Program-made: the position numbers and the translations under genes
Notes under the pieces: model-generated
What the model was told of the DNA's origin: nothing
The model's database searches: none
Seen by the model: only the letters and a program-made list of their open reading frames with translations
Origin: Saccharopolyspora gregorii
GTDB taxonomy: Bacteria; Actinomycetota; Actinomycetes; Mycobacteriales; Pseudonocardiaceae
Length of the DNA stretch: 64,000 nt
Assembly (NCBI RefSeq): GCF_024734405.1
Contig: NZ_CP059556.1
Coordinates: 5,208,001-5,272,000 of the forward strand
Direction of reading: 5' to 3'
In this document: in pieces, positions 1-64,000 of the stretch
Layout: every line of letters starts with the position of its first letter
Position numbering within the stretch: position 1 is the first letter of the stretch

Positions 1-648
1 CCTGTCGTGCGTCACGGCGAGGACGGCGCCGGGGTAGTTCGCGAGGAACTGCTCCAGCCACAGCACGCTCTCGGCGTCCAGGTGGTTCGTGGGTTCGTCC
101 AGCAGCAGCAGGTCGGGCTTGCTCAGCAGCAGCTTGCACAGCGCGACGCGGCGGCGCTCACCACCGGAGAGGTGGCTGACCTGGGCGTCCGGCGGCGGGC
201 AGCGCAGCGCGTCCATCGCCTGGTCGAGCTGGGAGTCGATCTCCCACGCGTCCGCGTGGTCGAGCTCCTCCTGGAGGCGCCCCATCTCCTCCATCAGCTC
301 GTCGGTGTAGTCGGTGGCGAGCTGCTCGGCGATGGCGTTGAAGCGGTGCAGCTTCTCGATGATCTCGCCGACGCCCTCTTCGACGTTGCCGAGGACGGTC
401 TTCTCCTCGTTGAGCGGCGGCTCCTGCTGCATGATGCCGACGGTGTAGCCGGGCGAGAGGAACGCTTCGCCGTTGTTCGGCTGCTCGAGTCCCGCCATGA
501 TCTTGAGCACGGTCGACTTGCCGGCGCCGTTCGGGCCAACGACGCCGATCTTGGCACCCGGGTAGAACTGGATGGTCGCATCATCGAGGATGACCTTGTC
601 CCCGTGTGCCTTCCGCACCTTCTTCATGGTGTAAATGAACTCGGCCAT
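1..648 (-). CDS. ettA: Energy-dependent translational throttle protein EttA (ABC-F), N-terminal part
   Basis: The gene starts at the ATG complementary to 646-648 and runs off the left edge, so only 216 residues are visible. They cover most of the first ABC domain: Walker A GPNGAGKS near residues 38-45, signature LSGGERRR, and Walker B followed by LLLLDEPTNHLD. The opening MAEFIYTMKKVRKAHGDK is characteristic of EttA. ABC-F proteins carry two ATPase domains and no membrane segments. EttA binds the ribosomal E site and, depending on the ATP/ADP ratio, gates the first elongation step. The second domain and the P-site interaction motif lie outside the window. The assignment is firm; the product is cytoplasmic. 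Confidence 0.95.
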   Translation of the reverse strand, partial: MAEFIYTMKKVRKAHGDKVILDDATIQFYPGAKIGVVGPNGAGKSTVLKIMAGLEQPNNGEAFLSPGYTVGIMQQEPPLNEEKTVLGNVEEGVGEIIEKLHRFNAIAEQLATDYTDELMEEMGRLQEELDHADAWEIDSQLDQAMDALRCPPPDAQVSHLSGGERRRVALCKLLLSKPDLLLLDEPTNHLDAESVLWLEQFLANYPGAVLAVTHDR

Positions 649-775
649 GCCCTGAATCGTAGTTGCGTCCCGTGTCGGCTCGTGCACCGCCGTCGATTGC
701 CGCGCCGGCAGCCGCGCACAGCCCGCACCGCACCTGCTCCACCGCTGGTCACCGACCTACCGGGTGGCGCGGAGA

Positions 776-1213
776 TCACCCGTCGCGGGCCGCCGCGACG
801 TCCGGCCGGCCGGTTCCGGGGCCGGTCGCGGCGGCGTCGCGTTCGGCGGCCGGGCGCTCGGCCGATCCGGGGAACCGGTTGCCCCGGGCCAGGTCCAGGC
901 CCACCGCCGCGGCCTCCACCTCCACCGACGTCCGCCGACCGGCGGCCGACTCGAACTCGCGGGTGTGCAGCCGCCCGGACACGACCAGCGGCGTGGCCTT
1001 GCCCACCACGCCGAGCACCCCGTCGGCGACCCGGCGCCAGCAGTTCACGGTCACGATCAGCCGGTCGCCATCGGTCCAGCGCTCGGCCTCCCGGTCGTAG
1101 CGGCGGGAGTTCCCCGCCAGGCGGAAGGACACCACCCGCTCTCCGCCGGGGGTGGTGCGGATCCTCGGTTCGGTGAGCACGGTCCCCACCACGGCCACGG
1201 TCGTCTCGAACAT
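776..1213 (-). CDS. ssb: Single-stranded DNA-binding protein
   Basis: 145 residues forming an OB fold: MFETTVAVVGTVLTEPRIRT, a central VVSFRLAGNSRRYD strand and the SSB core ...VTVNCWRRVADGVLGVVGKATPLVVSGRLHTREFE (quoted in parts). I chose the ATG complementary to 1211-1213 because an AGGAGGTGG Shine-Dalgarno precedes it; the frame is open a further 22 codons upstream but without such a site. The C-terminal tail is short and lacks the acidic DDDIPF-type tip of the housekeeping SSB. It is therefore probably a secondary SSB (SsbB-like), not the replication protein next to rpsF/rpsR. It binds ssDNA in the cytoplasm. Confidence 0.88.
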   Translation of the reverse strand: MFETTVAVVGTVLTEPRIRTTPGGERVVSFRLAGNSRRYDREAERWTDGDRLIVTVNCWRRVADGVLGVVGKATPLVVSGRLHTREFESAAGRRTSVEVEAAAVGLDLARGNRFPGSAERPAAERDAAATGPGTGRPDVAAARDG

Positions 1214-1369
1214 CTCGCCACCTCCTGGAACGCGGAGCCGTCCGTCGGCTCGGGTTCCAGGATGCGCGGCGTCGATCACCCACCGCTACCCCGGTTTCAC
1301 GATCTGTGCACAGATCGCGCCGCTGTGGACCGATTCATCGGAATCCGGTGGTTAACCCCTCATCGAGGG

Positions 1370-3409
1370 TCACCCGTCGGAGCGAGAGGTCGGGTTCTGC
1401 GCCCCCGAAGCCGACGCGTCCCCGGCGGAGAGCCGCCGCAGCATCTCGTTGTAGGCCGCCAGATCCGCGTCCCCGTCCACCGCGGCCTTGCGGTCCAGCC
1501 GCCGCGCTTCCCGGTAGTCCGCGCGCGACCACTGGATCAGCAACGCCAGCATCACCACCACCAGCGGCACCTCCCCCGACGCCCACGCGAGCCCGCCGCC
1601 CAGGTTCTGGTCCGCCAGCAGGTCCGACGCCCACGGCAGCGAAAGACCGCGGTAGAAGTCCGACCCGATCACGGTGTTCGACATCATCAACGTGATGCCG
1701 AAGAACGCGTGGAACGGCATCGAGGCGAACACCATCCCCAGCTTCGCCAGCGACGGCAGCGGCCGCGGGGCCGGGTCGATCCCGATCACCGGCCAGTAGA
1801 AGACGTACCCGGCGAGCAGGAAGTGCGCGTTCATCACCAGGTGCGCCCAGTGCTGCGGCAGCGCCGCGTCGAACAGGCCGGAGAAGTACAGCGCCCAGAA
1901 CGAGCCGGTGAACAACGCCAGCGCCACGAACGGATTCGTCAACCACCGCGTCAGCGGCGAGTGCAGGAACGCCAGCAGCCACTCCCGCGCCCCCGGCGGG
2001 CCGGCCTTCGCCGCGGGCCTGAGCACCCGCAACGCCAGCGACGTCGGCCCCGCCAGCACCAGCAGCACCGGCGCCAGCATCGACAGCACCATGTGCTGGC
2101 CCATGTGGACGCTGAACATCGCCGGCGCGTACCGGCCCACTCCGGACGAGGTGGCCACCAGGACGCTGGCGCAGCCGCACAGCCACGCGACCGTCCGCCC
2201 CACCGGCCACCGGTCGCCGCGGCGGTGCAGCACCCGCACCCCGTACAGGTACAGCCCGGCGAGCACCAGCGCCGCCGTGCCGAAGACCAGGTCGAAGCGG
2301 AAGTCGAACAGCAGCCGGAGGGCCGTCGGCGGCCCGTCCAGCGGGTAGCCGATCAGCAGCTCGGTGCGGTCCGGCACCGCCCCCAGCTCGGCCGGCGGCG
2401 GGGTGCGGCCGAGGGCGACGGCCACCCCGATCGTCGCGAACATGACGAGCACCTCGACCGCGCCGAGCCGCAGCAGCCCGCCGCCGCCCTCCGCCACGGT
2501 CCGCACCGCCCGCTCCCGCTGGAAGTGGCCGATGACGCCGAGCACCACCAGCAGCACCACCTTGACCAGCACCAGCGCCCCGTAGGTGGTGCTGAACAGC
2601 TGGTCCAGCGGCACCCGCGCGAAGGCGTTCACCACCCCGGAGGCGGCCATCACGATCCAGCAGACCAGCGCGATCCGCGAGAACCGGCGCGCCACCAGCC
2701 CCGCGTGCGCACCCCCGCGCGCCAGGTGCGCGAGGAGCGCGACCAGCCCGCCGACCCACAACGTGGCCGAGAACAGGTGGAACAGCAGGCTGTTCGTGGC
2801 GATGTCGTGCGCCCCGCCGCTCGCCGAGTGGCCGGTGGCGACCAGCGGGAACATGCCCAGCAGCGACACCGCGAACAGCACCACCGTCCAGCCCCAGGAC
2901 AGCACCACGCGGCAGCCGACGGCCAGCACCAGCGCGATCCCCGCGGTCAGCAGCCACGCCTTCGCCTCCTCCAAGGCGTCGACGAGGCCGAACAGCACCT
3001 GGGCGTCGAGGACGTCACCGATCGGCCGCCCGGTGGCGTCGGCGGCGGTGAACGGCACGAGCAACGCAGCCCCCACGCACCACAGCCCGGCGGCCCAGCC
3101 CGCGGCCCGCACCGCCGCGTAGCCGTCGGCGAGCAGCGGGCCGGACCGGCTCGCCGGGATGCCGAACGCGGCCAGCAGCAACGAGCCGATGCACACCACC
3201 GCGCCGGTCTCGGCGAGGACCCGCACCACGGGCAGGCCGTACTCGGTCACCGCGCCCGGGTCGGGCAGGCCGTACGCCGCGTACGCGTCGCTCGCCGACA
3301 ACGCGGTCAGCGCCGCCGCCACCACCGCGGCGAGGATCCCGGCCGTGACGACCAGGATTCCGACGGTGGTGGACCTGCTGCGTGCGCCGGGAACGGTCTC
3401 AGAAGCCAC
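1370..3409 (-). CDS. CopD/CtaG fusion: copper resistance D domain plus cytochrome c oxidase assembly domain
   Basis: 679-residue polytopic membrane protein. The N-terminal half (about residues 20-330) has the CopD pattern: hydrophobic helices, an HLFSATLWVGGLVALLAH stretch and later GHFQRERAVR. The C-terminal half (about 350-650) is a CtaG-type caa3-oxidase assembly domain: FSVHMGQHMVLSMLAPVLL, HLVMNAHFLLAGYVFYWP, and MPFHAFFGITLMM, with repeated membrane His and Met residues suited to copper. Such fusions are common in actinobacteria and are thought to move copper across the membrane for oxidase assembly or copper homeostasis. The ATG start is followed by a short basic segment and then the first helix. 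It stands alone; upstream is a short intergenic gap before a secreted-protein gene in the same direction. Confidence 0.9.
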   Translation of the reverse strand: MASETVPGARSRSTTVGILVVTAGILAAVVAAALTALSASDAYAAYGLPDPGAVTEYGLPVVRVLAETGAVVCIGSLLLAAFGIPASRSGPLLADGYAAVRAAGWAAGLWCVGAALLVPFTAADATGRPIGDVLDAQVLFGLVDALEEAKAWLLTAGIALVLAVGCRVVLSWGWTVVLFAVSLLGMFPLVATGHSASGGAHDIATNSLLFHLFSATLWVGGLVALLAHLARGGAHAGLVARRFSRIALVCWIVMAASGVVNAFARVPLDQLFSTTYGALVLVKVVLLVVLGVIGHFQRERAVRTVAEGGGGLLRLGAVEVLVMFATIGVAVALGRTPPPAELGAVPDRTELLIGYPLDGPPTALRLLFDFRFDLVFGTAALVLAGLYLYGVRVLHRRGDRWPVGRTVAWLCGCASVLVATSSGVGRYAPAMFSVHMGQHMVLSMLAPVLLVLAGPTSLALRVLRPAAKAGPPGAREWLLAFLHSPLTRWLTNPFVALALFTGSFWALYFSGLFDAALPQHWAHLVMNAHFLLAGYVFYWPVIGIDPAPRPLPSLAKLGMVFASMPFHAFFGITLMMSNTVIGSDFYRGLSLPWASDLLADQNLGGGLAWASGEVPLVVVMLALLIQWSRADYREARRLDRKAAVDGDADLAAYNEMLRRLSAGDASASGAQNPTSRSDG

Positions 3410-3599
3410 GGAACGAGCCTAACCGCCGGACCCTGACCTGCGGTTTCGGGTGCCCTCGCGCCTCGTCGCCAGGTCGCGGGCCCGGTTGGGCGGTGACCGG
3501 CCCCGATTCCGGCCACCGCCCGCCGCTCCCGCCCGAGGCGGGTCGCGGTGCGCCGACGTCGGTCCCGGCCCCCGTGCCGGGTCCCGCCGCCGATCGTCG

Positions 3600-3977
3600 T
3601 CAGAGCCCGGCGGGCCGCTGCGAGCCCGAGTTGCCCGCGTCGGGCAGCGAGATCCACCCGGTCTCACCGCTGTCGCAGCGCACGGTGATGGTGTTCGCGT
3701 CGCCCTCCGGTGCGGGCACCTGGTTGGGAACCCGCAGCGAACCGATCAGCACGCCGGCGTCGGCGGCGGGCCCGAGCCGGGCGACCGATCCGAACGACGA
3801 GGTGGCCGTGGCGCCGAGGCCCGGGCAGTCGGCGGTGACGGTGATCTCCTGGTTCGGCTTGACCAGCCCGTCCGCGATCACGTGCAGCTCGTCGCCACCG
3901 GCCGCGAGCGCGACCCCGGGCGCCCCGAGGAGCAGACCGGCTCCGGCGACCGCCAGGGTCAGGTTCCGCATGCGCAT
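3600..3977 (-). CDS. Small secreted protein of unknown function
   Basis: 125 residues starting at the ATG complementary to 3975-3977, preceded by GGAGAGGAAA. A signal peptide is evident: MRMRNLTLAVAGAGLLLGAPGVALA, with cleavage expected after ALA near residue 25. The mature part contains ITVTADCPGLGATATSSF and ANTITVRCDSGETGWISLP, that is, two cysteines likely to form a disulfide around a beta-rich domain. I do not recognise a family beyond actinobacterial secreted proteins with an Ig-like beta fold. No operon partner is obvious. Confidence 0.75.
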   Translation of the reverse strand: MRMRNLTLAVAGAGLLLGAPGVALAAGGDELHVIADGLVKPNQEITVTADCPGLGATATSSFGSVARLGPAADAGVLIGSLRVPNQVPAPEGDANTITVRCDSGETGWISLPDAGNSGSQRPAGL

Positions 3978-4216
3978 GGTGTTTCCTCTCCGTTCGCTTC
4001 CGGTGTTCCCACCGCTCGACGACGACGCTAGGGAGCGGACCTCACGGCAGCCCGGAGCTCGTGCAACGGTCACCCATCGGTCGAGGCTCAGTCGTGTTTC
4101 AGCAGTTCGTGGCCTCGTCGAGTGGATTTCGCGCGCCGCCTGTTACCCGGCCGCCGGGTCACCGCGACGATCCACGCCTACGTTCGGGTGCGTTCCGCGG
4201 GTGAAGGAGGACGAAG

Positions 4217-4819
4217 GTGCGAACGACGATCCGCGCGGCCGCGGTGCTGGCGGTGTCGGCCGGGTGCGCCGGATGCGGAAGTCCCGCGCTGCGGGTCGAG
4301 GGCCCGGCGCTCGCACCGCCGCAGCCCGCCACGACCGCCGAGGTGGCCCCGCCGACCGGCGCCGAACTGCGCAACATCCGCAACATCGACCTGCGCAGCA
4401 CGGTGCTCGCCGATCCGAAGGTGCCGGACGAGGTGAAGCGGATCCTGCGCGGCTGCTCGGTGTGCGGGCTGGAGGACCCGGTGTACGCGGACGTCACCAA
4501 GGACGGCGAGGCCGACGTGCTGGCCCCCGTGCACGACAGCGGCAGCGGCGGCACCAAGGCAACGCTGGTCTACAGCGTCCGCGACCAGCAGGTCTCGCTG
4601 GTGTTCGGCTACCTGGGCCCGGACGCCGGGCTCCGCGCCGAAGGGGGTGATCTGGTGCTGGACCGGGACCTCTACGCGCCGGACGACGCGCACTGCTGCC
4701 CGACCGCCACGGAACGGCTCCGGTTCAGCTGGGACGGACACCGGTTCGCGATGGCCGAGCGCACCGGCGGCGCGCCCGGCACCACGCCGTACGGCGGTTG
4801 GGGGACCATCATCCGATGA
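4217..4819 (+). CDS. Putative lipoprotein, CseA-like, first gene of a two-component operon
   Basis: 200 residues from a GTG start behind GAAGGAGGACGAAG. The N-terminus is a signal peptide with closely spaced cysteines (SAGCAGCGS), compatible with lipid attachment. A motif VYADVTKDGEADVLAPV resembles the calcium-binding-like repeat seen in actinobacterial FG-GAP/VCBS proteins. The stop overlaps the start of the next gene (ATGA), so translation is coupled to the response regulator. Lipoprotein/regulator/kinase order recalls cseA-cseB-cseC of Streptomyces, where the lipoprotein tempers a cell-envelope stress response. That parallel is an inference from order and size; no sigE gene is present here. 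Confidence 0.7.
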   Translation: MRTTIRAAAVLAVSAGCAGCGSPALRVEGPALAPPQPATTAEVAPPTGAELRNIRNIDLRSTVLADPKVPDEVKRILRGCSVCGLEDPVYADVTKDGEADVLAPVHDSGSGGTKATLVYSVRDQQVSLVFGYLGPDAGLRAEGGDLVLDRDLYAPDDAHCCPTATERLRFSWDGHRFAMAERTGGAPGTTPYGGWGTIIR

Positions 4820-5511
4820 GCTGGGACGTCCGAGGCACCACAGTGCTGCTCGTCGAGGACGACGAGGTGATCCGGGAGGCCACCGAGCTGGCGCTGCGTC
4901 GGTACGGGTTCGAGATCCGCACCGCGGGCGACGGGCTGGCCGGGCTGGCGGCGTTCCGCGAGCGGGAACCCGACGTCGTGCTGCTCGACGTGATGCTGCC
5001 CGAGCTGGACGGGATCAGCCTGTGCCGCGGCATCCGGGAGGAGTCCTCGGTGGCGATCCTGATGCTGACCGCGCGCAGCGACGCGGTCGACGTGGTGCAG
5101 GGCCTGGAGGCGGGCGCCGACGACTACGTGACCAAGCCGTTCGACACCATGGTCCTGGTCGCCAGGCTGCGCGCCGCGCTGCGGCGGCGGGAACCGGTAC
5201 GGCCCGCCGAGGACGCGTCCGCGGGCGACCGGCTCGCGTTCGGCGACCTGGAGCTCGACCGGGATTCGCTGGAGGTGCGCCGCGGCGGGCGGCTGCTGTC
5301 GCTGACGCCGACCGAACTGCGCCTGCTGCTGGAGTTCACCGGTGAGCCAGGCCGGGTGCTGTCCCGCGGACGGCTGCTGGAACAGGTGTGGGACTACCCG
5401 GCGAGCAGCGACACCCGGGTCGTCGACGTCCACGTGCAACGGCTGCGGATGAAGGTCGGCAAGGAGCGCATCGAGACGGTCCGCGGGTTCGGCTACAAGC
5501 TGGTGGGCTGA
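4816..5511 (+). CDS. OmpR/PhoB-family response regulator
   Basis: 231 residues. The receiver domain (residues 1-125) has the acidic pair in VLLVEDDEV, the phospho-acceptor Asp in VVLLDVMLPELDG (about residue 58), the conserved Thr in MLTARSD and the Lys in VTKPFD. The winged-helix output domain follows, with LTPTELRLLLEF and VDVHVQRLRMKVG. I chose the ATG at 4816, which overlaps the upstream stop, over a TTG six codons earlier. It is translationally coupled to the lipoprotein gene and followed one base later by the sensor kinase. The CseB/MtrA-like layout suggests an envelope-stress or wall regulator; the target genes are unknown. Confidence 0.93.
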   Translation: MSWDVRGTTVLLVEDDEVIREATELALRRYGFEIRTAGDGLAGLAAFREREPDVVLLDVMLPELDGISLCRGIREESSVAILMLTARSDAVDVVQGLEAGADDYVTKPFDTMVLVARLRAALRRREPVRPAEDASAGDRLAFGDLELDRDSLEVRRGGRLLSLTPTELRLLLEFTGEPGRVLSRGRLLEQVWDYPASSDTRVVDVHVQRLRMKVGKERIETVRGFGYKLVG

Positions 5512-5512
5512 C

Positions 5513-6715
5513 GTGCGCGTCGCGGTGAAGAACGCGCTGGCGATCGCCGGGGTCGCGGCGCTGGCGGGCGTGGCGTTCGCGCTGTGGACGCACTACCGCG
5601 CCGTGGACCTCAGCGAGGCGTTGAGCAGGCAGGAGACCGGCAGCAGGTTGCGGATCGCGGCGGAGTCGTACTACGCGCACCGCGACCTGCCCGAGTCCGC
5701 GAGCCTGGACGACGCGTCCGCCCCGGCACCGCTGGTGGCCGCGGTGCGGGCCGGTTCGCTCGCGACCTACGTGGACGCGGACGCCGCCGACCCGGCGGTG
5801 TGGGCGGGCACCGAGGTCGGCGGGCACGTGCTGACCGTCCACGACCCGTACACCGAGCAGGCCCGGCTGCTGGCGCAGCTCGACCAGGCGCTGGTGCTGG
5901 GTGTGGTGGCGCTGCTGCTGGTGTCCGGGGCGCTGGCGGTGTTCATCGGCCAGCGCCTGGCGCGGCGGATCGGCGCGGCGTCGGCGACGGCGCTGCGCAT
6001 CGCCGACGGCGAGCTGGCTGCCCGCGTCGGCAACACCATCGCCGGAGCCGGGCGCGACGAGGTGACCGCGCTCGGCGGGGCGGTGGACGCGATGGCAGCG
6101 GAGCTGCGGGCACGGCTGGAAGCGGAGCGCCGGGTCACCGCCGACATCGCGCACGAACTGCGCACCCCGGTGACCGGCCTGGTCACCGCCGCCGAACTGC
6201 TCCCGCCGGGGCGGCCGAGCGAACTGGTCCGCGACCGGGTGTCCCGGCTGCGCGGGTTGATCGAGGACGTGCTCGAAGTGGCCCGCCTCGAAACCGACGG
6301 GGAGCAGGGCGCCCGGGAACGCATCGGCGCGGACCTGCTCGCCGAGCGGGCCGTCGCCGCCGCCGAGAAACCGGTGCGGCTGGAGGTCGCCGAGCCCGCG
6401 GAGGTGGACACCGATCCACGGCGGGTGCAGCGGATCCTGGTGAACCTGCTCCGCAACGCCCACCGGCACGGGCGACCGCCGGTGGTGCTCTCGGTGCGCG
6501 GCGCCACCCTCACCGTCGCGGACCACGGCCCCGGCTTCCCCGCGGACCTGCTCGCCGACGGGCCGCGGCGGTTCCGCACCGGACGCGCCGAACGCGGCGG
6601 CGGGCACGGGCTCGGACTGACCATCGCGGTCGGGCAGGCGCGGGTGATCGGCGCGGAACTCCGCTTCGGCACCGCCGAATCCGGTGGGGCGCGGGCGGAT
6701 CTGGTCCTGGGGTGA
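5513..6715 (+). CDS. Sensor histidine kinase
   Basis: 400 residues, GTG start one base after the regulator stop. Two membrane helices (about residues 8-27 and 125-150) flank a roughly 100-residue extracellular sensor, followed by HAMP and a dimerisation/phospho-acceptor domain with DIAHELRTPVT (His near 213). The HATPase domain shows an N box (NLLRNAHRHG), DHGPGFP and GGGHGLGLTIA. It would phosphorylate the adjacent OmpR-type regulator. The short periplasmic domain plus the upstream lipoprotein suggests surface-signal sensing as in CseC. The gene ends 113 bases before a convergent SDR gene. Confidence 0.92.
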   Translation: MRVAVKNALAIAGVAALAGVAFALWTHYRAVDLSEALSRQETGSRLRIAAESYYAHRDLPESASLDDASAPAPLVAAVRAGSLATYVDADAADPAVWAGTEVGGHVLTVHDPYTEQARLLAQLDQALVLGVVALLLVSGALAVFIGQRLARRIGAASATALRIADGELAARVGNTIAGAGRDEVTALGGAVDAMAAELRARLEAERRVTADIAHELRTPVTGLVTAAELLPPGRPSELVRDRVSRLRGLIEDVLEVARLETDGEQGARERIGADLLAERAVAAAEKPVRLEVAEPAEVDTDPRRVQRILVNLLRNAHRHGRPPVVLSVRGATLTVADHGPGFPADLLADGPRRFRTGRAERGGGHGLGLTIAVGQARVIGAELRFGTAESGGARADLVLG

Positions 6716-6828
6716 GCCGCGCGGCCCGCTGCGCGCTCGGCGGCGGGTCACGCGTTCCGCCCGGCTCCGACCCCGGCGAGCGGCCGCGGCACCTCGCGGG
6801 GACGACCGGCCGCACGTGACCGCCCGGG

Positions 6829-7575
6829 TCAGAGGCGGGCCACCAGGTTCTCGAACAGCTCGTCGTAGGTGCCGTCGACGGCCGCGAACCGCTGCGGCTT
6901 CACCCGGTCCACGAGCACCTGCCGGATGTCCGGGTCGGCCTGGATCAGGCCGATCGCCTCGGACACGAACTCGCCCAACGGCATGGCCCCGGCGTGGTCG
7001 GTGCTCGGCCCCATCAGCGTGGTCCTGGTCAACGGCGGCGCCAGCTCGATCAGCTGCACCGGCGTGCCGCGCAGTTGTGCCCGCACGGCCTCGGTGAAGG
7101 CGTGCACGCCGGCCTTGGTCGCCGAGTAGGTCGGCGTCAGCGGCATCGGCACGTAGGCGAGGCCGGAGGTGACGGTGATGATCGACGCTTCGGGCCGGGT
7201 GCGCAGGTGCGGCAGGAACGCGGTGAACACGCGGATGGTGCCCAGCAGGTTGGTCGAGATCGTCCGCTCGGCGACTTCGAGCGCATCGGCCTCGAGGTGC
7301 CGCTCCGGGAGCATGATGCCGGAGCTGATCAGCACGGTGTCCAAGTCGGGGAACCGGTCGACGACCCGGTCGCGCAGCGCGGTGATGGACGCGGCGTCGG
7401 TGACGTCCACGACCTCTCCGGCGAAACCGTGTTCGGTGGCCAGCTCCTCGACCCGCTCCCGGTCGCGGCCGGTGATCACGACGGAGTTGCCGAGCGCGGT
7501 CAGCTGGTGCGCGAACTCCAGGCCGATGCCCGACGTGCCGCCGACGATCAGTGCGGTGCGTCCTGTGGTCTTCAT
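6829..7575 (-). CDS. SDR-family NAD(P)-dependent oxidoreductase
   Basis: 248 residues with the Rossmann glycine motif ALIVGGTSGIGLEFA, a middle VLISSGIM (NNAG-like position altered to SSG) and TVTSGLAYVPMPLTPTYSATKAGV, giving Ser, Tyr and Lys of the catalytic set. The start at the ATG complementary to 7573-7575 gives a complete N-terminus, but no Shine-Dalgarno precedes it (GAACGTAGGG). The start codon abuts a TetR gene fragment with no intergenic space, so the natural promoter and leader may have been deleted. The substrate is unknown. Divergent TetR/SDR pairs are common, and this one appears to be a damaged pair. Confidence 0.85.
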   Translation of the reverse strand: MKTTGRTALIVGGTSGIGLEFAHQLTALGNSVVITGRDRERVEELATEHGFAGEVVDVTDAASITALRDRVVDRFPDLDTVLISSGIMLPERHLEADALEVAERTISTNLLGTIRVFTAFLPHLRTRPEASIITVTSGLAYVPMPLTPTYSATKAGVHAFTEAVRAQLRGTPVQLIELAPPLTRTTLMGPSTDHAGAMPLGEFVSEAIGLIQADPDIRQVLVDRVKPQRFAAVDGTYDELFENLVARL

Positions 7576-7576
7576 C

Positions 7577-8167
7577 CCTACGTTCGGCGACAAGGACGAC
7601 CTGATGGACGCGGTCGCCGGGCACGCGCTCAGCACGTACCTCGCGGGCAAGACCGCGATGCGCCCCTCCGGCGACCCGGTCGAAGACCTCCGCAACGGGT
7701 GGCGGCTGCACATCGGCTTCGGCCTGGAGAACCCCGACGTCTACAGCGCTCTCTACGGTTCCCGCAGGCGCCACGCCCCCTCGGAGGCGGAGCAGCAGGC
7801 GGAACGGATCCTGACCGGCCTCCTCCACGCGATCGCCGAAGCGGGACGGCTAGCGGTCCCCGAACCGCAGGCGGTGCAGCTGATGCACGCGGCCGGGCGG
7901 GGCACCATCTTCACCCTGATCGGCAGCGACTCCGACCCGGCGGACGCCGACGCGCTCGCCGACCGCGCCTTCGAGATGGTCCGCGGCGTGATCACCGTTC
8001 CAGACCCCGCCGACCGGCCCTCGGCCGCGGACCCGGTGGCGCGCGCGGCCACCACCCTCCGCGCGGCCCTGCCCGACGTCGACCGCCTCACCGCACCGGA
8101 GAAGGCGCTGTTGGACGAGTGGCTCGACCGCGTCCAGGGAAGCGGCCCACCCTCGCCCGAACGCTGA
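7577..8167 (+). pseudogene. TetR-family regulator lacking its DNA-binding helix-turn-helix
   Basis: The open frame reads PTFGDKDDLMDAVAGHAL at its beginning, which is the sequence found immediately after the recognition helix in TetR regulators (typically a Y-x-x-FGSKDxLL motif). About 195 residues of ligand-binding domain follow, ending in EWLDRVQGSG. The roughly 45 N-terminal residues that form the helix-turn-helix are absent; upstream the frame runs antisense through the SDR gene and provides no plausible start. I infer a deletion that removed the HTH and the divergent promoter and fused the remnant to the SDR start codon. An internal ATG at 7604 could produce only a DNA-binding-deficient fragment. 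Confidence 0.75.
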
Positions 8168-8672
8168 TCCCACGCGCGGCGCGACACGACCGCAGCGCTT
8201 CCGAACCCGGCCGGATCCCTCGCGCGCGGAACCGAACGAGGAACCACCGCGCGCAGCGGCGCATCGCAGAACCGGAGCACGGCGCGACGTCCGATCCGGA
8301 GCAGCACGAGAAGATCGTCGTGGAGCACCACCGGACGACTCTCGGTGGCGTCCCGGAAAAGGCGATCGCCGACCACATCGGCCCCGGACCTCCAGGATCA
8401 CCCCGAAGCGTTCAGCGGCTTCCTGCACATGCGTGACGGCTGGACGTCGAGCGCGTCGGCGCCGAGGGGACGGGGCGGCCACGCATTCCCACCTGATCCG
8501 GAAACCCGGCCGCCCGGCGTGCTCCCACGGACCGGTTCCGGCCGGAGAAGGGGAAAGTCGCCGAGCACCGGGACGTCCGCACCGATTCCGCCAACGCGAA
8601 CGGCGTGTTCCGACCGGTCCGCCGGCCCGACTTCCTCGGCCCTGGGCGAGCAGCGCGAGGCGGGAGGGTAAA
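8168..8672. other. Intergenic stretch with no recognised gene
   Basis: About 500 bases between the TetR remnant and the tRNA-Arg terminator. Open frames here have no start signal, no recognisable motif and no consistent codon pattern. It may be decayed sequence linked to the neighbouring TetR truncation, but nothing positive supports that. Confidence 0.5.
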
Positions 8673-8706
8673 GTGGGGGATGATCTTGATCGAGATCGTC
8701 CCCCAC
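8670..8706 (-). terminator. Rho-independent terminator of tRNA-Arg
   Basis: Arms at 8673-8686 and 8693-8706 (GTGGGGGATGATCT against AGATCGTCCCCCAC) pair over 14 positions, with one G-T wobble and a six-base loop. On the minus strand the hairpin begins 20 bases after the tRNA 3' end and is followed by TTTACCC, a weak U run. Confidence 0.7.
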
Positions 8707-8726
8707 CGCTGTGACCAGCATCGGAG

Positions 8727-8800
8727 CGCCCCCGGCAGGACTCGAACCTGCGACCTAAGGATTAGAAGTCCTTTGCTCTGTCCAGCTGAGCTACGAGGGC
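8727..8800 (-). tRNA. tRNA-Arg (anticodon TCT)
   Basis: 74 bases with all four arms: acceptor GCCCTCG paired with CGGGGGC, D arm GCTC...GAGC, anticodon loop CTTCTAA (TCT, reads AGA), and a perfect T arm with GTTCGAGT. CCA is not encoded. No integrase or attachment-site duplicate is visible beside it. Confidence 0.95.
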
Positions 8801-9013
8801 CCGCACATCGCTCGCGTGAGCTGCAGCAAGCAGGGTAACCGGCCGCTCCGTCGACAGTGGTACCGACGCCAACGGCGTTGCAGACCCGGTATCGAACGGC
8901 AAGCTGATCGACAGCTCCACGCCGGGAATCGCGCCGGAAGATCACAGAGGAATCACCGCGCGCACGTCGGGGCCGCCGCGCGAATCCCGCGCGACGGCCC
9001 CGACGGCTCCCCC

Positions 9014-9664
9014 TCAGGAGCAGGATTCGGGCTGCACCCGCAGCACGTCGTCGTCCTTGCCGGCACCGGTGAACGAGTAGTCGTCGACCGGCGTGGCCAC
9101 GCCGTCGCGCACCTCGTAGGCGACCCGGGAACCGTCGTAGGAGGGTTCCGTCGTCTGGCTCTCGTTCGACGCGGCCAAGGTGATCAGGACCCGGCCGTCC
9201 GAGCCCGCGGGCGCGCACTCGTAGCCGAGGCGGGCACCGATCCCGCCGCCTTCGTTGATCTTCAGCGGCTCGCCGTCCTGCGTCTTCAGCTCGCGCGGCG
9301 CGCCATCGGCACCCAGGTCCCACACGCTGAACCAGGTGGTGTTCGCGCCGACGGACTCGGTCACCAGCAGTTCCTGCCTGCCGTCGCCGTTCACGTCCAG
9401 CACCCGCATCGGCTGGGTGCCGAAGGACGGGTCGCCGGTCAGCACGGCCTCGGTCGTACGACCGTCCACAGTGAACTTGAGCAACTGCTTCGCCCCATTG
9501 CCGATGGCGGACAGCTGCGCGGTGTCCGGAGTTCCGCCCCCGTTCAAGTCCACAACGGACGTCTCGCTCGAGTCAGCGGCGGCGATCCCCGCCGGCACCA
9601 GCGCCATCGCCGCCACGGCCAGCGCACCGATGCCGACACCCGCCCGAACACCGCTCTTCACCAC
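9014..9664 (-). CDS. Secreted FG-GAP/VCBS-like repeat protein
   Basis: 216 residues from the GTG complementary to 9662-9664, eight bases behind GGGAGG; a second GTG follows directly. A signal peptide is clear: VKSGVRAGVGIGALAVAAMA, then VPAGIAAADS with likely cleavage after AAA/ADS. Two segments, VVDLNGGGTPDTAQL and VLDVNGDGRQELLVTE, carry the D-x-N-G-D-G loop of calcium-binding beta-propeller repeats; a cysteine pair (YECAPAG and PESCS) probably forms a disulfide. The length fits only part of a propeller, so this may be a small extracellular domain of unknown role. It is transcribed away from the metE riboswitch. Confidence 0.75.
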   Translation of the reverse strand: MVKSGVRAGVGIGALAVAAMALVPAGIAAADSSETSVVDLNGGGTPDTAQLSAIGNGAKQLLKFTVDGRTTEAVLTGDPSFGTQPMRVLDVNGDGRQELLVTESVGANTTWFSVWDLGADGAPRELKTQDGEPLKINEGGGIGARLGYECAPAGSDGRVLITLAASNESQTTEPSYDGSRVAYEVRDGVATPVDDYSFTGAGKDDDVLRVQPESCS

Positions 9665-9854
9665 AGCCGGTTCCTCCCGATCGCTTCGTCGCACCGGGAC
9701 GGAAGAAATCCGTCCCGCCCCCTCACCTGTTCACAAGACGCACCACCGCGCGGCAGGTTGCCCGCGGTTCGAAAAACCTTCCGGCGGTCGTCGCGGCGCC
9801 CGGGTGATCCGGACGGCAGGGCCTTGTCTTCCCGCCAGAAGCAAGTAGCCTCCG

Positions 9855-10076
9855 AAGTGCTGGTGGTTCGCACAGCCCTGCGAAAGCGGGGGTGCGCGAG
9901 GCAAGAGGGAACCCGGTGGAAATCCGGGACTGCCCCGCAGCGGTGAGTGGGAACGAACGCCGTCACCGGTCGCCACGACCGGTCACAGCACTGAGCGCGA
10001 GCTCGGGAAGCGACGGCCAGTAGGAGACCCCGGTTCCACCGGGAAGCGCCCACGAGTCCGAAGACCTGCCGCCGGT
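9855..10076 (+). promoter_or_regulatory. Cobalamin (AdoCbl) riboswitch upstream of metE
   Basis: The conserved elements are present in order: AACCCGGTGGAAATCCGGGACTG (quoted in part), then GCCCCGCAGCGGTGA, a variable arm, CGGCCAGTAGGAGACC, and the B12 box as GAGTCCGAAGACCTGCC. This is the classical riboswitch that shuts off the B12-independent methionine synthase when cobalamin is available. About 140 bases separate its end from the metE start, leaving room for an expression platform; a hairpin with nine paired bases per arm (10077-10100) follows immediately. Confidence 0.93.
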
Positions 10077-10100
10077 GCGCGCGTCCTGCGTGACGCGCGC
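10077..10100 (+). terminator. Hairpin in the metE leader, possible riboswitch expression platform
   Basis: GCGCGCGTC and GACGCGCGC form a perfect nine-base stem with a six-base loop directly after the B12 box. There is no strong U run, so it could be a factor-assisted terminator or a structural spacer. Its role is inferred from position only. Confidence 0.45.
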
Positions 10101-10217
10101 TGTTGCGAGGTCTCGCGGGAAGACCTGGACGAACGAGCCGCCGCGTGCGGCCACGTGTGCCCGGATCCTGCCCGCTCGACCTCGCAGAACTGCCGTCCAG
10201 CTCGCGAGGAGAGAGCG

Positions 10218-12506
10218 TTGACCAGCACAATCGGATCCACCGTGCTCGGGTTCCCCCGGATCGGCCCGAACCGGGAACTCAAGCGGGCGTTGGAGAGCTA
10301 CTGGAAGTCCCGCACCGGCGAAGCGGAACTGCGCGAAGTCGCGCGCACGCTGCGCACCGACACGTGGCGTTCGCTGCGCGACGCCGGGCTGGACTCGGTG
10401 CCGGGAAACACCTTTTCCTACTACGACCAGGTCCTCGACGCCGCCGTCACCTTCGGCGCGGTCCCGCCGCGCTTCGCCGAACTGGGCCTGAACCCGCTCG
10501 ACACGTACTTCGCGATGGCCCGCGGCGTGGAATCCGCGCCACCGCTGGAGATGACGAAGTGGTTCGACACCAACTACCACTACATCGTCCCGGAGATCGG
10601 CCCGGACACCGAGTTCCGGCTGTCCGACCAGACCGTCGTCGACCAGTACCACGAGGCCGCTGAACTGGGCATCAAGACCCGCCCGGTCGTCGTCGGACCG
10701 CTGACGTTCCTGCTGCTCTCCAAACCGCAGGACGGCGCGCCCGCCTCGTTCCGCCCGCTGGACAAGGTCGACGAGCTCGTCACCGCCTACGCCGAACTGC
10801 TCGGCGAGCTGCACCGGGCCGGGGTCGAATGGGTGCAGCTGGACGAGCCCGCGTTCACCGCGGACCGCTCGCAGGCCGACCTGGACACGCTGCGCGCCGC
10901 CTACCAGCGGCTCGGCGAGCTCTCGGAACGGCCGAAGATCCTGGTCGCGTCCTACTTCGGCGACCTCGGGGACGCGCTGGGCGTGCTCGCCTCCTCCCCC
11001 GTCGAAGCCGTCGGCGTGGACCTCGTCGCCGGGCAGCGCACCGTGGACGAACTCCCGTCGGTGCCCGGGCTGCGGGAGAAGACGCTCGTCGCGGGCCTCG
11101 TCGACGGGCGCAACATCTGGCGCACCGACCTGGACAAGGCGCTCACCACCGCCGCCACCCTGCTCGGCCTCGCCGGCGAGGTCGCCGTCAGCACCTCCTG
11201 CTCGCTGCTGCACGTGCCCTACGACGTCGACGCGGAAACCGACCTCGACCCGCAGGTCGCGTCCTGGCTGGCGTTCGCCGCGCAGAAGGTCGGCGAGGTC
11301 GTCGTCCTCGACCGCGCGCTGCACCAGGGCCGCGACACCGTCGCCGAGCAGCTCGACGACGCGCGGCGGCGCATCGCCGACCGCGCCGGAGCCGACCGGG
11401 TGCGCAACAACCGGGTGCAGGCGCGGCTCACCTCGCTCAAACCCGAGCACGCCCAGCGCGGTGACTACGCGAACCGGCTCGCCGCACAGCGCAAGTCGCT
11501 GCGGCTGCCGCCGCTGCCGACGACCACCATCGGCTCGTTCCCGCAGACCACCGACGTGCGCAAGGCCCGCGCCGCGTTGCGCTCCGGAAGCATCGACCAC
11601 GCCACCTACAAGCAGCGGATGCGCGACGAGATCGAACGCGTCATCCGGCTGCAGGAAGACCTCGGACTCGACGTGCTCGTGCACGGCGAACCCGAGCGCA
11701 ACGACATGGTGCAGTACTTCTCGGAACACATGGACGGGTTCGCCAGCACGCACAACGGCTGGGTGCAGTCCTACGGTTCGCGCTGCGTCCGGCCGCCGAT
11801 CCTCTACGGCGACGTGTCCCGGCCCGAGCCGATCACCGTGGAATGGGCCAAGTACGCGCAGAAACTCACCGCCAAGCCGGTGAAGGGCATGCTGACCGGG
11901 CCCGTCACCATCCTCGCCTGGTCCTTCGTGCGCGACGACCAGCCGCTCGGCATCACCGCCGAGCAGGTCGCGCTCGCCATCCGGGACGAGGTCAAGGACC
12001 TGGAGAACGCGGGCATCCGGGTGATCCAGGTCGACGAGCCCGCGCTGCGCGAACTGCTGCCGCTGCGCTCCTCGCAGCACCAGGAGTACCTGGACTGGGC
12101 GGTGCGCTCGTTCCGGCTCGCCACCTCCGGGATCGCCGAATCCACCCAGATCCACACCCACCTGTGCTACTCGGAGTTCGGCGACGTCATCAACGCCATC
12201 GTCGACCTGGACGCCGACGTCACCAGCATCGAAGCCGCCCGGTCCCGGATGGAGGTCCTGGACGACCTCAACGCCGTCGGGTTCGGCCGCGGCGTCGGAC
12301 CCGGTGTGTACGACATCCACTCGCCCCGGGTCCCGGAAGCCGGGGAGGTCACCGACCTGCTGAAGGCCGCGCTCGCCGCGGTGCCCGCCGAGCGGCTGTG
12401 GGTGAACCCCGACTGCGGCCTGAAGACCCGCGGCTACGCCGAGGTCGAGACCGCGCTCAAGAACGTGATCAGCGCTACGGCGGCCGTGCGCCCGGCTGCC
12501 GGCTGA
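10218..12506 (+). CDS. metE: Cobalamin-independent methionine synthase
   Basis: 762 residues; transfers the methyl group of 5-methyltetrahydropteroyltri-L-glutamate to homocysteine, the last step of methionine synthesis. The N-terminus [20 protein letters not shown] and the second half with [17 protein letters not shown] give the family's two barrel domains. Zinc ligands are visible in [10 protein letters not shown] (His and Cys) and [11 protein letters not shown] (Cys), the usual C-terminal set. The start is a TTG at 10218, chosen because CGAGGAGAGAGCG precedes it and it gives the conserved N-terminus. Control is by the upstream cobalamin riboswitch, implying that the genome also encodes a B12-dependent MetH. 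The stop is followed 65 bases later by the first paired-palindrome repeats. Confidence 0.97.
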
Positions 12507-12571
12507 TCCCGAAGCCGGGGGTGGGTGGTCGCTCTTCCCACCACTGCCCACCCCCGGCCCCCGCTCCAGAT

Positions 12572-12721
12572 CGAGTGAACGGACCGTTCGTCCGATCTAG
12601 TTGGTCGAACGGTCCGTTCACTCGCGTCAGGCCGGCTCCGCGGCCCGCGCGCCGCCCGTGCCGTGGTTCGGGGTGAACGGACCGTTCGTCCCATCTAGTT
12701 GGTCGAACGGTCCGTTCACCC
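12572..12721. repeat. Paired-palindrome repeat group 1 (two units)
   Basis: Units at 12572-12624 and 12671-12721, separated by 46 bases. Each has left arm GTGAACGGACCGTTCG, a 15-base middle (TCCGATCTAGTTGGT, then TCCCATCTAGTTGGT) and right arm CGAACGGTCCGTTCAC. Flanking bases extend the outer stem to 17-19 pairs. Each arm contains the 13-bp palindrome GAACGGWCCGTTC, and the centres of the two palindromes are 30 bases apart. The group begins 65 bases after the metE stop and could act as its 3' end. Confidence 0.9.
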
Positions 12722-13010
12722 GGCTCGCTGCGGCCGGTGCGCGTGGCGCCGGTGTCACGGGACGACAACGACCCGGCACCGCTGATCACTTTTGCACTAC
12801 GGCTGCACGTCGTTCCCCGGCCCGCCCTCGCGTCGAGGTGCCGCCGGCCCGGATCCAGCGCGCCGGGCAGGCGCGGACATCCGCAGTGGAACCCGTTGCG
12901 GCCCAAGGGATCCGACGTCTCGAGCGCCGAGGGCGGAGCGCGGTTCCGAGACCTCCCGGCACCTACCACGACCCGGCGAAAGCCGCAGTGCAGGTGGTTA
13001 GGGTGAGCCG
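12722..13010. other. Leader region of the methyltransferase gene
   Basis: About 290 bases with no credible gene. I see no strong promoter or binding-site motif; the short TTAGGGTGAGCCG just before 13011 is a weak ribosome-binding region. Confidence 0.4.
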
Positions 13011-13631
13011 GTGTCGGAGCAGTGGAGCCACAACGTGCACTACCACCCGCTCGTTCTCGACTCGGTGCCCGAAGGATGCGACGCGGCGCTCGACGTCGGG
13101 TGCGGCGACGGGACGCTGGTGCGCGCGCTGGCGTCGAGGGCGAAGCGCGCCACGGGCATCGACCGCTCCCGCACGATGATCCGCCAAGCCCGCCGCGCCA
13201 GCTACCAGTACGACAACGTGTCCTATGTGGACTCGGACTTCGTCGATTTCGCCGCGAAGGCGCGGGACGGCTCGTACGGGTTCATCAGCAGCGTCGCCGC
13301 GCTGCACCACATGGACTTCGATTCCACGCTCACCGCCATGGGCCGGATGCTCGCCCCCGGCGGGAGGCTGGTGCTCGTCGGCCTGGCTCGGCACCACACC
13401 CCGCTGGACTGGGCGAGGGACATCGCGGCGATCCCGGTGCACCGCTTCCTCGCCCGCAGGCACGGCGGGGTCACCGAGCCTCCGGAGGTCCCGGTGAAGG
13501 ACCCGATCATGACCTGGGATGAGGTGCGCCAGGGCGCGCAGCGACAGCTGCCCGGCGTCCAGTACCGCAGGTTGCTGCTGTGGCGCTACGCGCTCACCTG
13601 GGACAAACCCGTCCCGACCTTCTCCGGGTGA
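13011..13631 (+). CDS. Class I SAM-dependent methyltransferase
   Basis: 206 residues from a GTG start. The SAM-binding glycine motif ALDVGCGDGTLVRAL lies near residue 25, followed by the acidic strand end in GIDRSR and a FISSVAALHHMDFD post-motif with LAPGGRLVLVGLARH. This is the Methyltransf_11/25 type acting on small molecules or, less likely, quinones; the substrate cannot be read from sequence. The TGA stop (13629-13631) lies inside the first paired-palindrome unit of group 2, so the repeat is part of the coding end. It converges on a MarR gene. Confidence 0.88.
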   Translation: MSEQWSHNVHYHPLVLDSVPEGCDAALDVGCGDGTLVRALASRAKRATGIDRSRTMIRQARRASYQYDNVSYVDSDFVDFAAKARDGSYGFISSVAALHHMDFDSTLTAMGRMLAPGGRLVLVGLARHHTPLDWARDIAAIPVHRFLARRHGGVTEPPEVPVKDPIMTWDEVRQGAQRQLPGVQYRRLLLWRYALTWDKPVPTFSG

Positions 13632-13977
13632 ACGGCCCGTTCGACCAACGCGATGGGACGAACGGTCCGTTCACCCACTTCGGCGGCGACAGGACCGATC
13701 GCACACGAACCACTTCCCCGGGTGAACGGACCGTTCGACCAACGAGATGGGACAAAAGGTCCGTTCACTCGGAAACCCCTGGCCCGGTGCCGACCACTCG
13801 CGCCGGAGCGAACGGACCGTTCGACCAACCAGATCGGACGAACGGTCCGTTCACCCATCGCCGCGGCGGCGGGACGGCCGGGCGTTCCGGAGCGACGGTC
13901 GGCGTAGGCGCGGGTGCGCACGTGGACGTCGTGAACGGACCGTTCGTCCGGTTCCGCTGGACGAACGGTCCGTTCAC
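13626..13977. repeat. Paired-palindrome repeat group 2 (four units)
   Basis: Units at 13626-13676, 13722-13768, 13808-13854 and 13931-13977, with unrelated spacers of 45, 39 and 76 bases. Middles are 15 bases in every unit (ACCAACGCGATGGGA, ACCAACGAGATGGGA, ACCAACCAGATCGGA, TCCGGTTCCGCTGGA). The second unit has a degenerate right arm (CAAAAGGTCCGTTCAC) and the third a one-base change in its outer stem. The group fills the gap between the convergent methyltransferase and MarR genes: it supplies the TGA of the first and ends 14 bases from the stop of the second. Confidence 0.9.
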
Positions 13978-13991
13978 TCCCGATCGGGGCG

Positions 13992-14441
13992 TCAGGCCCG
14001 GGCGGTGACCCGGTGGAAGGCGTCGACGAGGTCGCCGAGTTCGGGGACCTGTTCGGCTTCGGCGAGGGTCTTCTCGAGCGCCGCGTCGTGGGTGGGCCGC
14101 GCCTGTTCGAGGAGCGCGCGGCCTTCGTCGGTGAGTTCGGTGTAGATGCCCCGCCGATCGTCCTTGCACAGGATCCGGGTGAGCAGCCCCCGGTCTTCGA
14201 GCCGGGTGACGAGCCTGGTGGTGGCGCTGCCGCTGAGCGCGGCGGCGCGGCTGAGCTGCTGCATGCGCATGTGCCAGCCGTCCTGCCTGCTGAGCGCGTC
14301 GAGGACGGTGTACTCGACGACGGACAGCCCGTGGTCGGCGGTGAGCGCCTTCTCCAGGGCGGATTCGAGCATTCCGTGCAGTGCGGCGAGGGTGCGCCAG
14401 CCTTGTGCCCGCACTTCGACCGCGTCGTCGGCGATCCCCAC
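13992..14441 (-). CDS. MarR-family transcriptional regulator
   Basis: 149 residues, GTG start behind AGGAGGTGTGGC. The winged-helix region is clear: LSVVEYTVLDALSRQ, then MQQLSRAAALSGSATTRLVTRLEDRGLL (helix-turn-helix, quoted in parts here) and the wing KDDRRGIYTELTDEGRALL. MarR proteins are dimeric repressors that respond to small phenolic or oxidative ligands. It is divergent from an SDR gene across 213 bases that contain repeated TGCAACTA sequences, so it probably represses the SDR and itself. Its stop lies just beyond paired-palindrome group 2. Confidence 0.92.
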   Translation of the reverse strand: MGIADDAVEVRAQGWRTLAALHGMLESALEKALTADHGLSVVEYTVLDALSRQDGWHMRMQQLSRAAALSGSATTRLVTRLEDRGLLTRILCKDDRRGIYTELTDEGRALLEQARPTHDAALEKTLAEAEQVPELGDLVDAFHRVTARA

Positions 14442-14501
14442 GCCACACCTCCTACCGGCGAGCTTCGACGGGTGAGCTCGCTCTCCCCACCACCATAGCA
14501 G

Positions 14502-14551
14502 CTTGCGCAGATAGCAAGCGCCTGCAACTATTTAGGAAGCGCGTGCAACTA
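14502..14551. promoter_or_regulatory. Candidate MarR operator region
   Basis: A 17-base inverted repeat CTTGC-N7-GCAAG spans 14502-14518, overlapping the first of two direct copies of an AAGCGCSTGCAACTA-like sequence (14515-14530 and 14536-14551). It lies between the divergent MarR and SDR starts. Symmetry and position suggest operators; binding is not shown. Confidence 0.5.
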
Positions 14552-14654
14552 CCGGCTAAAGCCGCATTTCTTCACACGCACGACGCCGAAACACCCGCAT
14601 CACCCCGCGCCCCAGCGGGAACCCGTGGCGAACACCCTAGGAGAGCGAGCACCG

Positions 14655-15443
14655 ATGAACACCGACATGACCGGCCGCACCGCCCTGGTCACCGGCTCCA
14701 CCAGCGGCATCGGGAAGGCCATCGCGGCGAGCTTCGCCCGCGCCGGAGCCGACGTCGTCGTCAACGGCCGGTCCCGGGACCGGGTCGACGCCACCGTCGA
14801 ATCGCTGCGCGCCGACACCGGCGGTTCGGTGCGCGGCATCGCCGCGGACATCGGCACGGCCGAAGGCGCCGAAGCGCTCATCACCGAGCTGCCCGACGTG
14901 GACGTTCTCGTGAACAACGCCGGGATCTTCTCCGCCACCCCGGTCTTCGAGATCAGCGACGCGGAATGGTCCCGGTTCTTCGAGGTGAACGTGCTCTCCG
15001 GGGTGCGCCTGGCCAGGCACTACACCCCGCGCATGGTGCAGCGCGGCTGGGGCCGGGTGATCTTCATCAGCAGCGAGTCCTCGATCTTCATCCCCACCGA
15101 GATGGTGCACTACGGCATGACCAAGACCGCGCAGCTGTCCGTGGCGCGCGGCATGGCCCAGGAGGTCAAGGGCACCGGCGTCACCGTGAACAGCGTGCTG
15201 CCCGGCCCGACGCTGACGCCCGGCGTCGCGGAGTTCATCGCCAGCCGGGTCGGCGACGACGTGCCGTTCGAGGAGGCGGAGCGCCGCTTCATCGCCGAGG
15301 AGCGCCCGAGCTCGTTGCTCGGCAGGCTGATCCGCCCCGACGAGGTGGCGAGCCTGGTGCTCTACGCCGGATCGGAGGCCGGCTCGGCGACGACCGGGGC
15401 CGCGCTGCGGGTGGACGGCGGCGTCGCCCCCTCGCTGGCCTGA
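14655..15443 (+). CDS. SDR-family oxidoreductase
   Basis: 262 residues. The Rossmann motif TALVTGSTSGIGKAIA, the NNAG motif in VLVNNAGIF, the catalytic Ser in VIFISSESS, and Tyr/Lys in YGMTKTAQL are all present, and the C-terminus RVDGGVAPSLA has the classical SDR ending. The substrate is unknown. I chose the ATG at 14655 behind CTAGGAGAGCGAGCACCG; a second in-frame ATG at 14664 is possible. It is divergent from the MarR gene and probably its target. Confidence 0.9.
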   Translation: MNTDMTGRTALVTGSTSGIGKAIAASFARAGADVVVNGRSRDRVDATVESLRADTGGSVRGIAADIGTAEGAEALITELPDVDVLVNNAGIFSATPVFEISDAEWSRFFEVNVLSGVRLARHYTPRMVQRGWGRVIFISSESSIFIPTEMVHYGMTKTAQLSVARGMAQEVKGTGVTVNSVLPGPTLTPGVAEFIASRVGDDVPFEEAERRFIAEERPSSLLGRLIRPDEVASLVLYAGSEAGSATTGAALRVDGGVAPSLA

Positions 15444-15451
15444 GCGGTGCC

Positions 15452-15486
15452 GCGGATCCGGCGGGCGGTCGAGCCCACCGGATCCG
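15452..15486. terminator. Bidirectional hairpin between convergent SDR and hydrolase genes
   Basis: GCGGATCCGG and CCGGATCCGC form a perfect ten-base stem, extended inward by GGGC/GCCC around a six-base loop. Outside it GAGC/GCTC can pair too. It lies between two converging stop codons, as expected for a shared terminator, although there is no U run on either side. Confidence 0.6.
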
Positions 15487-15493
15487 CCGCTGC

Positions 15494-16423
15494 TCAACCG
15501 CGGTACTCGGCCAGGAACGGACGCATCGCGGCGAGCATGCCCACCGGATCCTCCTCCGGCACGTAGTGCCCGGCACCCTGCAGCACGACACTGGTGACGT
15601 CCGTCGCGACCGCGCCGATCTCGGCCGCCATGCCTTCCCCGATGGACTCCGAACCGGCGATCGTCAGCACCGGCAACGTCAGCTTCCGCTCACGCCGCAC
15701 CAGGTTCTGCTCGATGATCGAATCGATGGCGCGGTAGTAGTCGAAGCTGGCCCGCAGCGCCTCCGGGTCGCGCAGCGCGTCCACGTAGACCTGCACCGCG
15801 TGCTCCGGGATCGACGTCGGCGTGGCGGCCTTCGTGGCGAACTGGTGCCCGAAGTAGACGTCCTCCCGGCCGCGCACCAACCGCTCGTTGATCTCCAGCG
15901 CGCGGTTGAAGTTGAAGTGCCACAGGAGATCGCTGGTCCGCCGGTCGGCCAGCAGCGGCGGCGACTCGGACAGCCCGGGCACGATCGCCTCCGAGAACAC
16001 CGCCCGCTCCAGCACCTCCGGGTGGTCGGCGGCCAGCGCGTAGCCGGTCCAGGCACCGATGTCGTGCGAGACGAGCGCGAACCGCTCGTGGCCGAGCTCG
16101 CGCATCAGCTCCACCAGATCGGTGGCCAGCGTCCCGGAGTCGTAGCCGGCGGCGGGCTTGTCCGTCAGGTTCACGCCGCGCGGGTCCACCACCACGACGG
16201 AGAACCGCTCGGCGAGCTCCGGCAGGACGAAGCGCCACTGGTACCAGTTCTGCGGCCAGCCGCCGAGCACCAGCAGCGGCGGACCGTCGCCACCGCTCAG
16301 GTAGTGCGTGCGCAGGCCGCCTGCCGTGGTGTAGTGGCCCCGGAAGGTCTCGGTGAAACCGTCCGGCAGCAGCGGCGCCGAAGCGAGGGAACCGGGGCCG
16401 TGCGGAACTTCGGTTGAGGTCAC
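15494..16423 (-). CDS. Alpha/beta hydrolase, epoxide-hydrolase-like
   Basis: 309 residues. The oxyanion-hole motif is GGWPQNWYQW, matching the HGxP/GGWP pattern of epoxide hydrolases and haloalkane dehalogenases. The nucleophile is the Asp in ALVSHDIGAWTGYA and the catalytic His lies in VLQGAGHYVPEEDP. FDPRGVNLTDKP-type wording (VVVDPRGVNLTDKPAAG) follows strand 4. It probably opens epoxides or similar electrophiles in the cytoplasm. The GTG start has GGAG at a suitable distance. The gene is divergent from a TetR regulator across 151 bases that contain a good palindromic operator, so it is probably induced by that regulator's ligand. Confidence 0.87.
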   Translation of the reverse strand: MTSTEVPHGPGSLASAPLLPDGFTETFRGHYTTAGGLRTHYLSGGDGPPLLVLGGWPQNWYQWRFVLPELAERFSVVVVDPRGVNLTDKPAAGYDSGTLATDLVELMRELGHERFALVSHDIGAWTGYALAADHPEVLERAVFSEAIVPGLSESPPLLADRRTSDLLWHFNFNRALEINERLVRGREDVYFGHQFATKAATPTSIPEHAVQVYVDALRDPEALRASFDYYRAIDSIIEQNLVRRERKLTLPVLTIAGSESIGEGMAAEIGAVATDVTSVVLQGAGHYVPEEDPVGMLAAMRPFLAEYRG

Positions 16424-16531
16424 GAGGAAACTCCGTGTTCGACGAAGGAGGGGAACCCGGCCGGTGCCGCTCGGCGCCTAGCGGACGGCTCACCTGGGTG
16501 GCCGGGCCGGCCGGTGCGACCTACACTAGCC

Positions 16532-16555
16532 ATGTTGGAACGATCGGTCAAACAT
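16532..16555. promoter_or_regulatory. Candidate TetR operator between hydrolase and regulator
   Basis: ATGTTGGAACGATCGGTCAAACAT is an imperfect 24-base palindrome with 12 of 14 overlapping half-site positions matching, centred on CGATCG. It lies 20 bases before the TetR start and next to TACACT, a possible -10 element. The arrangement suggests control of both divergent genes; binding is inferred. Confidence 0.6.
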
Positions 16556-16574
16556 AGCGGAGGGAGTGCGCCAG

Positions 16575-17180
16575 ATGGCAGGACGCAAGCAGTTCGACGT
16601 CGACACCGCCCTGGACGGAGCGATGCACGTGTTCTGGGAGCACGGCTACGCCGAAGCCAGCCTCAGCAGACTGCTCACCGCCACCGGGCTCGGCCGCGGA
16701 TCGCTGTACTCCACCTTCGGCGGCAAGGACGAACTGCTCCAGCGCAGCGTCCGCCGCTACGCCGAACTGTTCGCCGCGCCCATGTCCGCCGCCCTGCGCT
16801 CCCGCCCGGACGACCCCACCGCCGCCGTCCGCGCGTTCTTCGACACCGTGCTCACCCGGCTCGCCGACCCCGAGGTGCCCGCCGGCTGCCTGATCACCCG
16901 GCTCGCCGCCGAAACCGCCGACCTGGACGCGCCGGTGCGCGAGGTCGTCGCCGGCGCCCTCGCCGGGCAGCGCGCCGAGATCCGCGCCGCCCTCCGGCCC
17001 GCCGAAGACGCGGTGTCCGCGGAACGGCTCGACGACCTGGCGCTGTACGCGGCGGCGATCAACCAGTCGCTGACCGTGCTGCACCTCGCCGGGACACCGG
17101 TGGCCGAACTGCGCACCATCGCGGACCTCGCTCACGAGCACATCGCGGCGGCGCTGGCCACGCCGCCGCGAACGGAGTGA
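16575..17180 (+). CDS. TetR/AcrR-family regulator
   Basis: 201 residues. The N-terminal helix-turn-helix reads ALDGAMHVFWEHGYAEASLSR, LLTATGLGRGSLYSTFGGKDE (shown in two parts), which is complete and typical of the AcrR/YvdT subgroup whose partners are often reductases or hydrolases. The C-terminal ligand domain has AGCLITRLAAETADLD. ATG at 16575 was preferred to a GTG three codons earlier because GGAGGG lies ten bases upstream. Its TGA stop (17178-17180) lies within the first unit of paired-palindrome group 3. Confidence 0.9.
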   Translation: MAGRKQFDVDTALDGAMHVFWEHGYAEASLSRLLTATGLGRGSLYSTFGGKDELLQRSVRRYAELFAAPMSAALRSRPDDPTAAVRAFFDTVLTRLADPEVPAGCLITRLAAETADLDAPVREVVAGALAGQRAEIRAALRPAEDAVSAERLDDLALYAAAINQSLTVLHLAGTPVAELRTIADLAHEHIAAALATPPRTE

Positions 17181-17495
17181 ACGGACCCTCCGACCAACTA
17201 GATGGGACGAACGGTCCGTTCACTCCGCTCCGGAGCCACCGAACTCCGAGTCAACGGACCGTTCGACCAACGGGACTGGACACACGGTCCGTTCACCCAC
17301 GCGCAGCGACGCCCCGCACCGACGGGAGGCCCGTGGAGTGAACGGACCGTTCGACCAACTAGATCGGACAAGCGGTCCGTTCACTCCACACGGCGGGGCT
17401 CGGAAAGAGGCCGTCGCTCGCCGCCGCGGTGCACCGGTCGCGCCGAGTGAACGGACCGTTCGACCAACTAGATGGGACGAACGGTCCGTTCACTC
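17174..17495. repeat. Paired-palindrome repeat group 3 (four units)
   Basis: Units at 17174-17226, 17250-17296, 17334-17388 and 17445-17495, with spacers of 23, 37 and 56 unrelated bases. Middles: ACCAACTAGATGGGA, ACCAACGGGACTGGA, ACCAACTAGATCGGA, ACCAACTAGATGGGA. The first two units carry arm mismatches (left CCCTCCG; right CACACGG). The first unit contains the stop codon of the TetR gene. The 117 bases from 17496 to the next gene include its GGAGG ribosome-binding site. Confidence 0.9.
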
Positions 17496-17612
17496 CAACA
17501 AGGGGGGAGGAGTGCGGCACCCCGCTCTGTGGCGTCTGACGCAGAACCCGAACACCACGAGTGCTGAACTGGTCACGCAACGAGATCGGCCCACCGCAGG
17601 GAGGACTCCGCC

Positions 17613-18158
17613 ATGGCCCGCCGCACCGCACCTCGTCCCGCTCCGCATCCCGAGCCCGCCACCGACGACCACCTCACCCCCGAGCAGGAGCTGGACGTGG
17701 CGCTGCGCACCGCAGGTGACTTCCGCACCTGGATCTCCGGCGCCGACACCAAAGCGGGGCTGCTGATCCCCGCGCTCGGCATCGGCATCGGCGGCGCGGG
17801 CAACGCCATGTCCGGGTCCCACGCCGCAGCGCTGCAGCACGGCCCGCTGCGGGCCGCGTCGCTGGTGCTGCTGGGGCTGCTGTTGTGCGGGGCGCTGGGC
17901 GCGCTGCTGCACCTCGCGGCCGTGCTCACGCCGCGCACCGGCGCTCCGGCCGGCGGGGCGAACGCGTTCGCCTTCCCCTCCTTCCGCCCGGCGCACGGAG
18001 CCACGGCTACCGAGCTGTGCGCGCAGGCCTGGCAGCAGGCGGAGGCACTGGCGCAGATCGCCGCCACCAAGTACCGGCGCCTGCGCATCGCCCTGCACTG
18101 CTCCTGCGGGGCGCTGCTGGCGTTCCTGGCGTGGACGGCGCTGCTCGCGGTGCGCTGA
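17613..18158 (+). CDS. Pycsar-effector-like two-helix membrane protein (PycTM/DUF5706 type)
   Basis: 181 residues. After a Pro-rich N-terminus comes FRTWISGADTKAGLLIPALG, matching the ADTKAGLLL hallmark of the Pycsar effector/DUF5706 family, followed by two membrane helices (about residues 48-70 and 82-105). A cytoplasmic segment then reads AEALAQIAATKYRRLRIAL, another family feature, and a final helix (about 160-180) ends the protein. In Pycsar defence, membrane effectors of this family are triggered by cyclic CMP or UMP made by a cyclase and damage the membrane; no cyclase gene is in the window. It converges with a cNMP-binding regulator gene at a four-base gap. The family call is from motif memory. 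Confidence 0.68.
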   Translation: MARRTAPRPAPHPEPATDDHLTPEQELDVALRTAGDFRTWISGADTKAGLLIPALGIGIGGAGNAMSGSHAAALQHGPLRAASLVLLGLLLCGALGALLHLAAVLTPRTGAPAGGANAFAFPSFRPAHGATATELCAQAWQQAEALAQIAATKYRRLRIALHCSCGALLAFLAWTALLAVR

Positions 18159-18162
18159 GCCG

Positions 18163-18819
18163 CTACTCGAGCCCCGCGTGCTGGGCGAGCAGTTCTCGGT
18201 CCAGCACCGCGATCCGGCGCCGCCGCGTGTCGACGGCGCCGCGGTCCCGCAACTCCCGCAAGGCCCGCGCCACCGTCTCGCGGGAGGCGCTGGTCGCGGC
18301 AGCCAACTCGGCCTGGCTCAACGGGATCGCGATCGCGTACCGGCCGGGCCCGTCCGGCACCCCGTGCTCGCGCACCAGGTCCAGCAGCAGCCGGGCCAGC
18401 CGCTGCCCCACCCCGGACGAGGTGAACTCCACCCGGTACCGGTCGGACTCGCGCATCCGGGCCACCACGCCGACCAGCAGCTCGAACATCACGTCGGGGT
18501 GTTGGTGCAGGAACCGGCGGAACTCGGCGCCCGGCACCACGTCCGCCTGCACCGGCCCCAGCGCCGTCACGGCGGAAGCCCGCGGTCGCCCGTCCACCGC
18601 GGAGAACTCGCCGATCACCGAGCCGGGCCCGCGGATCGCGAGCACCGTCTCCGCGCCCCGCGTCGACATCGACCACACCTTGACCTGGCCGCTGCGGATC
18701 AGCAGCACGTGGTCCGACCGGTCCCCCACGCCGAACAGCACGGCACCTCCCCGCCACCGCCGGGACGTGCCCACCGACCGCAACGCGGCCACCGCCGCCT
18801 CGTTCCACCGCTCGCCCAT
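18163..18819 (-). CDS. Crp/Fnr-family cyclic-nucleotide-binding transcriptional regulator
   Basis: 218 residues from the ATG complementary to 18817-18819; the frame stays open upstream, but the shorter form matches the usual family length. The cNMP-binding beta-barrel (residues 15-125) includes GSVIGEFSAVDGRPRASAVTA, close to the phosphate-binding cassette (GExxxxxxxxRxAxxxA), with both Glu and Arg retained. The C-terminal HTH is LSQAELAAATSASRETVARALRELRDRG. It could therefore truly bind a cyclic nucleotide. It lies tail to tail with the Pycsar-effector-like gene, which is suggestive but does not prove a link. No conserved downstream gene shares its operon. Confidence 0.88.
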   Translation of the reverse strand: MGERWNEAAVAALRSVGTSRRWRGGAVLFGVGDRSDHVLLIRSGQVKVWSMSTRGAETVLAIRGPGSVIGEFSAVDGRPRASAVTALGPVQADVVPGAEFRRFLHQHPDVMFELLVGVVARMRESDRYRVEFTSSGVGQRLARLLLDLVREHGVPDGPGRYAIAIPLSQAELAAATSASRETVARALRELRDRGAVDTRRRRIAVLDRELLAQHAGLE

Positions 18820-19027
18820 GCCGCCCCCGCTCGCGCGCCTCCGCGGGGCTCCACGCACCCCGGCGCTCCGCTGCAACCCGGTGGCCGAGTGGCGGCCGAC
18901 CATGATCGTGGAGGACCCGAGCTTGGCAGGCGTGGGCCGGGCTCGGCCAGCACCCGGACGAGGAGCGGTGCGAGAGGCCTCCCACCACACCGACGTCCCG
19001 GCCGGACGCGACCGCGTGCGACCGACG

Positions 19028-19960
19028 TCAGCTGAAGGTCGGCAGGCCCACCGCGGCGTCCACCGCGATCGCCACGAACAGCACCGCCAGGTACGAGTTC
19101 GACAGGTGGAACAACGTCATCGGATTCGTCGCGCGCCCCTGCCGCACCGAAGCGTGCAGCCGCTGCGCCACGATCAGGAACGCCGCGCCGGACAGCACCG
19201 CGATCGCCACGTACACCCAGCTCGTCGCGGGCACCAGCAGCAGCGTGGAGGCGACCGTCGCCCAGCTGTACACCAGGATCCGCGCCGACACCTGCCGCGG
19301 CGTCGCCACCACCGGCAGCATCGGCACCCCGGCCCGCGCGTAGTCGTCCCGGTACTTCATCGCCAGCGACCAGAAGTGCGGCGGCGTCCACAGGAACACG
19401 ACCGCGAACATCACCAGCGCCGGCCACTCGACCTTGCCCGCCACCGCGGCCCAGCCGATCACCACCGGCATGCAGCCCGCCGCACCGCCCCACACGATGT
19501 TCTGCGAGGTGCGGCGCTTGAGCAGCAGCGTGTACACGAAGACGTAGAACAGGATCGCGGCCAGCGACAACACCGCCGCCAGCAGGTTCGCCCCGATCGC
19601 CAGCACCGCGAACGACACGGCGCCCAGCACGATCCCGAAGATCAAGGCGTGCTTGCGCGGCACCTCGTAGCTCACCAGCGGACGGCTGCGGGTGCGGTGC
19701 ATCACCGCATCGATGTCCGAGTCGGCCACGCAGTTCAACGCGTTCGCGCTGCCCGCCGACATGGCGCCGCCGACCAGCGTCACCAGCACCAGCCACGGCG
19801 ACGGGATGCCGCGCTCGGCCAGGAACATCGCCGGGATCGTGGTGACCAGCAGCAGCTCGATGACGCGCGGCTTGGTGAGCGCGAAGTAGGCGGCCAGCAC
19901 GCCGCGCCGCTTCGCAGTGGTGGTGGGAGCGGCTTCCGCCTGTTCGGGAACGGCCGTCAT
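19028..19960 (-). CDS. ctaB: Protoheme IX farnesyltransferase (heme O synthase)
   Basis: 310 residues, UbiA-type prenyltransferase with about nine membrane helices. It adds farnesyl to heme b, making heme O for terminal oxidases. The first Asp-rich motif is in [23 protein letters not shown] (quoted in part as [12 protein letters not shown]), and [18 protein letters not shown] opens the domain as usual; [21 protein letters not shown] is diagnostic of CtaB. Its ATG overlaps the stop of the upstream DUF3817 gene (ATGA), so the two are coupled. Confidence 0.95.
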
Positions 19961-20334
19961 GAGCTCGTCGACCCGGTCGTCGCCGCGGCCTCGAACGGCA
20001 GCGGTTCACCGCCGGTGCGCAGCCGGTGCCACAGCACCACCTTGCGCTCCGCGAAGAACGCGCCGAGCGGGATCGTCCCGGCCAGCAGCACCAGCAGCAT
20101 CCGGCCGTACGGGATGCGCAGCTGCACCGTCGTCACCAGCGCGACGAACAGGTACACGATGTAGAGGTAACCGTGGCCGATGCCGATCGTGGTCGTCCAC
20201 GAGTCGCCCATCAGCTGCGCGGACGAACCCTCGGGCCACAGGTATTTGAACACCATCGCCAAGCACAGCAAGATGAGCAGCACCGCTGTCACGTACGCCA
20301 TGACCCGGTATGCGGCCAGAACGCCAGGCTTCAC
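19957..20334 (-). CDS. DUF3817 integral membrane protein
   Basis: 125 residues with three to four helices: [21 protein letters not shown] near the start, [20 protein letters not shown] in the middle and [21 protein letters not shown], the last being the conserved end of DUF3817. The function of the family is not established; it is often found near heme or respiratory genes, as here in front of ctaB with overlapping stop/start. The start is one of two consecutive GTG codons behind GAGGGATCT; I took the one at 20334. Confidence 0.85.
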
Positions 20335-20451
20335 CACAGATCCCTCAATCCCGCCTCTGCCACGAACACCGGAAACGACCGTACGCCACCACCGGTGCAC
20401 GCCTGCGCGTGACCTGGCGGGACAGTGGTGCCGGCCACGCGATGGCGTGGC

Positions 20452-21618
20452 TCAGGACACTCCGGGCAGACCGTAGGCGCGGGCGATCAACTCGTAGGAG
20501 CGCAGCTTCGCGTCCCGGTCGTACAGGTTCGCGGTGAGCATCAGCTCGTCGACCTCGGTGCGTTCCCGCAGCTCCTCCAGCTCCGCGTGCACCGAATCCG
20601 GCGTGCCGTGGATCGCGTCCGCCAGCCACGAGTCCACGATGCTCTGCTCCACCGCGGAGTACGGGTAGTCCCGCGCCTCCTGCGGGCTCGGCATCCGGCC
20701 CGGGTTCCCGCTGCGCAGCCGCAGCATGCTCAACGCCATCGGACGCGCCAGGTCCAGCGCCTCCTGCTCGGTGTCGGCGGCGATCGCCTGCGCGCCGATC
20801 ATCGAGTACGGCTCGGCCAGCACCTCGGAGGGTTGGAACGACTTCCGGTACAGGTCCAGCGCAGGCAGCGTGTTGCGCGCCGAGAAGTGGTGGGCGAACG
20901 CGAACGGCAACCCGAGCGCGCCCGCGACCTGCGCGCTGAACCCGCTCGAACCGAGCAACCACACCGGCGGCGCCTGCCCGTGCGGCACCGAACTCACCTC
21001 GGCGTACGGGTGGTCGGCGCTGAAACCGTCGCCGAGGAACCGCAGCAGGTCGCCCAGCTGCTCCGGGAAGTCGTCCACCGACAGCGGGCCGCTGGTGCGG
21101 CGCAGCGCCCGCGCCGTCCCCTGGTCGGTGCCGGGAGCGCGGCCGATGCCCAGGTCGATGCGACCCGGGTGCAGCGCCTGCAAGGTGCCGAACTGCTCGG
21201 CCACGACCAGCGGCGCGTGGTTCGGCAGCATCACCCCGCCCGAACCGAGGCGCAGCGTGCTCGTCGCCGACGCCAGGTGCGCGATCACCACCGGCGGGGA
21301 AGAGCTCGCGATGCCCGGCATGCCGTGGTGCTCGGCGACCCACAGCCGGTGGAATCCCCAGCGCTCGGCGGCCCGGGCGAGTTCGGTGGTGGTGGCCAGC
21401 GCCTCCCCCGGTGTCGTCTGCGCGCCGACGGGCGCGAGGTCCAAGATCGACAGCGGCACGGCCGAGCGGCCGCGGGCGGTGCCGCGGATCGGGTCGGGCC
21501 GGGATGCGGGACCGCCGGCCTCGAGGGCGGTGCGGTCCGGGTTGGCGACGGTATCCATCGCCGCTTGCAACCATCCGGCGGCGGGGCTTTGTTCCCGGGC
21601 CGCTGTGCGGGTGCTCAC
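20452..21618 (-). CDS. LLM-class flavin-dependent oxidoreductase
   Basis: 388 residues; luciferase-like monooxygenase of the MsnO8 type ([10 protein letters not shown]... [16 protein letters not shown] ... [23 protein letters not shown]). The conserved [16 protein letters not shown] and [13 protein letters not shown] segments are typical of the alkanal monooxygenase-like group that uses reduced FMN. The substrate is unknown. Homologues usually begin at [10 protein letters not shown], so the first 50 residues annotated here are doubtful; no convincing Shine-Dalgarno distinguishes the possible starts at 21618, 21558 or the GTG near LSILD. A single paired-palindrome unit separates its upstream side from the hydroxylase gene. 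Confidence 0.85.
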
Positions 21619-21632
21619 ACGCCCGGCCGCGG

Positions 21633-21679
21633 GTGAACGGACCGTTCGTCCGATCTAGTTGGACGAACGGTCCGTTCAC
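21633..21679. repeat. Paired-palindrome repeat group 4 (single unit)
   Basis: One perfect unit: GTGAACGGACCGTTCG, middle TCCGATCTAGTTGGA, CGAACGGTCCGTTCAC. The palindrome centres are 30 bases apart. It ends 13 bases beyond the stop of the N-hydroxylase gene on the minus strand, and 14 bases upstream of the annotated start of the flavin oxidoreductase. Confidence 0.9.
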
Positions 21680-21692
21680 TCCCCCGCTCGGG

Positions 21693-23036
21693 TCAGGCCC
21701 GGTCGCCGGTGAGCGCGTAGTCCGGGTGCGCAGCCGGGGCCGGCGAGCTCCGGTGGCGCAGGATCGACTCGCGGATGTCCCCGGCCCGCACCGCACCGTT
21801 CGACAGCAGCGAGGAGGTGATGCCGTGGGTGTGCTCGGTCCCGCCTTGGAAGTACACGCCGCCGCGCACGCCGCCGGTGGTGCGCACCCGGTAGTCGCGG
21901 TCGACCTGCACCTGCCCGTCGCCGTCGCGGAGGCATTCCTCCCAGGTGCGCCCGAGGAACCGCCCGGGATCGCCGGGACGGCAGCCGGTGGCGTAGACGA
22001 GCACGTCGGAGTCGAGGACGGTGCGCTCCCCGGTCGGGAGGAATTCGACGGTGACGGCGACGCCGTCGTCGGTGGCGCGCACGTCGACGATGCGGGAGGC
22101 GTTGAGCATCCGCAGCCGTTCCTCGCCGCGCACCTTCTCCTGGTAGGCCCGCGCGTAGAGCTGCTCGATGAGTTCGAGGTCGACCACCGAGTAGTTGGTG
22201 TTGCGGTGGTAGTCCATGAGCATCTGCTTCACCCCGCTCGGCGCGGTGTAGAAGTGGTCGACCGCGTCGGGGTCGAAGATGCGGTTGGCGAAGGGGCTGT
22301 CGTCGGCGGGGGTGTGCCCGTACCGGCTGAACACCGAGCAGACCTCGGCGCCGGTGAACGTGCGGTGCAGGTAGTCGGTGACCTCGGCGGCGCTCTGACC
22401 GGCGCCGATGACGGTGAACCGGCGCGGTTCGCTGTCGCGGAGTTCGCCGACGCGGTGCATGAGTTCGAGGTTGTGCCACACGCGGTCGCCGAGCTCGGCG
22501 CCGGGCGGCAGGCTCGCTTCGAGCCCGACGGCGACGACGATGTTGCGGGCGCGGCTGGTGGTGACCTGGCCGGAACCGTGCCGCACGAGCACTTCGAAGA
22601 CCTCGCCGTCCTGCACGGGCCGCACGTCGATGACTTCGGCGTCGTACTGGACGAGGTGGTCGAGCCTGCCCGCGGCCCACTCCAGGTAGTCGTGGTATTC
22701 GACGCGGGTGGGGAACATCGTCTTGTGGTTGATGAAGTCGACGAGCCTGTTCTTGTCCTGCAGGTAGGACAGGAAGGAGAAGTCGCTGGCGGGCTCCCGC
22801 ATCGTCACGAGGTCCTTGAGGAACGAGACCTGCATGGTGGTGCCCTCGATGAGCATCCCGCGGTGCCAGCCGAACTGCGGTTTGCGTTCCAGGAAGCTCG
22901 CGTCGAGCCGTTCGCCCTCACCGCATCGGCGGTTGTGTTCCTCGACGGCTACGGCCAGCGCTAAGTTGGAGGGGCCGAAGCCGATGCCCAGGATGTCCTG
23001 GCCGTGGCCTTGCACGTGGGTCGGAGCCGCAGACAC
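21693..23036 (-). CDS. L-ornithine/L-lysine N-monooxygenase of a siderophore pathway
   Basis: 447 residues of the SidA/PvdA/IucD family. The FAD motif is ILGIGFGPSNLALAVAVEE; QFGWHRGMLIEGTTMQVSFLKDLVTMREP is the substrate/FAD region (quoted in parts); FTVIGAGQSAAEV is the NADPH motif and DVLVYATGCRP the C-terminal family mark. It hydroxylates the side-chain amine of ornithine (or lysine), giving the N-hydroxy amino acid used for hydroxamates. The GTG start has GAAGGGA upstream. The gene follows the siderophore-interacting protein gene at a 66-base gap and so is probably transcribed from the same iron-box promoter at 23.98 kb. Ornithine is favoured by context, not proven. Confidence 0.93.
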   Translation of the reverse strand: MSAAPTHVQGHGQDILGIGFGPSNLALAVAVEEHNRRCGEGERLDASFLERKPQFGWHRGMLIEGTTMQVSFLKDLVTMREPASDFSFLSYLQDKNRLVDFINHKTMFPTRVEYHDYLEWAAGRLDHLVQYDAEVIDVRPVQDGEVFEVLVRHGSGQVTTSRARNIVVAVGLEASLPPGAELGDRVWHNLELMHRVGELRDSEPRRFTVIGAGQSAAEVTDYLHRTFTGAEVCSVFSRYGHTPADDSPFANRIFDPDAVDHFYTAPSGVKQMLMDYHRNTNYSVVDLELIEQLYARAYQEKVRGEERLRMLNASRIVDVRATDDGVAVTVEFLPTGERTVLDSDVLVYATGCRPGDPGRFLGRTWEECLRDGDGQVQVDRDYRVRTTGGVRGGVYFQGGTEHTHGITSSLLSNGAVRAGDIRESILRHRSSPAPAAHPDYALTGDRA

Positions 23037-23102
23037 GGTTGTCCCTTCGCCGGTACCCGGTCGGTGTCGCGCGCGGGCACGGTGGAATCCGCAGACCGCT
23101 CG

Positions 23103-23936
23103 TCAGTCGCGGTCGTGGTTGTATCGATCGTGGTAGTCGGTTTCGGCCATGCCGGCCTTCCAGTAGCCGATGGCGAGCACCGACGCGGGGTCGAACCCGC
23201 GGTCCTGCCGCAGGTGGCGGCGAATTCCGCGGACGACCCCGGATTCACCGGAGACCCAGGCCGACACGTCGAGGGTGTCGGGGATGTCGAGGTCGCGGAC
23301 CGCGTCGGTGAGCAGGGTGGAACGCCCCGCGGGGATCCCGTCGCGGTGCAGCCAGGTCATCCGCACGTTCGGCGGGCATTCGATGTGCTGCTGGTCGCCG
23401 CTCCCGCCGACTTCGAGGAAGACCTGTCCGCTGGCGGTGATCGGGAGCTCTTCGATGATGGAGGCGATGGCCGGCATCGCCGTCTCGTCGCCGACCAGCA
23501 GGTACCAGTCGGCTTCCCGGCAGGTGCGCCCACCGGGTCCGAGCACGCCGAGGTAGTCGCCGGGTTCTGCGCGGCGCGCCCAGGACGCGGCGACACCGTG
23601 TTCCCCGTGCATGACGAAGTCGATGTCCAGCTCGCCGCGCTGCTCGTCGTAGCGGCGCACCGTGTAGGTGCGCATCGTGGGTCGTTCGTGCGGTTCGGGC
23701 CAGTCGTAGCGGCCCTCGTCGTTGAGGACGGGGAGCACCGGGCGATGTTGACCGGGTTGCGGAACGAACACCTTCACGTTGGGCCCGCTGTGCTGCTCGC
23801 GGAATCCGGTGAGTTCCTCGCCGCCGAGGGTGATGCGCCGCATGGACGGCGAGAGCTCCGTCGTGCGCAGCACTTCCAGCGTGCGGGTCGGCGGACGGCG
23901 GTGTGCGCCGCGTCGGGGTCGGTCCGCTGTCGTCAT
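23103..23936 (-). CDS. Siderophore-interacting protein (ferric-siderophore reductase)
   Basis: 277 residues of the ViuB/YqjH family. The FAD-binding part shows MRRITLGGEELTGF and PTMRTYTVRRYD (the R-x-Y-T/S motif); the NAD(P)H part has WYLLVGDETAMPAIASIIEEL, and YWKAGMAETDYHDRY ends the protein as in this family. It releases iron from imported ferric siderophore in the cytoplasm by reduction. An iron box (23984-24002) lies 48 bases upstream of the ATG, and the N-hydroxylase gene follows. Confidence 0.94.
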   Translation of the reverse strand: MTTADRPRRGAHRRPPTRTLEVLRTTELSPSMRRITLGGEELTGFREQHSGPNVKVFVPQPGQHRPVLPVLNDEGRYDWPEPHERPTMRTYTVRRYDEQRGELDIDFVMHGEHGVAASWARRAEPGDYLGVLGPGGRTCREADWYLLVGDETAMPAIASIIEELPITASGQVFLEVGGSGDQQHIECPPNVRMTWLHRDGIPAGRSTLLTDAVRDLDIPDTLDVSAWVSGESGVVRGIRRHLRQDRGFDPASVLAIGYWKAGMAETDYHDRYNHDRD

Positions 23937-23983
23937 CGGGCCTGGCGTTCCTTCCTCACTGTCTCCAGAACGATCACTGGAAT

Positions 23984-24002
23984 TAAGGCTAGCCTAACCA
24001 TA
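23984..24002 (-). promoter_or_regulatory. IdeR/DmdR iron box upstream of the reductase gene
   Basis: On the minus strand TATGGTTAGGCTAGCCTTA matches the actinobacterial 19-base iron box (TTAGGTTAGGCTAACCTAA) at 15 of 19 positions, including GGTTAGGCTA. Iron-bound DtxR/IdeR regulators repress at such sites. Confidence 0.82.
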
Positions 24003-24070
24003 GAACGTCGGCATGTCTTCCTCCGGTGGGCCAGATCTCGCCACTCGGGCGCGACCACCCCACCGGCCCG

Positions 24071-25492
24071 TCAGCCGCGCCCGGCGGGCACCGCGTCGGC
24101 CCCGTCCCCGGCGTCGGCCGCGCGACCAGCGGTGGCCCCAAGTTCGCCCGGGTTCTTGATGCGCAGCGCGACCAGGACGCCGAGCAGCGCGAACCCGGCG
24201 GAGACGAGCATGGCGAAGTGGTACACCCCGAGCGAGCCGGAAGAACCCGCGCCGCCGATCGCCAGCACCCCCGCCGTCACCGCCACGCCCAGCGCCGAAC
24301 CGACCTGGCGCTGCACGTTGAACAGCGTGGAGGCCCCGCCGGTGGCGGTGGCGCTGATCGTCGCGAACGCGACCACCTGCAACTCGATCGAGGCGGCGCC
24401 GACGAAGAAGCCGGAGGCGAACTGCACGACGCCCGCCGACAGCGGTCCGGTCACCAGGTTCATCGCGGCGAACGACCCGGCCGCGCCGAGCATCGCCACC
24501 GCGATCAGCAGCCGCGGACCCCACTTCGGGTGCGCCCAGGTCACCGCCTGCGAAGCCACCATCAGCCCCACCGCCTTCGGCAGCGTCACCAGGCCCGTCT
24601 CCCACGGCGAGGCGCCCATCCCCGACTGGTACATCAACGTGAACCCGTAGAGGGTGCCGAGGAACCCGGCCACGCACGTCGCCAGGATCAGGCTGGCCCG
24701 CCGGAACGAGGCGTCGCCGAACAACCGCACGTCCAGCATCGGCTGCCGCGACCGCAGCTGGCTCACCACCAGCGCCACCAGGCACCCGACGCCGACCGCG
24801 CCGGCCAGGTAGAAGTGCGGCGAACCGGGCCCGCGCATCGACACCGCGTCCAGCGCGTACATCAGCAGCCCCAGGCCGGGCGCGGCGAGCGCGAACCCGA
24901 CCAGGTCGAACCGCTTGTGCACCGATTCGACGTGCTCCCGCAGCCGCAGCGCTCCGTACACCAGCGCCAGCACCCCGAACGGCACGTTCACGAAGAAACC
25001 CCACCGCCAGGTGAGCTGCTCCACGAACAGCCCGCCGAGCACCGGCCCCAGCGCGGGGGCGACGGCGGTCGGGATCACCAGCACCCGGGACAGCTTGATC
25101 CGCTCCTGCGGCGGGTAGGCGCGGAACAGCATGGTCAGCGCCACCGGGCTCAGCACCCCGCCGCCCGCGCCCTGCACGATGCGGGCGAGGGTCAGCTGGG
25201 TGAGGTCCTGCGCCGCCCCGCACAGCGCGGAGGCCAGCACGAACGCGCCGAACGCGGCCAGGAACACCTTCTTCGTGCCGAACCGGTCGCCGAGCCACCC
25301 CGACACCGGGATGCACACCGCGAGGCTCACCAGGTAGCCGATGTTGATGGCGCTGGTGGCGCTCGGCGGCACCCCGAACTCGGCGCCGATGGCGGGCAGC
25401 GCCACGTTCACGATGGTGGCGTCCATGCCGTTCATGAACATCGCGGCGACGTAGACGACGCAGACCGCGACCTTGGGGTCGTTCACACGCAT
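24071..25492 (-). CDS. MFS exporter, DHA2 (EmrB/QacA) family
   Basis: 473 residues with about 14 helices. MFMNGMDATIVNVALPAIGAEF and SVAVCIPVSGWLGDRFGTKKVF-like motif A (AVCIPVSGWLGDRFG) near the N-terminus, and LARIVQGAGGGVLSP (motif C region) mark the DHA2 drug:proton antiporters. Its start lies 12 bases after the mbtH stop, making it the third gene of the NRPS-mbtH-exporter operon, so siderophore secretion is its likely role. That role is inferred from position; the family also exports drugs and dyes. Confidence 0.88.
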   Translation of the reverse strand: MRVNDPKVAVCVVYVAAMFMNGMDATIVNVALPAIGAEFGVPPSATSAINIGYLVSLAVCIPVSGWLGDRFGTKKVFLAAFGAFVLASALCGAAQDLTQLTLARIVQGAGGGVLSPVALTMLFRAYPPQERIKLSRVLVIPTAVAPALGPVLGGLFVEQLTWRWGFFVNVPFGVLALVYGALRLREHVESVHKRFDLVGFALAAPGLGLLMYALDAVSMRGPGSPHFYLAGAVGVGCLVALVVSQLRSRQPMLDVRLFGDASFRRASLILATCVAGFLGTLYGFTLMYQSGMGASPWETGLVTLPKAVGLMVASQAVTWAHPKWGPRLLIAVAMLGAAGSFAAMNLVTGPLSAGVVQFASGFFVGAASIELQVVAFATISATATGGASTLFNVQRQVGSALGVAVTAGVLAIGGAGSSGSLGVYHFAMLVSAGFALLGVLVALRIKNPGELGATAGRAADAGDGADAVPAGRG

Positions 25493-25504
25493 TGGTTTCC
25501 CGAT

Positions 25505-25698
25505 TTACACGCTGTTGCGGGCCGGGCGGATGTCCGTCCAGTGCACCTCGATGTGGTCCAGGCAGGACTTCCGGTCGGCGGGGCCGTGGGCGACGGTCCA
25601 GCCGTCGGGCACCCGGATCCGCTCCGGCCACAGCGAGTACTGGTCCTCGTCGTTGATCAGGGCGTAGAACGAGCCGTCGGCGTCGTCGAACGGGTTGC

Positions 25699-25702
<4 letters not shown>
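25505..25702 (-). CDS. MbtH-like protein
   Basis: 65 residues. The signature is complete: [19 protein letters not shown], followed by [14 protein letters not shown], with the conserved Trp residues. MbtH proteins bind NRPS adenylation domains and are needed for their solubility or activity. The ATG overlaps the NRPS stop (ATGA), so translation is coupled, and the exporter gene follows 12 bases on. The partner is clearly the adjacent NRPS. Confidence 0.97.
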
Positions 25703-32856
<7,154 letters not shown>

Positions 32857-32879
32857 CGTTCTCCCCCACGGGACACGGA

Positions 32880-32898
32880 CAAAGTAAGGCTAACCTTA
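32880..32898 (-). promoter_or_regulatory. IdeR/DmdR iron box upstream of the NRPS
   Basis: The core TAAGGCTAACCTTA is a near-palindrome and contains AGGCTAACCT of the 19-base iron-box consensus; overall about 14 of 19 positions agree. It ends 24 bases before the NRPS start, placing the repressor over the promoter or leader. Confidence 0.75.
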
Positions 32899-32990
32899 TT
32901 TCACCGTCCGCCGGGTGACCAGAACCCCTGCTGCGTGCGCTACCTCTCAGCGGGGAGGCGTCCACCCGGCGGTAACCACCCGAGCCCGTG

Positions 32991-33237
32991 GAGTGAACGG
33001 ACCGTTCGTCCCATCTAGTTGGTCGAACGGTCCGTCGACTCGGGCTGCGCACCCGCGGCGGAGGACCTGGATCCGCCCGCCCCGGGAACGAGCGAACGGA
33101 CCGTTCGCCCAATCCCGTTGGACGAACGGTCCGTTCACCGTCGAAGTCCTCCCACCCACCGCGCCGGACCATCGTCCGCGAGCACCGGGGTGAACGGACC
33201 GTTCGTCCCGTAGAACCGGACGAACGGTCCGTTCACC
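32991..33237. repeat. Paired-palindrome repeat group 5 (three units)
   Basis: Units at 32991-33041, 33092-33138 and 33189-33237 with two 50-base spacers. Middles: TCCCATCTAGTTGGT, CCCAATCCCGTTGGA, TCCCGTAGAACCGGA. The first unit's right arm is changed (CGTCGACTC). The last unit ends 15 bases beyond the stop of the acyltransferase gene on the minus strand. The remaining bases between the NRPS iron box and this group hold no gene. Confidence 0.9.
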
Positions 33238-33252
33238 TGCGCGGGAGAGCTG

Positions 33253-34584
33253 TCAGCGGTCGTGCACCATCAACGCCGAGTTCTTGCCGGGCAGCCCGAC
33301 CTCGCGGGCTCGGACGAAACCCGCCTTCCCGAACGCCGCCACCGACGCTCCGTTGTGGACGTTCGGCTCGGCGACGACCCGCGCGCATTCCGGATCCGCC
33401 GCCAGCAGGCCGTGAGCCACCGCCTCCAGCAGCGACGAGCCGAAACCGCGCCCGATGGCGTCCTTCTCCCCGATCGCGATGTGCACGCCGAGATCACGCG
33501 GGTGCAGCGGGTAGCAGGTGGCGAGCTTGTCGCGGACCACCCGGTACAGCTCGACGTAGGCGACGTCCCGCCCGTCGCGCCGCACGATGCACGGCACCGA
33601 GTGCTGCCCGCCGAGCTGTGCGCCGAGCTCGTCCCGCCAGCGCTGCAACGACCACGCCTGGTTCCAGTTGACCGCCACGTGGTCTTCGTTCATCCACCGG
33701 TGCACCAGCTCCGGGTCATCCGAGTCCAGCGCGACCGGCCGCAACGACCAGCCGTCGCCGAGTTCCGGGACCGGCACCCCGGGCACGCCGTCCGCGGCGG
33801 TGGCGCGCATCGGGTTCGGCACCTCGTAGCGCACGGGCGAGACCGCCACCTTGCCCTCGGCCAGGTAGCGCAGTCCGGAACCGTTGAGCACCGCCAGGTC
33901 GGTCAGGGTGGCGCTGTCGAGCCAATGCCGGATGACCCGCTCGGTGTCGGGGTAGGTGTCGGCGAGCGCGCCCAGCTCCTCGGCCAGCGCGACCAGCAGT
34001 TCCTGCTCGTCGGCGACTCCGCGCAGTCCGAACCGGCCGATGGCGGCCAGCGAGCGGCGGGTCAGCAGCCGGGCGGTCACCTCGGCCAGGTCGGCGCGCT
34101 CGTCGAGGTTGCGCAGCGCCGGCGTCACCGTGCTCTCCACGTGCGAGGCGAGCCAGCGCCGCGCCTCGTCCTGCGACGACACGCCCTGCCCGAGCACGTC
34201 GACCTCGTCGTTGCCCGTCAGCGGATCCACCGCGCCGGTGCGGACCGCGTCCAGCAGCCAGTCCAGCAGCGTGCCCGAACCTTCGGCGTTGATCGGGGCG
34301 TCCGCGGTGGCCCGGCCGCGTGCATCCGCCGAGCACGCCGCGGCCAGCAGCGCGGAGTCGGCGAGGTCACCGGAGTCCGCCACCCGGATCGGTCCGAACC
34401 CGTGCGCGCCGGTCGGTGAGCGGTAGGTGACCTCGGTGGTGAACCGCAGCGGCCCGATCGTCACCTTCAGCGAACCCGCTTCGATCGGGGTGTGCGTTTC
34501 CGCGAGCCACCTCCGCAACAACAGCGCCGCCCGCGGGTCCACCTGCACGTTCTCGGCCACACCTGTCACACGCCACCTCTTCAC
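33253..34584 (-). CDS. GNAT acyltransferase of the IucB/RhbD type with an extra N-terminal domain
   Basis: 443 residues. The C-terminal 200 are an N-hydroxy-amino-acid acyltransferase (Acetyltransf_8, as in IucB, AlcB, MbtK): WMNEDHVAVNWNQAWSLQRW, YVELYRVVRDKLATCYPLH, DLGVHIAIGEKDAIGRGFGS and VVAEPNVHNGASVAAFGKAGF. It would acylate N-hydroxyornithine to give the hydroxamate. The N-terminal 240 residues are hydrophilic, partly helical and not recognised by me. GTG at 34584 is the longest start; GTG codons five and eight residues later are better placed after AAGAGGTGG. It lies apart from the NRPS, with no iron box seen upstream and repeats on both sides. Confidence 0.83.
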   Translation of the reverse strand: MKRWRVTGVAENVQVDPRAALLLRRWLAETHTPIEAGSLKVTIGPLRFTTEVTYRSPTGAHGFGPIRVADSGDLADSALLAAACSADARGRATADAPINAEGSGTLLDWLLDAVRTGAVDPLTGNDEVDVLGQGVSSQDEARRWLASHVESTVTPALRNLDERADLAEVTARLLTRRSLAAIGRFGLRGVADEQELLVALAEELGALADTYPDTERVIRHWLDSATLTDLAVLNGSGLRYLAEGKVAVSPVRYEVPNPMRATAADGVPGVPVPELGDGWSLRPVALDSDDPELVHRWMNEDHVAVNWNQAWSLQRWRDELGAQLGGQHSVPCIVRRDGRDVAYVELYRVVRDKLATCYPLHPRDLGVHIAIGEKDAIGRGFGSSLLEAVAHGLLAADPECARVVAEPNVHNGASVAAFGKAGFVRAREVGLPGKNSALMVHDR

Positions 34585-34671
34585 GCTGCGTTGGGAACGC
34601 CGACCCTAACTCAGCCGACCGGGTAAACGGACCTGCGTTCTCCGGTGCCCCCCGGTCACCGCCTTCGCGGA

Positions 34672-35040
34672 GTGAACGGACCGTTCGACCAACTAGATGG
34701 GACTAACGGTCCGTTCACCCGAAACCTCGCACGGCCGACCGGGTGAGACAGCTCCAGTGCCCGTCCCTCCACTCCGGGCGCCGGGTGAACGGACCGTTCG
34801 TCCAAGCGGATCGGACCAACGGTCCGTTCACCCCTGACGGCCGGCGGCAGCGGGGAGCTCCGAGCAGCATCGGCCGGAGTGAACGGACCGCTTGACCAAC
34901 TAGATGGGACCAACGGTCCGTTCACTCCAGGACCGGCGGGGCGGGCGCGGCACTCGGCACCGCCCCGGCGCACCACGACAGCACCGGAGTGAACGGACCG
35001 TTCGACCAACTAGATCGGACGAACGGTCCGTTCACTCCGG
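34672..35040. repeat. Paired-palindrome repeat group 6 (four units)
   Basis: Units at 34672-34718, 34783-34833, 34876-34928 and 34984-35040 with spacers of 64, 42 and 55 bases. Middles: ACCAACTAGATGGGA, TCCAAGCGGATCGGA, ACCAACTAGATGGGA, ACCAACTAGATCGGA. The first three have one or two arm substitutions; the last is perfect and extends outward to CCGGAGTGAAC/GTTCACTCCGG. It ends eight bases from the stop of the ABC ATPase gene on the minus strand. Confidence 0.92.
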
Positions 35041-35048
35041 AACGGGGG

Positions 35049-35810
35049 TCAGAGGACTCGGTCCAGGAACTCCCGCGTCCGCGCCTCCCGCGGCGCGAGC
35101 AGCACTTCCGCGGGCGGGCCCGATTCGACGACCAGGCCGTCGTCCAGGAACACCACGGAGTCCGCGACCTCCCGGGCGAAACCGATCTCGTGGGTGACGA
35201 CGACCATGGTGAGCCCGCCGCGGGCGAGATCCTTCATCACGGCGAGCACTTCACCGACCAGCTGCGGGTCGAGCGCGCTGGTGGGTTCGTCGAACAGCAG
35301 CACCTTCGGTTCCACGGCGACGGCCCGCGCGATCGCCACCCGCTGCTGCTGTCCGCCGGAGAGCCGCCGCGGGTAGGAGTCGGCGTGCTCGGCGAGCCCG
35401 ACGTCGCGCAACGCGGCCAGCGCCCGCACCGATGCGTCCTTCGTGGACAGTCGCCGCACGCCGACGAGCGCCTCGGCCACGTTGCCGAGCGCGGTCATGT
35501 GCGGGAACAGGTGGAACCCCTGGAAAACCATGCCGATCTCGGCGCGCTGCCGGGCGATGATCCGGTCCGGCAGTTCGTGCAGCTTGCCGCCCGCTTCCCG
35601 GTATCCGACGAGCGATCCGCCCACCTGCACCCGGCCGGCGTCGACCTTCTCCAGGTGGTTGATGCACCGCAGCAGCGTGCTCTTGCCGGAGCCGGACGGC
35701 CCGATGACGCAGGTGACGGACCCCTCGGCGACGGTGAGGTCGACGCCGCGCAGCACCGGCACCGGCCCGAAGCTCTTCCGCACGCCGCGGACATCGATCA
35801 TCGCGGTCAT
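35049..35810 (-). CDS. Polar amino-acid-type ABC transporter, ATP-binding subunit
   Basis: 253 residues. Walker A is GPSGSGKST, the Q loop [11 protein letters not shown], the signature [15 protein letters not shown], Walker [15 protein letters not shown] and the switch His in VVVTHEIG; this is the GlnQ/HisP group. MTAMID is taken as the start because its ATG overlaps the permease stop (ATGA). It powers uptake with the adjacent permease and the divergently encoded binding protein. The gene ends eight bases from paired-palindrome group 6. Confidence 0.95.
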
Positions 35811-36694
35811 CGCCCGCCTCCCAGGACTCGCCGCCACGACACCGGTTCCGCTTCGCTCCGGGTCCCGCGGGCGTAGTGCCGTTCGACGCGGTGCTGGGCG
35901 ATGGTCAGCAGCGAGGTGACGATCAGGTACCAGGCGGTCGCGACCAGCAGCAGCGGAATCACCTGGTAGTTGCGGTTGTAGATCAGCTGCACCGAGTGCA
36001 GCAGGTCGTGCACGGCGATGACGCTGACGATCGAGGTGCCCTTCAACGTGCCGATGAGCATGTTCGCGGCGGGCGGCACGATGGCGCGCATCGCTTGCGG
36101 CAGCACGACGCGCCGCAGGATCCGGCCGCGCGTCATCCCCAGCGCCTGCGCCGATTCGGACTGCCCGGGGTCGACGGAGAGGATGCCACCGCGCACCACT
36201 TCCCCCGCGTAGGCCGCTTCGTGCAGCACGAGCCCGATCACCGCGGTCGTGACGCCGCCGAGCAAGTCCACCGTGCTGGTGGAGAACTCCCCCACACCGA
36301 TCACCGGGTACAGCGCGCCGATGTTGAACCAGAACAGCAGCTGCACCAGCACCGGAACCGACCGGAAGAACCAGGTGTAGCCCCAGCTCACGGCGGCGAG
36401 CACCGGGTTCCCGGACAGCCGCAGCACCGCCAGCACGGTGCCGAGCGCGAACCCGAGCACCATCGTCACCGCGGTGAGCCACACCGTCAGCCACAACCCG
36501 TGCAACACCGCGGGCGTGGCGAAGTAGGCGCCGACGACGTTCCACTGGAAGTTCGGGTTCGTCGCCACCGAGAACACCGCGCCGGCCAGCAGCGCCAGCA
36601 CGAGCACCGCGGCCGCCCAGCGGAACGGGCGGCGCAGCGGCACCACTTCGGGGACGTCCGCGACGGGCGTCGGGACGACTCGCAGTTCGGACAT
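35807..36694 (-). CDS. Polar amino-acid-type ABC transporter, permease
   Basis: 295 residues. It starts at the ATG complementary to 36692-36694 after GGAGGGAGATC. An N-terminal helix ([18 protein letters not shown]) precedes the HisMQ-type permease domain, with [33 protein letters not shown] and the EAA loop [21 protein letters not shown]. It forms the membrane channel, probably as a homodimer. The ATPase start overlaps its stop. The exact substrate is unknown; the neighbouring binding protein belongs to family 3. Confidence 0.93.
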
Positions 36695-36996
36695 GATCTC
36701 CCTCCTGTGCAAGGGAATCGGGAGTTCGAACATCCATCCCGCGCCGAGTCCGGTCAAGACCGCGCCCTCCCCGTCCCACCCTGTGGCCACCGTTGACACC
36801 TCCGGTCGAACCCGGTGAAGCTCGTCGCGTGCCCGCCCGTACGTGCTTGGTCGCGCGAACTCACATCGACCTCGGCCTGGTGTGGTCGGCGTCCTGTCGA
36901 CGCCACCGCTGAACCCAGGCCCGCCGCGCCCCGCCCTCGGTTTCCGGGGCGCTCCACCGATTCCCGCCGCCCGGTGCGGCGCGGAAGGGGACCACC
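36695..36996. other. Divergent promoter region of the ABC transporter
   Basis: 302 bases between the divergent permease and binding-protein genes, with no gene. Both genes have GGA-rich ribosome-binding sites at its ends. I see no convincing operator or riboswitch structure. Confidence 0.45.
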
Positions 36997-37920
36997 ATGC
37001 GCATCGGACACCGCGTGGCGACCGCGTTCGCCCTGCTGTTGAGCGGAGTTCTGCTCACCGCCTGCGGGCCCGCACCCGATCCGGACGCGGTCGCGCCGGG
37101 CCTGGACGCGCAGGCCGACGTCGTCTCCGGCGTCCGGCGCAGCGAGGCGGCGGCCGCGCTGCTGCCCGCGCGGATCCGCGACGGCGGGGTGCTGCGCATC
37201 GGCCGTTCCGTCGGCGGAGCACCGCCGACCGCGTTCTACCTGGCGGACGGCAGCACGGCGGTCGGCCTCGACGTCGACCTCACCGAGGCGGTGGCCCGCA
37301 AGCTCGGCCTGCGGGTGGCAGCGCAGGACGCCGCGTTCGAGACGATCCTGCCCGCGCTGGGCAGCGGCAAGTACGACGCCGGCACCGGGAACTTCGGCGT
37401 CACCGAGGAGCGCAAGCGCACCATCGACTTCGCCACCTACATCCGCGACGGGCAGGGCTTCGCGGTCCGCTCCGGGGACGACCGCGCCCCGATCGCGGAG
37501 GTGACCGCGCTGTGCGGGCAGACCGTCGGCACCGCGAAGGGCACCACCTTCGAGGCGACCCTGTCCGCGCAGGCCCACCGCTGCACCGACCTCGGCCGCC
37601 CCGCCTACCGGGTGCAGGTGTTCTCCGAGAGCAGCGCCCTCTACTCGGCGCTCACCCAGGGCAAGGTCGACGTCATCATGAGCACCATCAACGGTCTGCG
37701 CTACGCGGCGACGCAGCAGCCCGCGCTGCGGCTGGCCAACGAGTTCCGCAGGCTCGACGTCGGCTTCGCGCTGGCGAAGGACTCCCCGTTGGCCCCGGCG
37801 CTGCAGACCGCGGTGAACGAGCTGATCCGCGACGGCGGCTACGCCCGCATCCTCGACAAGTGGGGCGTGGCCGCGTCGGCCATCCCCGAATCGCAGGTCA
37901 GTCCACCCGAGATCCACTGA
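36997..37920 (+). CDS. ABC transporter substrate-binding lipoprotein, family 3
   Basis: 307 residues. The signal peptide ends in the lipobox GVLLTACG (Cys near residue 23). The body has GVLRIGRSVGGAPPTAFYLADG, VGLDVDLTEAVARKLGLRV and FGVTEERKRTIDFATYI, typical of the periplasmic amino-acid-binding SBP_bac_3 fold. It captures the ligand outside the membrane for the adjacent permease/ATPase, from which it is transcribed divergently. An unusual ligand is possible: the first half-domain opens with a long acidic linker after the lipobox. Confidence 0.93.
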   Translation: MRIGHRVATAFALLLSGVLLTACGPAPDPDAVAPGLDAQADVVSGVRRSEAAAALLPARIRDGGVLRIGRSVGGAPPTAFYLADGSTAVGLDVDLTEAVARKLGLRVAAQDAAFETILPALGSGKYDAGTGNFGVTEERKRTIDFATYIRDGQGFAVRSGDDRAPIAEVTALCGQTVGTAKGTTFEATLSAQAHRCTDLGRPAYRVQVFSESSALYSALTQGKVDVIMSTINGLRYAATQQPALRLANEFRRLDVGFALAKDSPLAPALQTAVNELIRDGGYARILDKWGVAASAIPESQVSPPEIH

Positions 37921-38034
37921 GCGGCGGCACTACTCGATCAGGTGGCGATCGCGCCGCTCCACCGCGCGCGGTGTCCGGATCAGACCTACTCTCCTCGGCG
38001 AGTCGACCCTCGCCTGTGGAGAGGAGTGTCCAAC

Positions 38035-38985
38035 GTGGAGGACTCCGCACAAGCCGTCGTCCCGCTCCGTCCCGGATTCGACATCCAGGTACGAGGTTTC
38101 CACCGCCGCCAGGTCACCGAGCACATCGAGCTGCTCGAAGATCAGCTGCGCATGGTCAGCATCGATCGCAACGAGGCGGTGGCGTTGAACACGGACCTCC
38201 GCCGCCTCTGCGACGACGCGCGGCGCGACCTCGCCGAAGCCGAACTCCGCCTCAAGCGCATCGAAGCCTCCGACACCGGGCTTCCGCACGCGTCGCAGCG
38301 CGTGCAGAACATGCTGTCGCTGGCCGAAGAAGAAGTGCAGACGTTGCGCGAACAGGCGCAGCGGCAGGCGGAGACCATCCGGGGCAGCGCGGAATACGAG
38401 GCGCAGCAACTGCTCGACGAGGCCGGCCGGGCCGCGGAGGCGATGCGGGCCGAATGCGCCCGCCTCGTCGACGAGCTCGACGTCCGGCAGCGCGAGATCC
38501 GCCGGGAGCACGAACAGAGCCTCGCCGACATCCGGGAGCGGGAGCGCACCATGCGCCACGCCATCCGGGACGAGTACAAGTCGATCGTCACGGCCGCGCA
38601 GGAGGAGGCCGACGCGCTGCTCTCCCGCACCCGCTGGGAGTGCGGCAGGCGCGACGCCGAGACCGAGCAGCTGCGGCTCGACGTCCTGCAGGACCTGCAC
38701 ACCAAGCAGGCCCGGATGGAGGAGCTGCGCACCGCCGTCATGTCCTCGTTGGACAGCGTCGGCAGGCTCGTCGGCGCCTCCAGCAACGAGATCGCCGCGC
38801 AGGAGATCGACAACGTCATCGATGCCGAACTCGTCGGCGAACCGGCGCACCACGTGTGGTTGCCGGAGCCGCGCGGGGACACCCAGAGCTACCTGATCCC
38901 GCTGGAGTCCCCCTTCAACGGCGGTGCCGCGGAGCCCGCCGAGACCGCCGAAGCCGAACCGACCGAAGCCGTCCAGCGGAACTGA
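38035..38985 (+). CDS. DivIVA-like coiled-coil protein
   Basis: 316 residues starting at a GTG behind GGAGAGGAGTG. The N-terminus FDIQVRGFHRRQVTEHIELLE resembles the DivIVA/GpsB lipid-targeting domain. The rest is mostly heptad-rich coiled coil (about residues 35-265, with many E, R, Q, A), then an acidic tail. Relatives are the actinobacterial polarity and cytoskeletal proteins related to DivIVA, Scy and FilP, so a role at growth poles or septa is likely. No Gly-Pro-rich linker typical of full DivIVA is present. The 15-base gap to the next, single-TM gene suggests an operon. Confidence 0.78.
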   Translation: MEDSAQAVVPLRPGFDIQVRGFHRRQVTEHIELLEDQLRMVSIDRNEAVALNTDLRRLCDDARRDLAEAELRLKRIEASDTGLPHASQRVQNMLSLAEEEVQTLREQAQRQAETIRGSAEYEAQQLLDEAGRAAEAMRAECARLVDELDVRQREIRREHEQSLADIRERERTMRHAIRDEYKSIVTAAQEEADALLSRTRWECGRRDAETEQLRLDVLQDLHTKQARMEELRTAVMSSLDSVGRLVGASSNEIAAQEIDNVIDAELVGEPAHHVWLPEPRGDTQSYLIPLESPFNGGAAEPAETAEAEPTEAVQRN

Positions 38986-38999
38986 TTCGGAGCGAGCAC

Positions 39000-39413
39000 G
39001 TGGAGCTAGTCGTCTTGTCCTTCGCCGGAGGCGCCGTGGTGGCCGCACTGGTCTTCTGGCCGCTGCTGCGCCGGGTCCGCAAGCACGCGGACGGGCCGCC
39101 CACCGGCAGGCACGCGTTGCGCACCCACCGCAGCACCGCCCCGCCGACGGGAGCCCCCAGCACCGGGCCCGCGCCCACCGCGAAACCCGCCGCCGCCGAG
39201 GCGGACGCCGAACCCCACCCCATCCCCCGCCAGGAGACGGCGGCCGACCGCGCCGACGAGCCCGTCCCGGACCAGCCCGCGCACGGTGGCGAACTCGGCG
39301 TCACCGTCTCGACGTTGCCGACGGCGCTGTTCGCCGAGCAGTACGAGGCGAAGTTCCGCCGCACCCGCGACCGCATCGACCGGCTCCGCACCCAGCTCCA
39401 CGACCACAACTGA
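39000..39413 (+). CDS. Single-membrane-helix protein of unknown function
   Basis: 137 residues from a GTG start behind GGAGCG. VLSFAGGAVVAALVFWPLLRR is a single helix at the N-terminus; a Pro/Ala-rich linker follows, and a short conserved-looking C-terminus ALFAEQYEAKFRRTRDRIDRLRTQL is helical. It lies 15 bases after the DivIVA-like gene, probably in the same transcript, and may tether that protein or a wall factor to the membrane. I do not recognise a family. Confidence 0.72.
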   Translation: MELVVLSFAGGAVVAALVFWPLLRRVRKHADGPPTGRHALRTHRSTAPPTGAPSTGPAPTAKPAAAEADAEPHPIPRQETAADRADEPVPDQPAHGGELGVTVSTLPTALFAEQYEAKFRRTRDRIDRLRTQLHDHN

Positions 39414-39633
39414 CCCGACGAGCAGCGGCGGCGACGCCTCGGTACCGACACCGAGCCGTCGCCGCCGCTTCTTCGTGCGCGCCACTCCCGGAGACCGCCG
39501 ACCGGAGCAGGACCCGGCGGCCGAACGCGCCCCCGCGGCCGCCCCGGATGCCTCCGAACGGGACCCACCGCGCCGGGTTGTTAGGTTCGGCGCCTACCGC
39601 GCCCAGCCGCGAACCCGAACGGTGGAGAACCCA

Positions 39634-40767
39634 GTGTCGAGTCCCGCAACGCCCCCCACGCTGTACCTGGTCGCCACGACCGGGAACCCGAACTACGGCG
39701 ACGAGCTGATCGCCGCGACCTGGCTGAAGTACCTGGCCAGAGTCGCCCCCGACAGCGAGGTGTGGCTCGACTGCCCCAACCCCGGCCCCAGCGAGGTGCT
39801 GCTCGGCCACCTGCACCCGCACGTCCGGTTCACCGACACGCTGTGGCGGCTGTGCTGGTCGGCGCCCTCCGACGAGCCGTGGGAGGTGGCGTCGTTCGTG
39901 CAGCACGCCATGATCAACCCGGGGTTGGCGCCGCACTGGCTGGCCGGGATCGAGCTCGCCGCGCGCGCCGACCTGGTGCACATCATCGGCGGCGGGTTCA
40001 TCAACTCGATCTGGCCGCGGCACTACGGGCTGCTGGCGGGCGCGGTCGCCGCGGTGCGCCGCTCCGGCGGGCGGGCCGTGATGACCGGGCAGGGCCTGTG
40101 GCCGACGCCGGAGGAGGCGCGCCCGCTGGTGCGCAACCTCGCCTCGCAGTTCGAGCTGATCGACGTGCGCGACGAGCCGTCGGCCGAGCTGCTCGACTCC
40201 GCGGGCCAGCTCACCGCCACCGGCGACGACATGTTCTTCGGCATCGCCCCGGAGCTGTACCGCACCGACGACCTGCGGGACGTGATGATCTGCCTGCAGT
40301 CGGACCTGCTGGACGTCACGGTGCCCGCGCTGGCCGGGTTCCTGCTCGACACGCTGCGCGCCTGGGACGTGCGGCCCGAGCAGGTCGGTGTCATCGAAGG
40401 CATCCCGCGGGTGGACCGCGAGGTGTTCGCCCTCGTCGAGCACGACCTGCCCGGCGCCCGCTTCTACCCGTTCTCCGAGATCATGGACCACGGGCTGCCC
40501 GCCGCCGCCGGCCAGCGCTGGTTGTCGACCCGGTTCCACATGCACCTGATGGCCGCGGCCGCCGGGGCGCACGGCGTCGCCGTGTCGATCAACTCCGGGT
40601 ACTACACGAACAAGCACCGGTCGCTGATCCAGCGCGGCTCCGGCTGGGGCCTCAGCGAGGGCCTCCAGGTGCCGCCGCAGCCGCGGGAAGGCGGCTACGA
40701 GCGGTCGACGCTGGACGCGTTGCAGGAGGCCAAGTCGAAGCTCGCCTGGTCCATCTACGGGGACTGA
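39634..40767 (+). CDS. Polysaccharide pyruvyl transferase family protein
   Basis: 377 residues from a GTG behind GGTGGAG. NPNYGDELIAATWLKYLARVAP opens a CsaB-type glycosyltransferase-B fold, followed by LVHIIGGGFINSIWP, GRAVMTGQGLWP, DVRDEPSAELLDS and TGDDMFFGI; the C-terminal half has STRFHMHLMAAAAGAHGVAVSINSGYYTNKH (two parts of the PS_pyruv_trans motif). The family adds ketal-linked pyruvate to surface polysaccharides. The target polymer is unknown; no glycosyltransferase neighbours it. Confidence 0.85.
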   Translation: MSSPATPPTLYLVATTGNPNYGDELIAATWLKYLARVAPDSEVWLDCPNPGPSEVLLGHLHPHVRFTDTLWRLCWSAPSDEPWEVASFVQHAMINPGLAPHWLAGIELAARADLVHIIGGGFINSIWPRHYGLLAGAVAAVRRSGGRAVMTGQGLWPTPEEARPLVRNLASQFELIDVRDEPSAELLDSAGQLTATGDDMFFGIAPELYRTDDLRDVMICLQSDLLDVTVPALAGFLLDTLRAWDVRPEQVGVIEGIPRVDREVFALVEHDLPGARFYPFSEIMDHGLPAAAGQRWLSTRFHMHLMAAAAGAHGVAVSINSGYYTNKHRSLIQRGSGWGLSEGLQVPPQPREGGYERSTLDALQEAKSKLAWSIYGD

Positions 40768-40792
40768 GCCGCCGGGCCGGGCAGCGGCGCGC

Positions 40793-41002
40793 TCAGGCCG
40801 CCGCCTGCCCGGTCTCGCAGGTGCCCTCGGCGCGGGGCCGCAGCACGTGGATGTCCGCGGACGATTTCTCAGGCTCCGTTTCCGCCTGGGCGGACTCGGC
40901 GTCCGCCCGGCGGTCGGCGATGTAGAAGGGGGCTGCGGCCAGCACCGGCACCAGCATCCCCGCCAGCATGATCAGAATTGAAGTCCCCGTACTCAAGGCC
41001 AC
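40793..41002 (-). CDS. Small membrane protein of unknown function
   Basis: 69 residues from the GTG complementary to 41000-41002, preceded by GGGGTTCG; an ATG 11 codons upstream is an alternative. One helix (ILIMLAGMLVPVLAAAPFYI) is followed by a short acidic, then basic tail with one Cys (EGTCETG). There is no recognisable family and no operon partner; it converges on the pyruvyl transferase gene. Confidence 0.5.
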   Translation of the reverse strand: MALSTGTSILIMLAGMLVPVLAAAPFYIADRRADAESAQAETEPEKSSADIHVLRPRAEGTCETGQAAA

Positions 41003-41256
41003 CGAACCCCGCGCGGTGGGAGGCGGACCTCCCACGACCGAACACGCCGAACGAACGTGTCGTGAGCCTCATCGTCGTGGCTGAGGGTGTTCGTTAACAC
41101 CGCCCGAAAGTGCTCCTGATCACGCTTCCCGCGAGCGCCCGCACCGCGGCTGACCACCCGCGTCACCGCCCCCGCCGCGCCGCAGGACACGTCGCGGAGG
41201 GTGATCGGGTCCGGGCATCCGCCGCAGCGCGGAAACCGTGCCGCCGCAACGACTTC

Positions 41257-41970
41257 TCACGCCGGGAGCCACTGCGCCGTCGGCCACCGCTCCAGGCGCC
41301 ACGCGCCGTCCCAGAACATCCACTCGTACTCGGTGGCACGCGAGAACGCGGCCAGCATCCGCTCCCGCACCGGCTCGTCGGCGGCCGCGGCCGCCCGGTC
41401 GGTGAGCTCGCGGGCCGCCAGCACCGCTTCGGCGAACTCCTCGTCGGCGTAGGTCTCGATCCACCGCCGGTACGGGTGCGCCGACACGTCGCCGACGGCG
41501 GCGAGGATCTCGCTGCCCACGTGCTGGTACACCCAGAAGCACGGCAGCACCGCCGCCAGCAGCACCGGGTAGGGGTCGACCAGCGCGCTCGCCCGCAGGA
41601 ACGAGGTGTAGGCGGTGCACGACGGCGAGGTCGCCACCCCCGCCAGGTCGTCCGCGGAGAGCCCGAACTCCTCGACGTAGCCCGCGTGCAACCGCCGCTC
41701 CTCCACCAGCGCGCCCCGCGCGGCCCCCGCGAGGAACGCCGCGTCCGCCGGATCCTCGGACCGGGTCGCGGCCGCCGACAGCGCCTGCGCGAACGCGATC
41801 AGGTAGCGGGCGTCCTGCACGATGTAGAACGCGAACCGCTCCCGGTCGAGGGTGCCGTCGGTGAGCGCCGCGTTGAACGGGTGCGCCACCACGGCCCGCT
41901 GCAGCTCGGCGGTGCGTTCCCAGGCGCGGGCGCAGAAACCGCCCGCGGGCGGATCGGGCAACCTGCTCAT
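41257..41970 (-). CDS. tenA: Aminopyrimidine aminohydrolase / thiaminase II (TenA)
   Basis: 237 residues. The conserved set is visible: ERFAFYIVQDARYLIAFAQAL, the catalytic Cys in LPCFWVYQHVG, YRRWIETYADEEFAEAV and EYEWMFWDGAW. TenA salvages thiamine by hydrolysing aminopyrimidine degradation products such as formylaminopyrimidine to HMP. It begins 19 bases after the thiD stop, and HMP is the substrate of ThiD, so the pair makes an HMP-salvage operon controlled by the upstream TPP riboswitch. Confidence 0.95.
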   Translation of the reverse strand: MSRLPDPPAGGFCARAWERTAELQRAVVAHPFNAALTDGTLDRERFAFYIVQDARYLIAFAQALSAAATRSEDPADAAFLAGAARGALVEERRLHAGYVEEFGLSADDLAGVATSPSCTAYTSFLRASALVDPYPVLLAAVLPCFWVYQHVGSEILAAVGDVSAHPYRRWIETYADEEFAEAVLAARELTDRAAAAADEPVRERMLAAFSRATEYEWMFWDGAWRLERWPTAQWLPA

Positions 41971-41989
41971 GACCTTCGTCCCTCCGATC

Positions 41990-42823
41990 TCACCACCAGC
42001 GGTGGAAGTGGTGCACGGGCCCGTGCCCGCGGCCCACGTCGAGGCGCTCCGCGGCCCGCAGCGCCCCGGTCAGGTAGTCCTTGCCGTCCCGCACGGCGGT
42101 CGCCCAGTCGGACCTGCGGGGGCGCAGCGCCGCGATCGCCGCGGACAGCGTGCAGCCGGTGCCGTGGTCGTTCGCGGTGTCGATCCGCTCGCTGCGCAGC
42201 CACCGCACCTCGCCGTCGCCGCGGAACAGGTCCGCGCTGGCGGGTTCCGCGCGCAGGTGCCCGCCCTTGAGCAGCACCTGCTTCGCGCCCAGGTCGGCGA
42301 GCCGCTGCGCCTGCGCGGCCATCTCGGCCGAGCCGGTGATCTCCGGTTCGCCCAGCAGGTCCGCCGCTTCCGGCAGGTTCGGGGTGATCAGGTCGACGCG
42401 CGGCAGCAGCTCGTCGCGCAGCACCGCGACCGCTTCGTCGGCGAGCAGCCGGTGGCCGCTCTTCGCGACCATCACCGGGTCCAGCACCACGTGCGGCGGG
42501 GCGTAGCGGTCCAGCACGGCGACGACCGCGCGGATCACCTCGGCGTTCGCCAGCATCCCGATCTTCACCGCGTCCACCCGGACGTCGTCGAGCAGCGTCG
42601 TGAGCTGGGCGGTGACGAACTCCGGCGGCACCTCGCGGACCTCGGCGACACCGGTGGTGGTCTGCGCGACCAGCGCGGTCACCGCGGACATGCCGTAGGC
42701 GCCGTTCGCGGAGAAGGCCTTCAGGTCCGCTTGGACGCCGGCTCCGCCGCTGGGATCGGTCCCCGCGATCGAGAGCACGTTCGGGACCCGGTCGGATCCG
42801 GGCAGGGCAGCACGAGTGGTCAC
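41990..42823 (-). CDS. thiD: Hydroxymethylpyrimidine / HMP-phosphate kinase (ThiD)
   Basis: 277 residues. SIAGTDPSGGAGVQADLKAFS, VALVAQTTTGV, VLDPVMVAKSGHRLL and NDHGTGCTLSAAIAA are the ribokinase-type thiamine kinase marks. It phosphorylates HMP to HMP-PP for thiamine synthesis. The GTG start is preceded by GGAGGGA, which lies within the last bases of the TPP riboswitch, so riboswitch folding can hide the ribosome site. It is followed by tenA. Confidence 0.95.
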   Translation of the reverse strand: MTTRAALPGSDRVPNVLSIAGTDPSGGAGVQADLKAFSANGAYGMSAVTALVAQTTTGVAEVREVPPEFVTAQLTTLLDDVRVDAVKIGMLANAEVIRAVVAVLDRYAPPHVVLDPVMVAKSGHRLLADEAVAVLRDELLPRVDLITPNLPEAADLLGEPEITGSAEMAAQAQRLADLGAKQVLLKGGHLRAEPASADLFRGDGEVRWLRSERIDTANDHGTGCTLSAAIAALRPRRSDWATAVRDGKDYLTGALRAAERLDVGRGHGPVHHFHRWW

Positions 42824-42833
42824 GTCGGTGACG

Positions 42834-42912
42834 TCCCTCCGCTAGCACGAACTAGGTCAGGTTCGACGGGTCTGCTCTCAGCCCGGCCGTCCGGGCACCC
42901 CGCGTCACTGGC
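42834..42912 (-). promoter_or_regulatory. TPP riboswitch (THI box) upstream of thiD
   Basis: Read on the minus strand: GGGGTGCCCGGACGGCCGGGCTGAGAG (quoted in part) then ACCCGTCGAACCTGACC and GTGCTAGCGGAGGGA. These match the TPP aptamer: the CUGAGA element, ACCCG...AACCUGA and the closing AGCG-AGGGA. The GGAGGGA also forms the thiD Shine-Dalgarno, consistent with control of translation. Confidence 0.93.
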
Positions 42913-42944
42913 CCCAACCTAGCAACGGGCGTCAAGCCGCGGAC

Positions 42945-43217
42945 TCACTCGACGAGGCCGATGATCGCGCCCGCGGTGAACCGCTCCCCCGCCCTGCCCT
43001 GCCGCCACAGCGTTCCGCTCGCCGGGGCGCGCACCGTGCGCGGGGCGCCGTCGGTCACGACCTCGGCCACCGGGGCTCCGCTGCGCACCCGGGCGCCGTC
43101 GGAGACCAGCCAGCGGGCGAGGGAACCGGGCTCCCGCGGATCGTCGTGCGGACGCGGGAAGTGCAGGTCCGTCACGGGGTGCGCCTCCGGGTTCCGCTCG
43201 CTCGACGCGCCCAGCAT
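42945..43217 (-). CDS. Lipoyl/biotinyl-domain-like small protein lacking the modified lysine
   Basis: 90 residues. GSLARWLVSDGARVRSGAPVAEV followed by APASGTL...ERFTAGAIIGLVE has the lipoyl/biotinyl-attachment (hammerhead) pattern of acyltransferase and carboxylase carriers (motif quoted in parts: GSLARWLVSDG, APASGTLWRQG). At the position of the modified lysine (TDKA in true carriers) the sequence is TDGA, so it is unlikely to be lipoylated. It stands alone and is not next to a 2-oxo acid dehydrogenase. The function is not known. Confidence 0.7.
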   Translation of the reverse strand: MLGASSERNPEAHPVTDLHFPRPHDDPREPGSLARWLVSDGARVRSGAPVAEVVTDGAPRTVRAPASGTLWRQGRAGERFTAGAIIGLVE

Positions 43218-43486
43218 GAGCGGTGATCCTTCTCACCACAAGCGGGTTCCGGGCCCGGCGCCCTGGTTCGGGCGGCCCAGCACCGGGTCAGCGGCGGGTC
43301 GAGACCGCTCCGCCGAACAGCCGCTCTCACACGATCGGAGCAGCGCAGCCGCCGATCGCCCCCGCCACGCGAATGCAACGTGCGCGCTGATCGTTCCGTC
43401 TAGAGTTCGAGATCCGGCCAGTGGACCGAAGCCGGACGAACTGCGCGCCCGCGGGTCGTCCTGACAGGTATGGGGGTGGGACGGCA

Positions 43487-43756
43487 ATGTTCCCCGATCA
43501 AGAGCACGTGTGGTGGATCGTCGGAGCGGGCAAGCGGGTCCGGCACGCGATCACGGTGCGCCCGGGCGCCAGACCGGCCGGTGATCCGGTGCAGACCCTG
43601 TGCGATGCGACGATCAAGCTCCCGCACGAGACGTGGCCCGCCACCAAGGAACCGTCGAGCCGCCGCATCACGGAGCGTTGCGCGGAGTGCGAGCAGGCGG
43701 TCGACGAACAGCTCGCGCGTGACGGCGATCTCGTAGTCACCACCTGGGACGCCTAG
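43487..43756 (+). CDS. Small cysteine-containing protein of unknown function
   Basis: 89 residues from the ATG at 43487, with only a weak GGGGGTGGG before it. HVWWIVGAGKRVRHAI opens the protein; three cysteines (QTLCDATI, TERCAECEQ) and a His could bind zinc. It resembles small actinobacterial proteins of unknown role with one Cys-cluster domain. No operon partner is clear; the next gene follows after 74 bases. Confidence 0.6.
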   Translation: MFPDQEHVWWIVGAGKRVRHAITVRPGARPAGDPVQTLCDATIKLPHETWPATKEPSSRRITERCAECEQAVDEQLARDGDLVVTTWDA

Positions 43757-43830
43757 GGCGAGGGAAGTCACACCGCTCAGGGCTGATCGCCTAGTGAGGC
43801 GACCCTGCGTGGCGGATTAAAGTTGACGCA

Positions 43831-44562
43831 ATGGACACCACTGCCGACGCCCCCCAGACCGCCCGTTCCCGCCGCTCCGCCCGGCCGGATCCGGCGGAGG
43901 TATGGGCTCCGCTGGCCGGTCTCGCCGACGCCGCAGCGCAGGGCGGGACGTCCGGAGCCGTCGCCATCACCCGCGGGTTCGACCGCAACAGCAGGCTGCG
44001 CGCCAAGGCGCTGCGCGACCTGCTGGAGGAGCGCGGGGTGGCGGCCATCGAGATCACCCCGGCCGTGGGCAGCGAGCGGCTGCTCGCGGACAGCGAGATC
44101 ACGTCGGTGGTGAACCTGATCGGCGCCGGTTCCTGGCAGCCGTACCGGCTGGCCGCGAAGCTGCGCGCCCCGCTGCTGGCGGTGCGCGGCGACGAGGAGG
44201 CCGGGCAGGACTCGCGGGACGTCATCGGCGTCACCGCCGCCGAGGACCGGCGCGACGTCGCCCTCTCGCACGTGGCGGTGCGCCCGGAGACCGAGGGCCA
44301 GGGCAGCCTGATCGTCACCGCCGACGGCGAGCCGATCTCGGTGCCCGGCGGTTCCGCGGTGGTCACCCTGCGGGAGCAGCGGCTGGAGGTCCGGCTCGCG
44401 GGCCCGGACTTCGCCGAGCAGACCTTCACCGCCACCGAGGTGCGGGTGGAGACGGCTGACGCGCCGCACCGCCTGGTGCGCGACGAGCTGCCCATCGCCG
44501 ACTTCGAGGGCGCGCTGACGTTCACCGCCGAGCCGGGCGCGCTGACGGTCCGCCCGGTCTGA
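43831..44562 (+). CDS. Hypothetical cytoplasmic protein
   Basis: 243 residues with no membrane segment and no signal peptide. The N-terminal half (AVAITRGFDRNSRLRAKALRD, VNLIGAGSWQPYRLAAKL) looks like an alpha/beta Rossmann-like part. The C-terminal half (SLIVTADGEPISVPGGSAVVT) is beta-rich. The arrangement recalls the lipid/NAD kinase fold, but the nucleotide motif GGDGT is absent, so I do not assign a kinase. It has a good ATG, and a strong bidirectional hairpin follows its stop. Confidence 0.65.
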   Translation: MDTTADAPQTARSRRSARPDPAEVWAPLAGLADAAAQGGTSGAVAITRGFDRNSRLRAKALRDLLEERGVAAIEITPAVGSERLLADSEITSVVNLIGAGSWQPYRLAAKLRAPLLAVRGDEEAGQDSRDVIGVTAAEDRRDVALSHVAVRPETEGQGSLIVTADGEPISVPGGSAVVTLREQRLEVRLAGPDFAEQTFTATEVRVETADAPHRLVRDELPIADFEGALTFTAEPGALTVRPV

Positions 44563-44567
44563 CCTGC

Positions 44568-44610
44568 CGCTTCCTCGCGCGGCCCCGGCGTCCGGGGCCG
44601 CGGGGAAGCG
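44568..44610. terminator. Bidirectional terminator hairpin
   Basis: The arms CGCTTCCTCGCGCGGCCCCGG (quoted here from 44568) and CCGGGGCCGCGGGGAAGCG pair with a three-base loop and a two-base bulge. It lies between the converging stops of the 44.56-kb gene and the membrane-protein gene at 44.61 kb. Confidence 0.7.
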
Positions 44611-44613
44611 ATG

Positions 44614-45003
44614 TCACAGCACCCGGTTCAGCAGCGCGACCAACGCCGCCAGCACCACGCCGACCAGCGCCAGTGCGAGCGGGGCGAGCGTGCCGGGGAA
44701 CAGCGCGTTGGCGATCGTCCAGCCGAGCACGAACAGCGCCACCAGGCCCAGCAGCCCGATCATCGCGGTCATCAGCGGCCGGTGCCGCGGCAGCGCCCGC
44801 AGGTTCCCGCGGGCGACCGGCGTCATCCGCTGGAACGTGATCCACACCGGTAGCGCCACGAGCGCCACGACGAGCACGCCGAACAGCGAGTCGGCCCGGC
44901 TCGGCTCGTGCCCGAGGCCGAGCAGCAGGCCCAGCACGCCGACCGCGAGGACCAGCAGCACGCGGTGCAGGGTGCGCCACAGCATCCCGTCGTATCCAGC
45001 CAT
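44614..45003 (-). CDS. Four-helix membrane protein of unknown function
   Basis: 129 residues starting at the ATG complementary to 45001-45003 after GGGAG. Helices: TLHRVLLVLAVGVLGLLLGL, VLVVALVALPVWITF, MIGLLGLVALFVLGWTIA and LAPLALALVGVVLAALVALL. A DUF-type small actinobacterial membrane protein; no family name can be given with confidence. Confidence 0.65.
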   Translation of the reverse strand: MAGYDGMLWRTLHRVLLVLAVGVLGLLLGLGHEPSRADSLFGVLVVALVALPVWITFQRMTPVARGNLRALPRHRPLMTAMIGLLGLVALFVLGWTIANALFPGTLAPLALALVGVVLAALVALLNRVL

Positions 45004-45167
45004 GATCGCAGTCTCCCAGCAGCGCTCACCCGGTGGTGGAACCCCGCGGGCACGGGCCGGTGGAATTCCAAGATTAATCAGGCGAACACCCGTCACGTCC
45101 GTGATCCTGAGTCGTCTTACCGGTGGAGGACGCACCGGACGAGCGTTCCCCCAGGGAGGGAGGCCAC

Positions 45168-45383
45168 GTGGCTGACGACGAGAAGTGGCAGGTGAGCTGC
45201 CGCGATGTGGCGGGCAGGCGGCGGAACATGGCGGTGTACGTGAACCAGGGCAACGTCGTGGTCGTCGCTCCGCCCGGGGAGACGGCGGTGCTGGCACCAT
45301 TGGAGGCGGGTCGCCTGCGGGCCGCGATCCGGGAGGCCGTGGTGGCCGCGGCGGCACCGGAACACACCATTTCGGACCGGTGA
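45168..45383 (+). CDS. Small hypothetical protein
   Basis: 71 residues from a GTG behind GGGAGGGAGG, a very strong ribosome site. The sequence WQVSCRDVAGRRRNMAVYVNQGNVVVVAPPGETAVL looks like a small beta-rich actinobacterial domain. There is no signal or membrane segment. It precedes the acyl-CoA synthetase gene by 65 bases, but co-transcription is only a guess. Confidence 0.6.
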   Translation: MADDEKWQVSCRDVAGRRRNMAVYVNQGNVVVVAPPGETAVLAPLEAGRLRAAIREAVVAAAAPEHTISDR

Positions 45384-45448
45384 ACCCTTCCCCCGCGTCG
45401 CCCCCCGAGGCATTATCTACCGATGAGTAGCTAAATCGGAGGAGACGC

Positions 45449-47128
45449 GTGGCGATGTGGCGACGGCCGGCGGGACGGACACGAGGCGAAGCGGCGAAGG
45501 CGGCCGTCCAGGCCGGGGCGGACCGGCTGGCCCCGACGCTGCAGACGCTGTGGCTGCTGATCAGGCAGGGCGTCGTCCGCCCGATGCGCCCGGACAAGCT
45601 GCTGCGCATCGTCTTCGCCTGGCGGCGCTGGGGCGTCACCCCCGCGCTCGGCTACGCCGTCGCCGCGATCCGGCATCCCGACCGGCCCGCCGTGATCGAC
45701 GAGCGCGGCGCGCTGAGCTTCCTCGAACTGGAGCAGCGCACCACCCGCCTCGCCCGCGGGCTGCGCGCCCGCGGTATCCGGGACACCAGCCGGGTCGCGG
45801 TGCTGTGCCGCAACCACCACGGGCTCGTGGAGACCATCGTGGCCTGCGGCAAGATCGGCTCCGACGTGGTGCTGCTCAACACCGGCCTGCGCCCGCACCA
45901 GATGCGCACCGTGCTCGACGAGCAGCGGGCCGACCTGCTGATCGCCGACGTCGAATTCGTCGAGGCGCTGCCCGACCTGGAACTGGACGTGGTGCTCGCC
46001 TGGACCGAGGGCACCACTCGCAAGGCCACCCTGGAGCACCTCATCGGCAGCTCCGCCACCGGCACCCTCCCGCGCCGTCCCCGGCACGCGCGGGTCATCG
46101 TGCTCACCTCCGGCACCACCGGCACGCCGAAGGGCGCCCGCAGGCCCGCGCCGCCCGGGGTCGGGCCCGCCGCCACGATCATGTCGCGGATGCCGCTGCG
46201 CGCCGGTGAGCGGATCATGCTGGCGGCGCCGATCTTCCACACCTGGGGGCTCGCCGCGTTCCAGCTCGGCTCGGCCATCGGCGCCACCCTCGTGCTGCGC
46301 CGCAAGTTCGAACCGCAGCAGGCGCTCGCCGCCGTGCAGCGGCACCGCGCCACCGCGCTGTTCGTGGTTCCGGTGATGCTGCAGCGCATCCTGGACCTGC
46401 CGCGGGAGGCGATCGAGCCCTACGACACCTCCTCGCTGCGGATCGTGGCCGCCAGCGGTTCGGCGCTGCCCGCCGACCTCGCCACCCGGTTCCAGCGGGT
46501 GTTCGGCGAGGTCCTCTACAACTTCTACGGCTCCACCGAAGCGTCCTGGGTGAGCATCGCCACCCCGCGCGAACTCGCCGAAGCGCCCGGCACAGCGGGC
46601 CGCCCGCCGCGCGGCACCAGCGTGAAGATCCTCGACGAGCGGGGCGCGCGGGTGCCCGACGGCGAGACCGGGCGGATCTTCGTGCGCAACGACATGCTCT
46701 TCGAGGGCTACACCGGCGGCGGCGGCAAGGAGGTCCGGGACGGCATGCTCGCCACCGGTGACCTGGGCCGCATCGACGAGGCCGGGCGGCTGCAGGTGGT
46801 GGGGCGCGAGGACGACATGATCGTCTCGGGCGGCGAGAACGTGTACCCGAAGGAGACCGAGGACGCGATCGCCACCCTGCCGGAGGTCTCCGAGGTCGCC
46901 GTGATCGGCGTGGACGACGCCGAGTTCGGCCAGCGCCTCGCCGCGTACGTGGTGCTCGTCGACGGCGCCGAGCTGGACGGTGAAGCGGTGCGGGAACGGG
47001 TCCGGCCCGCGCTGCCCGGTTTCGCGCTGCCCCGCGACGTCGTCTTCCTGCCGGAGCTGCCGCGCAACGCCACCGGCAAGGTCGTGCCCGCGCGGCTGCG
47101 CGAGGGTTCCGCCGATACCGAACGGTGA
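45449..47128 (+). CDS. Acyl-CoA synthetase (AMP-binding, FadD-like)
   Basis: 559 residues. The ATP motif is VIVLTSGTTGTPKGARR; NFYGSTEASWVSIATP, GMLATGDLGRIDEAG and LPRNATGKVVPARL are the usual A5, A7 and A10 motifs, and the catalytic Lys is in the last of these. An N-terminal segment (residues 1-60) precedes the AMP-binding domain, as in FadD2-like actinobacterial long-chain enzymes. It activates a fatty or other carboxylic acid to the CoA thioester. The GTG start follows GGAGGAGACGC; an ATG two codons on is possible. Confidence 0.9.
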   Translation: MAMWRRPAGRTRGEAAKAAVQAGADRLAPTLQTLWLLIRQGVVRPMRPDKLLRIVFAWRRWGVTPALGYAVAAIRHPDRPAVIDERGALSFLELEQRTTRLARGLRARGIRDTSRVAVLCRNHHGLVETIVACGKIGSDVVLLNTGLRPHQMRTVLDEQRADLLIADVEFVEALPDLELDVVLAWTEGTTRKATLEHLIGSSATGTLPRRPRHARVIVLTSGTTGTPKGARRPAPPGVGPAATIMSRMPLRAGERIMLAAPIFHTWGLAAFQLGSAIGATLVLRRKFEPQQALAAVQRHRATALFVVPVMLQRILDLPREAIEPYDTSSLRIVAASGSALPADLATRFQRVFGEVLYNFYGSTEASWVSIATPRELAEAPGTAGRPPRGTSVKILDERGARVPDGETGRIFVRNDMLFEGYTGGGGKEVRDGMLATGDLGRIDEAGRLQVVGREDDMIVSGGENVYPKETEDAIATLPEVSEVAVIGVDDAEFGQRLAAYVVLVDGAELDGEAVRERVRPALPGFALPRDVVFLPELPRNATGKVVPARLREGSADTER

Positions 47129-47185
47129 TCTCCGCGGCGCCGGTGCGATCCCGGCGCCCGGTCGCACCGCGTTAGGCTCGGTGAG

Positions 47186-47824
47186 GTGAACGACCGTCTA
47201 GTGTGGATCGACTGTGAAATGACCGGTCTCGACCTGGGTTCGGACGCCCTGATCGAGATCGCCGCCCTGGTCACCGATGCCGACCTCAACATCCTCGGCG
47301 AGGGCGTGGACATCGTGATCCACGCCCCGGACGAGGCGCTGTCGGCGATGCCCGACGTGGTGCGGGAGATGCACGCGCGTTCCGGGCTGACCGAGGAGGT
47401 GCGGCGCTCCGCGGTCACCACGGCCGAGGCCGAACAACGCGTCCTGGACTACATCCGCGAGCACGTGCCGGACACCGTGTCGGCACCGCTGGCGGGCAAT
47501 TCCATCGCCACCGACCGCGGGTTCATCGCCCGCGACATGCCCGCGCTGGACGCGCACCTGCACTACCGCATGGTGGACGTGTCCTCCATCAAGGAGCTGT
47601 GCAGGCGCTGGTTCCCGCGGATCTACTACGCGCAGCCGGAGAAGGGCCTCGCGCACCGCGCGCTCGCCGATGTGCGGGAGTCCATCAGGGAACTCGCGTA
47701 CTACCGCCGGACGGCGTTCGTGGCCGAGCCGGGACCGACCACCGAGCAGGCCCAGGCCGTCGCCGCGGACCTGCTGGACGGGCGCGGCCCCGCGGGCACC
47801 GGCCGCAGCCCCGACCAGCAGTGA
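47186..47824 (+). CDS. orn: Oligoribonuclease
   Basis: 212 residues, 3'-to-5' exonuclease of the DEDDh family that degrades nanoRNA and pGpG. Motif I is [15 protein letters not shown], motif [18 protein letters not shown] and motif [14 protein letters not shown], giving the three Asp, the Glu and the His of the active site. A C-terminal extension of about 25 residues ([11 protein letters not shown]...) is longer than in E. coli. A GTG start at 47186 is used. tRNA-His follows 98 bases downstream, a common actinobacterial order. Confidence 0.95.
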
Positions 47825-47922
47825 TGCGCGGCCGGGAGCCCGGTCGCAGCCCGCTCCGCAGCGCACGCTAGGATATTCGTGTTGCTCCGGAAGGCCGGGA
47901 TCACCGGCTGGCCGGAAGCTGC

Positions 47923-47996
47923 GGTGGGTGTAGCTCAGTAGGTAGAGCACTGGGTTGTGGTCCCAGGAGTCGCGGGTTCGAATCCCGTCACTCACC
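47923..47996 (+). tRNA. tRNA-His (anticodon GTG)
   Basis: Acceptor GTGGGTG pairs with CACTCAC, preceded by the tRNA-His-specific extra G and matched by a C discriminator. The anticodon loop is TTGTGGT; the T arm has GGTTCGAATCC. CCA is not encoded. Confidence 0.95.
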
Positions 47997-48004
47997 CCGC
48001 GGGA

Positions 48005-48036
48005 AAAGGCCCGCTCCGTTCGCGGAGCGGGCCTTT
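48005..48036 (+). terminator. Terminator of tRNA-His
   Basis: AAAGGCCCGCTCCG and CGGAGCGGGCCTTT form a perfect 14-base stem with a TTCG loop, starting nine bases after the tRNA. A stable tetraloop and a final TTTC make it a convincing intrinsic terminator. Confidence 0.88.
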
Positions 48037-48267
48037 CGCATCGCACGGGACGGAAACCGAGGCATACCGCGGCCTTTTCCCTGTCAGCGGCGAAGCCGAT
48101 GAGCGGCGAACGTGCGCATCGGGACCACTCGCCGGCCCTCAGCGGGCCCCTCGCGAGGACAGCGTTCTCTCATGTGGCAGAGCCGCCTGTGAGAACGATC
48201 CCGCAGCGGGGGTCCCGCTGAGGTTCCGCCACCCGACCCGGACAGCAGGACGAGCGACCGCCGGAAC

Positions 48268-49464
48268 TCACCGGTTCCCGGCGGTCCATTCGGCCCAGGG
48301 CACCTGCCAGTCGCCGAAGCCGTCCCAGGACCGCAGGTTCGGCCCGCCGGAGTTCGTGATCTCCACGACGTCGCCCTTCTTGAGCAGGTCGTAGACCCAC
48401 TTGGCGTTGGCGTCGCTCATGTTGATGCAGCCGTGGCTGACGTTGCTGCTGCCCTGCTGGGCGACCGACCACGGGGCCGCGTGCAGGAACTCACCGCCGT
48501 TGGAGATGCGCACCGCCCACTTCACCTCGGTGCGGTAGCCGCCGTTGTCGATGTCCAGGCCGTAGCTGGACGAGTCCATGATCTTCGTGGCGTGGTGCTC
48601 GGTGACCACGTGCACGCCGTTGTTCGACGGCCACGCCGGCTTGCCGAGCGAGACCGGCATGGTGCGCCGGGTGGCCCCGTTGACCTCGACGGACATGGTG
48701 TGGCTGGAGCCGTCGGCGCGGAGCACGACGGCGTCGCCGATGGTGATGGTGGCGCTGCGGCTCTCCTCGCCCCAGGAGCCGTTGCCGAGGTCCTTGCCGT
48801 AGACGTCCGCGTTGATCGTGATCTTCGTGCCGGGCTTCCAGTACTCCTGGGGGCGCCAGTGCACCTCGCGGTCGTCGAACCAGTAGAAGGCGCCTTCCAC
48901 CGCCGGTTCCGTCTGGATGCGGATGGCTTCTTCGGCCTTGGCCTTGTCCGGGGCGGGCGCGTTCTCGGAGAAGTAGAACGCGAGCGGCTGGCCGACGCCG
49001 ACGGTCTCCCCGTCGAGCGGGTTCATCGACACGTAGGTCTGGTTCTCGGGATCGACGGTGCTGAACGTGGATTCCTGGACGACCGGGGCGCCTGCCGCGC
49101 CCTGCAGGGTGAGCTTCGCCGTGTAGGTCTTGCCGTAGCCGAGCGGCTCGGAGGCGGACCAGCTCGCGCCGTCCGGTGCGACGGTGTTCGCCACCGGCTT
49201 GCCGTCCTGGTTCACCAGTTCGGCGGCGGTGATCCGGCCGTCCACGGCGGTGGCCGTGATGGGCGCGGTCGGCGAGATCCGCTGGGCGCCGTTCGCCGGA
49301 TCGAACCTGGCCGACGCGGGCGGCGGTGGCGGCGGGGCCGGGCTGCTCGCCCCGCCACCCGTGCACGACGCGAGGAGCATCCCCACCAACGCCACGACCA
49401 CGGCCGGCACCGCACGAGACGACGCCCCCAGAACTCTCCCGACAGAGTTAAGACACAGCTTCAT
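48268..49464 (-). CDS. Lipoprotein L,D-transpeptidase (LdtMt2-like)
   Basis: 398 residues from the ATG complementary to 49462-49464 (a GTG ten codons upstream is possible). The signal peptide ends in LVGMLLASCTGG, a lipobox. A Pro-rich linker and two Ig-like domains (SARFDPANGAQRISP and the following strands) lead to the YkuD catalytic domain with VSHGCINMSDANAKWVYDLL, whose Cys is the nucleophile. It makes 3-3 cross-links in peptidoglycan and is tolerant of many beta-lactams, though sensitive to carbapenems in the family. It acts outside the membrane. Confidence 0.92.
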   Translation of the reverse strand: MKLCLNSVGRVLGASSRAVPAVVVALVGMLLASCTGGGASSPAPPPPPPASARFDPANGAQRISPTAPITATAVDGRITAAELVNQDGKPVANTVAPDGASWSASEPLGYGKTYTAKLTLQGAAGAPVVQESTFSTVDPENQTYVSMNPLDGETVGVGQPLAFYFSENAPAPDKAKAEEAIRIQTEPAVEGAFYWFDDREVHWRPQEYWKPGTKITINADVYGKDLGNGSWGEESRSATITIGDAVVLRADGSSHTMSVEVNGATRRTMPVSLGKPAWPSNNGVHVVTEHHATKIMDSSSYGLDIDNGGYRTEVKWAVRISNGGEFLHAAPWSVAQQGSSNVSHGCINMSDANAKWVYDLLKKGDVVEITNSGGPNLRSWDGFGDWQVPWAEWTAGNR

Positions 49465-49758
49465 GCGTGACTGTCCGTTCGATCCGATCCCCACATCCGC
49501 CTGAGAACAGTGTGCATCAGCCCCCCGACCGTGTGGCCGACGACCAGCCCTGCACGAAGAGTCAACCGCGGATCTTCACCCGGGAGACGGATGACGACCC
49601 TCCTCGGTTGCTCGTCCAGCCACATCGGACCCCGCCGACCGGCTGAAACGCCACCGCGCACCCCGAAAGGCACCCCCCGATTCACCCCCCGGAACGGGGT
49701 GCTAAAGTTTCTTTCGTCGCCAGGGAGACGGCAAGAACGAAAACCTGGTGAACACCAA

Positions 49759-49831
<73 letters not shown>

Positions 49832-49834
49832 CCG

Positions 49835-49866
49835 AAACCCCAGGTCATCGACCTGGGGTTTTTCTT
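49835..49866 (+). terminator. Terminator of tRNA-Lys
   Basis: AAACCCCAGGT and ACCTGGGGTTT form an 11-base stem with a short loop, followed by TTTCTTTT. It begins four bases after the tRNA and is a textbook intrinsic terminator. Confidence 0.92.
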
Positions 49867-50037
49867 TTGCCCATCGAGCCGGTGAGAATCCCGCGCCTTT
49901 CCGCGATCGCGTCCAGCAGGGCGGAAGAATCCGGGGGCCGGAGATCCGGCATCGGCCGGTCCCGCCCCCGCGGGGAACGGGACCGGCCTCGTCGGTGCCC
50001 CGCGGGTACGCGCCGCGCACCCGGGAACCGCCGCCGA

Positions 50038-50259
50038 TCAGCGGACCGAGCCGACCATCTGCCCGTCCGGAGCGCACTCGGCGCCGCCGACGTCCGGCCG
50101 CGACACGACCTCGTCCAAGTGCTTGCTGCAGTTCTCGAACGTCCCGTACTCCCCGAGGACCTCGTTGTGCCAGGCGAGCGCGGTACCCGCGCCCATCAGG
50201 GAGGCACCGGCGCCGGTGGCGCAGAGGACCATCGCAGCCATGCTCTTGCGGAACCGCAT
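50038..50259 (-). CDS. Small secreted protein
   Basis: 73 residues from the ATG complementary to 50257-50259 after GGAGAAGG. The signal peptide MRFRKSMAAMVLCATGAGAS ends near MGAGTALA, with likely cleavage after ALA. The mature peptide is only about 40 residues with two Cys (TFENCSKHLDEV and GAECAPDG) that can form a disulfide. It is a small actinobacterial secreted peptide of unknown role. Confidence 0.65.
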   Translation of the reverse strand: MRFRKSMAAMVLCATGAGASLMGAGTALAWHNEVLGEYGTFENCSKHLDEVVSRPDVGGAECAPDGQMVGSVR

Positions 50260-50408
50260 CAACAACACCTTCTCCACGAGGATCACGTGCGAGCGGCGCT
50301 CTGCCGCTCTGCCGCCCGCGACCCTAGGAACCACCCGCGGCCGGCCTCGGGGCTCGTTCGGCCGGACGAGGGTTCCCCTCACGGGAGCGCCGCCCCGGAA
50401 CTCGCGGT

Positions 50409-51377
50409 TCAGGGGATGAGCAGGACCCGGCCGAAGGCGCCGCGGCCCTCGATGTGGCGGTGCGCCTCGGCCGCTTCGGCGAGCGGGAACTCGCGGTCGA
50501 CGACCACGGTCAGCTCGCCCGCGGCGACCCGGGCGATGAGGCGTTCGATCAGCGCGCGGGTGCGGGCGGGGTCGTGCGCCATCTCGCCGCCGAAGTAGAC
50601 GCCGTTGAGCGAGGCGCTCTTGAACATCAGCGGATCCAGCCGCGGCGGGTTCGGCTCCCGCCCGGCCTGGCCGACCCAGCTGATCCGGCCCCGGTAGGCC
50701 AGCGCGGCCACGCTGCTCTCCAAGGTGCGGCCGCCGACCGGATCCACCACCAGGTCGGCGCCGCGGCCATCGGTGAGCTCGGCGACCCGGGCGGCGACGT
50801 CCTCCTCCCGGTAGTTGATCGCGTGGTGCAGGCCGTGCTCGCCGAGCCGCGCCAGCTTCTCCGCGCTGGAGGCGGTGCCGAGCACCGTGGCGCCCGCCGC
50901 CGCGGCCAGCTGCACCGCGGCCAGGCCGACACCACCCGCCGCGGCCTGCACCAGCACCACTTCGCCCGCGCGCAACCGGCCGAACTCGAACAGGCAGTCG
51001 TCGGCGGTGCCGAACTCGACGGGGATGCCCGCGGCCAGCCGCGGATCCAGGTCGTCCGGGACCCGGTAGGCGTTGTGCTCCGGCACCGCGGCCAGCTCGG
51101 CGTGCGAACCGTGCGGCATGAACGCCACCGCCCGCTGCCCCTCGCGCAGGCCGGTGACGCCCTCGCCGACCGCGGCGACCGTGCCCGCGGCCTGGTAGCC
51201 GACGACGTGCGGCGTGGTCTCCGGCGGCGCGGACTGCCGGTGCAGCAGGTCGCCGCCCTGCACGCCGACGGCCTCGATGCGCAGCAGCACCTCCCCCGGA
51301 CCGATCTCCGGGTCGGGGACGTCCGCGTAGCGCAGCACGTCCGGCCCGCCGTTCTCGTAGTACACCGCTGCTTTCAC
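50409..51377 (-). CDS. Quinone oxidoreductase / zinc-type alcohol dehydrogenase family (MDR)
   Basis: 322 residues. The N-terminal GroES-like domain has VLLRIEAVGVQGGDLLHRQ, and the Rossmann domain VLVQAAAGGVGLAAVQLAAAAGATVLGTASS, with the AxxGxxG NADPH motif and HAINYREEDVAARV after it. Catalytic-zinc ligands are absent, as in quinone oxidoreductases. It reduces a quinone or other enone with NADPH. The start is one of several GTG codons; I used 51377 because GGGAG lies eight bases before it. Confidence 0.9.
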   Translation of the reverse strand: MKAAVYYENGGPDVLRYADVPDPEIGPGEVLLRIEAVGVQGGDLLHRQSAPPETTPHVVGYQAAGTVAAVGEGVTGLREGQRAVAFMPHGSHAELAAVPEHNAYRVPDDLDPRLAAGIPVEFGTADDCLFEFGRLRAGEVVLVQAAAGGVGLAAVQLAAAAGATVLGTASSAEKLARLGEHGLHHAINYREEDVAARVAELTDGRGADLVVDPVGGRTLESSVAALAYRGRISWVGQAGREPNPPRLDPLMFKSASLNGVYFGGEMAHDPARTRALIERLIARVAAGELTVVVDREFPLAEAAEAHRHIEGRGAFGRVLLIP

Positions 51378-51414
51378 GACCACCACTCCCGATTCGATCG
51401 ACGTCCGTTCCCGA

Positions 51415-52833
51415 TCATGCCTCGTCCCGCTCGCGCATCTCCCGCACCGCTTCGCGGGCCTCCGCGCGGGAGGACGCGGTGGGCTTCGCCCCCGGCAGCG
51501 GCAGCCCCGCGGACTCCCGGGCGAACCAGGCCGCGACCAGCCCCACCACCCCGGCGGCCATCAGCAGGAACGCGGGCGCGGTGCTGTGGCCGGTGCCGGT
51601 GACCAGCGCCTGCGACAGCAGCGGGGTCGTCCCGCCGAACAGGGCCACCGAGATGTTGAACCCGATCGACACGCCGCCGTAGCGGACCTCGGTGGGGAAC
51701 AGCGCGGGCAGGCTCGACGGCATCGTGGAGCTGAACGCGATGAGCATCAGCCCGATCAGCACCAACCCGGCCACCACCAGCCCCACCGAACCGCGGCTGA
51801 TCAGCCAGAACGCCGGCCAGGACAGCACCACCAGCGCCCCCGACCCCGCCGCGATGATCGGCAACCGGCCGATCTTGTCCGAGGCGCGCCCGAGCCGCAC
51901 CACGAAACCCATGATGATCAGCATGGTGACCAGCACGAACACCAGTGCCGAGGTGTGCGCGTAGTGCAGGTCCGCGGTGATGTAGGTCGGCATGTAGGAG
52001 GTGAGCATGTAGTTGACCACGTTGAACACCGCCACCATCGCCACGCACAGCAGCAGCGGCCGCCAGTGGTCGCGGAAGATGGTGCGGTAACCGGCCAGCC
52101 GGCCCTCGTCCTCGCCGCCGCTCTCCTGCTGCTGCTGTTGGGCGGGCGTCTCCTCCAGCCGGAACCGCAGGTACAGCCCGATCACGCCGAGCGGCGCCGC
52201 CAGCAGGAACGGGATCCGCCAGCCCCAGTTCACCATGTCCTGCTCGCCCAGGGTCGTCAGCAGCGCGGTGACCACGGCGGCACCGAGCGAATACCCCGCC
52301 AGGGTGCCGAACTCCAGCCAGCTGGCGAGGAAACCGCGCCGCTTGTCCGGCGAGTACTCGGAGACGAACGTGGTGGCCCCGCCGTACTCGCCGCCGGTGG
52401 AGAAGCCCTGCACGACCCGGGCCACCAGCAGCAGGATCGGCGACCAGATGCCGATGGTGGCGTACGAGGGGATCAGGCCGATGGCGGTGGTGCCCGCCGC
52501 CATGGTCATCATCGTGATGGCCAGCACCTTCTTCCGCCCGATCCGGTCCCCCAGCGGGCCGAACACGAACCCGCCGAGCGGCCGCACCAGGAACGCGACG
52601 GCGAACGTGGCGAAGGTGGCCAGCAGCTGCGCGGTGGCGTTCCCGGCCGGGAAGAACACCTTGCCGGTGATGACCACGAGGTAGCTGAAGACCCCGAAGT
52701 CGAACCACTCCATCATGTTGCCGATGCCGGCCGCGGTGACCGCCCGCCGCACGTTGCCGACCTTGACGATGGTGACGAGGTCGTCGAGCCGACGAACCGG
52801 CCCGGTGCGACGTCCCGTCCTCGACGATGGCAT
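51415..52833 (-). CDS. MHS-family MFS transporter (ProP/ShiA-like)
   Basis: 472 residues from an ATG behind GAGGAGGCGCAGCGG. Twelve helices are evident. AAGIGNMMEWFDFGVFSYL is the family N-terminus, and PLGGFVFGPLGDRIGRKKVLAI is the classical motif A; VVQGFSTGGEYGGATTFVSEY is also diagnostic of the metabolite:proton symporter subgroup. It probably imports an organic acid or betaine-like solute. A glutamine run in the central loop (PAQQQQQESG) is only a low-complexity feature. Transcribed away from the molybdenum hydroxylase operon. Confidence 0.93.
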   Translation of the reverse strand: MPSSRTGRRTGPVRRLDDLVTIVKVGNVRRAVTAAGIGNMMEWFDFGVFSYLVVITGKVFFPAGNATAQLLATFATFAVAFLVRPLGGFVFGPLGDRIGRKKVLAITMMTMAAGTTAIGLIPSYATIGIWSPILLLVARVVQGFSTGGEYGGATTFVSEYSPDKRRGFLASWLEFGTLAGYSLGAAVVTALLTTLGEQDMVNWGWRIPFLLAAPLGVIGLYLRFRLEETPAQQQQQESGGEDEGRLAGYRTIFRDHWRPLLLCVAMVAVFNVVNYMLTSYMPTYITADLHYAHTSALVFVLVTMLIIMGFVVRLGRASDKIGRLPIIAAGSGALVVLSWPAFWLISRGSVGLVVAGLVLIGLMLIAFSSTMPSSLPALFPTEVRYGGVSIGFNISVALFGGTTPLLSQALVTGTGHSTAPAFLLMAAGVVGLVAAWFARESAGLPLPGAKPTASSRAEAREAVREMRERDEA

Positions 52834-53202
52834 CCGCTGCGCCTCCTCGGCCTGGTTCCGGGTCCGGGCCAGGGGGTACCCGAGATCGGGTCCGGGCACG
52901 CCCGCCGCTCCCCGACCGGGTGCACGAGCACCGCTGACCAGGCACGTCGCCTGCCGGGATTTTTTCCGGGCCCCCGTTCGTTGATCCCTTCCGACGGATC
53001 GGCCTGCGTGTGTCCCTGGGGGTGGTGTGGAGCAGTCCGGACGCACGTTCCCCGCACCTCCGGCAGCGCGCCCGGTCCGGCCGTGCGAAACCGGCCGCGC
53101 CCGTTCCCGTCCAGCACACTCGGACGCGGCCTGCGCGGCGCGTTCCGGGAACGACCGCGCGGCACCTCTTCCCGTTCTTGTCGGACACCGACGGAGATCT
53201 CC
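52834..53202. other. Divergent intergenic region before the molybdenum hydroxylase operon
   Basis: 369 bases, no gene. A TTTTTT run after CCGGGA (near 52960) and an ACGGAGATCTCC site just before 53203 are the only visible elements. No operator could be assigned. Confidence 0.45.
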
Positions 53203-53772
53203 ATGTCCCACCACACCACCATCTCGCTGCGGGTGAACGGCGAGGACCGTTCGCTCGCGGTCGACAACCGCACGACGCTGCTCGACGCGCTCCGCGAGGG
53301 CCTCGACCTGACGGGCACCAAGAAGGGCTGCGACCAGGGCCAGTGCGGCGCCTGCACCGTGCTGCTCGACGGGCAGCGCGCCGTGTCCTGCCTGCAGCTG
53401 GCCGTCGCCGCCGACGGATCCGAGGTCACCACCGTCGAGGGCATCGCCGATGGCGACCGGCTGCACCCGGTGCAGCAGGCGTTCCTCGACTTCGACGGCT
53501 ACCAGTGCGGCTACTGCACGCCCGGGCAGATCTGCTCGGCGGTCGCCGTCCTCCAGGAGCACGCGGCGGGCTGGCCCAGCGCCGCCACCGAGGACGTGCG
53601 GCCCGAGGCCGGCGCCCCCGCCCTGGACGCCGCGGAGATCCGCGAGCGGATGAGCGGCAACCTGTGCCGCTGCGGCGCGCACAACTCCATCGTCCGCGCG
53701 GTCGCGCAGGCCGCCACCATGCACGAGGTCGAGAGCACCGTGTCCCGCGGTGGAACGGAGGTCTCGGCGTGA
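53203..53772 (+). CDS. Molybdenum hydroxylase, 2x[2Fe-2S] subunit (PaoA/YagT-like)
   Basis: 189 residues. The first cluster ligands are in TKKGCDQGQCGACTVLLDG and VSCLQLA; the second cluster has GYQCGYCTPGQICSA and NLCRCGAHNSIV. This is the electron-transfer subunit of a xanthine-oxidase-family enzyme. An insertion between the two second-cluster motifs (about 30 residues, EHAAGWPSAATEDVRPE) also occurs in YagT. There is no Tat signal on the protein, unlike in E. coli PaoA. Its stop overlaps the FAD-subunit start (GTGA). Confidence 0.95.
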   Translation: MSHHTTISLRVNGEDRSLAVDNRTTLLDALREGLDLTGTKKGCDQGQCGACTVLLDGQRAVSCLQLAVAADGSEVTTVEGIADGDRLHPVQQAFLDFDGYQCGYCTPGQICSAVAVLQEHAAGWPSAATEDVRPEAGAPALDAAEIRERMSGNLCRCGAHNSIVRAVAQAATMHEVESTVSRGGTEVSA

Positions 53773-54761
53773 AGGAGTTCGAGTACCGGCGCGCCACCGA
53801 CGTGCGCACCGCCACCACCCTGCTCGCCGAGAACCCGGACGCGCGGTTCCTCGGCGGCGGCACCAACCTCGTCGACCTGATGAAGGTCGGGGTGGAGACG
53901 CCGCCGCAGCTGGTGGACGTGCGCCGGCTGCCGCTGGACGCCATCGAGGTCGCCGCGGACGGCGGGCTGCGCATCGGCGCCACCGCCACCAACAGCGGCG
54001 TCGCCAACCACCCGGAGGTACGGCGCCGCTTCCCCGCGCTCGCCCAAGCGGTGCTCGCGGGCGCCTCCGGCCAGCTGCGCAACGTGGCCACCGTCGGCGG
54101 GAACCTGCTGCAGCGCACCCGCTGCGGCTACTTCGCCGACGTCACCCAGCCCTGCAACAAGCGAGTGCCGGGCAGCGGGTGTCCGGCCATCGAGGGCGAG
54201 CACCACAACCACGCGATCTTCGACTGGTCCGAGCAGTGCGCGGCGACCAGCCCGTCGGACATGGCGGTGCCGCTGGCCGCGTTCGACGCCGTGGTGTCCT
54301 ACGAGACCGCCGACGGCACCGGCGAACTGTCCTATTCGGACTTCCACCGCCCGGTGGGCGACCGGCCGGACGCGGACGTCGCGCTGCCCGCGGGCGCGCT
54401 GATCACCGGGATCACGTTGCCCGGAGCGGAGATCGCGGCCCGCTCCCGGTACCGGAAGGTGCGGGAACGGGCCTCCTACGCGTTCGCGAACGGCTCGATC
54501 GCCGCCGCGCTCGACGTGCGCGACGGGGTCGTCTCCGACGTGCGGATCGCGTTCGGCGCGGTCGCCAACCGGCCGTGGCGGGCGCGCGCGGCGGAACGCG
54601 CGCTGCTGGGCCGCCCCGCCACCGCCGCCGAGTTCGGGGCCGCCGCCGACGCCGAACTCGCCGCCGCGACACCCCTGCCGGACAACGCCTACAAGGTTCC
54701 GCTGGTCCGGAACCTCGTGGTGTCCGTGCTGACCGAGCTCGCCGAGGAGGCCACCCGATGA
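53769..54761 (+). CDS. Molybdenum hydroxylase, FAD subunit with extra [4Fe-4S] segment (PaoB/YagS-like)
   Basis: 330 residues, GTG start overlapping the upstream stop. FLGGGTNLVDLMKVGV and TVGGNLLQRTRCGYFAD form the FAD site of the CO-dehydrogenase-flavoprotein fold. The extra Cys set is unusual: TRCGYFADVTQPCNKRVPGSG then CPAIEGEHHNHAIF; this matches the [4Fe-4S] insert of YagS/PaoB and of 4-hydroxybenzoyl-CoA reductase. It passes electrons from the Fe-S subunit to an external acceptor. The next gene's ATG overlaps its stop. Confidence 0.95.
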   Translation: MKEFEYRRATDVRTATTLLAENPDARFLGGGTNLVDLMKVGVETPPQLVDVRRLPLDAIEVAADGGLRIGATATNSGVANHPEVRRRFPALAQAVLAGASGQLRNVATVGGNLLQRTRCGYFADVTQPCNKRVPGSGCPAIEGEHHNHAIFDWSEQCAATSPSDMAVPLAAFDAVVSYETADGTGELSYSDFHRPVGDRPDADVALPAGALITGITLPGAEIAARSRYRKVRERASYAFANGSIAAALDVRDGVVSDVRIAFGAVANRPWRARAAERALLGRPATAAEFGAAADAELAAATPLPDNAYKVPLVRNLVVSVLTELAEEATR

Positions 54762-56878
54762 CCACCGTCGACCCGCGGCTGAGCGCCACCGGCACCACCA
54801 CCGCACCCGCGGACACCGGCACCGCCGGATCCGCGCGCACCCGGCTCGAAGGCCGCGCCAAGGTCACCGGCGAAGCCCGCTACGCGGGCGACCACCCCAT
54901 CGAGGACCTCGCGCACGGCTCGCTGGTGCTGTCCACGATCGCCCGCGGCCGGATCCGCTCCATCGACGACGCCGCGGTGCTGGACATGCCGGGCGTGCTC
55001 ACCGTGCTGCACCACGGCAACGCGCCGCGGCTCAACCCGGAAGCGGGGATCTTCGGCCCCGACGCCGGGCTGCAGCTCCTGCAGGACGACCGGGTGCAGT
55101 ACGTGGGGCACCCGGTGGCGCTGGTGGTGGCGAAGACGCCGGAGCAGGCGCGCGCCGCCGCCGACGCGCTCCGGGTCGCCTACGAGGAGGAACCGCACGA
55201 CGCCGAGTTCCGCGCCGACCACCCCGCCGAGTACGCGCCGCAGGGCGCGGGCACCGTCGACAAGGGCGACGTGGACGCGGAAGCCGACGAGGCCGCGGCC
55301 GTCGTCGAGCACACCTACACCACCCCCGAAGAGCACCACACGGCGATGGAACCGCACGCCTCCATGGCCCGCTGGGAGGACGGCAGGCTGGAGATCGTCG
55401 ACGCCAACCAGGGCTCCTACCTGGTCGCGCAGGTCGTGGCGACGCTGTTCGACCTGGACCCGGCGGCGGTGCGGATCCGCTCCGAGCACGTCGGCGGCGG
55501 CTTCGGCTCCAAGGCCCTCGGCCCGCAGCTGGTGCTGGCGGTCATGGCCGCGACGCGGCTGCAGCGCCCGGTGCGGGTGGTGCTGACCCGGCCGCAGGTC
55601 TTCGCGATCACCTCGTTGCGCTCGGCGACCGAACAGCGGGTGCGGCTGGCCGCGGACGCCGACGGCCGGTTGCGCGCCGTCGACCACGAATCGCGCTCGT
55701 TCACCTCCACCGTGAAGGAGTTCGTGGAGCTCGGCACCGAGCTCACCGGCGTGATGTACGCGTCCGAGGCGATCCGCACCCGGACCGGGGTGGTGCCGCT
55801 GAACGTGCCCTCGCCCGGCTGGATGCGCGCGCCCGGCGCGGCACCCGGCTCGTTCGCGCTGGAATCGGCGATGGACGAGCTCGCGCAGCGGCTCGACGTC
55901 GACCCGGTGGAGCTGCGGCTGCGCAACGAACCGACCGTCGGCCCCGCCTCCGGGAAGCCGTTCAGCAGCCGCAGGCTGGTGGACTGCCTGGAGCAGGGCG
56001 CGAGCCGCTTCGGCTGGTGGCAGCGGGATCCGCGGCCCGGGGTGCGCCGGGACGGGCGCTGGCTGCTCGGCACCGGGGTCGCCGCCGGATCGTTCGGCGC
56101 CGGGCCGATGCCCTCCACCGCCGCGATCACCGCCGAGGGCGACGGGACCTACGAGGTGCGCATCGCCGCCGCCGACATCGGCACCGGGGCGCGCACCGCG
56201 CTCGCCCAGGTCGCCGCGGAGGCGCTGGACGTGCCGCTGGAGGCGGTGCGGATCCGGATCGCCGACAGCGACTTCGGGCCCGCGTTCATCGCGGGCGGCT
56301 CGCGCGGCACCGAATCCTGGTCGTTCGCGATCATCGAGGCCGCGCGGGCGCTGCAGAAGAAGCTCGCGGCCGGGGAATCCGCCCCGGTGACCGCGCGCGC
56401 CGACACCACCGAACTCATCGGCGCCCGCGAACAGCTCGAACGGCACTCGTTCAGCTCCCAGTTCGCCGAGGTCGCCGTCGATGTCACCAGCGGTGAAGTG
56501 CGGGTGCGGCGACTGCTGGGCATGTTCGCCGTCGGGCGGATCATCAACCCGCTCACCGCGCGCAGCCAGTTCGCCGGCGGCATGATCATGGGCTTGTCGA
56601 TGGCGCTGCACGAAGAGGGCGTGCGGGACTCCAGCGGCCGCCAGGCCAACGCGAACCTCGCCGGGTACCACATCGCCGCGCACGCCGACATCCCCGAGAT
56701 CGACGTCGACTGGGTCGACGACCCCGACCCGGGCAACCCGTCCGGGGTGAAGGGCATCGGTGAGGTCGGCATCGTCGGCACGGCCGCGGCGATCGCCAAC
56801 GCCGTGTGGCACGCGACCGGGGTGCGGCACCGGGATCTGCCGATCAGCTTGGACAGGGTGCTGGAGGCGGCCGGGTGA
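54758..56878 (+). CDS. Molybdenum hydroxylase, molybdopterin-binding catalytic subunit (PaoC/YagR-like)
   Basis: 706 residues. VGGGFGSKALGPQLV (the Gly-rich cofactor motif), MRAPGAAPGSFALESAMDELA and the catalytic Glu in VKGIGEVGIVG (about residue 669) are in place. This is the large subunit of the xanthine-oxidase family, probably an aldehyde oxidoreductase like PaoABC that uses a molybdopterin cytosine dinucleotide cofactor; the aldehyde choice is inferred from YagTSR-like order and the extra cluster in the middle subunit. No XdhC/PaoD insertion chaperone lies in the window. The three genes are fused by ATGA/GTGA overlaps into one operon. Confidence 0.95.
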   Translation: MTTVDPRLSATGTTTAPADTGTAGSARTRLEGRAKVTGEARYAGDHPIEDLAHGSLVLSTIARGRIRSIDDAAVLDMPGVLTVLHHGNAPRLNPEAGIFGPDAGLQLLQDDRVQYVGHPVALVVAKTPEQARAAADALRVAYEEEPHDAEFRADHPAEYAPQGAGTVDKGDVDAEADEAAAVVEHTYTTPEEHHTAMEPHASMARWEDGRLEIVDANQGSYLVAQVVATLFDLDPAAVRIRSEHVGGGFGSKALGPQLVLAVMAATRLQRPVRVVLTRPQVFAITSLRSATEQRVRLAADADGRLRAVDHESRSFTSTVKEFVELGTELTGVMYASEAIRTRTGVVPLNVPSPGWMRAPGAAPGSFALESAMDELAQRLDVDPVELRLRNEPTVGPASGKPFSSRRLVDCLEQGASRFGWWQRDPRPGVRRDGRWLLGTGVAAGSFGAGPMPSTAAITAEGDGTYEVRIAAADIGTGARTALAQVAAEALDVPLEAVRIRIADSDFGPAFIAGGSRGTESWSFAIIEAARALQKKLAAGESAPVTARADTTELIGAREQLERHSFSSQFAEVAVDVTSGEVRVRRLLGMFAVGRIINPLTARSQFAGGMIMGLSMALHEEGVRDSSGRQANANLAGYHIAAHADIPEIDVDWVDDPDPGNPSGVKGIGEVGIVGTAAAIANAVWHATGVRHRDLPISLDRVLEAAG

Positions 56879-57100
56879 CCGCGTCGGCGGCCCGCTCGCC
56901 CCGCAACGGGGCGGGCGGGCCGCTGTTCGCCCGGCCCCCGGCTCGTCGGCCTTCTTCGCCTCGTCGACCGGTTCCCGGATCGGGACGCCGCTGAAGGACT
57001 CGGGCTCATCCCCGCGTTCCGCGGCGAGCGGATCCGCCACCGGACCTCGGGGAGCTGGGCCGGGGCACCGGCGGATGCGGGGAGCGGGGCGGGCGGCGGG

Positions 57101-57709
57101 TCAGTCCCGCAGCGGGTCGAACTCCGGCGGGAAGTCCTCGTCGTCGTCCGGTCTGCGCGGGCGGCGCTGGCCGGTCGGGCGGGTCGCGGACGAGCCGGGC
57201 GAGCCGGACCCCGGCGGGCTCGGCGGCGTCGGGCCGGGCCGCTGCTGCGGCTCGTCGTCCTCGGGCGCCGCCCACGTGGCGGACCCCGGTGCCTCGGCCT
57301 CCGGCTCGTCCGGTTCCTCCGGGAAGCGGTCGCGCAGGTTGTCCAGCATCAGCGATCGGGTCTGGCGATCCTCGTCGCCGAGCTGCTCGGACATCACCTC
57401 GCCGACGCGGGAGGCGATGTCGCCCTGCGCCTTGCGGATGGTGCCGAGGATCTGCGCGGACAGCTCCTCCAACGGCATCGAGCGGATCTTCTCCGAGAAC
57501 TCGATGCCGGTGAGGCTGCCGTCGGCGCGCACCGTCACCTTCACCCGGCCGTCCGGGCCCGTGGCGGTCAACCGGATCTGCTCGGTCTCCTCGCGCACCG
57601 CCTCGTAGCGGCGGGCCTTCTCCTCGAAGCCCTTCACCCAGTCCTCGATGCGCCGTTCCGCGTCGTCCGGGTCGCTGCCGAGTGCGGCGAAGCCCGCTGG
57701 TCCGGACAT
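57101..57709 (-). CDS. YbaB/EbfC-family nucleoid-associated-like protein, ESX-linked
   Basis: 202 residues. The N-terminal 125 residues form the YbaB fold: long first helix (DAERRIEDWVKGFEEKARRYE), VKVTVRADGSLTGIEFS strands and AQILGTIRKAQGDIASRV. A Pro/Glu/Asp-rich disordered tail of 75 residues follows (PEEPDEPEAEAPGS). YbaB proteins of this kind accompany ESX/WXG loci in actinobacteria, but their function there is not settled. It is the last gene of the minus-strand operon with the EspC-, EspG- and PPE-like genes. Confidence 0.85.
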   Translation of the reverse strand: MSGPAGFAALGSDPDDAERRIEDWVKGFEEKARRYEAVREETEQIRLTATGPDGRVKVTVRADGSLTGIEFSEKIRSMPLEELSAQILGTIRKAQGDIASRVGEVMSEQLGDEDRQTRSLMLDNLRDRFPEEPDEPEAEAPGSATWAAPEDDEPQQRPGPTPPSPPGSGSPGSSATRPTGQRRPRRPDDDEDFPPEFDPLRD

Positions 57710-57770
57710 GTTCTTCCCTCCGATGTGCTGCTCGATGACGTGCGCGCCGCGCGCCCGCGGCGGGGTGGGG

Positions 57771-58439
57771 CTACGACGTCGCCTCCGGGTCGATCCGCGG
57801 GGTGGTGCCGAGCACCTGCTGCGAATGCCCCTGGACGGCCGGGTTCAGCACCTGCCCGCCGTGCGGGGCGTTCATCGCCGTCGGGGCCTGCACCTGCCCG
57901 CCGTGCGGAGCGTTCATCGCCGTCGGGGCTTGGACCTGCTCGGTCGGGCGGGGCGCGGTTCCCCGCTGCTGCTCGGTCATGCCGTCCGGCGGAGTTCCCC
58001 GCTGCCGCTGGGAGAACCCGGTGGGCGACGTGCCCTGCTGCTGTTCGGAGGCGTCGCCGGGCAGCGTGCCCTGCTGCTGTCCGGTGGGGCCGGCGCCGCC
58101 GCTCATCAGCTGGAACTGCTCGGATCCCTCCGGCACGGTGCCGTGCAACTTCTGGAAGGACTGCGAGTTGTCCTCGTCGTTGGTGTCGTACTCCTCGGCG
58201 CTGGTGCGGACGTTCTGCGCGGTGGTCTCGATGCCTTCGCGGGCGGCCTGCAGCGCCGCGATCCCTTCCTGCTCGGTCGGGTTGATGATCGGCGGCAGGA
58301 ACGAGCACAGCAGCCCGTAGGCCTCGTCGGACATGCTGACCTGTTCAGCGGCCGAGATCGCGGTGTCGATCCGGTCGGTGAGCGCGTCGAGGTGGGCGGC
58401 GTGCGCCGCCAGGTCCTCGGAGACGACTTCGTAGGCCAT
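57771..58439 (-). CDS. EspC/DUF2580-like ESX-secreted protein with repeat-rich tail
   Basis: 222 residues. The first 100 residues are a helical ESX-associated domain (YEVVSEDLAAHAAHLDALTDR, VSMSDEAYGLLCSFLPPIIN, AEEYDTNDEDNSQSF), related to the EspC-type secreted proteins encoded with EspG. The rest is disordered: four degenerate QQ-G-T repeats (GQQQGTLPGD, EQQQGTSPTG, QRQRGTPPDG, EQQRGTAPRP) and then two copies of a 14-residue unit (QVQAPTAMNAPHGG). The repeats may change in number between strains. The motif YxxxD/E signal for type VII secretion is suggested by YDTND. Confidence 0.8.
   Translation of the reverse strand: MAYEVVSEDLAAHAAHLDALTDRIDTAISAAEQVSMSDEAYGLLCSFLPPIINPTEQEGIAALQAAREGIETTAQNVRTSAEEYDTNDEDNSQSFQKLHGTVPEGSEQFQLMSGGAGPTGQQQGTLPGDASEQQQGTSPTGFSQRQRGTPPDGMTEQQRGTAPRPTEQVQAPTAMNAPHGGQVQAPTAMNAPHGGQVLNPAVQGHSQQVLGTTPRIDPEATS
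57847..57930. repeat. 42-base tandem duplication in the EspC-like gene
   Basis: Two adjacent copies of a 42-base unit (beginning CACCTGCCCGCCGTGCGG) differ at about four positions and encode the duplicated 14-residue unit. Few differences suggest a recent duplication. Confidence 0.8.
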
Positions 58440-58479
58440 GCGGGGAGATCCTCTCCGGATGCGTTGCGCGGCAGAGTGA

Positions 58480-59259
58480 TCAGCGGGACACGAGCTCCGC
58501 GAAGTCCACAGTGGACAGCACTTTGCCGAGCCGCTGCTCGACGCGGCCCGGCTCGGCGGGCATGATGCTCAGCCAGCCCCGCTCGCCGATCAGCAGGTAG
58601 CGGCCCTGCGCGGTGTCCAGCCAGCTGATGAGCGTCCGCGCCCGGGCTCCGCCGCGGCGGACGCCGAGCTGCCCACCACCGCGGCGGTTCTCCGCCAGCT
58701 CCACCAGCGCGGCCGCGTCCTGTTCGGACACTCCCGCCCGCACCAGCGCGGTGTGCTCGTCGAGATCGCCACCGAACGGGTCGTCACCGGGATCGTCCTC
58801 GTCCGCGGCCTTCGCCAGCACCTCCTGGCGCACCGTCAAGGACCGCCCCTTGCCCGGATCGGCGGGTGGCAGCACGCCCGCCACCACCGCGGCCAGCGCG
58901 CCCGGCCGGAAACCGCGCAGCGACAACCGATCCCCGTCCAGCACCGCCAGCACCCCGGACCGGCGGTCCGCGGCGGCCAGCGCCCGGATCGTCCCGCCCA
59001 CGTGGCCGACGACGTCCACCGAGATCTCGTGGACCGCCAGCAACCGCAGCAGCCCCTCCAGCTCGGCGTCCAGCCGGTCGCCGGTGGCGAGACCGCGCTC
59101 GGCCAGCGCGCGGAACGCCGCGGCGGTGCGCGCCGCGCGCTCCCCGCCGGTCGCGCCGATGCTCGGCACCCGCAGCGGGTACGGCGCCCGGCCCAGGTCG
59201 AGCGCCCCGGACACCAGGTCGAACTCGACGGCGGACAGCACGAAGTCCGCTTCGCCCAT
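58480..59259 (-). CDS. espG: ESX secretion-associated protein EspG
   Basis: 259 residues from the ATG complementary to 59257-59259 after GAGGGGAAAGTG. FVLSAVEFDLVSGALDLGRAPYPLRVPSIG is the EspG N-terminus; IRALAAADRRSGVLAVLDGDRL and LISWLDTAQGRYLL further agree with the family. EspG is the cytoplasmic chaperone that binds PE-PPE or PPE-like secretion substrates and keeps them soluble for the ESX machine. The partner is presumably the PPE-like protein encoded 70 bases upstream. Confidence 0.88.
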   Translation of the reverse strand: MGEADFVLSAVEFDLVSGALDLGRAPYPLRVPSIGATGGERAARTAAAFRALAERGLATGDRLDAELEGLLRLLAVHEISVDVVGHVGGTIRALAAADRRSGVLAVLDGDRLSLRGFRPGALAAVVAGVLPPADPGKGRSLTVRQEVLAKAADEDDPGDDPFGGDLDEHTALVRAGVSEQDAAALVELAENRRGGGQLGVRRGGARARTLISWLDTAQGRYLLIGERGWLSIMPAEPGRVEQRLGKVLSTVDFAELVSR

Positions 59260-59329
59260 CACTTTCCCCTCATCAGCACGCGCGTGATCGCGCACCGGCC
59301 CGGACCGGCCGGTGCGCCGGACGACGCGG

Positions 59330-60928
59330 TCAGTCCTTGTCCTTCTTCTTCGGCTTGCCACCGCCGATGACCGGCGGCGGCAGGTTCACGCCCTGGGCCT
59401 CGACGATCGGCGTGCTCTCCACGTACTTCGCGCGGCGCTCCTGGTCCTCGCCGCCCTTGCCGCGGTTCGCCTGCCCCGGCGCACCACCGGCCATGCCGCC
59501 GGCACCGGCCTGGCCGGTCGCACCCGCCGCGCCGGCCGCGCCCGCCGGCTGGCCACCTGCCGTGCCGCCGGTGGGGCCGACACCGGCCCGGCCGCCCGCA
59601 CCGGGGCCGGAACCGCCCGAAGCGGCACCTCCCGAGCCCGCGCCACCGGCGCCGACCGCTCCGCCGGAGCCACCGGACGTGCCCGGAACCGACGGGATCG
59701 AACCGGACCAGCCACCGCGGGAACCACCCGGGCCACCGGAACCGGGGCCACCGCCCGGGTTCTTGGCGAACGGATTGGGGGTGATCGCGGTCGGCGCGTC
59801 CGGGCCGGACACCGGCCGCGGCTGGTAGGTGCCGCGACCGGTGATGTTCGGCGACGACGGGTTCGGCACCGAGCGGGGCTTCGCGGACTGCGGGGTCGTG
59901 CCGCTCGGCTTGACGTGCTTGACCGTCGGCGGGTCGAAGTTCGACTTCGCCGCGGGCGTCCGGCCGCTCGGGCCCGAACGCGAGGTCGGCGTGGTCCCGG
60001 CGGGGAGCTGGGTGTCGCCCAGCTTCGGAATCGGACCGCCGCGGTCGGGCTGCTGCGGGGCCTGCGGGCGTTCGGGCGCGAGCGCGTTCGCCGGTTCGCT
60101 GGACGCCGGTTCGCTGGACGCCGGGGTACCGGCGGCGGGGTCGCCGAGCACCGGCATCTTCCGAGTCGCCTGGTCCCCGCCCGGGGCGACCGGCTCGGCG
60201 GGCTGCTGGGCCTCCGCGGCCACCACGTTCGCGGGAGTTGCCTGGTGGTGCGGCGTCAGCTTCGCGGTCGGCCGCAACTCGCCCTGCTCCTGCTCGGTGC
60301 GGATCGGGTCCGGCGGCGGCTCGAAGCGGGGCGTGTCGCCGTCCAGCACGCGGGAGAGGTGCTCCATCCTCTGCATGACCTGCACGGCCTCGTCGTGCTT
60401 GGAGTCCGCTTCCACCGCCTGTTCGGACAGGTCGCTGTAGGCCATCAGCATGCCTTGGAGCGCGTTCAGCCCGGTTCCGCCCGCGGCCCACCGGTCGACG
60501 ATCTCGTCGTCGAACTCGACGTCGACCGGCTCCGGCATGCTGGACTTGGCCTCTTCCATGGCCCGGCCCTGCTCCTCGACGTGCTTGCCGAGGTCACCGG
60601 CCGTCGAGCCCGCCGCCGAGGTCCACCCGGCGATCTCGTGGATCGCGCCGCGCGCCGCGGTCGCCGCCTCGCCCTGCCAGCCGTGCTCGGTACCGCGGAG
60701 CCGTTCTGCCATGCGCTGCGCGGCCTCGCCCATCTCGGTGCCCAGCCGGGACCACTCGCCGGCGAGTTCGCCGACGCGGCCCGGATCGTTGTCCTGGTGC
60801 ACCGCGTCGTACAGCTCGCGGTGGCTGTAGGAACTCCAGTTCTGGACGTCAACCAAGGCCCGGTCGTCGTCGGACGACCGCGCGCTCTTCGCCCGCATCA
60901 CGGCCTGCTGCTTTTCTGCCACTTCCAC
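59330..60928 (-). CDS. PPE-like/WXG-fold ESX substrate with long Gly/Pro-rich tail
   Basis: 532 residues. The N-terminal 170 residues are helical with WSSYSHRELYDAVHQDNDPGR and GTEHGWQGEAATAARGAIHEIAGW, the WxG turn and PPE-type layout. Low-complexity tail from about residue 200: first acidic and Pro-rich with EPASSEPANA repeats, then GTSGGSGGAVGAGGAGSGGA-type glycine and alanine repeats. A short conserved C-terminus follows (AKYVESTPIVEAQGVNLPPPV). It is the likely EspG client and would be exported by an ESX system encoded elsewhere. The start ATG at 60928 is not preceded by another gene closely; the next upstream gene is 171 bases away. Confidence 0.83.
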   Translation of the reverse strand: MEVAEKQQAVMRAKSARSSDDDRALVDVQNWSSYSHRELYDAVHQDNDPGRVGELAGEWSRLGTEMGEAAQRMAERLRGTEHGWQGEAATAARGAIHEIAGWTSAAGSTAGDLGKHVEEQGRAMEEAKSSMPEPVDVEFDDEIVDRWAAGGTGLNALQGMLMAYSDLSEQAVEADSKHDEAVQVMQRMEHLSRVLDGDTPRFEPPPDPIRTEQEQGELRPTAKLTPHHQATPANVVAAEAQQPAEPVAPGGDQATRKMPVLGDPAAGTPASSEPASSEPANALAPERPQAPQQPDRGGPIPKLGDTQLPAGTTPTSRSGPSGRTPAAKSNFDPPTVKHVKPSGTTPQSAKPRSVPNPSSPNITGRGTYQPRPVSGPDAPTAITPNPFAKNPGGGPGSGGPGGSRGGWSGSIPSVPGTSGGSGGAVGAGGAGSGGAASGGSGPGAGGRAGVGPTGGTAGGQPAGAAGAAGATGQAGAGGMAGGAPGQANRGKGGEDQERRAKYVESTPIVEAQGVNLPPPVIGGGKPKKKDKD

Positions 60929-61099
60929 TTCCCCCTCCGGCGGCGGTTCGCGTGCGCATCACCACCGGCCTGATCCTGCGGCCGAACCGGCCGCGCCACT
61001 CCGCTGCACGCCCCGGACGCGCAGGCGTCCCGCCGAAGCCACGGCGGGGCGCTCGTTCTCGATCGTCGAGCCGGAACGCGGCCCGCTACCCGCGGCCGG

Positions 61100-61534
61100 T
61101 CACAGCTGCTGGCCGATGCGGCGGAATTCCTCTTCGGCGCGCTCGTCGTCGGCCCGGGAGCGGCGCATCGCGTCCTCGACGGCTTCGCGGGTGTCCTCCA
61201 GCACCTGGCGGTACTGCTGCAGCACGCCGGTGAACGAGTCCTCGTCCCCGGTGCCGTGGTCGGCGAGCTTCGCCGCCACCGCTTGCCCCACCGGGTTGCG
61301 CCCCAGCGGCGCGCGCCGACCGAGGTCCGTCGCGCGCTTCAGCCAGTTCTGCACCTGGTCCACCTGCTCGGCCAGCATGTGCTGGATCTCCTGGCCCGCC
61401 ACCGGGTCCAGCCGGAGTCGCCCGGCCGCCACGTCCTGGCGCAGCGAGCCGACCGCGGCGGCCGAAGCGCGCACCTGTGCCTCAGCCGCGCTCGCCGTCC
61501 CCCGCACCTGGTCGGCCATCCTCGCCCCGCTCAC
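61100..61534 (-). CDS. Helical ESX-associated protein of unknown function
   Basis: 144 residues from the GTG complementary to 61532-61534 after GAGGGGAAGACGC; an ATG five codons on also has a possible site. The protein is nearly all helical and charged: LRQDVAAGRLRLDPVAGQEIQ, VQNWLKRATDLG, YRQVLEDTREAVEDAMRRS. It is the first gene of the operon running down to the YbaB-like gene. It is similar in size and nature to WXG100-fold partners or an EsxA-like chaperone, but no WxG motif is visible. Confidence 0.68.
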   Translation of the reverse strand: MSGARMADQVRGTASAAEAQVRASAAAVGSLRQDVAAGRLRLDPVAGQEIQHMLAEQVDQVQNWLKRATDLGRRAPLGRNPVGQAVAAKLADHGTGDEDSFTGVLQQYRQVLEDTREAVEDAMRRSRADDERAEEEFRRIGQQL

Positions 61535-61719
61535 GCGTCTTCCCCTCTTCTCGGCCGCGCTGTGCCGCCGGATCAACGGCCCCCCGCCACGACAACGGGC
61601 CGTACCGGTCCGCTTTCGGTTCGCGACAGTCCCGGAACAGGAAGGTGGCCGAACGGCCGGAATGCTCCGTCCTATCGGTCAAGATCGTTCCGAGCTCGGA
61701 GCGAGTTGTTCCCCGCGCG

Positions 61720-61905
61720 TCAGCTCGACCGGCCGGACCCGGTGCTGCGCGCCGCATCGACCACGAACCAGACCACCCCGATCGCCAGCGCCACCGCGGT
61801 CACGTAGTTCACCGTCGACCAGTGCTCGGTGGTGATCAGGGTCGGCACCACCGACAGCGCCGCCAGGACCAGCACCAGTGCGTTCACCACGTTGCGCTTG
61901 TTCAT
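61720..61905 (-). CDS. Small two-helix membrane protein
   Basis: 61 residues from the ATG complementary to 61903-61905 behind GGTGGAG. Two hydrophobic segments (VVNALVLVLAALSVVPTLI and VNYVTAVALAIGVVWFVVD) surround a short loop. No family is recognised. Confidence 0.6.
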   Translation of the reverse strand: MNKRNVVNALVLVLAALSVVPTLITTEHWSTVNYVTAVALAIGVVWFVVDAARSTGSGRSS

Positions 61906-62145
61906 CTCCGCGCTCCACCTCCCGCGCCGCGCCGGCACCGGCGCGGTCTCGTACATCGACACCGGTGAGCCTGCCGGGGCCGGGCGGCGGGGGCATCGGA
62001 CTTCGGTACGAGACGTGCGGCGCGCGCACCGGTCGAAAGTACGACGTCGACGAAAGCGTTGCGGGACAACGCGTTCCACCCGGTCCGGTGGTCGTCCGGT
62101 GCCGAGTACGATGGGCCGACCGCAGGCCGCCCCAGGGAGAACGCG

Positions 62146-63018
62146 ATGGTGCCGACCGTGCAGCACCCGGAGCAGGACGCCACCGATCGCCGCGCGAAAG
62201 CGGCCTACCTGGGCAGGCGGTGCGGGCAGATCGTGCTGGACGCCCTGCTGCTGTGGCTGGTCTGCCTGCTGCAGATGCCGCTCGCGGCGGTGATCGCGCT
62301 GCCGCTGCACGGGCTCGGGGTGCCGCTGGCGCCCGCGTTCGTCAGCGGGTTCTCCGTCTACTTCGCACTGGTGCTGGCGGAGAACTGGTGGTGGCACGTG
62401 TGGGTGCCGTACCGCCGCGGCGGCAGCACGTTCGTCATGCGGTGGCTGGAGCTGCGCATCATCGGGCTCGACGGCGAACCGGCCCGGCTGGGGCAGCACA
62501 ACGCTCGGTGGCTGCTGGTCTCGGCGGACGCGATGTTCTTCGGGCTGGTCGGGCTGGTGCTGATGACCGTGACGCCGCAGCACCAGCGGCTCGGCGACAT
62601 CGTGGCCCGGACCCACGTGGTGCGGATCCAGGCGGCGGCCGAGCCTGGGCGGGGCGAGGCGGACCCGGGCGGCGCGGAGCAGGACGAGACGGGGCGGGGC
62701 GTTGCGGGGCAGGGCGAAACGGCTCGGAGCGGCGCGGCGCGAAGCGGAGTGGCTCACGTCGCGGTGCACGGGGATGCGGTGCGAAGCGGTGCGGCGCGCG
62801 CCGACCTGCAAGGCGACGCGGCAGGAGGCGGTCCCGCGCAGGGTGATGCGGCGGGAAACGACGTGGCGCTAGGCGACGTGGTCCGCGGAGGTGCGGCCCA
62901 GGGCGGTGGAATCCAGGGCGGTGGAGTCCAGGGCGGTGCTGCTCGGGCCGCGGAGGTGCCGTCCGAAGCGGGCCGGGACGCGGCATCCCGGCCCGATGCG
63001 GGAACCTCGCTCAGCTGA
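62146..63018 (+). CDS. RDD-family membrane protein with a long low-complexity tail
   Basis: 290 residues from the ATG behind CAGGGAGAACGCG. The first 165 residues form the RDD domain: RRAKAAYLGRRCGQIVLDALL begins it, with a second helix pair around FSVYFALVLAENWWW and FFGLVGLVLMTVTPQHQRLGD. The family may transport ions or assist other membrane proteins. The following 120 residues are a Gly/Ala/Arg/Gln-rich tail (GAARSGVAHVAVHGDAVRSG, then VRGGAAQGGGIQGGGVQGG). Its TGA lies within the end of the convergent response regulator gene (eight bases overlap). Confidence 0.8.
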   Translation: MVPTVQHPEQDATDRRAKAAYLGRRCGQIVLDALLLWLVCLLQMPLAAVIALPLHGLGVPLAPAFVSGFSVYFALVLAENWWWHVWVPYRRGGSTFVMRWLELRIIGLDGEPARLGQHNARWLLVSADAMFFGLVGLVLMTVTPQHQRLGDIVARTHVVRIQAAAEPGRGEADPGGAEQDETGRGVAGQGETARSGAARSGVAHVAVHGDAVRSGAARADLQGDAAGGGPAQGDAAGNDVALGDVVRGGAAQGGGIQGGGVQGGAARAAEVPSEAGRDAASRPDAGTSLS

Positions 63019-63661
63019 CCAGGCCGTGCTGCCAGGCCCAGATCGCGAGCTCGGTGCGGTTGCGGGCCGACAGCTTCTGCTGCGAGCTCGCCAGGTGCGA
63101 TTTCACCGTGGACAGCGACACGTGCAGCTCGGCGGCGATCTCCGCGTTCGTGGCGCCGCGCGCGACCGCCAGCACCACGTCCAGCTCCCGCTCGGTCAGC
63201 GGCGTCTCGCCGCGGCTCATCCGCCGCTTGCCGGGTCCGGTGAAGTGCTGCAGCAGTCGCGTCGTCACCGACGGGGAGATCATCGACTCCCCGTCCGCGG
63301 CCGCGTGCACCGCGTTGATCAGCAACGTGGCACCCGCGTCCTTGAGCAGGAACCCGCGCGCCCCGGCCAGCAGCGCCGCGTACACGTTCTCGTCCACGTC
63401 GTAGGTGGTGACCACCACGACCTTCAGCGGGTCCGCGACGTCCGGCCCGGCCAGCAGCCGCGTCGCCTGCAACCCGTCGACCTTCGGCATCTGGATGTCC
63501 ATCAGCGTCACGTCGGGGCGCAGCTCCCGAGCCATGCTGACCGCGGCCTCGCCGTCCGCGGCTTCGCCGACGACCTCCAGGTCCGGCTCGGCGCTGAGGA
63601 TGAGCCGGAACCCGGTGCGCACGAGCGTCTGGTCGTCGGCGATGAGAACGCGAATGGTCAC
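63011..63661 (-). CDS. NarL/LuxR-family response regulator
   Basis: 216 residues. The receiver has VLIADDQTLVRTGFR, the phospho-acceptor Asp in VTLMDIQMPKVDG (about residue 55), Thr in VVVTTYD and Lys in FLLKDAG. The output domain carries a LuxR helix-turn-helix, LTERELDVVLAVARGATNAEIAAEL and SLSTVKSHLASSQQKL. The GTG start overlaps the stop of the upstream kinase gene (GTGA). The kinase upstream is its evident partner. Confidence 0.94.
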   Translation of the reverse strand: MTIRVLIADDQTLVRTGFRLILSAEPDLEVVGEAADGEAAVSMARELRPDVTLMDIQMPKVDGLQATRLLAGPDVADPLKVVVVTTYDVDENVYAALLAGARGFLLKDAGATLLINAVHAAADGESMISPSVTTRLLQHFTGPGKRRMSRGETPLTERELDVVLAVARGATNAEIAAELHVSLSTVKSHLASSQQKLSARNRTELAIWAWQHGLVS

Positions 63662-64000
63662 CGGAGGTCTCCCTGGTCGCCGGTCGGCCGCGGCGGGTCC
63701 ACCGGGAACCGGGCGGTGACCCGCCACCTGCGGCCCGGGGCGGGACCGGCCTGCACGGTGCCGCCGACCGCCTGCACGCGTTCGGCCATGCCGACCAGCC
63801 CGTACCCGGAACCGGTGCGATCCGGCGACACCGACGGCACGTTGTCGTTGTCCACGACGAGGACGAGTTCCGCCCCCTCGCGGCGCCCGGTGACCCGGGC
63901 TTCGGTGGCGTCCGGGGAGTGCTTGCGGGCGTTGGTCAACGCCTCCAGCACGATCCGGTGCGCGGTCGTCGCCAACTCCGGGTGCACCGGCACCCCGTCC
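63658..64000 (-). CDS. Sensor histidine kinase (NarX/LiaS/DesK type), C-terminal part
   Basis: Cut by the right window edge; about 114 codons of the C-terminus are visible. The HATPase_c domain has an N-box HRIVLEALTNARKHSPDATE, then VVDNDNVPSV in place of the usual G1 box, and GSGYGLVGMAERVQAVGGTV for the G2 box, the layout of the NarX/DesK (HisKA_3) group. It shares a GTGA overlap with the LuxR-type regulator and would phosphorylate it. The sensor part is outside the window. Confidence 0.9.
   Translation of the reverse strand, partial: DGVPVHPELATTAHRIVLEALTNARKHSPDATEARVTGRREGAELVLVVDNDNVPSVSPDRTGSGYGLVGMAERVQAVGGTVQAGPAPGRRWRVTARFPVDPPRPTGDQGDLR

What the first reader, a model, noticed from the sequence alone, without database searches (positions are those of the whole stretch)
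12572..35040. A family of 18 paired palindromes with an invariant 30-bp centre spacing
Seen directly: 18 units in six groups, each made of GTGAACGGACCGTTCG, a 15-base middle and CGAACGGTCCGTTCAC. Each arm holds the 13-bp odd palindrome GAACGGWCCGTTC, so a unit can be read either as one long hairpin (17-21 bp stem) or as two operator-like palindromes. The middle is exactly 15 bases in all 18 units even where its sequence has drifted, which fixes the palindrome centres 30 bp apart, about three helical turns. Selection on spacing, not only on stem pairing, is the natural explanation. I know of no named element with this structure.
Basis: seen in the sequence. Interest (0 to 1): 0.9.

Follow-up and report, generated by a model that had tools for sequence, protein, structure and literature searches.

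The report
Paired-palindrome repeats flanking a DNA-binding-like gene
Many copies of a 51-53 bp DNA palindrome, each built from two smaller palindromes about 30 bp apart, sit mostly behind genes in several soil actinobacteria, and one probable DNA-binding gene lay between such repeats wherever we could see both of its sides.

Summary
In detail: 18 units, all with 17 bp between the 13-mers (middle 15), though only 9 of 18 have both 13-mers perfect. Genome-wide, 141 of 148 exact arms have a partner at exactly 30 bp. The unit is a discrete 51-bp repeat (53 in Amycolatopsis), mostly behind stop codons. It belongs to a superfamily in Pseudonocardiaceae, Asanoa and Rhodococcus: the 13-17-13 geometry stays (867 of 883 pairs in six genomes with the gap left free) while the sequence changes by genome-specific 'dialect', with compensatory changes at orthologous sites. 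A named relative exists: REPINs. But the REPIN transposase family (Y1/RAYT) is absent from this genome and 20 of 24 other carriers, and GTAG/CGTC tags were not evident. Instead a ~311-aa AbiEi-like protein gene, with a possibly nuclease-like C-terminus, lies between local-dialect units in 9 of 9 cases with both flanks in view (five independent lineages), including a Rhodococcus ruber dialect met only through the protein. Best reading: a REPIN-like repeat with a different cognate protein. Copying by that protein, and terminator action, are inferred. Spacing is not universal: Asanoa varies slightly, Actinosynnema widely.

The parts
12573..12623 (.). unit 1, group 1 (67 bp behind metE, 10242-12506 +); CTAG-type middle
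12671..12721 (.). unit 2, group 1
13626..13676 (.). unit 3, group 2 (between convergent methyltransferase and MarR genes; TGA of the unit is the stop codon of 13011-13631)
13720..13770 (.). unit 4, group 2
13806..13856 (.). unit 5, group 2
13929..13979 (.). unit 6, group 2
17175..17225 (.). unit 7, group 3 (holds the stop codon of the TetR gene 16566-17180 +)
17248..17298 (.). unit 8, group 3
17336..17386 (.). unit 9, group 3
17445..17495 (.). unit 10, group 3
21631..21681 (.). unit 11, group 4 (12 bp behind the stop of 21693-23015 -, ornithine monooxygenase; 6, 3 and 4 units at the same place in G395, G414, G431)
32991..33041 (.). unit 12, group 5 (group 15 bp behind the stop of 33253-34560 -)
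33090..33140 (.). unit 13, group 5
33188..33238 (.). unit 14, group 5
34670..34720 (.). unit 15, group 6 (group 12 bp behind the stop of the ABC-transporter gene 35049-35810 -)
34783..34833 (.). unit 16, group 6
34877..34927 (.). unit 17, group 6
34987..35037 (.). unit 18, group 6

Best explanation
The units are a REPIN-like family of short symmetric repeats. Each is one 51-bp element (53 in Amycolatopsis): a hairpin-forming palindrome whose two arms are themselves small odd palindromes with axes 30 bp apart. The recognised object is most likely the pair of arm palindromes at that distance, bound by a dedicated AbiEi-like protein whose gene lies between units of the local dialect (own genome: G000:C1:5284937-5285872, about 13 kb beyond the right end of the window). 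That protein, not a RAYT, is proposed to copy units or to overwrite old units with the current dialect. Copies persist mainly behind stop codons, where the symmetric hairpin is tolerated or useful, perhaps as a U-tract-less bidirectional terminator or 3'-end stabiliser. Shown by sequence: discrete repeat, fixed geometry in most lineages, 3'-end preference, dialects with compensatory change at orthologous sites, absence of the Y1 family, association with the gene. Inferred: that the protein binds the arms, that it copies or converts units, and that the hairpin acts on transcription.
For: Discrete repeat: among 104 own units the four bases outside each arm are 0.51-0.99 conserved (0.74-1.00 in the 35 CTAG-type units) and the fifth is at or near background, 0.51-0.58 (0.51-0.69). 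Geometry: 141 of 148 arms paired at 30 bp; gap 17 in 867 of 883. Superfamily: a motif-free scan of 400 kb of Amycolatopsis at fixed positions gave 54 intergenic and 1 genic hairpins, 36 between convergent, 17 between tandem, 0 between divergent genes; the five arm classes with 3 or more members all start GAA, end TTC, TTA or TTG and keep the 13-17-13 register, and arm self-palindromy peaks at offset 15 (0.59, one per class; shuffled stems at most 0.48 in 500 trials). Dialect change in place: Amycolatopsis loci about 87-97% identical carry the unit at the same spot with different but paired stems, including a four-fold compensated change (L119, L264) and two-change forms (L051:6877, L068:7842). 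Gene link: 8 relatives of P0001 in 3.15 Mb of loci all adjoin units, none else at E up to 1; 7 of 7 with both flanks in view lie between units, as do two more found by synteny in G395 and G414: 9 of 9, nearest units within about 250 bp. In the fixed-position Amycolatopsis set the only one of 360 called genes with family units within 200 bp on both sides was a relative; the second relative there, truncated by my caller, is too. A protein search of plasmid records led to R. ruber, where the gene lies between units of a further dialect and 6 of 6 arm pairs closer than 60 bp are exactly 30 bp apart. PADLOC AbiEi models match 5 of 5 proteins tested.
Against: No experiment: binding, cleavage and copying are not shown. 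The nuclease-like C-terminus rests on a recalled motif and one sub-threshold Pfam match (PF18741, E 0.065, 1 of 7 relatives scanned); the AlphaFold model failed (mean pLDDT 45) and the PDB sequence search gave no credible relative. The nine genes are five independent lineages, and several loci were fetched because they hold units. Two flanking copies are decayed (L298 3' and L240 5', 15 of 20 pairs). Other genes also lie between units: 3 in the own genome, 1 in Sac2, 1 in G539; within 450 bp, 9 of 11 such Saccharopolyspora genes are not relatives. With any hairpin of 15 of 20 pairs within 250 bp, 3 of 319 fixed-position Amycolatopsis genes qualify, one a relative. No relative was in the 500 kb sampled of G539, the genome with most units. 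Y1 matches do occur in 4 carriers (G340, G373, G403, G406). Actinosynnema carries the 13-mer in arrays with variable steps and no conserved long hairpin. Terminator action: no T-run, and no overall excess of G-U over A-C mismatches on the transcribed strand (74 vs 58; one set reversed, 5 vs 20). Divergent positions occur in Saccharopolyspora (own 5 of 47 groups, NFXS83 4 of 24).
Confidence: 0.55

Rival explanations
1. Bidirectional 3'-end hairpins under ordinary selection: the units are U-tract-less terminators or mRNA 3'-end stabilisers, kept because both strands of convergent genes need them; similarity is descent plus gene conversion, and the flanked gene is incidental.
For: Many groups sit 4-20 bp behind stop codons; fixed-position Amycolatopsis hairpins 36 convergent, 17 tandem, 0 divergent, 1 at an edge; very stable stems; structured RNA 3' ends lacking U-tracts are common in Streptomyces clavuligerus (PMC8269248, passages read).
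Against: A terminator needs no fixed 17-bp gap, no shared GAA...TT ends and no secondary axis at 15 bp; no T-run and no consistent strand bias of mismatches; unit number ranges from 0 to 435 within the family; up to six units at one gene end; does not explain 9 of 9 relatives lying between units.
Confidence: 0.2
2. Pairs of operators for a dimeric or tetrameric DNA-binding protein (roadblock, nucleoid or domain organiser) without mobility; the spacing is about three helical turns, on one face.
For: Arms self-palindromic at a fixed 30-bp axis distance, also with other cores; Actinosynnema arrays step mostly by 30-33, 62 or 23 bp with centres not complementary (19 of 47, 18.2 expected), 3 of 5 arrays read lying between convergent genes; AbiEi antitoxin binds inverted repeats cooperatively (PMC7319586, search listing only).
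Against: Sharp 51-53 bp boundary, and inner and outer stem compensation, reach beyond the arms; single arms are nearly absent; in the listed part of G310 most arms are not perfect palindromes while the long hairpin is kept.
Confidence: 0.13
3. Classical REPINs moved by a RAYT, the transposase having been lost or missed.
For: Same architecture: inverted palindrome doublets, conserved spacer length, compensatory changes, singlets as remnants (PMC3116915, passages read). Y1 family matches in G340, G373, G403 and G406 (51).
Against: PF01797 absent from the own genome (18) and from 20 of 24 other carriers including the 435-unit genome (51), while 5 of 14 control genomes including E. coli ring; GTAG/CGTC not evident beside units (64).
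Confidence: 0.06
4. MITE-like debris of an extinct insertion sequence; palindromes kept perfect by template switching at hairpins.
For: Patchy distribution (30, 37); local clusters; no transposase known for it.
Against: No convincing target-site duplications; middle of other length in only 3 of 89 own hairpin-type pairs against 251 substitutions in the 86 with gap 17; dialect replaced at old sites.
Confidence: 0.06

Closest known systems
REPINs (REP doublets forming hairpins) with RAYT transposases
   Same: Two inverted palindromic sequences, conserved spacer length, long hairpin, compensatory changes, extragenic, up to hundreds of copies, single arms as remnants, and a gene lying between the repeats (PMC3116915, passages read).
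   Different: Arms of 13 bp and unit of 51-53 bp; no Y1 family in the own genome or 20 of 24 other carriers; no GTAG/CGTC tag evident (64); the flanked gene is AbiEi-like.
GTAG- and CGTC-tagged REP superfamilies / BIMEs
   Same: Located mainly between convergent and unidirectional genes, downstream of coding regions (PMC3733652, passages read).
   Different: No tag evident; a word search of that paper's main text for amycolatopsis, saccharopolyspora, actinobacter, mycobacteri and streptomyces gave 0 occurrences.
U-tract-less structured 3' ends / I-shaped and bidirectional terminators of high-GC bacteria
   Same: Strong hairpin close behind the stop codon, no U-tract, symmetric between convergent genes (PMC8269248, passages read).
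   Different: Repeated, sharply bounded, fixed geometry and sequence dialects; no RNA 3' ends mapped here.
AbiEi antitoxins of type IV toxin-antitoxin systems
   Same: PADLOC AbiEi models match the N-terminal part (residues 4-180 for the best model of each) of 5 of 5 flanked proteins, E 8.7e-7 to 2.1e-12.
   Different: About 311-322 aa with a further C-terminal region; no toxin gene annotated beside the R. ruber member; lies between hairpin repeats.
DNA uptake sequence dialects of Neisseriaceae (recalled, not looked up)
   Same: Genome-specific dialect of a short motif, often as inverted pairs at gene ends.
   Different: Here the 13-mer is almost never single and 1 of 148 exact copies lies alone in a called gene.

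Membership tests
REPIN/RAYT | two inverted palindromes with conserved spacer forming a hairpin | tested here: met
   (not in Actinosynnema: 0 of 24 pairs with gap 17)
REPIN/RAYT | single arms are rare remnants | tested here: met
   5 half units and 1 genic match among 148 exact arms
REPIN/RAYT | RAYT (Y1 transposase, PF01797) in the genome | tested here: not met
   0 in own genome; matches in 4 of 24 other carriers
REPIN/RAYT | gene of the mobilising protein flanked by the repeats | tested here: inconclusive
   a different gene lies between units in 9 of 9 cases; its activity is unknown
GTAG/CGTC REP superfamilies | GTAG or CGTC tag at one end | tested here: not met
   own 104 units, within 20 bp outside the arms: GTAG in 0 (left) and 2 (right), CGTC in 7 and 9, GACG in 15 and 11; no set shows a fixed tag (no shuffled control run)
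intrinsic terminator | hairpin at gene 3' end | tested here: met
   weaker in Saccharopolyspora and G539
intrinsic terminator | U-tract after the stem | tested here: not met
   T fraction at most 0.31 at any position beyond the outer stem in 115 oriented units
intrinsic terminator | RNA 3' ends at the element | not testable with these tools
   no transcriptome available
MITE | target-site duplication | tested here: not met
   no excess of flanking direct repeats in five of six sets; one weak signal (6 vs 2.2 expected, 3 bp) in own_all among many offsets and lengths
type IV TA antitoxin (AbiEi) | AbiEi N-terminal region | tested here: met
   5 of 5 proteins in PADLOC; in Pfam only AbiEi_4 at E 0.22 in 1 of 7
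type IV TA antitoxin (AbiEi) | adjacent AbiEii toxin gene | tested here: inconclusive
   none annotated in the R. ruber record; the other loci were not tested

The most novel reading that the evidence does not exclude
A RAYT-independent genome-wide repeat system: an AbiEi-fused nuclease reads two arm palindromes three helical turns apart and homes the current unit dialect into old units by cut-and-repair, so that dispersed 3'-end hairpins evolve in concert while keeping their positions. Each lineage has its own protein and unit dialect, and the proteins predict new dialects, as happened here with Rhodococcus ruber.
Probability: 0.3. Interest if true: 0.93.

Novelty: new variant of a known kind. 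Interest (0 to 1): 0.8.

Why it matters
Bacterial repeats of this paired-palindrome architecture have been explained by RAYT transposases (REPINs). A family with the same architecture and a different, AbiEi-like partner would show that the design arises with unrelated proteins, would give antibiotic-producing actinomycetes (Amycolatopsis, Saccharopolyspora) a defined 3'-end element with up to several hundred copies, and would make the open question of what REPIN-like repeats do testable in tractable strains. The dialect change at unchanged positions is itself unusual and calls for a copying or conversion mechanism.

Tried and rejected
Y1/RAYT search: absent in own genome and in 20 of 24 carriers, present in G340, G373, G403, G406. 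Target-site duplications and GTAG/CGTC tags: none convincing. RNA-level test by G-U versus A-C mismatches in oriented units: inconclusive, sets disagree. U-tract: absent. Covariation count on the 18 window units gave no support beyond chance (covariation score reached by 386 of 500 shuffles; percentage paired by 482 of 500), the copies being too alike; evidence for compensatory change comes from other dialects and orthologs. Own-genus test of concerted change: clear for the own genome (middle identity 0.797 to other own sites, 0.689 to the same sites in relatives), weak for G395 and G414, reversed for G431 (0.731 vs 0.763). Functional theme among neighbours: none seen in 9 window neighbours and 9 further genes lying between units. 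AlphaFold model of the flanked protein too poor to use, no fold search run. Viral contigs: no exact GAACGG pair, no relative of the protein; phages none. Papers: string searches for 13-mers of three dialects returned 3 unrelated papers each. Word searches on Saccharopolyspora palindromic repeats (14; one paper looked into, 15, 16), Amycolatopsis terminators, actinobacterial REP/RAYT (50), Streptomyces Term-seq, REPIN with Pseudonocardiaceae and DUF559/AbiEi with palindromic (104) showed no description of these repeats in the rows listed (6, 15, 20, 10, 10 and 10 rows of 6, 39, 247, 50, 139 and 198 papers); the unlisted rows and subscription papers were not seen.
Full report
OBSERVATION. The 13-mer GAACGGWCCGTTC occurs 37 times in the window with up to two mismatches against 2.5 expected. 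Thirty-six of these form 18 units in six groups. In 18 of 18 the gap between 13-mers is 17 bp. Nine of 18 units have both 13-mers exact; the rest carry one to three mismatches. Five foldings of four units gave 21-24 stem pairs and z-scores of -7.8 to -9.5. In the whole genome there are 148 exact 13-mers and none for the reversed pattern. All 148 were read in fetched stretches: 141 have a partner at exactly 30 bp with at most three mismatches. Of the other seven, read by eye from that output, one has a 16-bp gap, five are half units and one lies in a called gene.

THE UNIT IS A DISCRETE REPEAT. Aligned on their arms, own units stay alike for four bases outside each arm and are at or near background at the fifth; the A. 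keratiniphila and WAC 01376 units do so after five. The unit is thus 51 or 53 bp, symmetric, without a convincing target-site duplication and without an evident GTAG/CGTC tag. In the window it occurs in either orientation relative to the upstream gene. Nine window neighbours include methionine synthase, methyltransferase, MarR, TetR and siderophore-type genes, without a common function.

LOCATION. Many groups lie 4-20 bp behind a stop codon, and the TGA in GTGAAC is sometimes the stop codon itself. Own genome, 47 groups: 21 tandem, 16 convergent, 5 divergent, 4 overlapping a called gene, 1 at an edge (one of the four is the isolated hit at 24977). A. keratiniphila, 21 groups: 15 convergent, 5 tandem, 0 divergent, 1 at an edge; Amycolatopsis sp. 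WAC 01376, 28 groups: 19, 6, 0, with 2 at edges and 1 in a called gene. The preference is weaker in Saccharopolyspora NFXS83 (4 divergent of 24) and in G539 (20 tandem, 12 convergent, 2 divergent and 5 in called genes among 40 units; median distance to the stop 53).

WIDER FAMILY. Of 136 pairs, 110 have gap 17 although 4-34 was allowed. Middles and outer bases differ between lineages yet mostly stay paired. In 295 other genomes of the class there are 0-2 single 13-mers each and no exact 17-gap pair. In the family, 145 of 249 genomes have a 13-mer and 12 have 45-238. A generalised pattern with A, G or T at the fourth position and a free centre matched 40 of 249 genomes in 12 of 46 genera, up to 435 units (G539), control 0. 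With the gap free, 867 of 883 pairs in six of those genomes have gap 17.

PATTERN-FREE TEST. In 400 kb of DNA from four Amycolatopsis genomes, taken at fixed positions, a hairpin scan without any motif gave 54 intergenic hairpins and one in a called gene; 36 lie between convergent genes, 17 between tandem genes, one at an edge, none between divergent genes. Of 37 long odd-centred ones in 15 arm classes, the five classes with three or more members all start GAA and end TTC, TTA or TTG in the same 13-17-13 register; most of the singletons do not. Taking one hairpin per class, arm self-palindromy is 0.59 at an axis 15 bp from the hairpin centre and 0.15-0.39 at other offsets; shuffling the stem pairs never exceeded 0.48 in 500 trials. 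The 30-bp axis distance is thus not tied to one sequence. Of 224 units with GAA/TTC arms, 190 have all seven interior hairpin pairs; 162 of these also have full arm symmetry at the two positions tested, and 28 do not. Sixteen others have the arm symmetry without the full hairpin (biased, because many loci were fetched for the GAACGG form). So neither property is strictly kept.

DIALECTS CHANGE IN PLACE. Amycolatopsis loci about 87-97% identical hold a unit at the same spot in different dialects: CTTGC...GCAAG inner stems against ATAAC-type ones (L138, L044), and GAACGGTCCGTTC against GAAAGGTCCTTTC in all four quarter-arms with nearly unchanged flanks (L119, L264). Two-change forms that keep the hairpin exist at L051:6877 and L068:7842. 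One pair of more distant loci (L068, L273; 77-79%) has a unit in only one. In Saccharopolyspora the gene end at window 13631 has 4, 4, 2 and 1 units in own, G395, G414 and G431 and none in G373 and G340; the end at 21693 has 1, 6, 3 and 4, again none in G373 and G340. Own middles resemble other own sites (0.797) more than the same sites in relatives (0.689); the difference is small for G395 and G414 and reversed for G431.

THE GAP IS HELD IN MOST LINEAGES. Own hairpin-type pairs: 86 of 89 have gap 17, the others 12, 16 and 30, with 251 substitutions from the consensus middle among the 86. Saccharopolyspora set 65 of 67, Amycolatopsis 25 of 26, Rhodococcus 7 of 7. Against: Asanoa 5 of 8, Actinosynnema 0 of 24. 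In Actinosynnema the 13-mers form arrays with steps mostly of 30-33, 62 and 23 bp, also 42-52 and 74, three of the five arrays read lying between convergent genes, and their centres are not complementary (19 of 47 against 18.2 expected).

NOT A RAYT SYSTEM. The architecture is that of REPINs: inverted palindrome doublets, conserved spacer length, compensatory changes, singlets as remnants (PMC3116915, passages read; also PMC8049555, passages). The Y1 family is absent from the own genome and from 20 of 24 other carriers, including the one with most units; it is present in G340, G373, G403 and G406.

A FLANKED GENE. Eleven genes in the Saccharopolyspora loci have units within 450 bp on both sides. 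Two of them, a 311-aa protein gene in the own genome (L195:4937-5872, that is G000:C1:5284937-5285872) and one in NFXS83, are 84% identical; the other nine are not relatives. tblastn of this protein in all loci then held gave seven hits, each beside units; a profile of eight members found no further relative at E up to 1 in 3.15 Mb. Seven of seven with both flanks in view lie between local-dialect units: GAACGG (L195, L145, L046), GAAAGG (L306, ortholog of L046), GAAGGCCCCC (L298, 3' copy decayed), GAAGGGCCCC (L240, 5' copy decayed) and GAATGTCACAT (L333); the eighth, L128, is cut at one side. In the fixed-position Amycolatopsis set one of 360 called genes has family units within 200 bp on both sides, and it is a relative; the other relative there, truncated by my gene caller, lies between units too. 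With a looser rule (any hairpin of 15 of 20 pairs within 250 bp) 3 of 319 genes qualify, one a relative; shuffled sequence gave 15 such hairpins in 400 kb against 66 observed. Doubly flanked genes that are not relatives also occur by the 200-bp rule: three in the own genome, one in Sac2 and one in G539.

TWO TESTS OF THE LINK. First, the protein was searched in 72,556 plasmid records; the single hit is in a Rhodococcus ruber record that looks chromosomal (pks13, fadD32, arabinosyltransferase genes). Second, synteny pointed to orthologs in G395 and G414; both were found and both lie between units (nearest 179 and 132 bp; 248 bp and about 195 bp, the last read across two adjacent stretches). In G373 the syntenic interval holds another gene and no convincing remnant, and units are few there (4.4 per 100 kb against 50.5 in G395 and 42.1 in G414); the rest of G373 was not searched, and it has its own unit form and Y1 genes, so this is suggestive only. 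In total 9 of 9, in five independent lineages.

WHAT THE PROTEIN MAY BE. PADLOC AbiEi models match five of five proteins tested in their N-terminal part (best model of each E 8.7e-7 to 2.1e-12). The C-terminus has an invariant D...S...H...T..R pattern that I associate from memory with restriction-endonuclease-like domains; the only database support is a sub-threshold match to REase_MTES_1575 in one of seven proteins scanned. The AlphaFold model is unusable and the PDB sequence search gave only one chance-level row. AbiEi antitoxin binds inverted repeats cooperatively (PMC7319586, seen in the listing only).

VERDICT. The finding is real and larger than reported: a REPIN-like superfamily with a strictly held 30-bp axis distance in most lineages, genome-specific dialects and an AbiEi-like partner gene in place of a RAYT. 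That the partner reads and spreads the units is the best-supported explanation but is inferred. Terminator or 3'-end action is plausible from location and is not shown.

Noticed in passing
window 9847-10087 and 10242-12506: Cobalamin riboswitch upstream of the B12-independent methionine synthase gene whose 3' end carries group 1; a TPP riboswitch lies at 42817-42912 (-).
   Followed up: no
window 20452-37920: Siderophore-like cluster: 2385-aa ORF, ornithine monooxygenase, GNAT acyltransferase and ABC transporter genes, with groups 4-6 behind three of its genes.
   Followed up: no
window 17613-18158: Gene with a weak match to the Pycsar effector transmembrane family (PF18967, E 2e-6).
   Followed up: no
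G000:C1:5.22-5.42 Mb: Units look concentrated in this 200-kb stretch and around 0.60-0.65 Mb rather than spread evenly (listed places; not tested).
   Followed up: no
L059, L086, L087, L091, L312, L313, L316: A second repeated 3'-end hairpin family in Amycolatopsis with CCTCTGAATGCGG-type arms, usually an even centre and no GAA/TTC ends.
   Followed up: no
L226:5819-6468, L227:5555-6254: Actinosynnema arrays of 19 and 17 GAACGGWCCGTTC-type palindromes (up to 2 mismatches), steps often 31-33 or 23 bp, between convergent genes.
   Followed up: partly
L366:12529, L366:16609, L367:8858: Three G373 units share an asymmetric form, GAACGGACCGTT(C/G) with a GAACAGGCCGTTC or near partner, which may explain 80 exact arms but only 5 exact pairs.
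   Followed up: partly
flanks of own units: The most frequent base is mostly C to the left and G to the right of the units over about 20 bp, a composition skew symmetric about the unit.
   Followed up: no
NZ_CP145323.1 (L354, L355): Record labelled plasmid pmega_4 carries pks13, fadD32 and arabinosyltransferase genes and looks like a chromosomal fragment.
   Followed up: no
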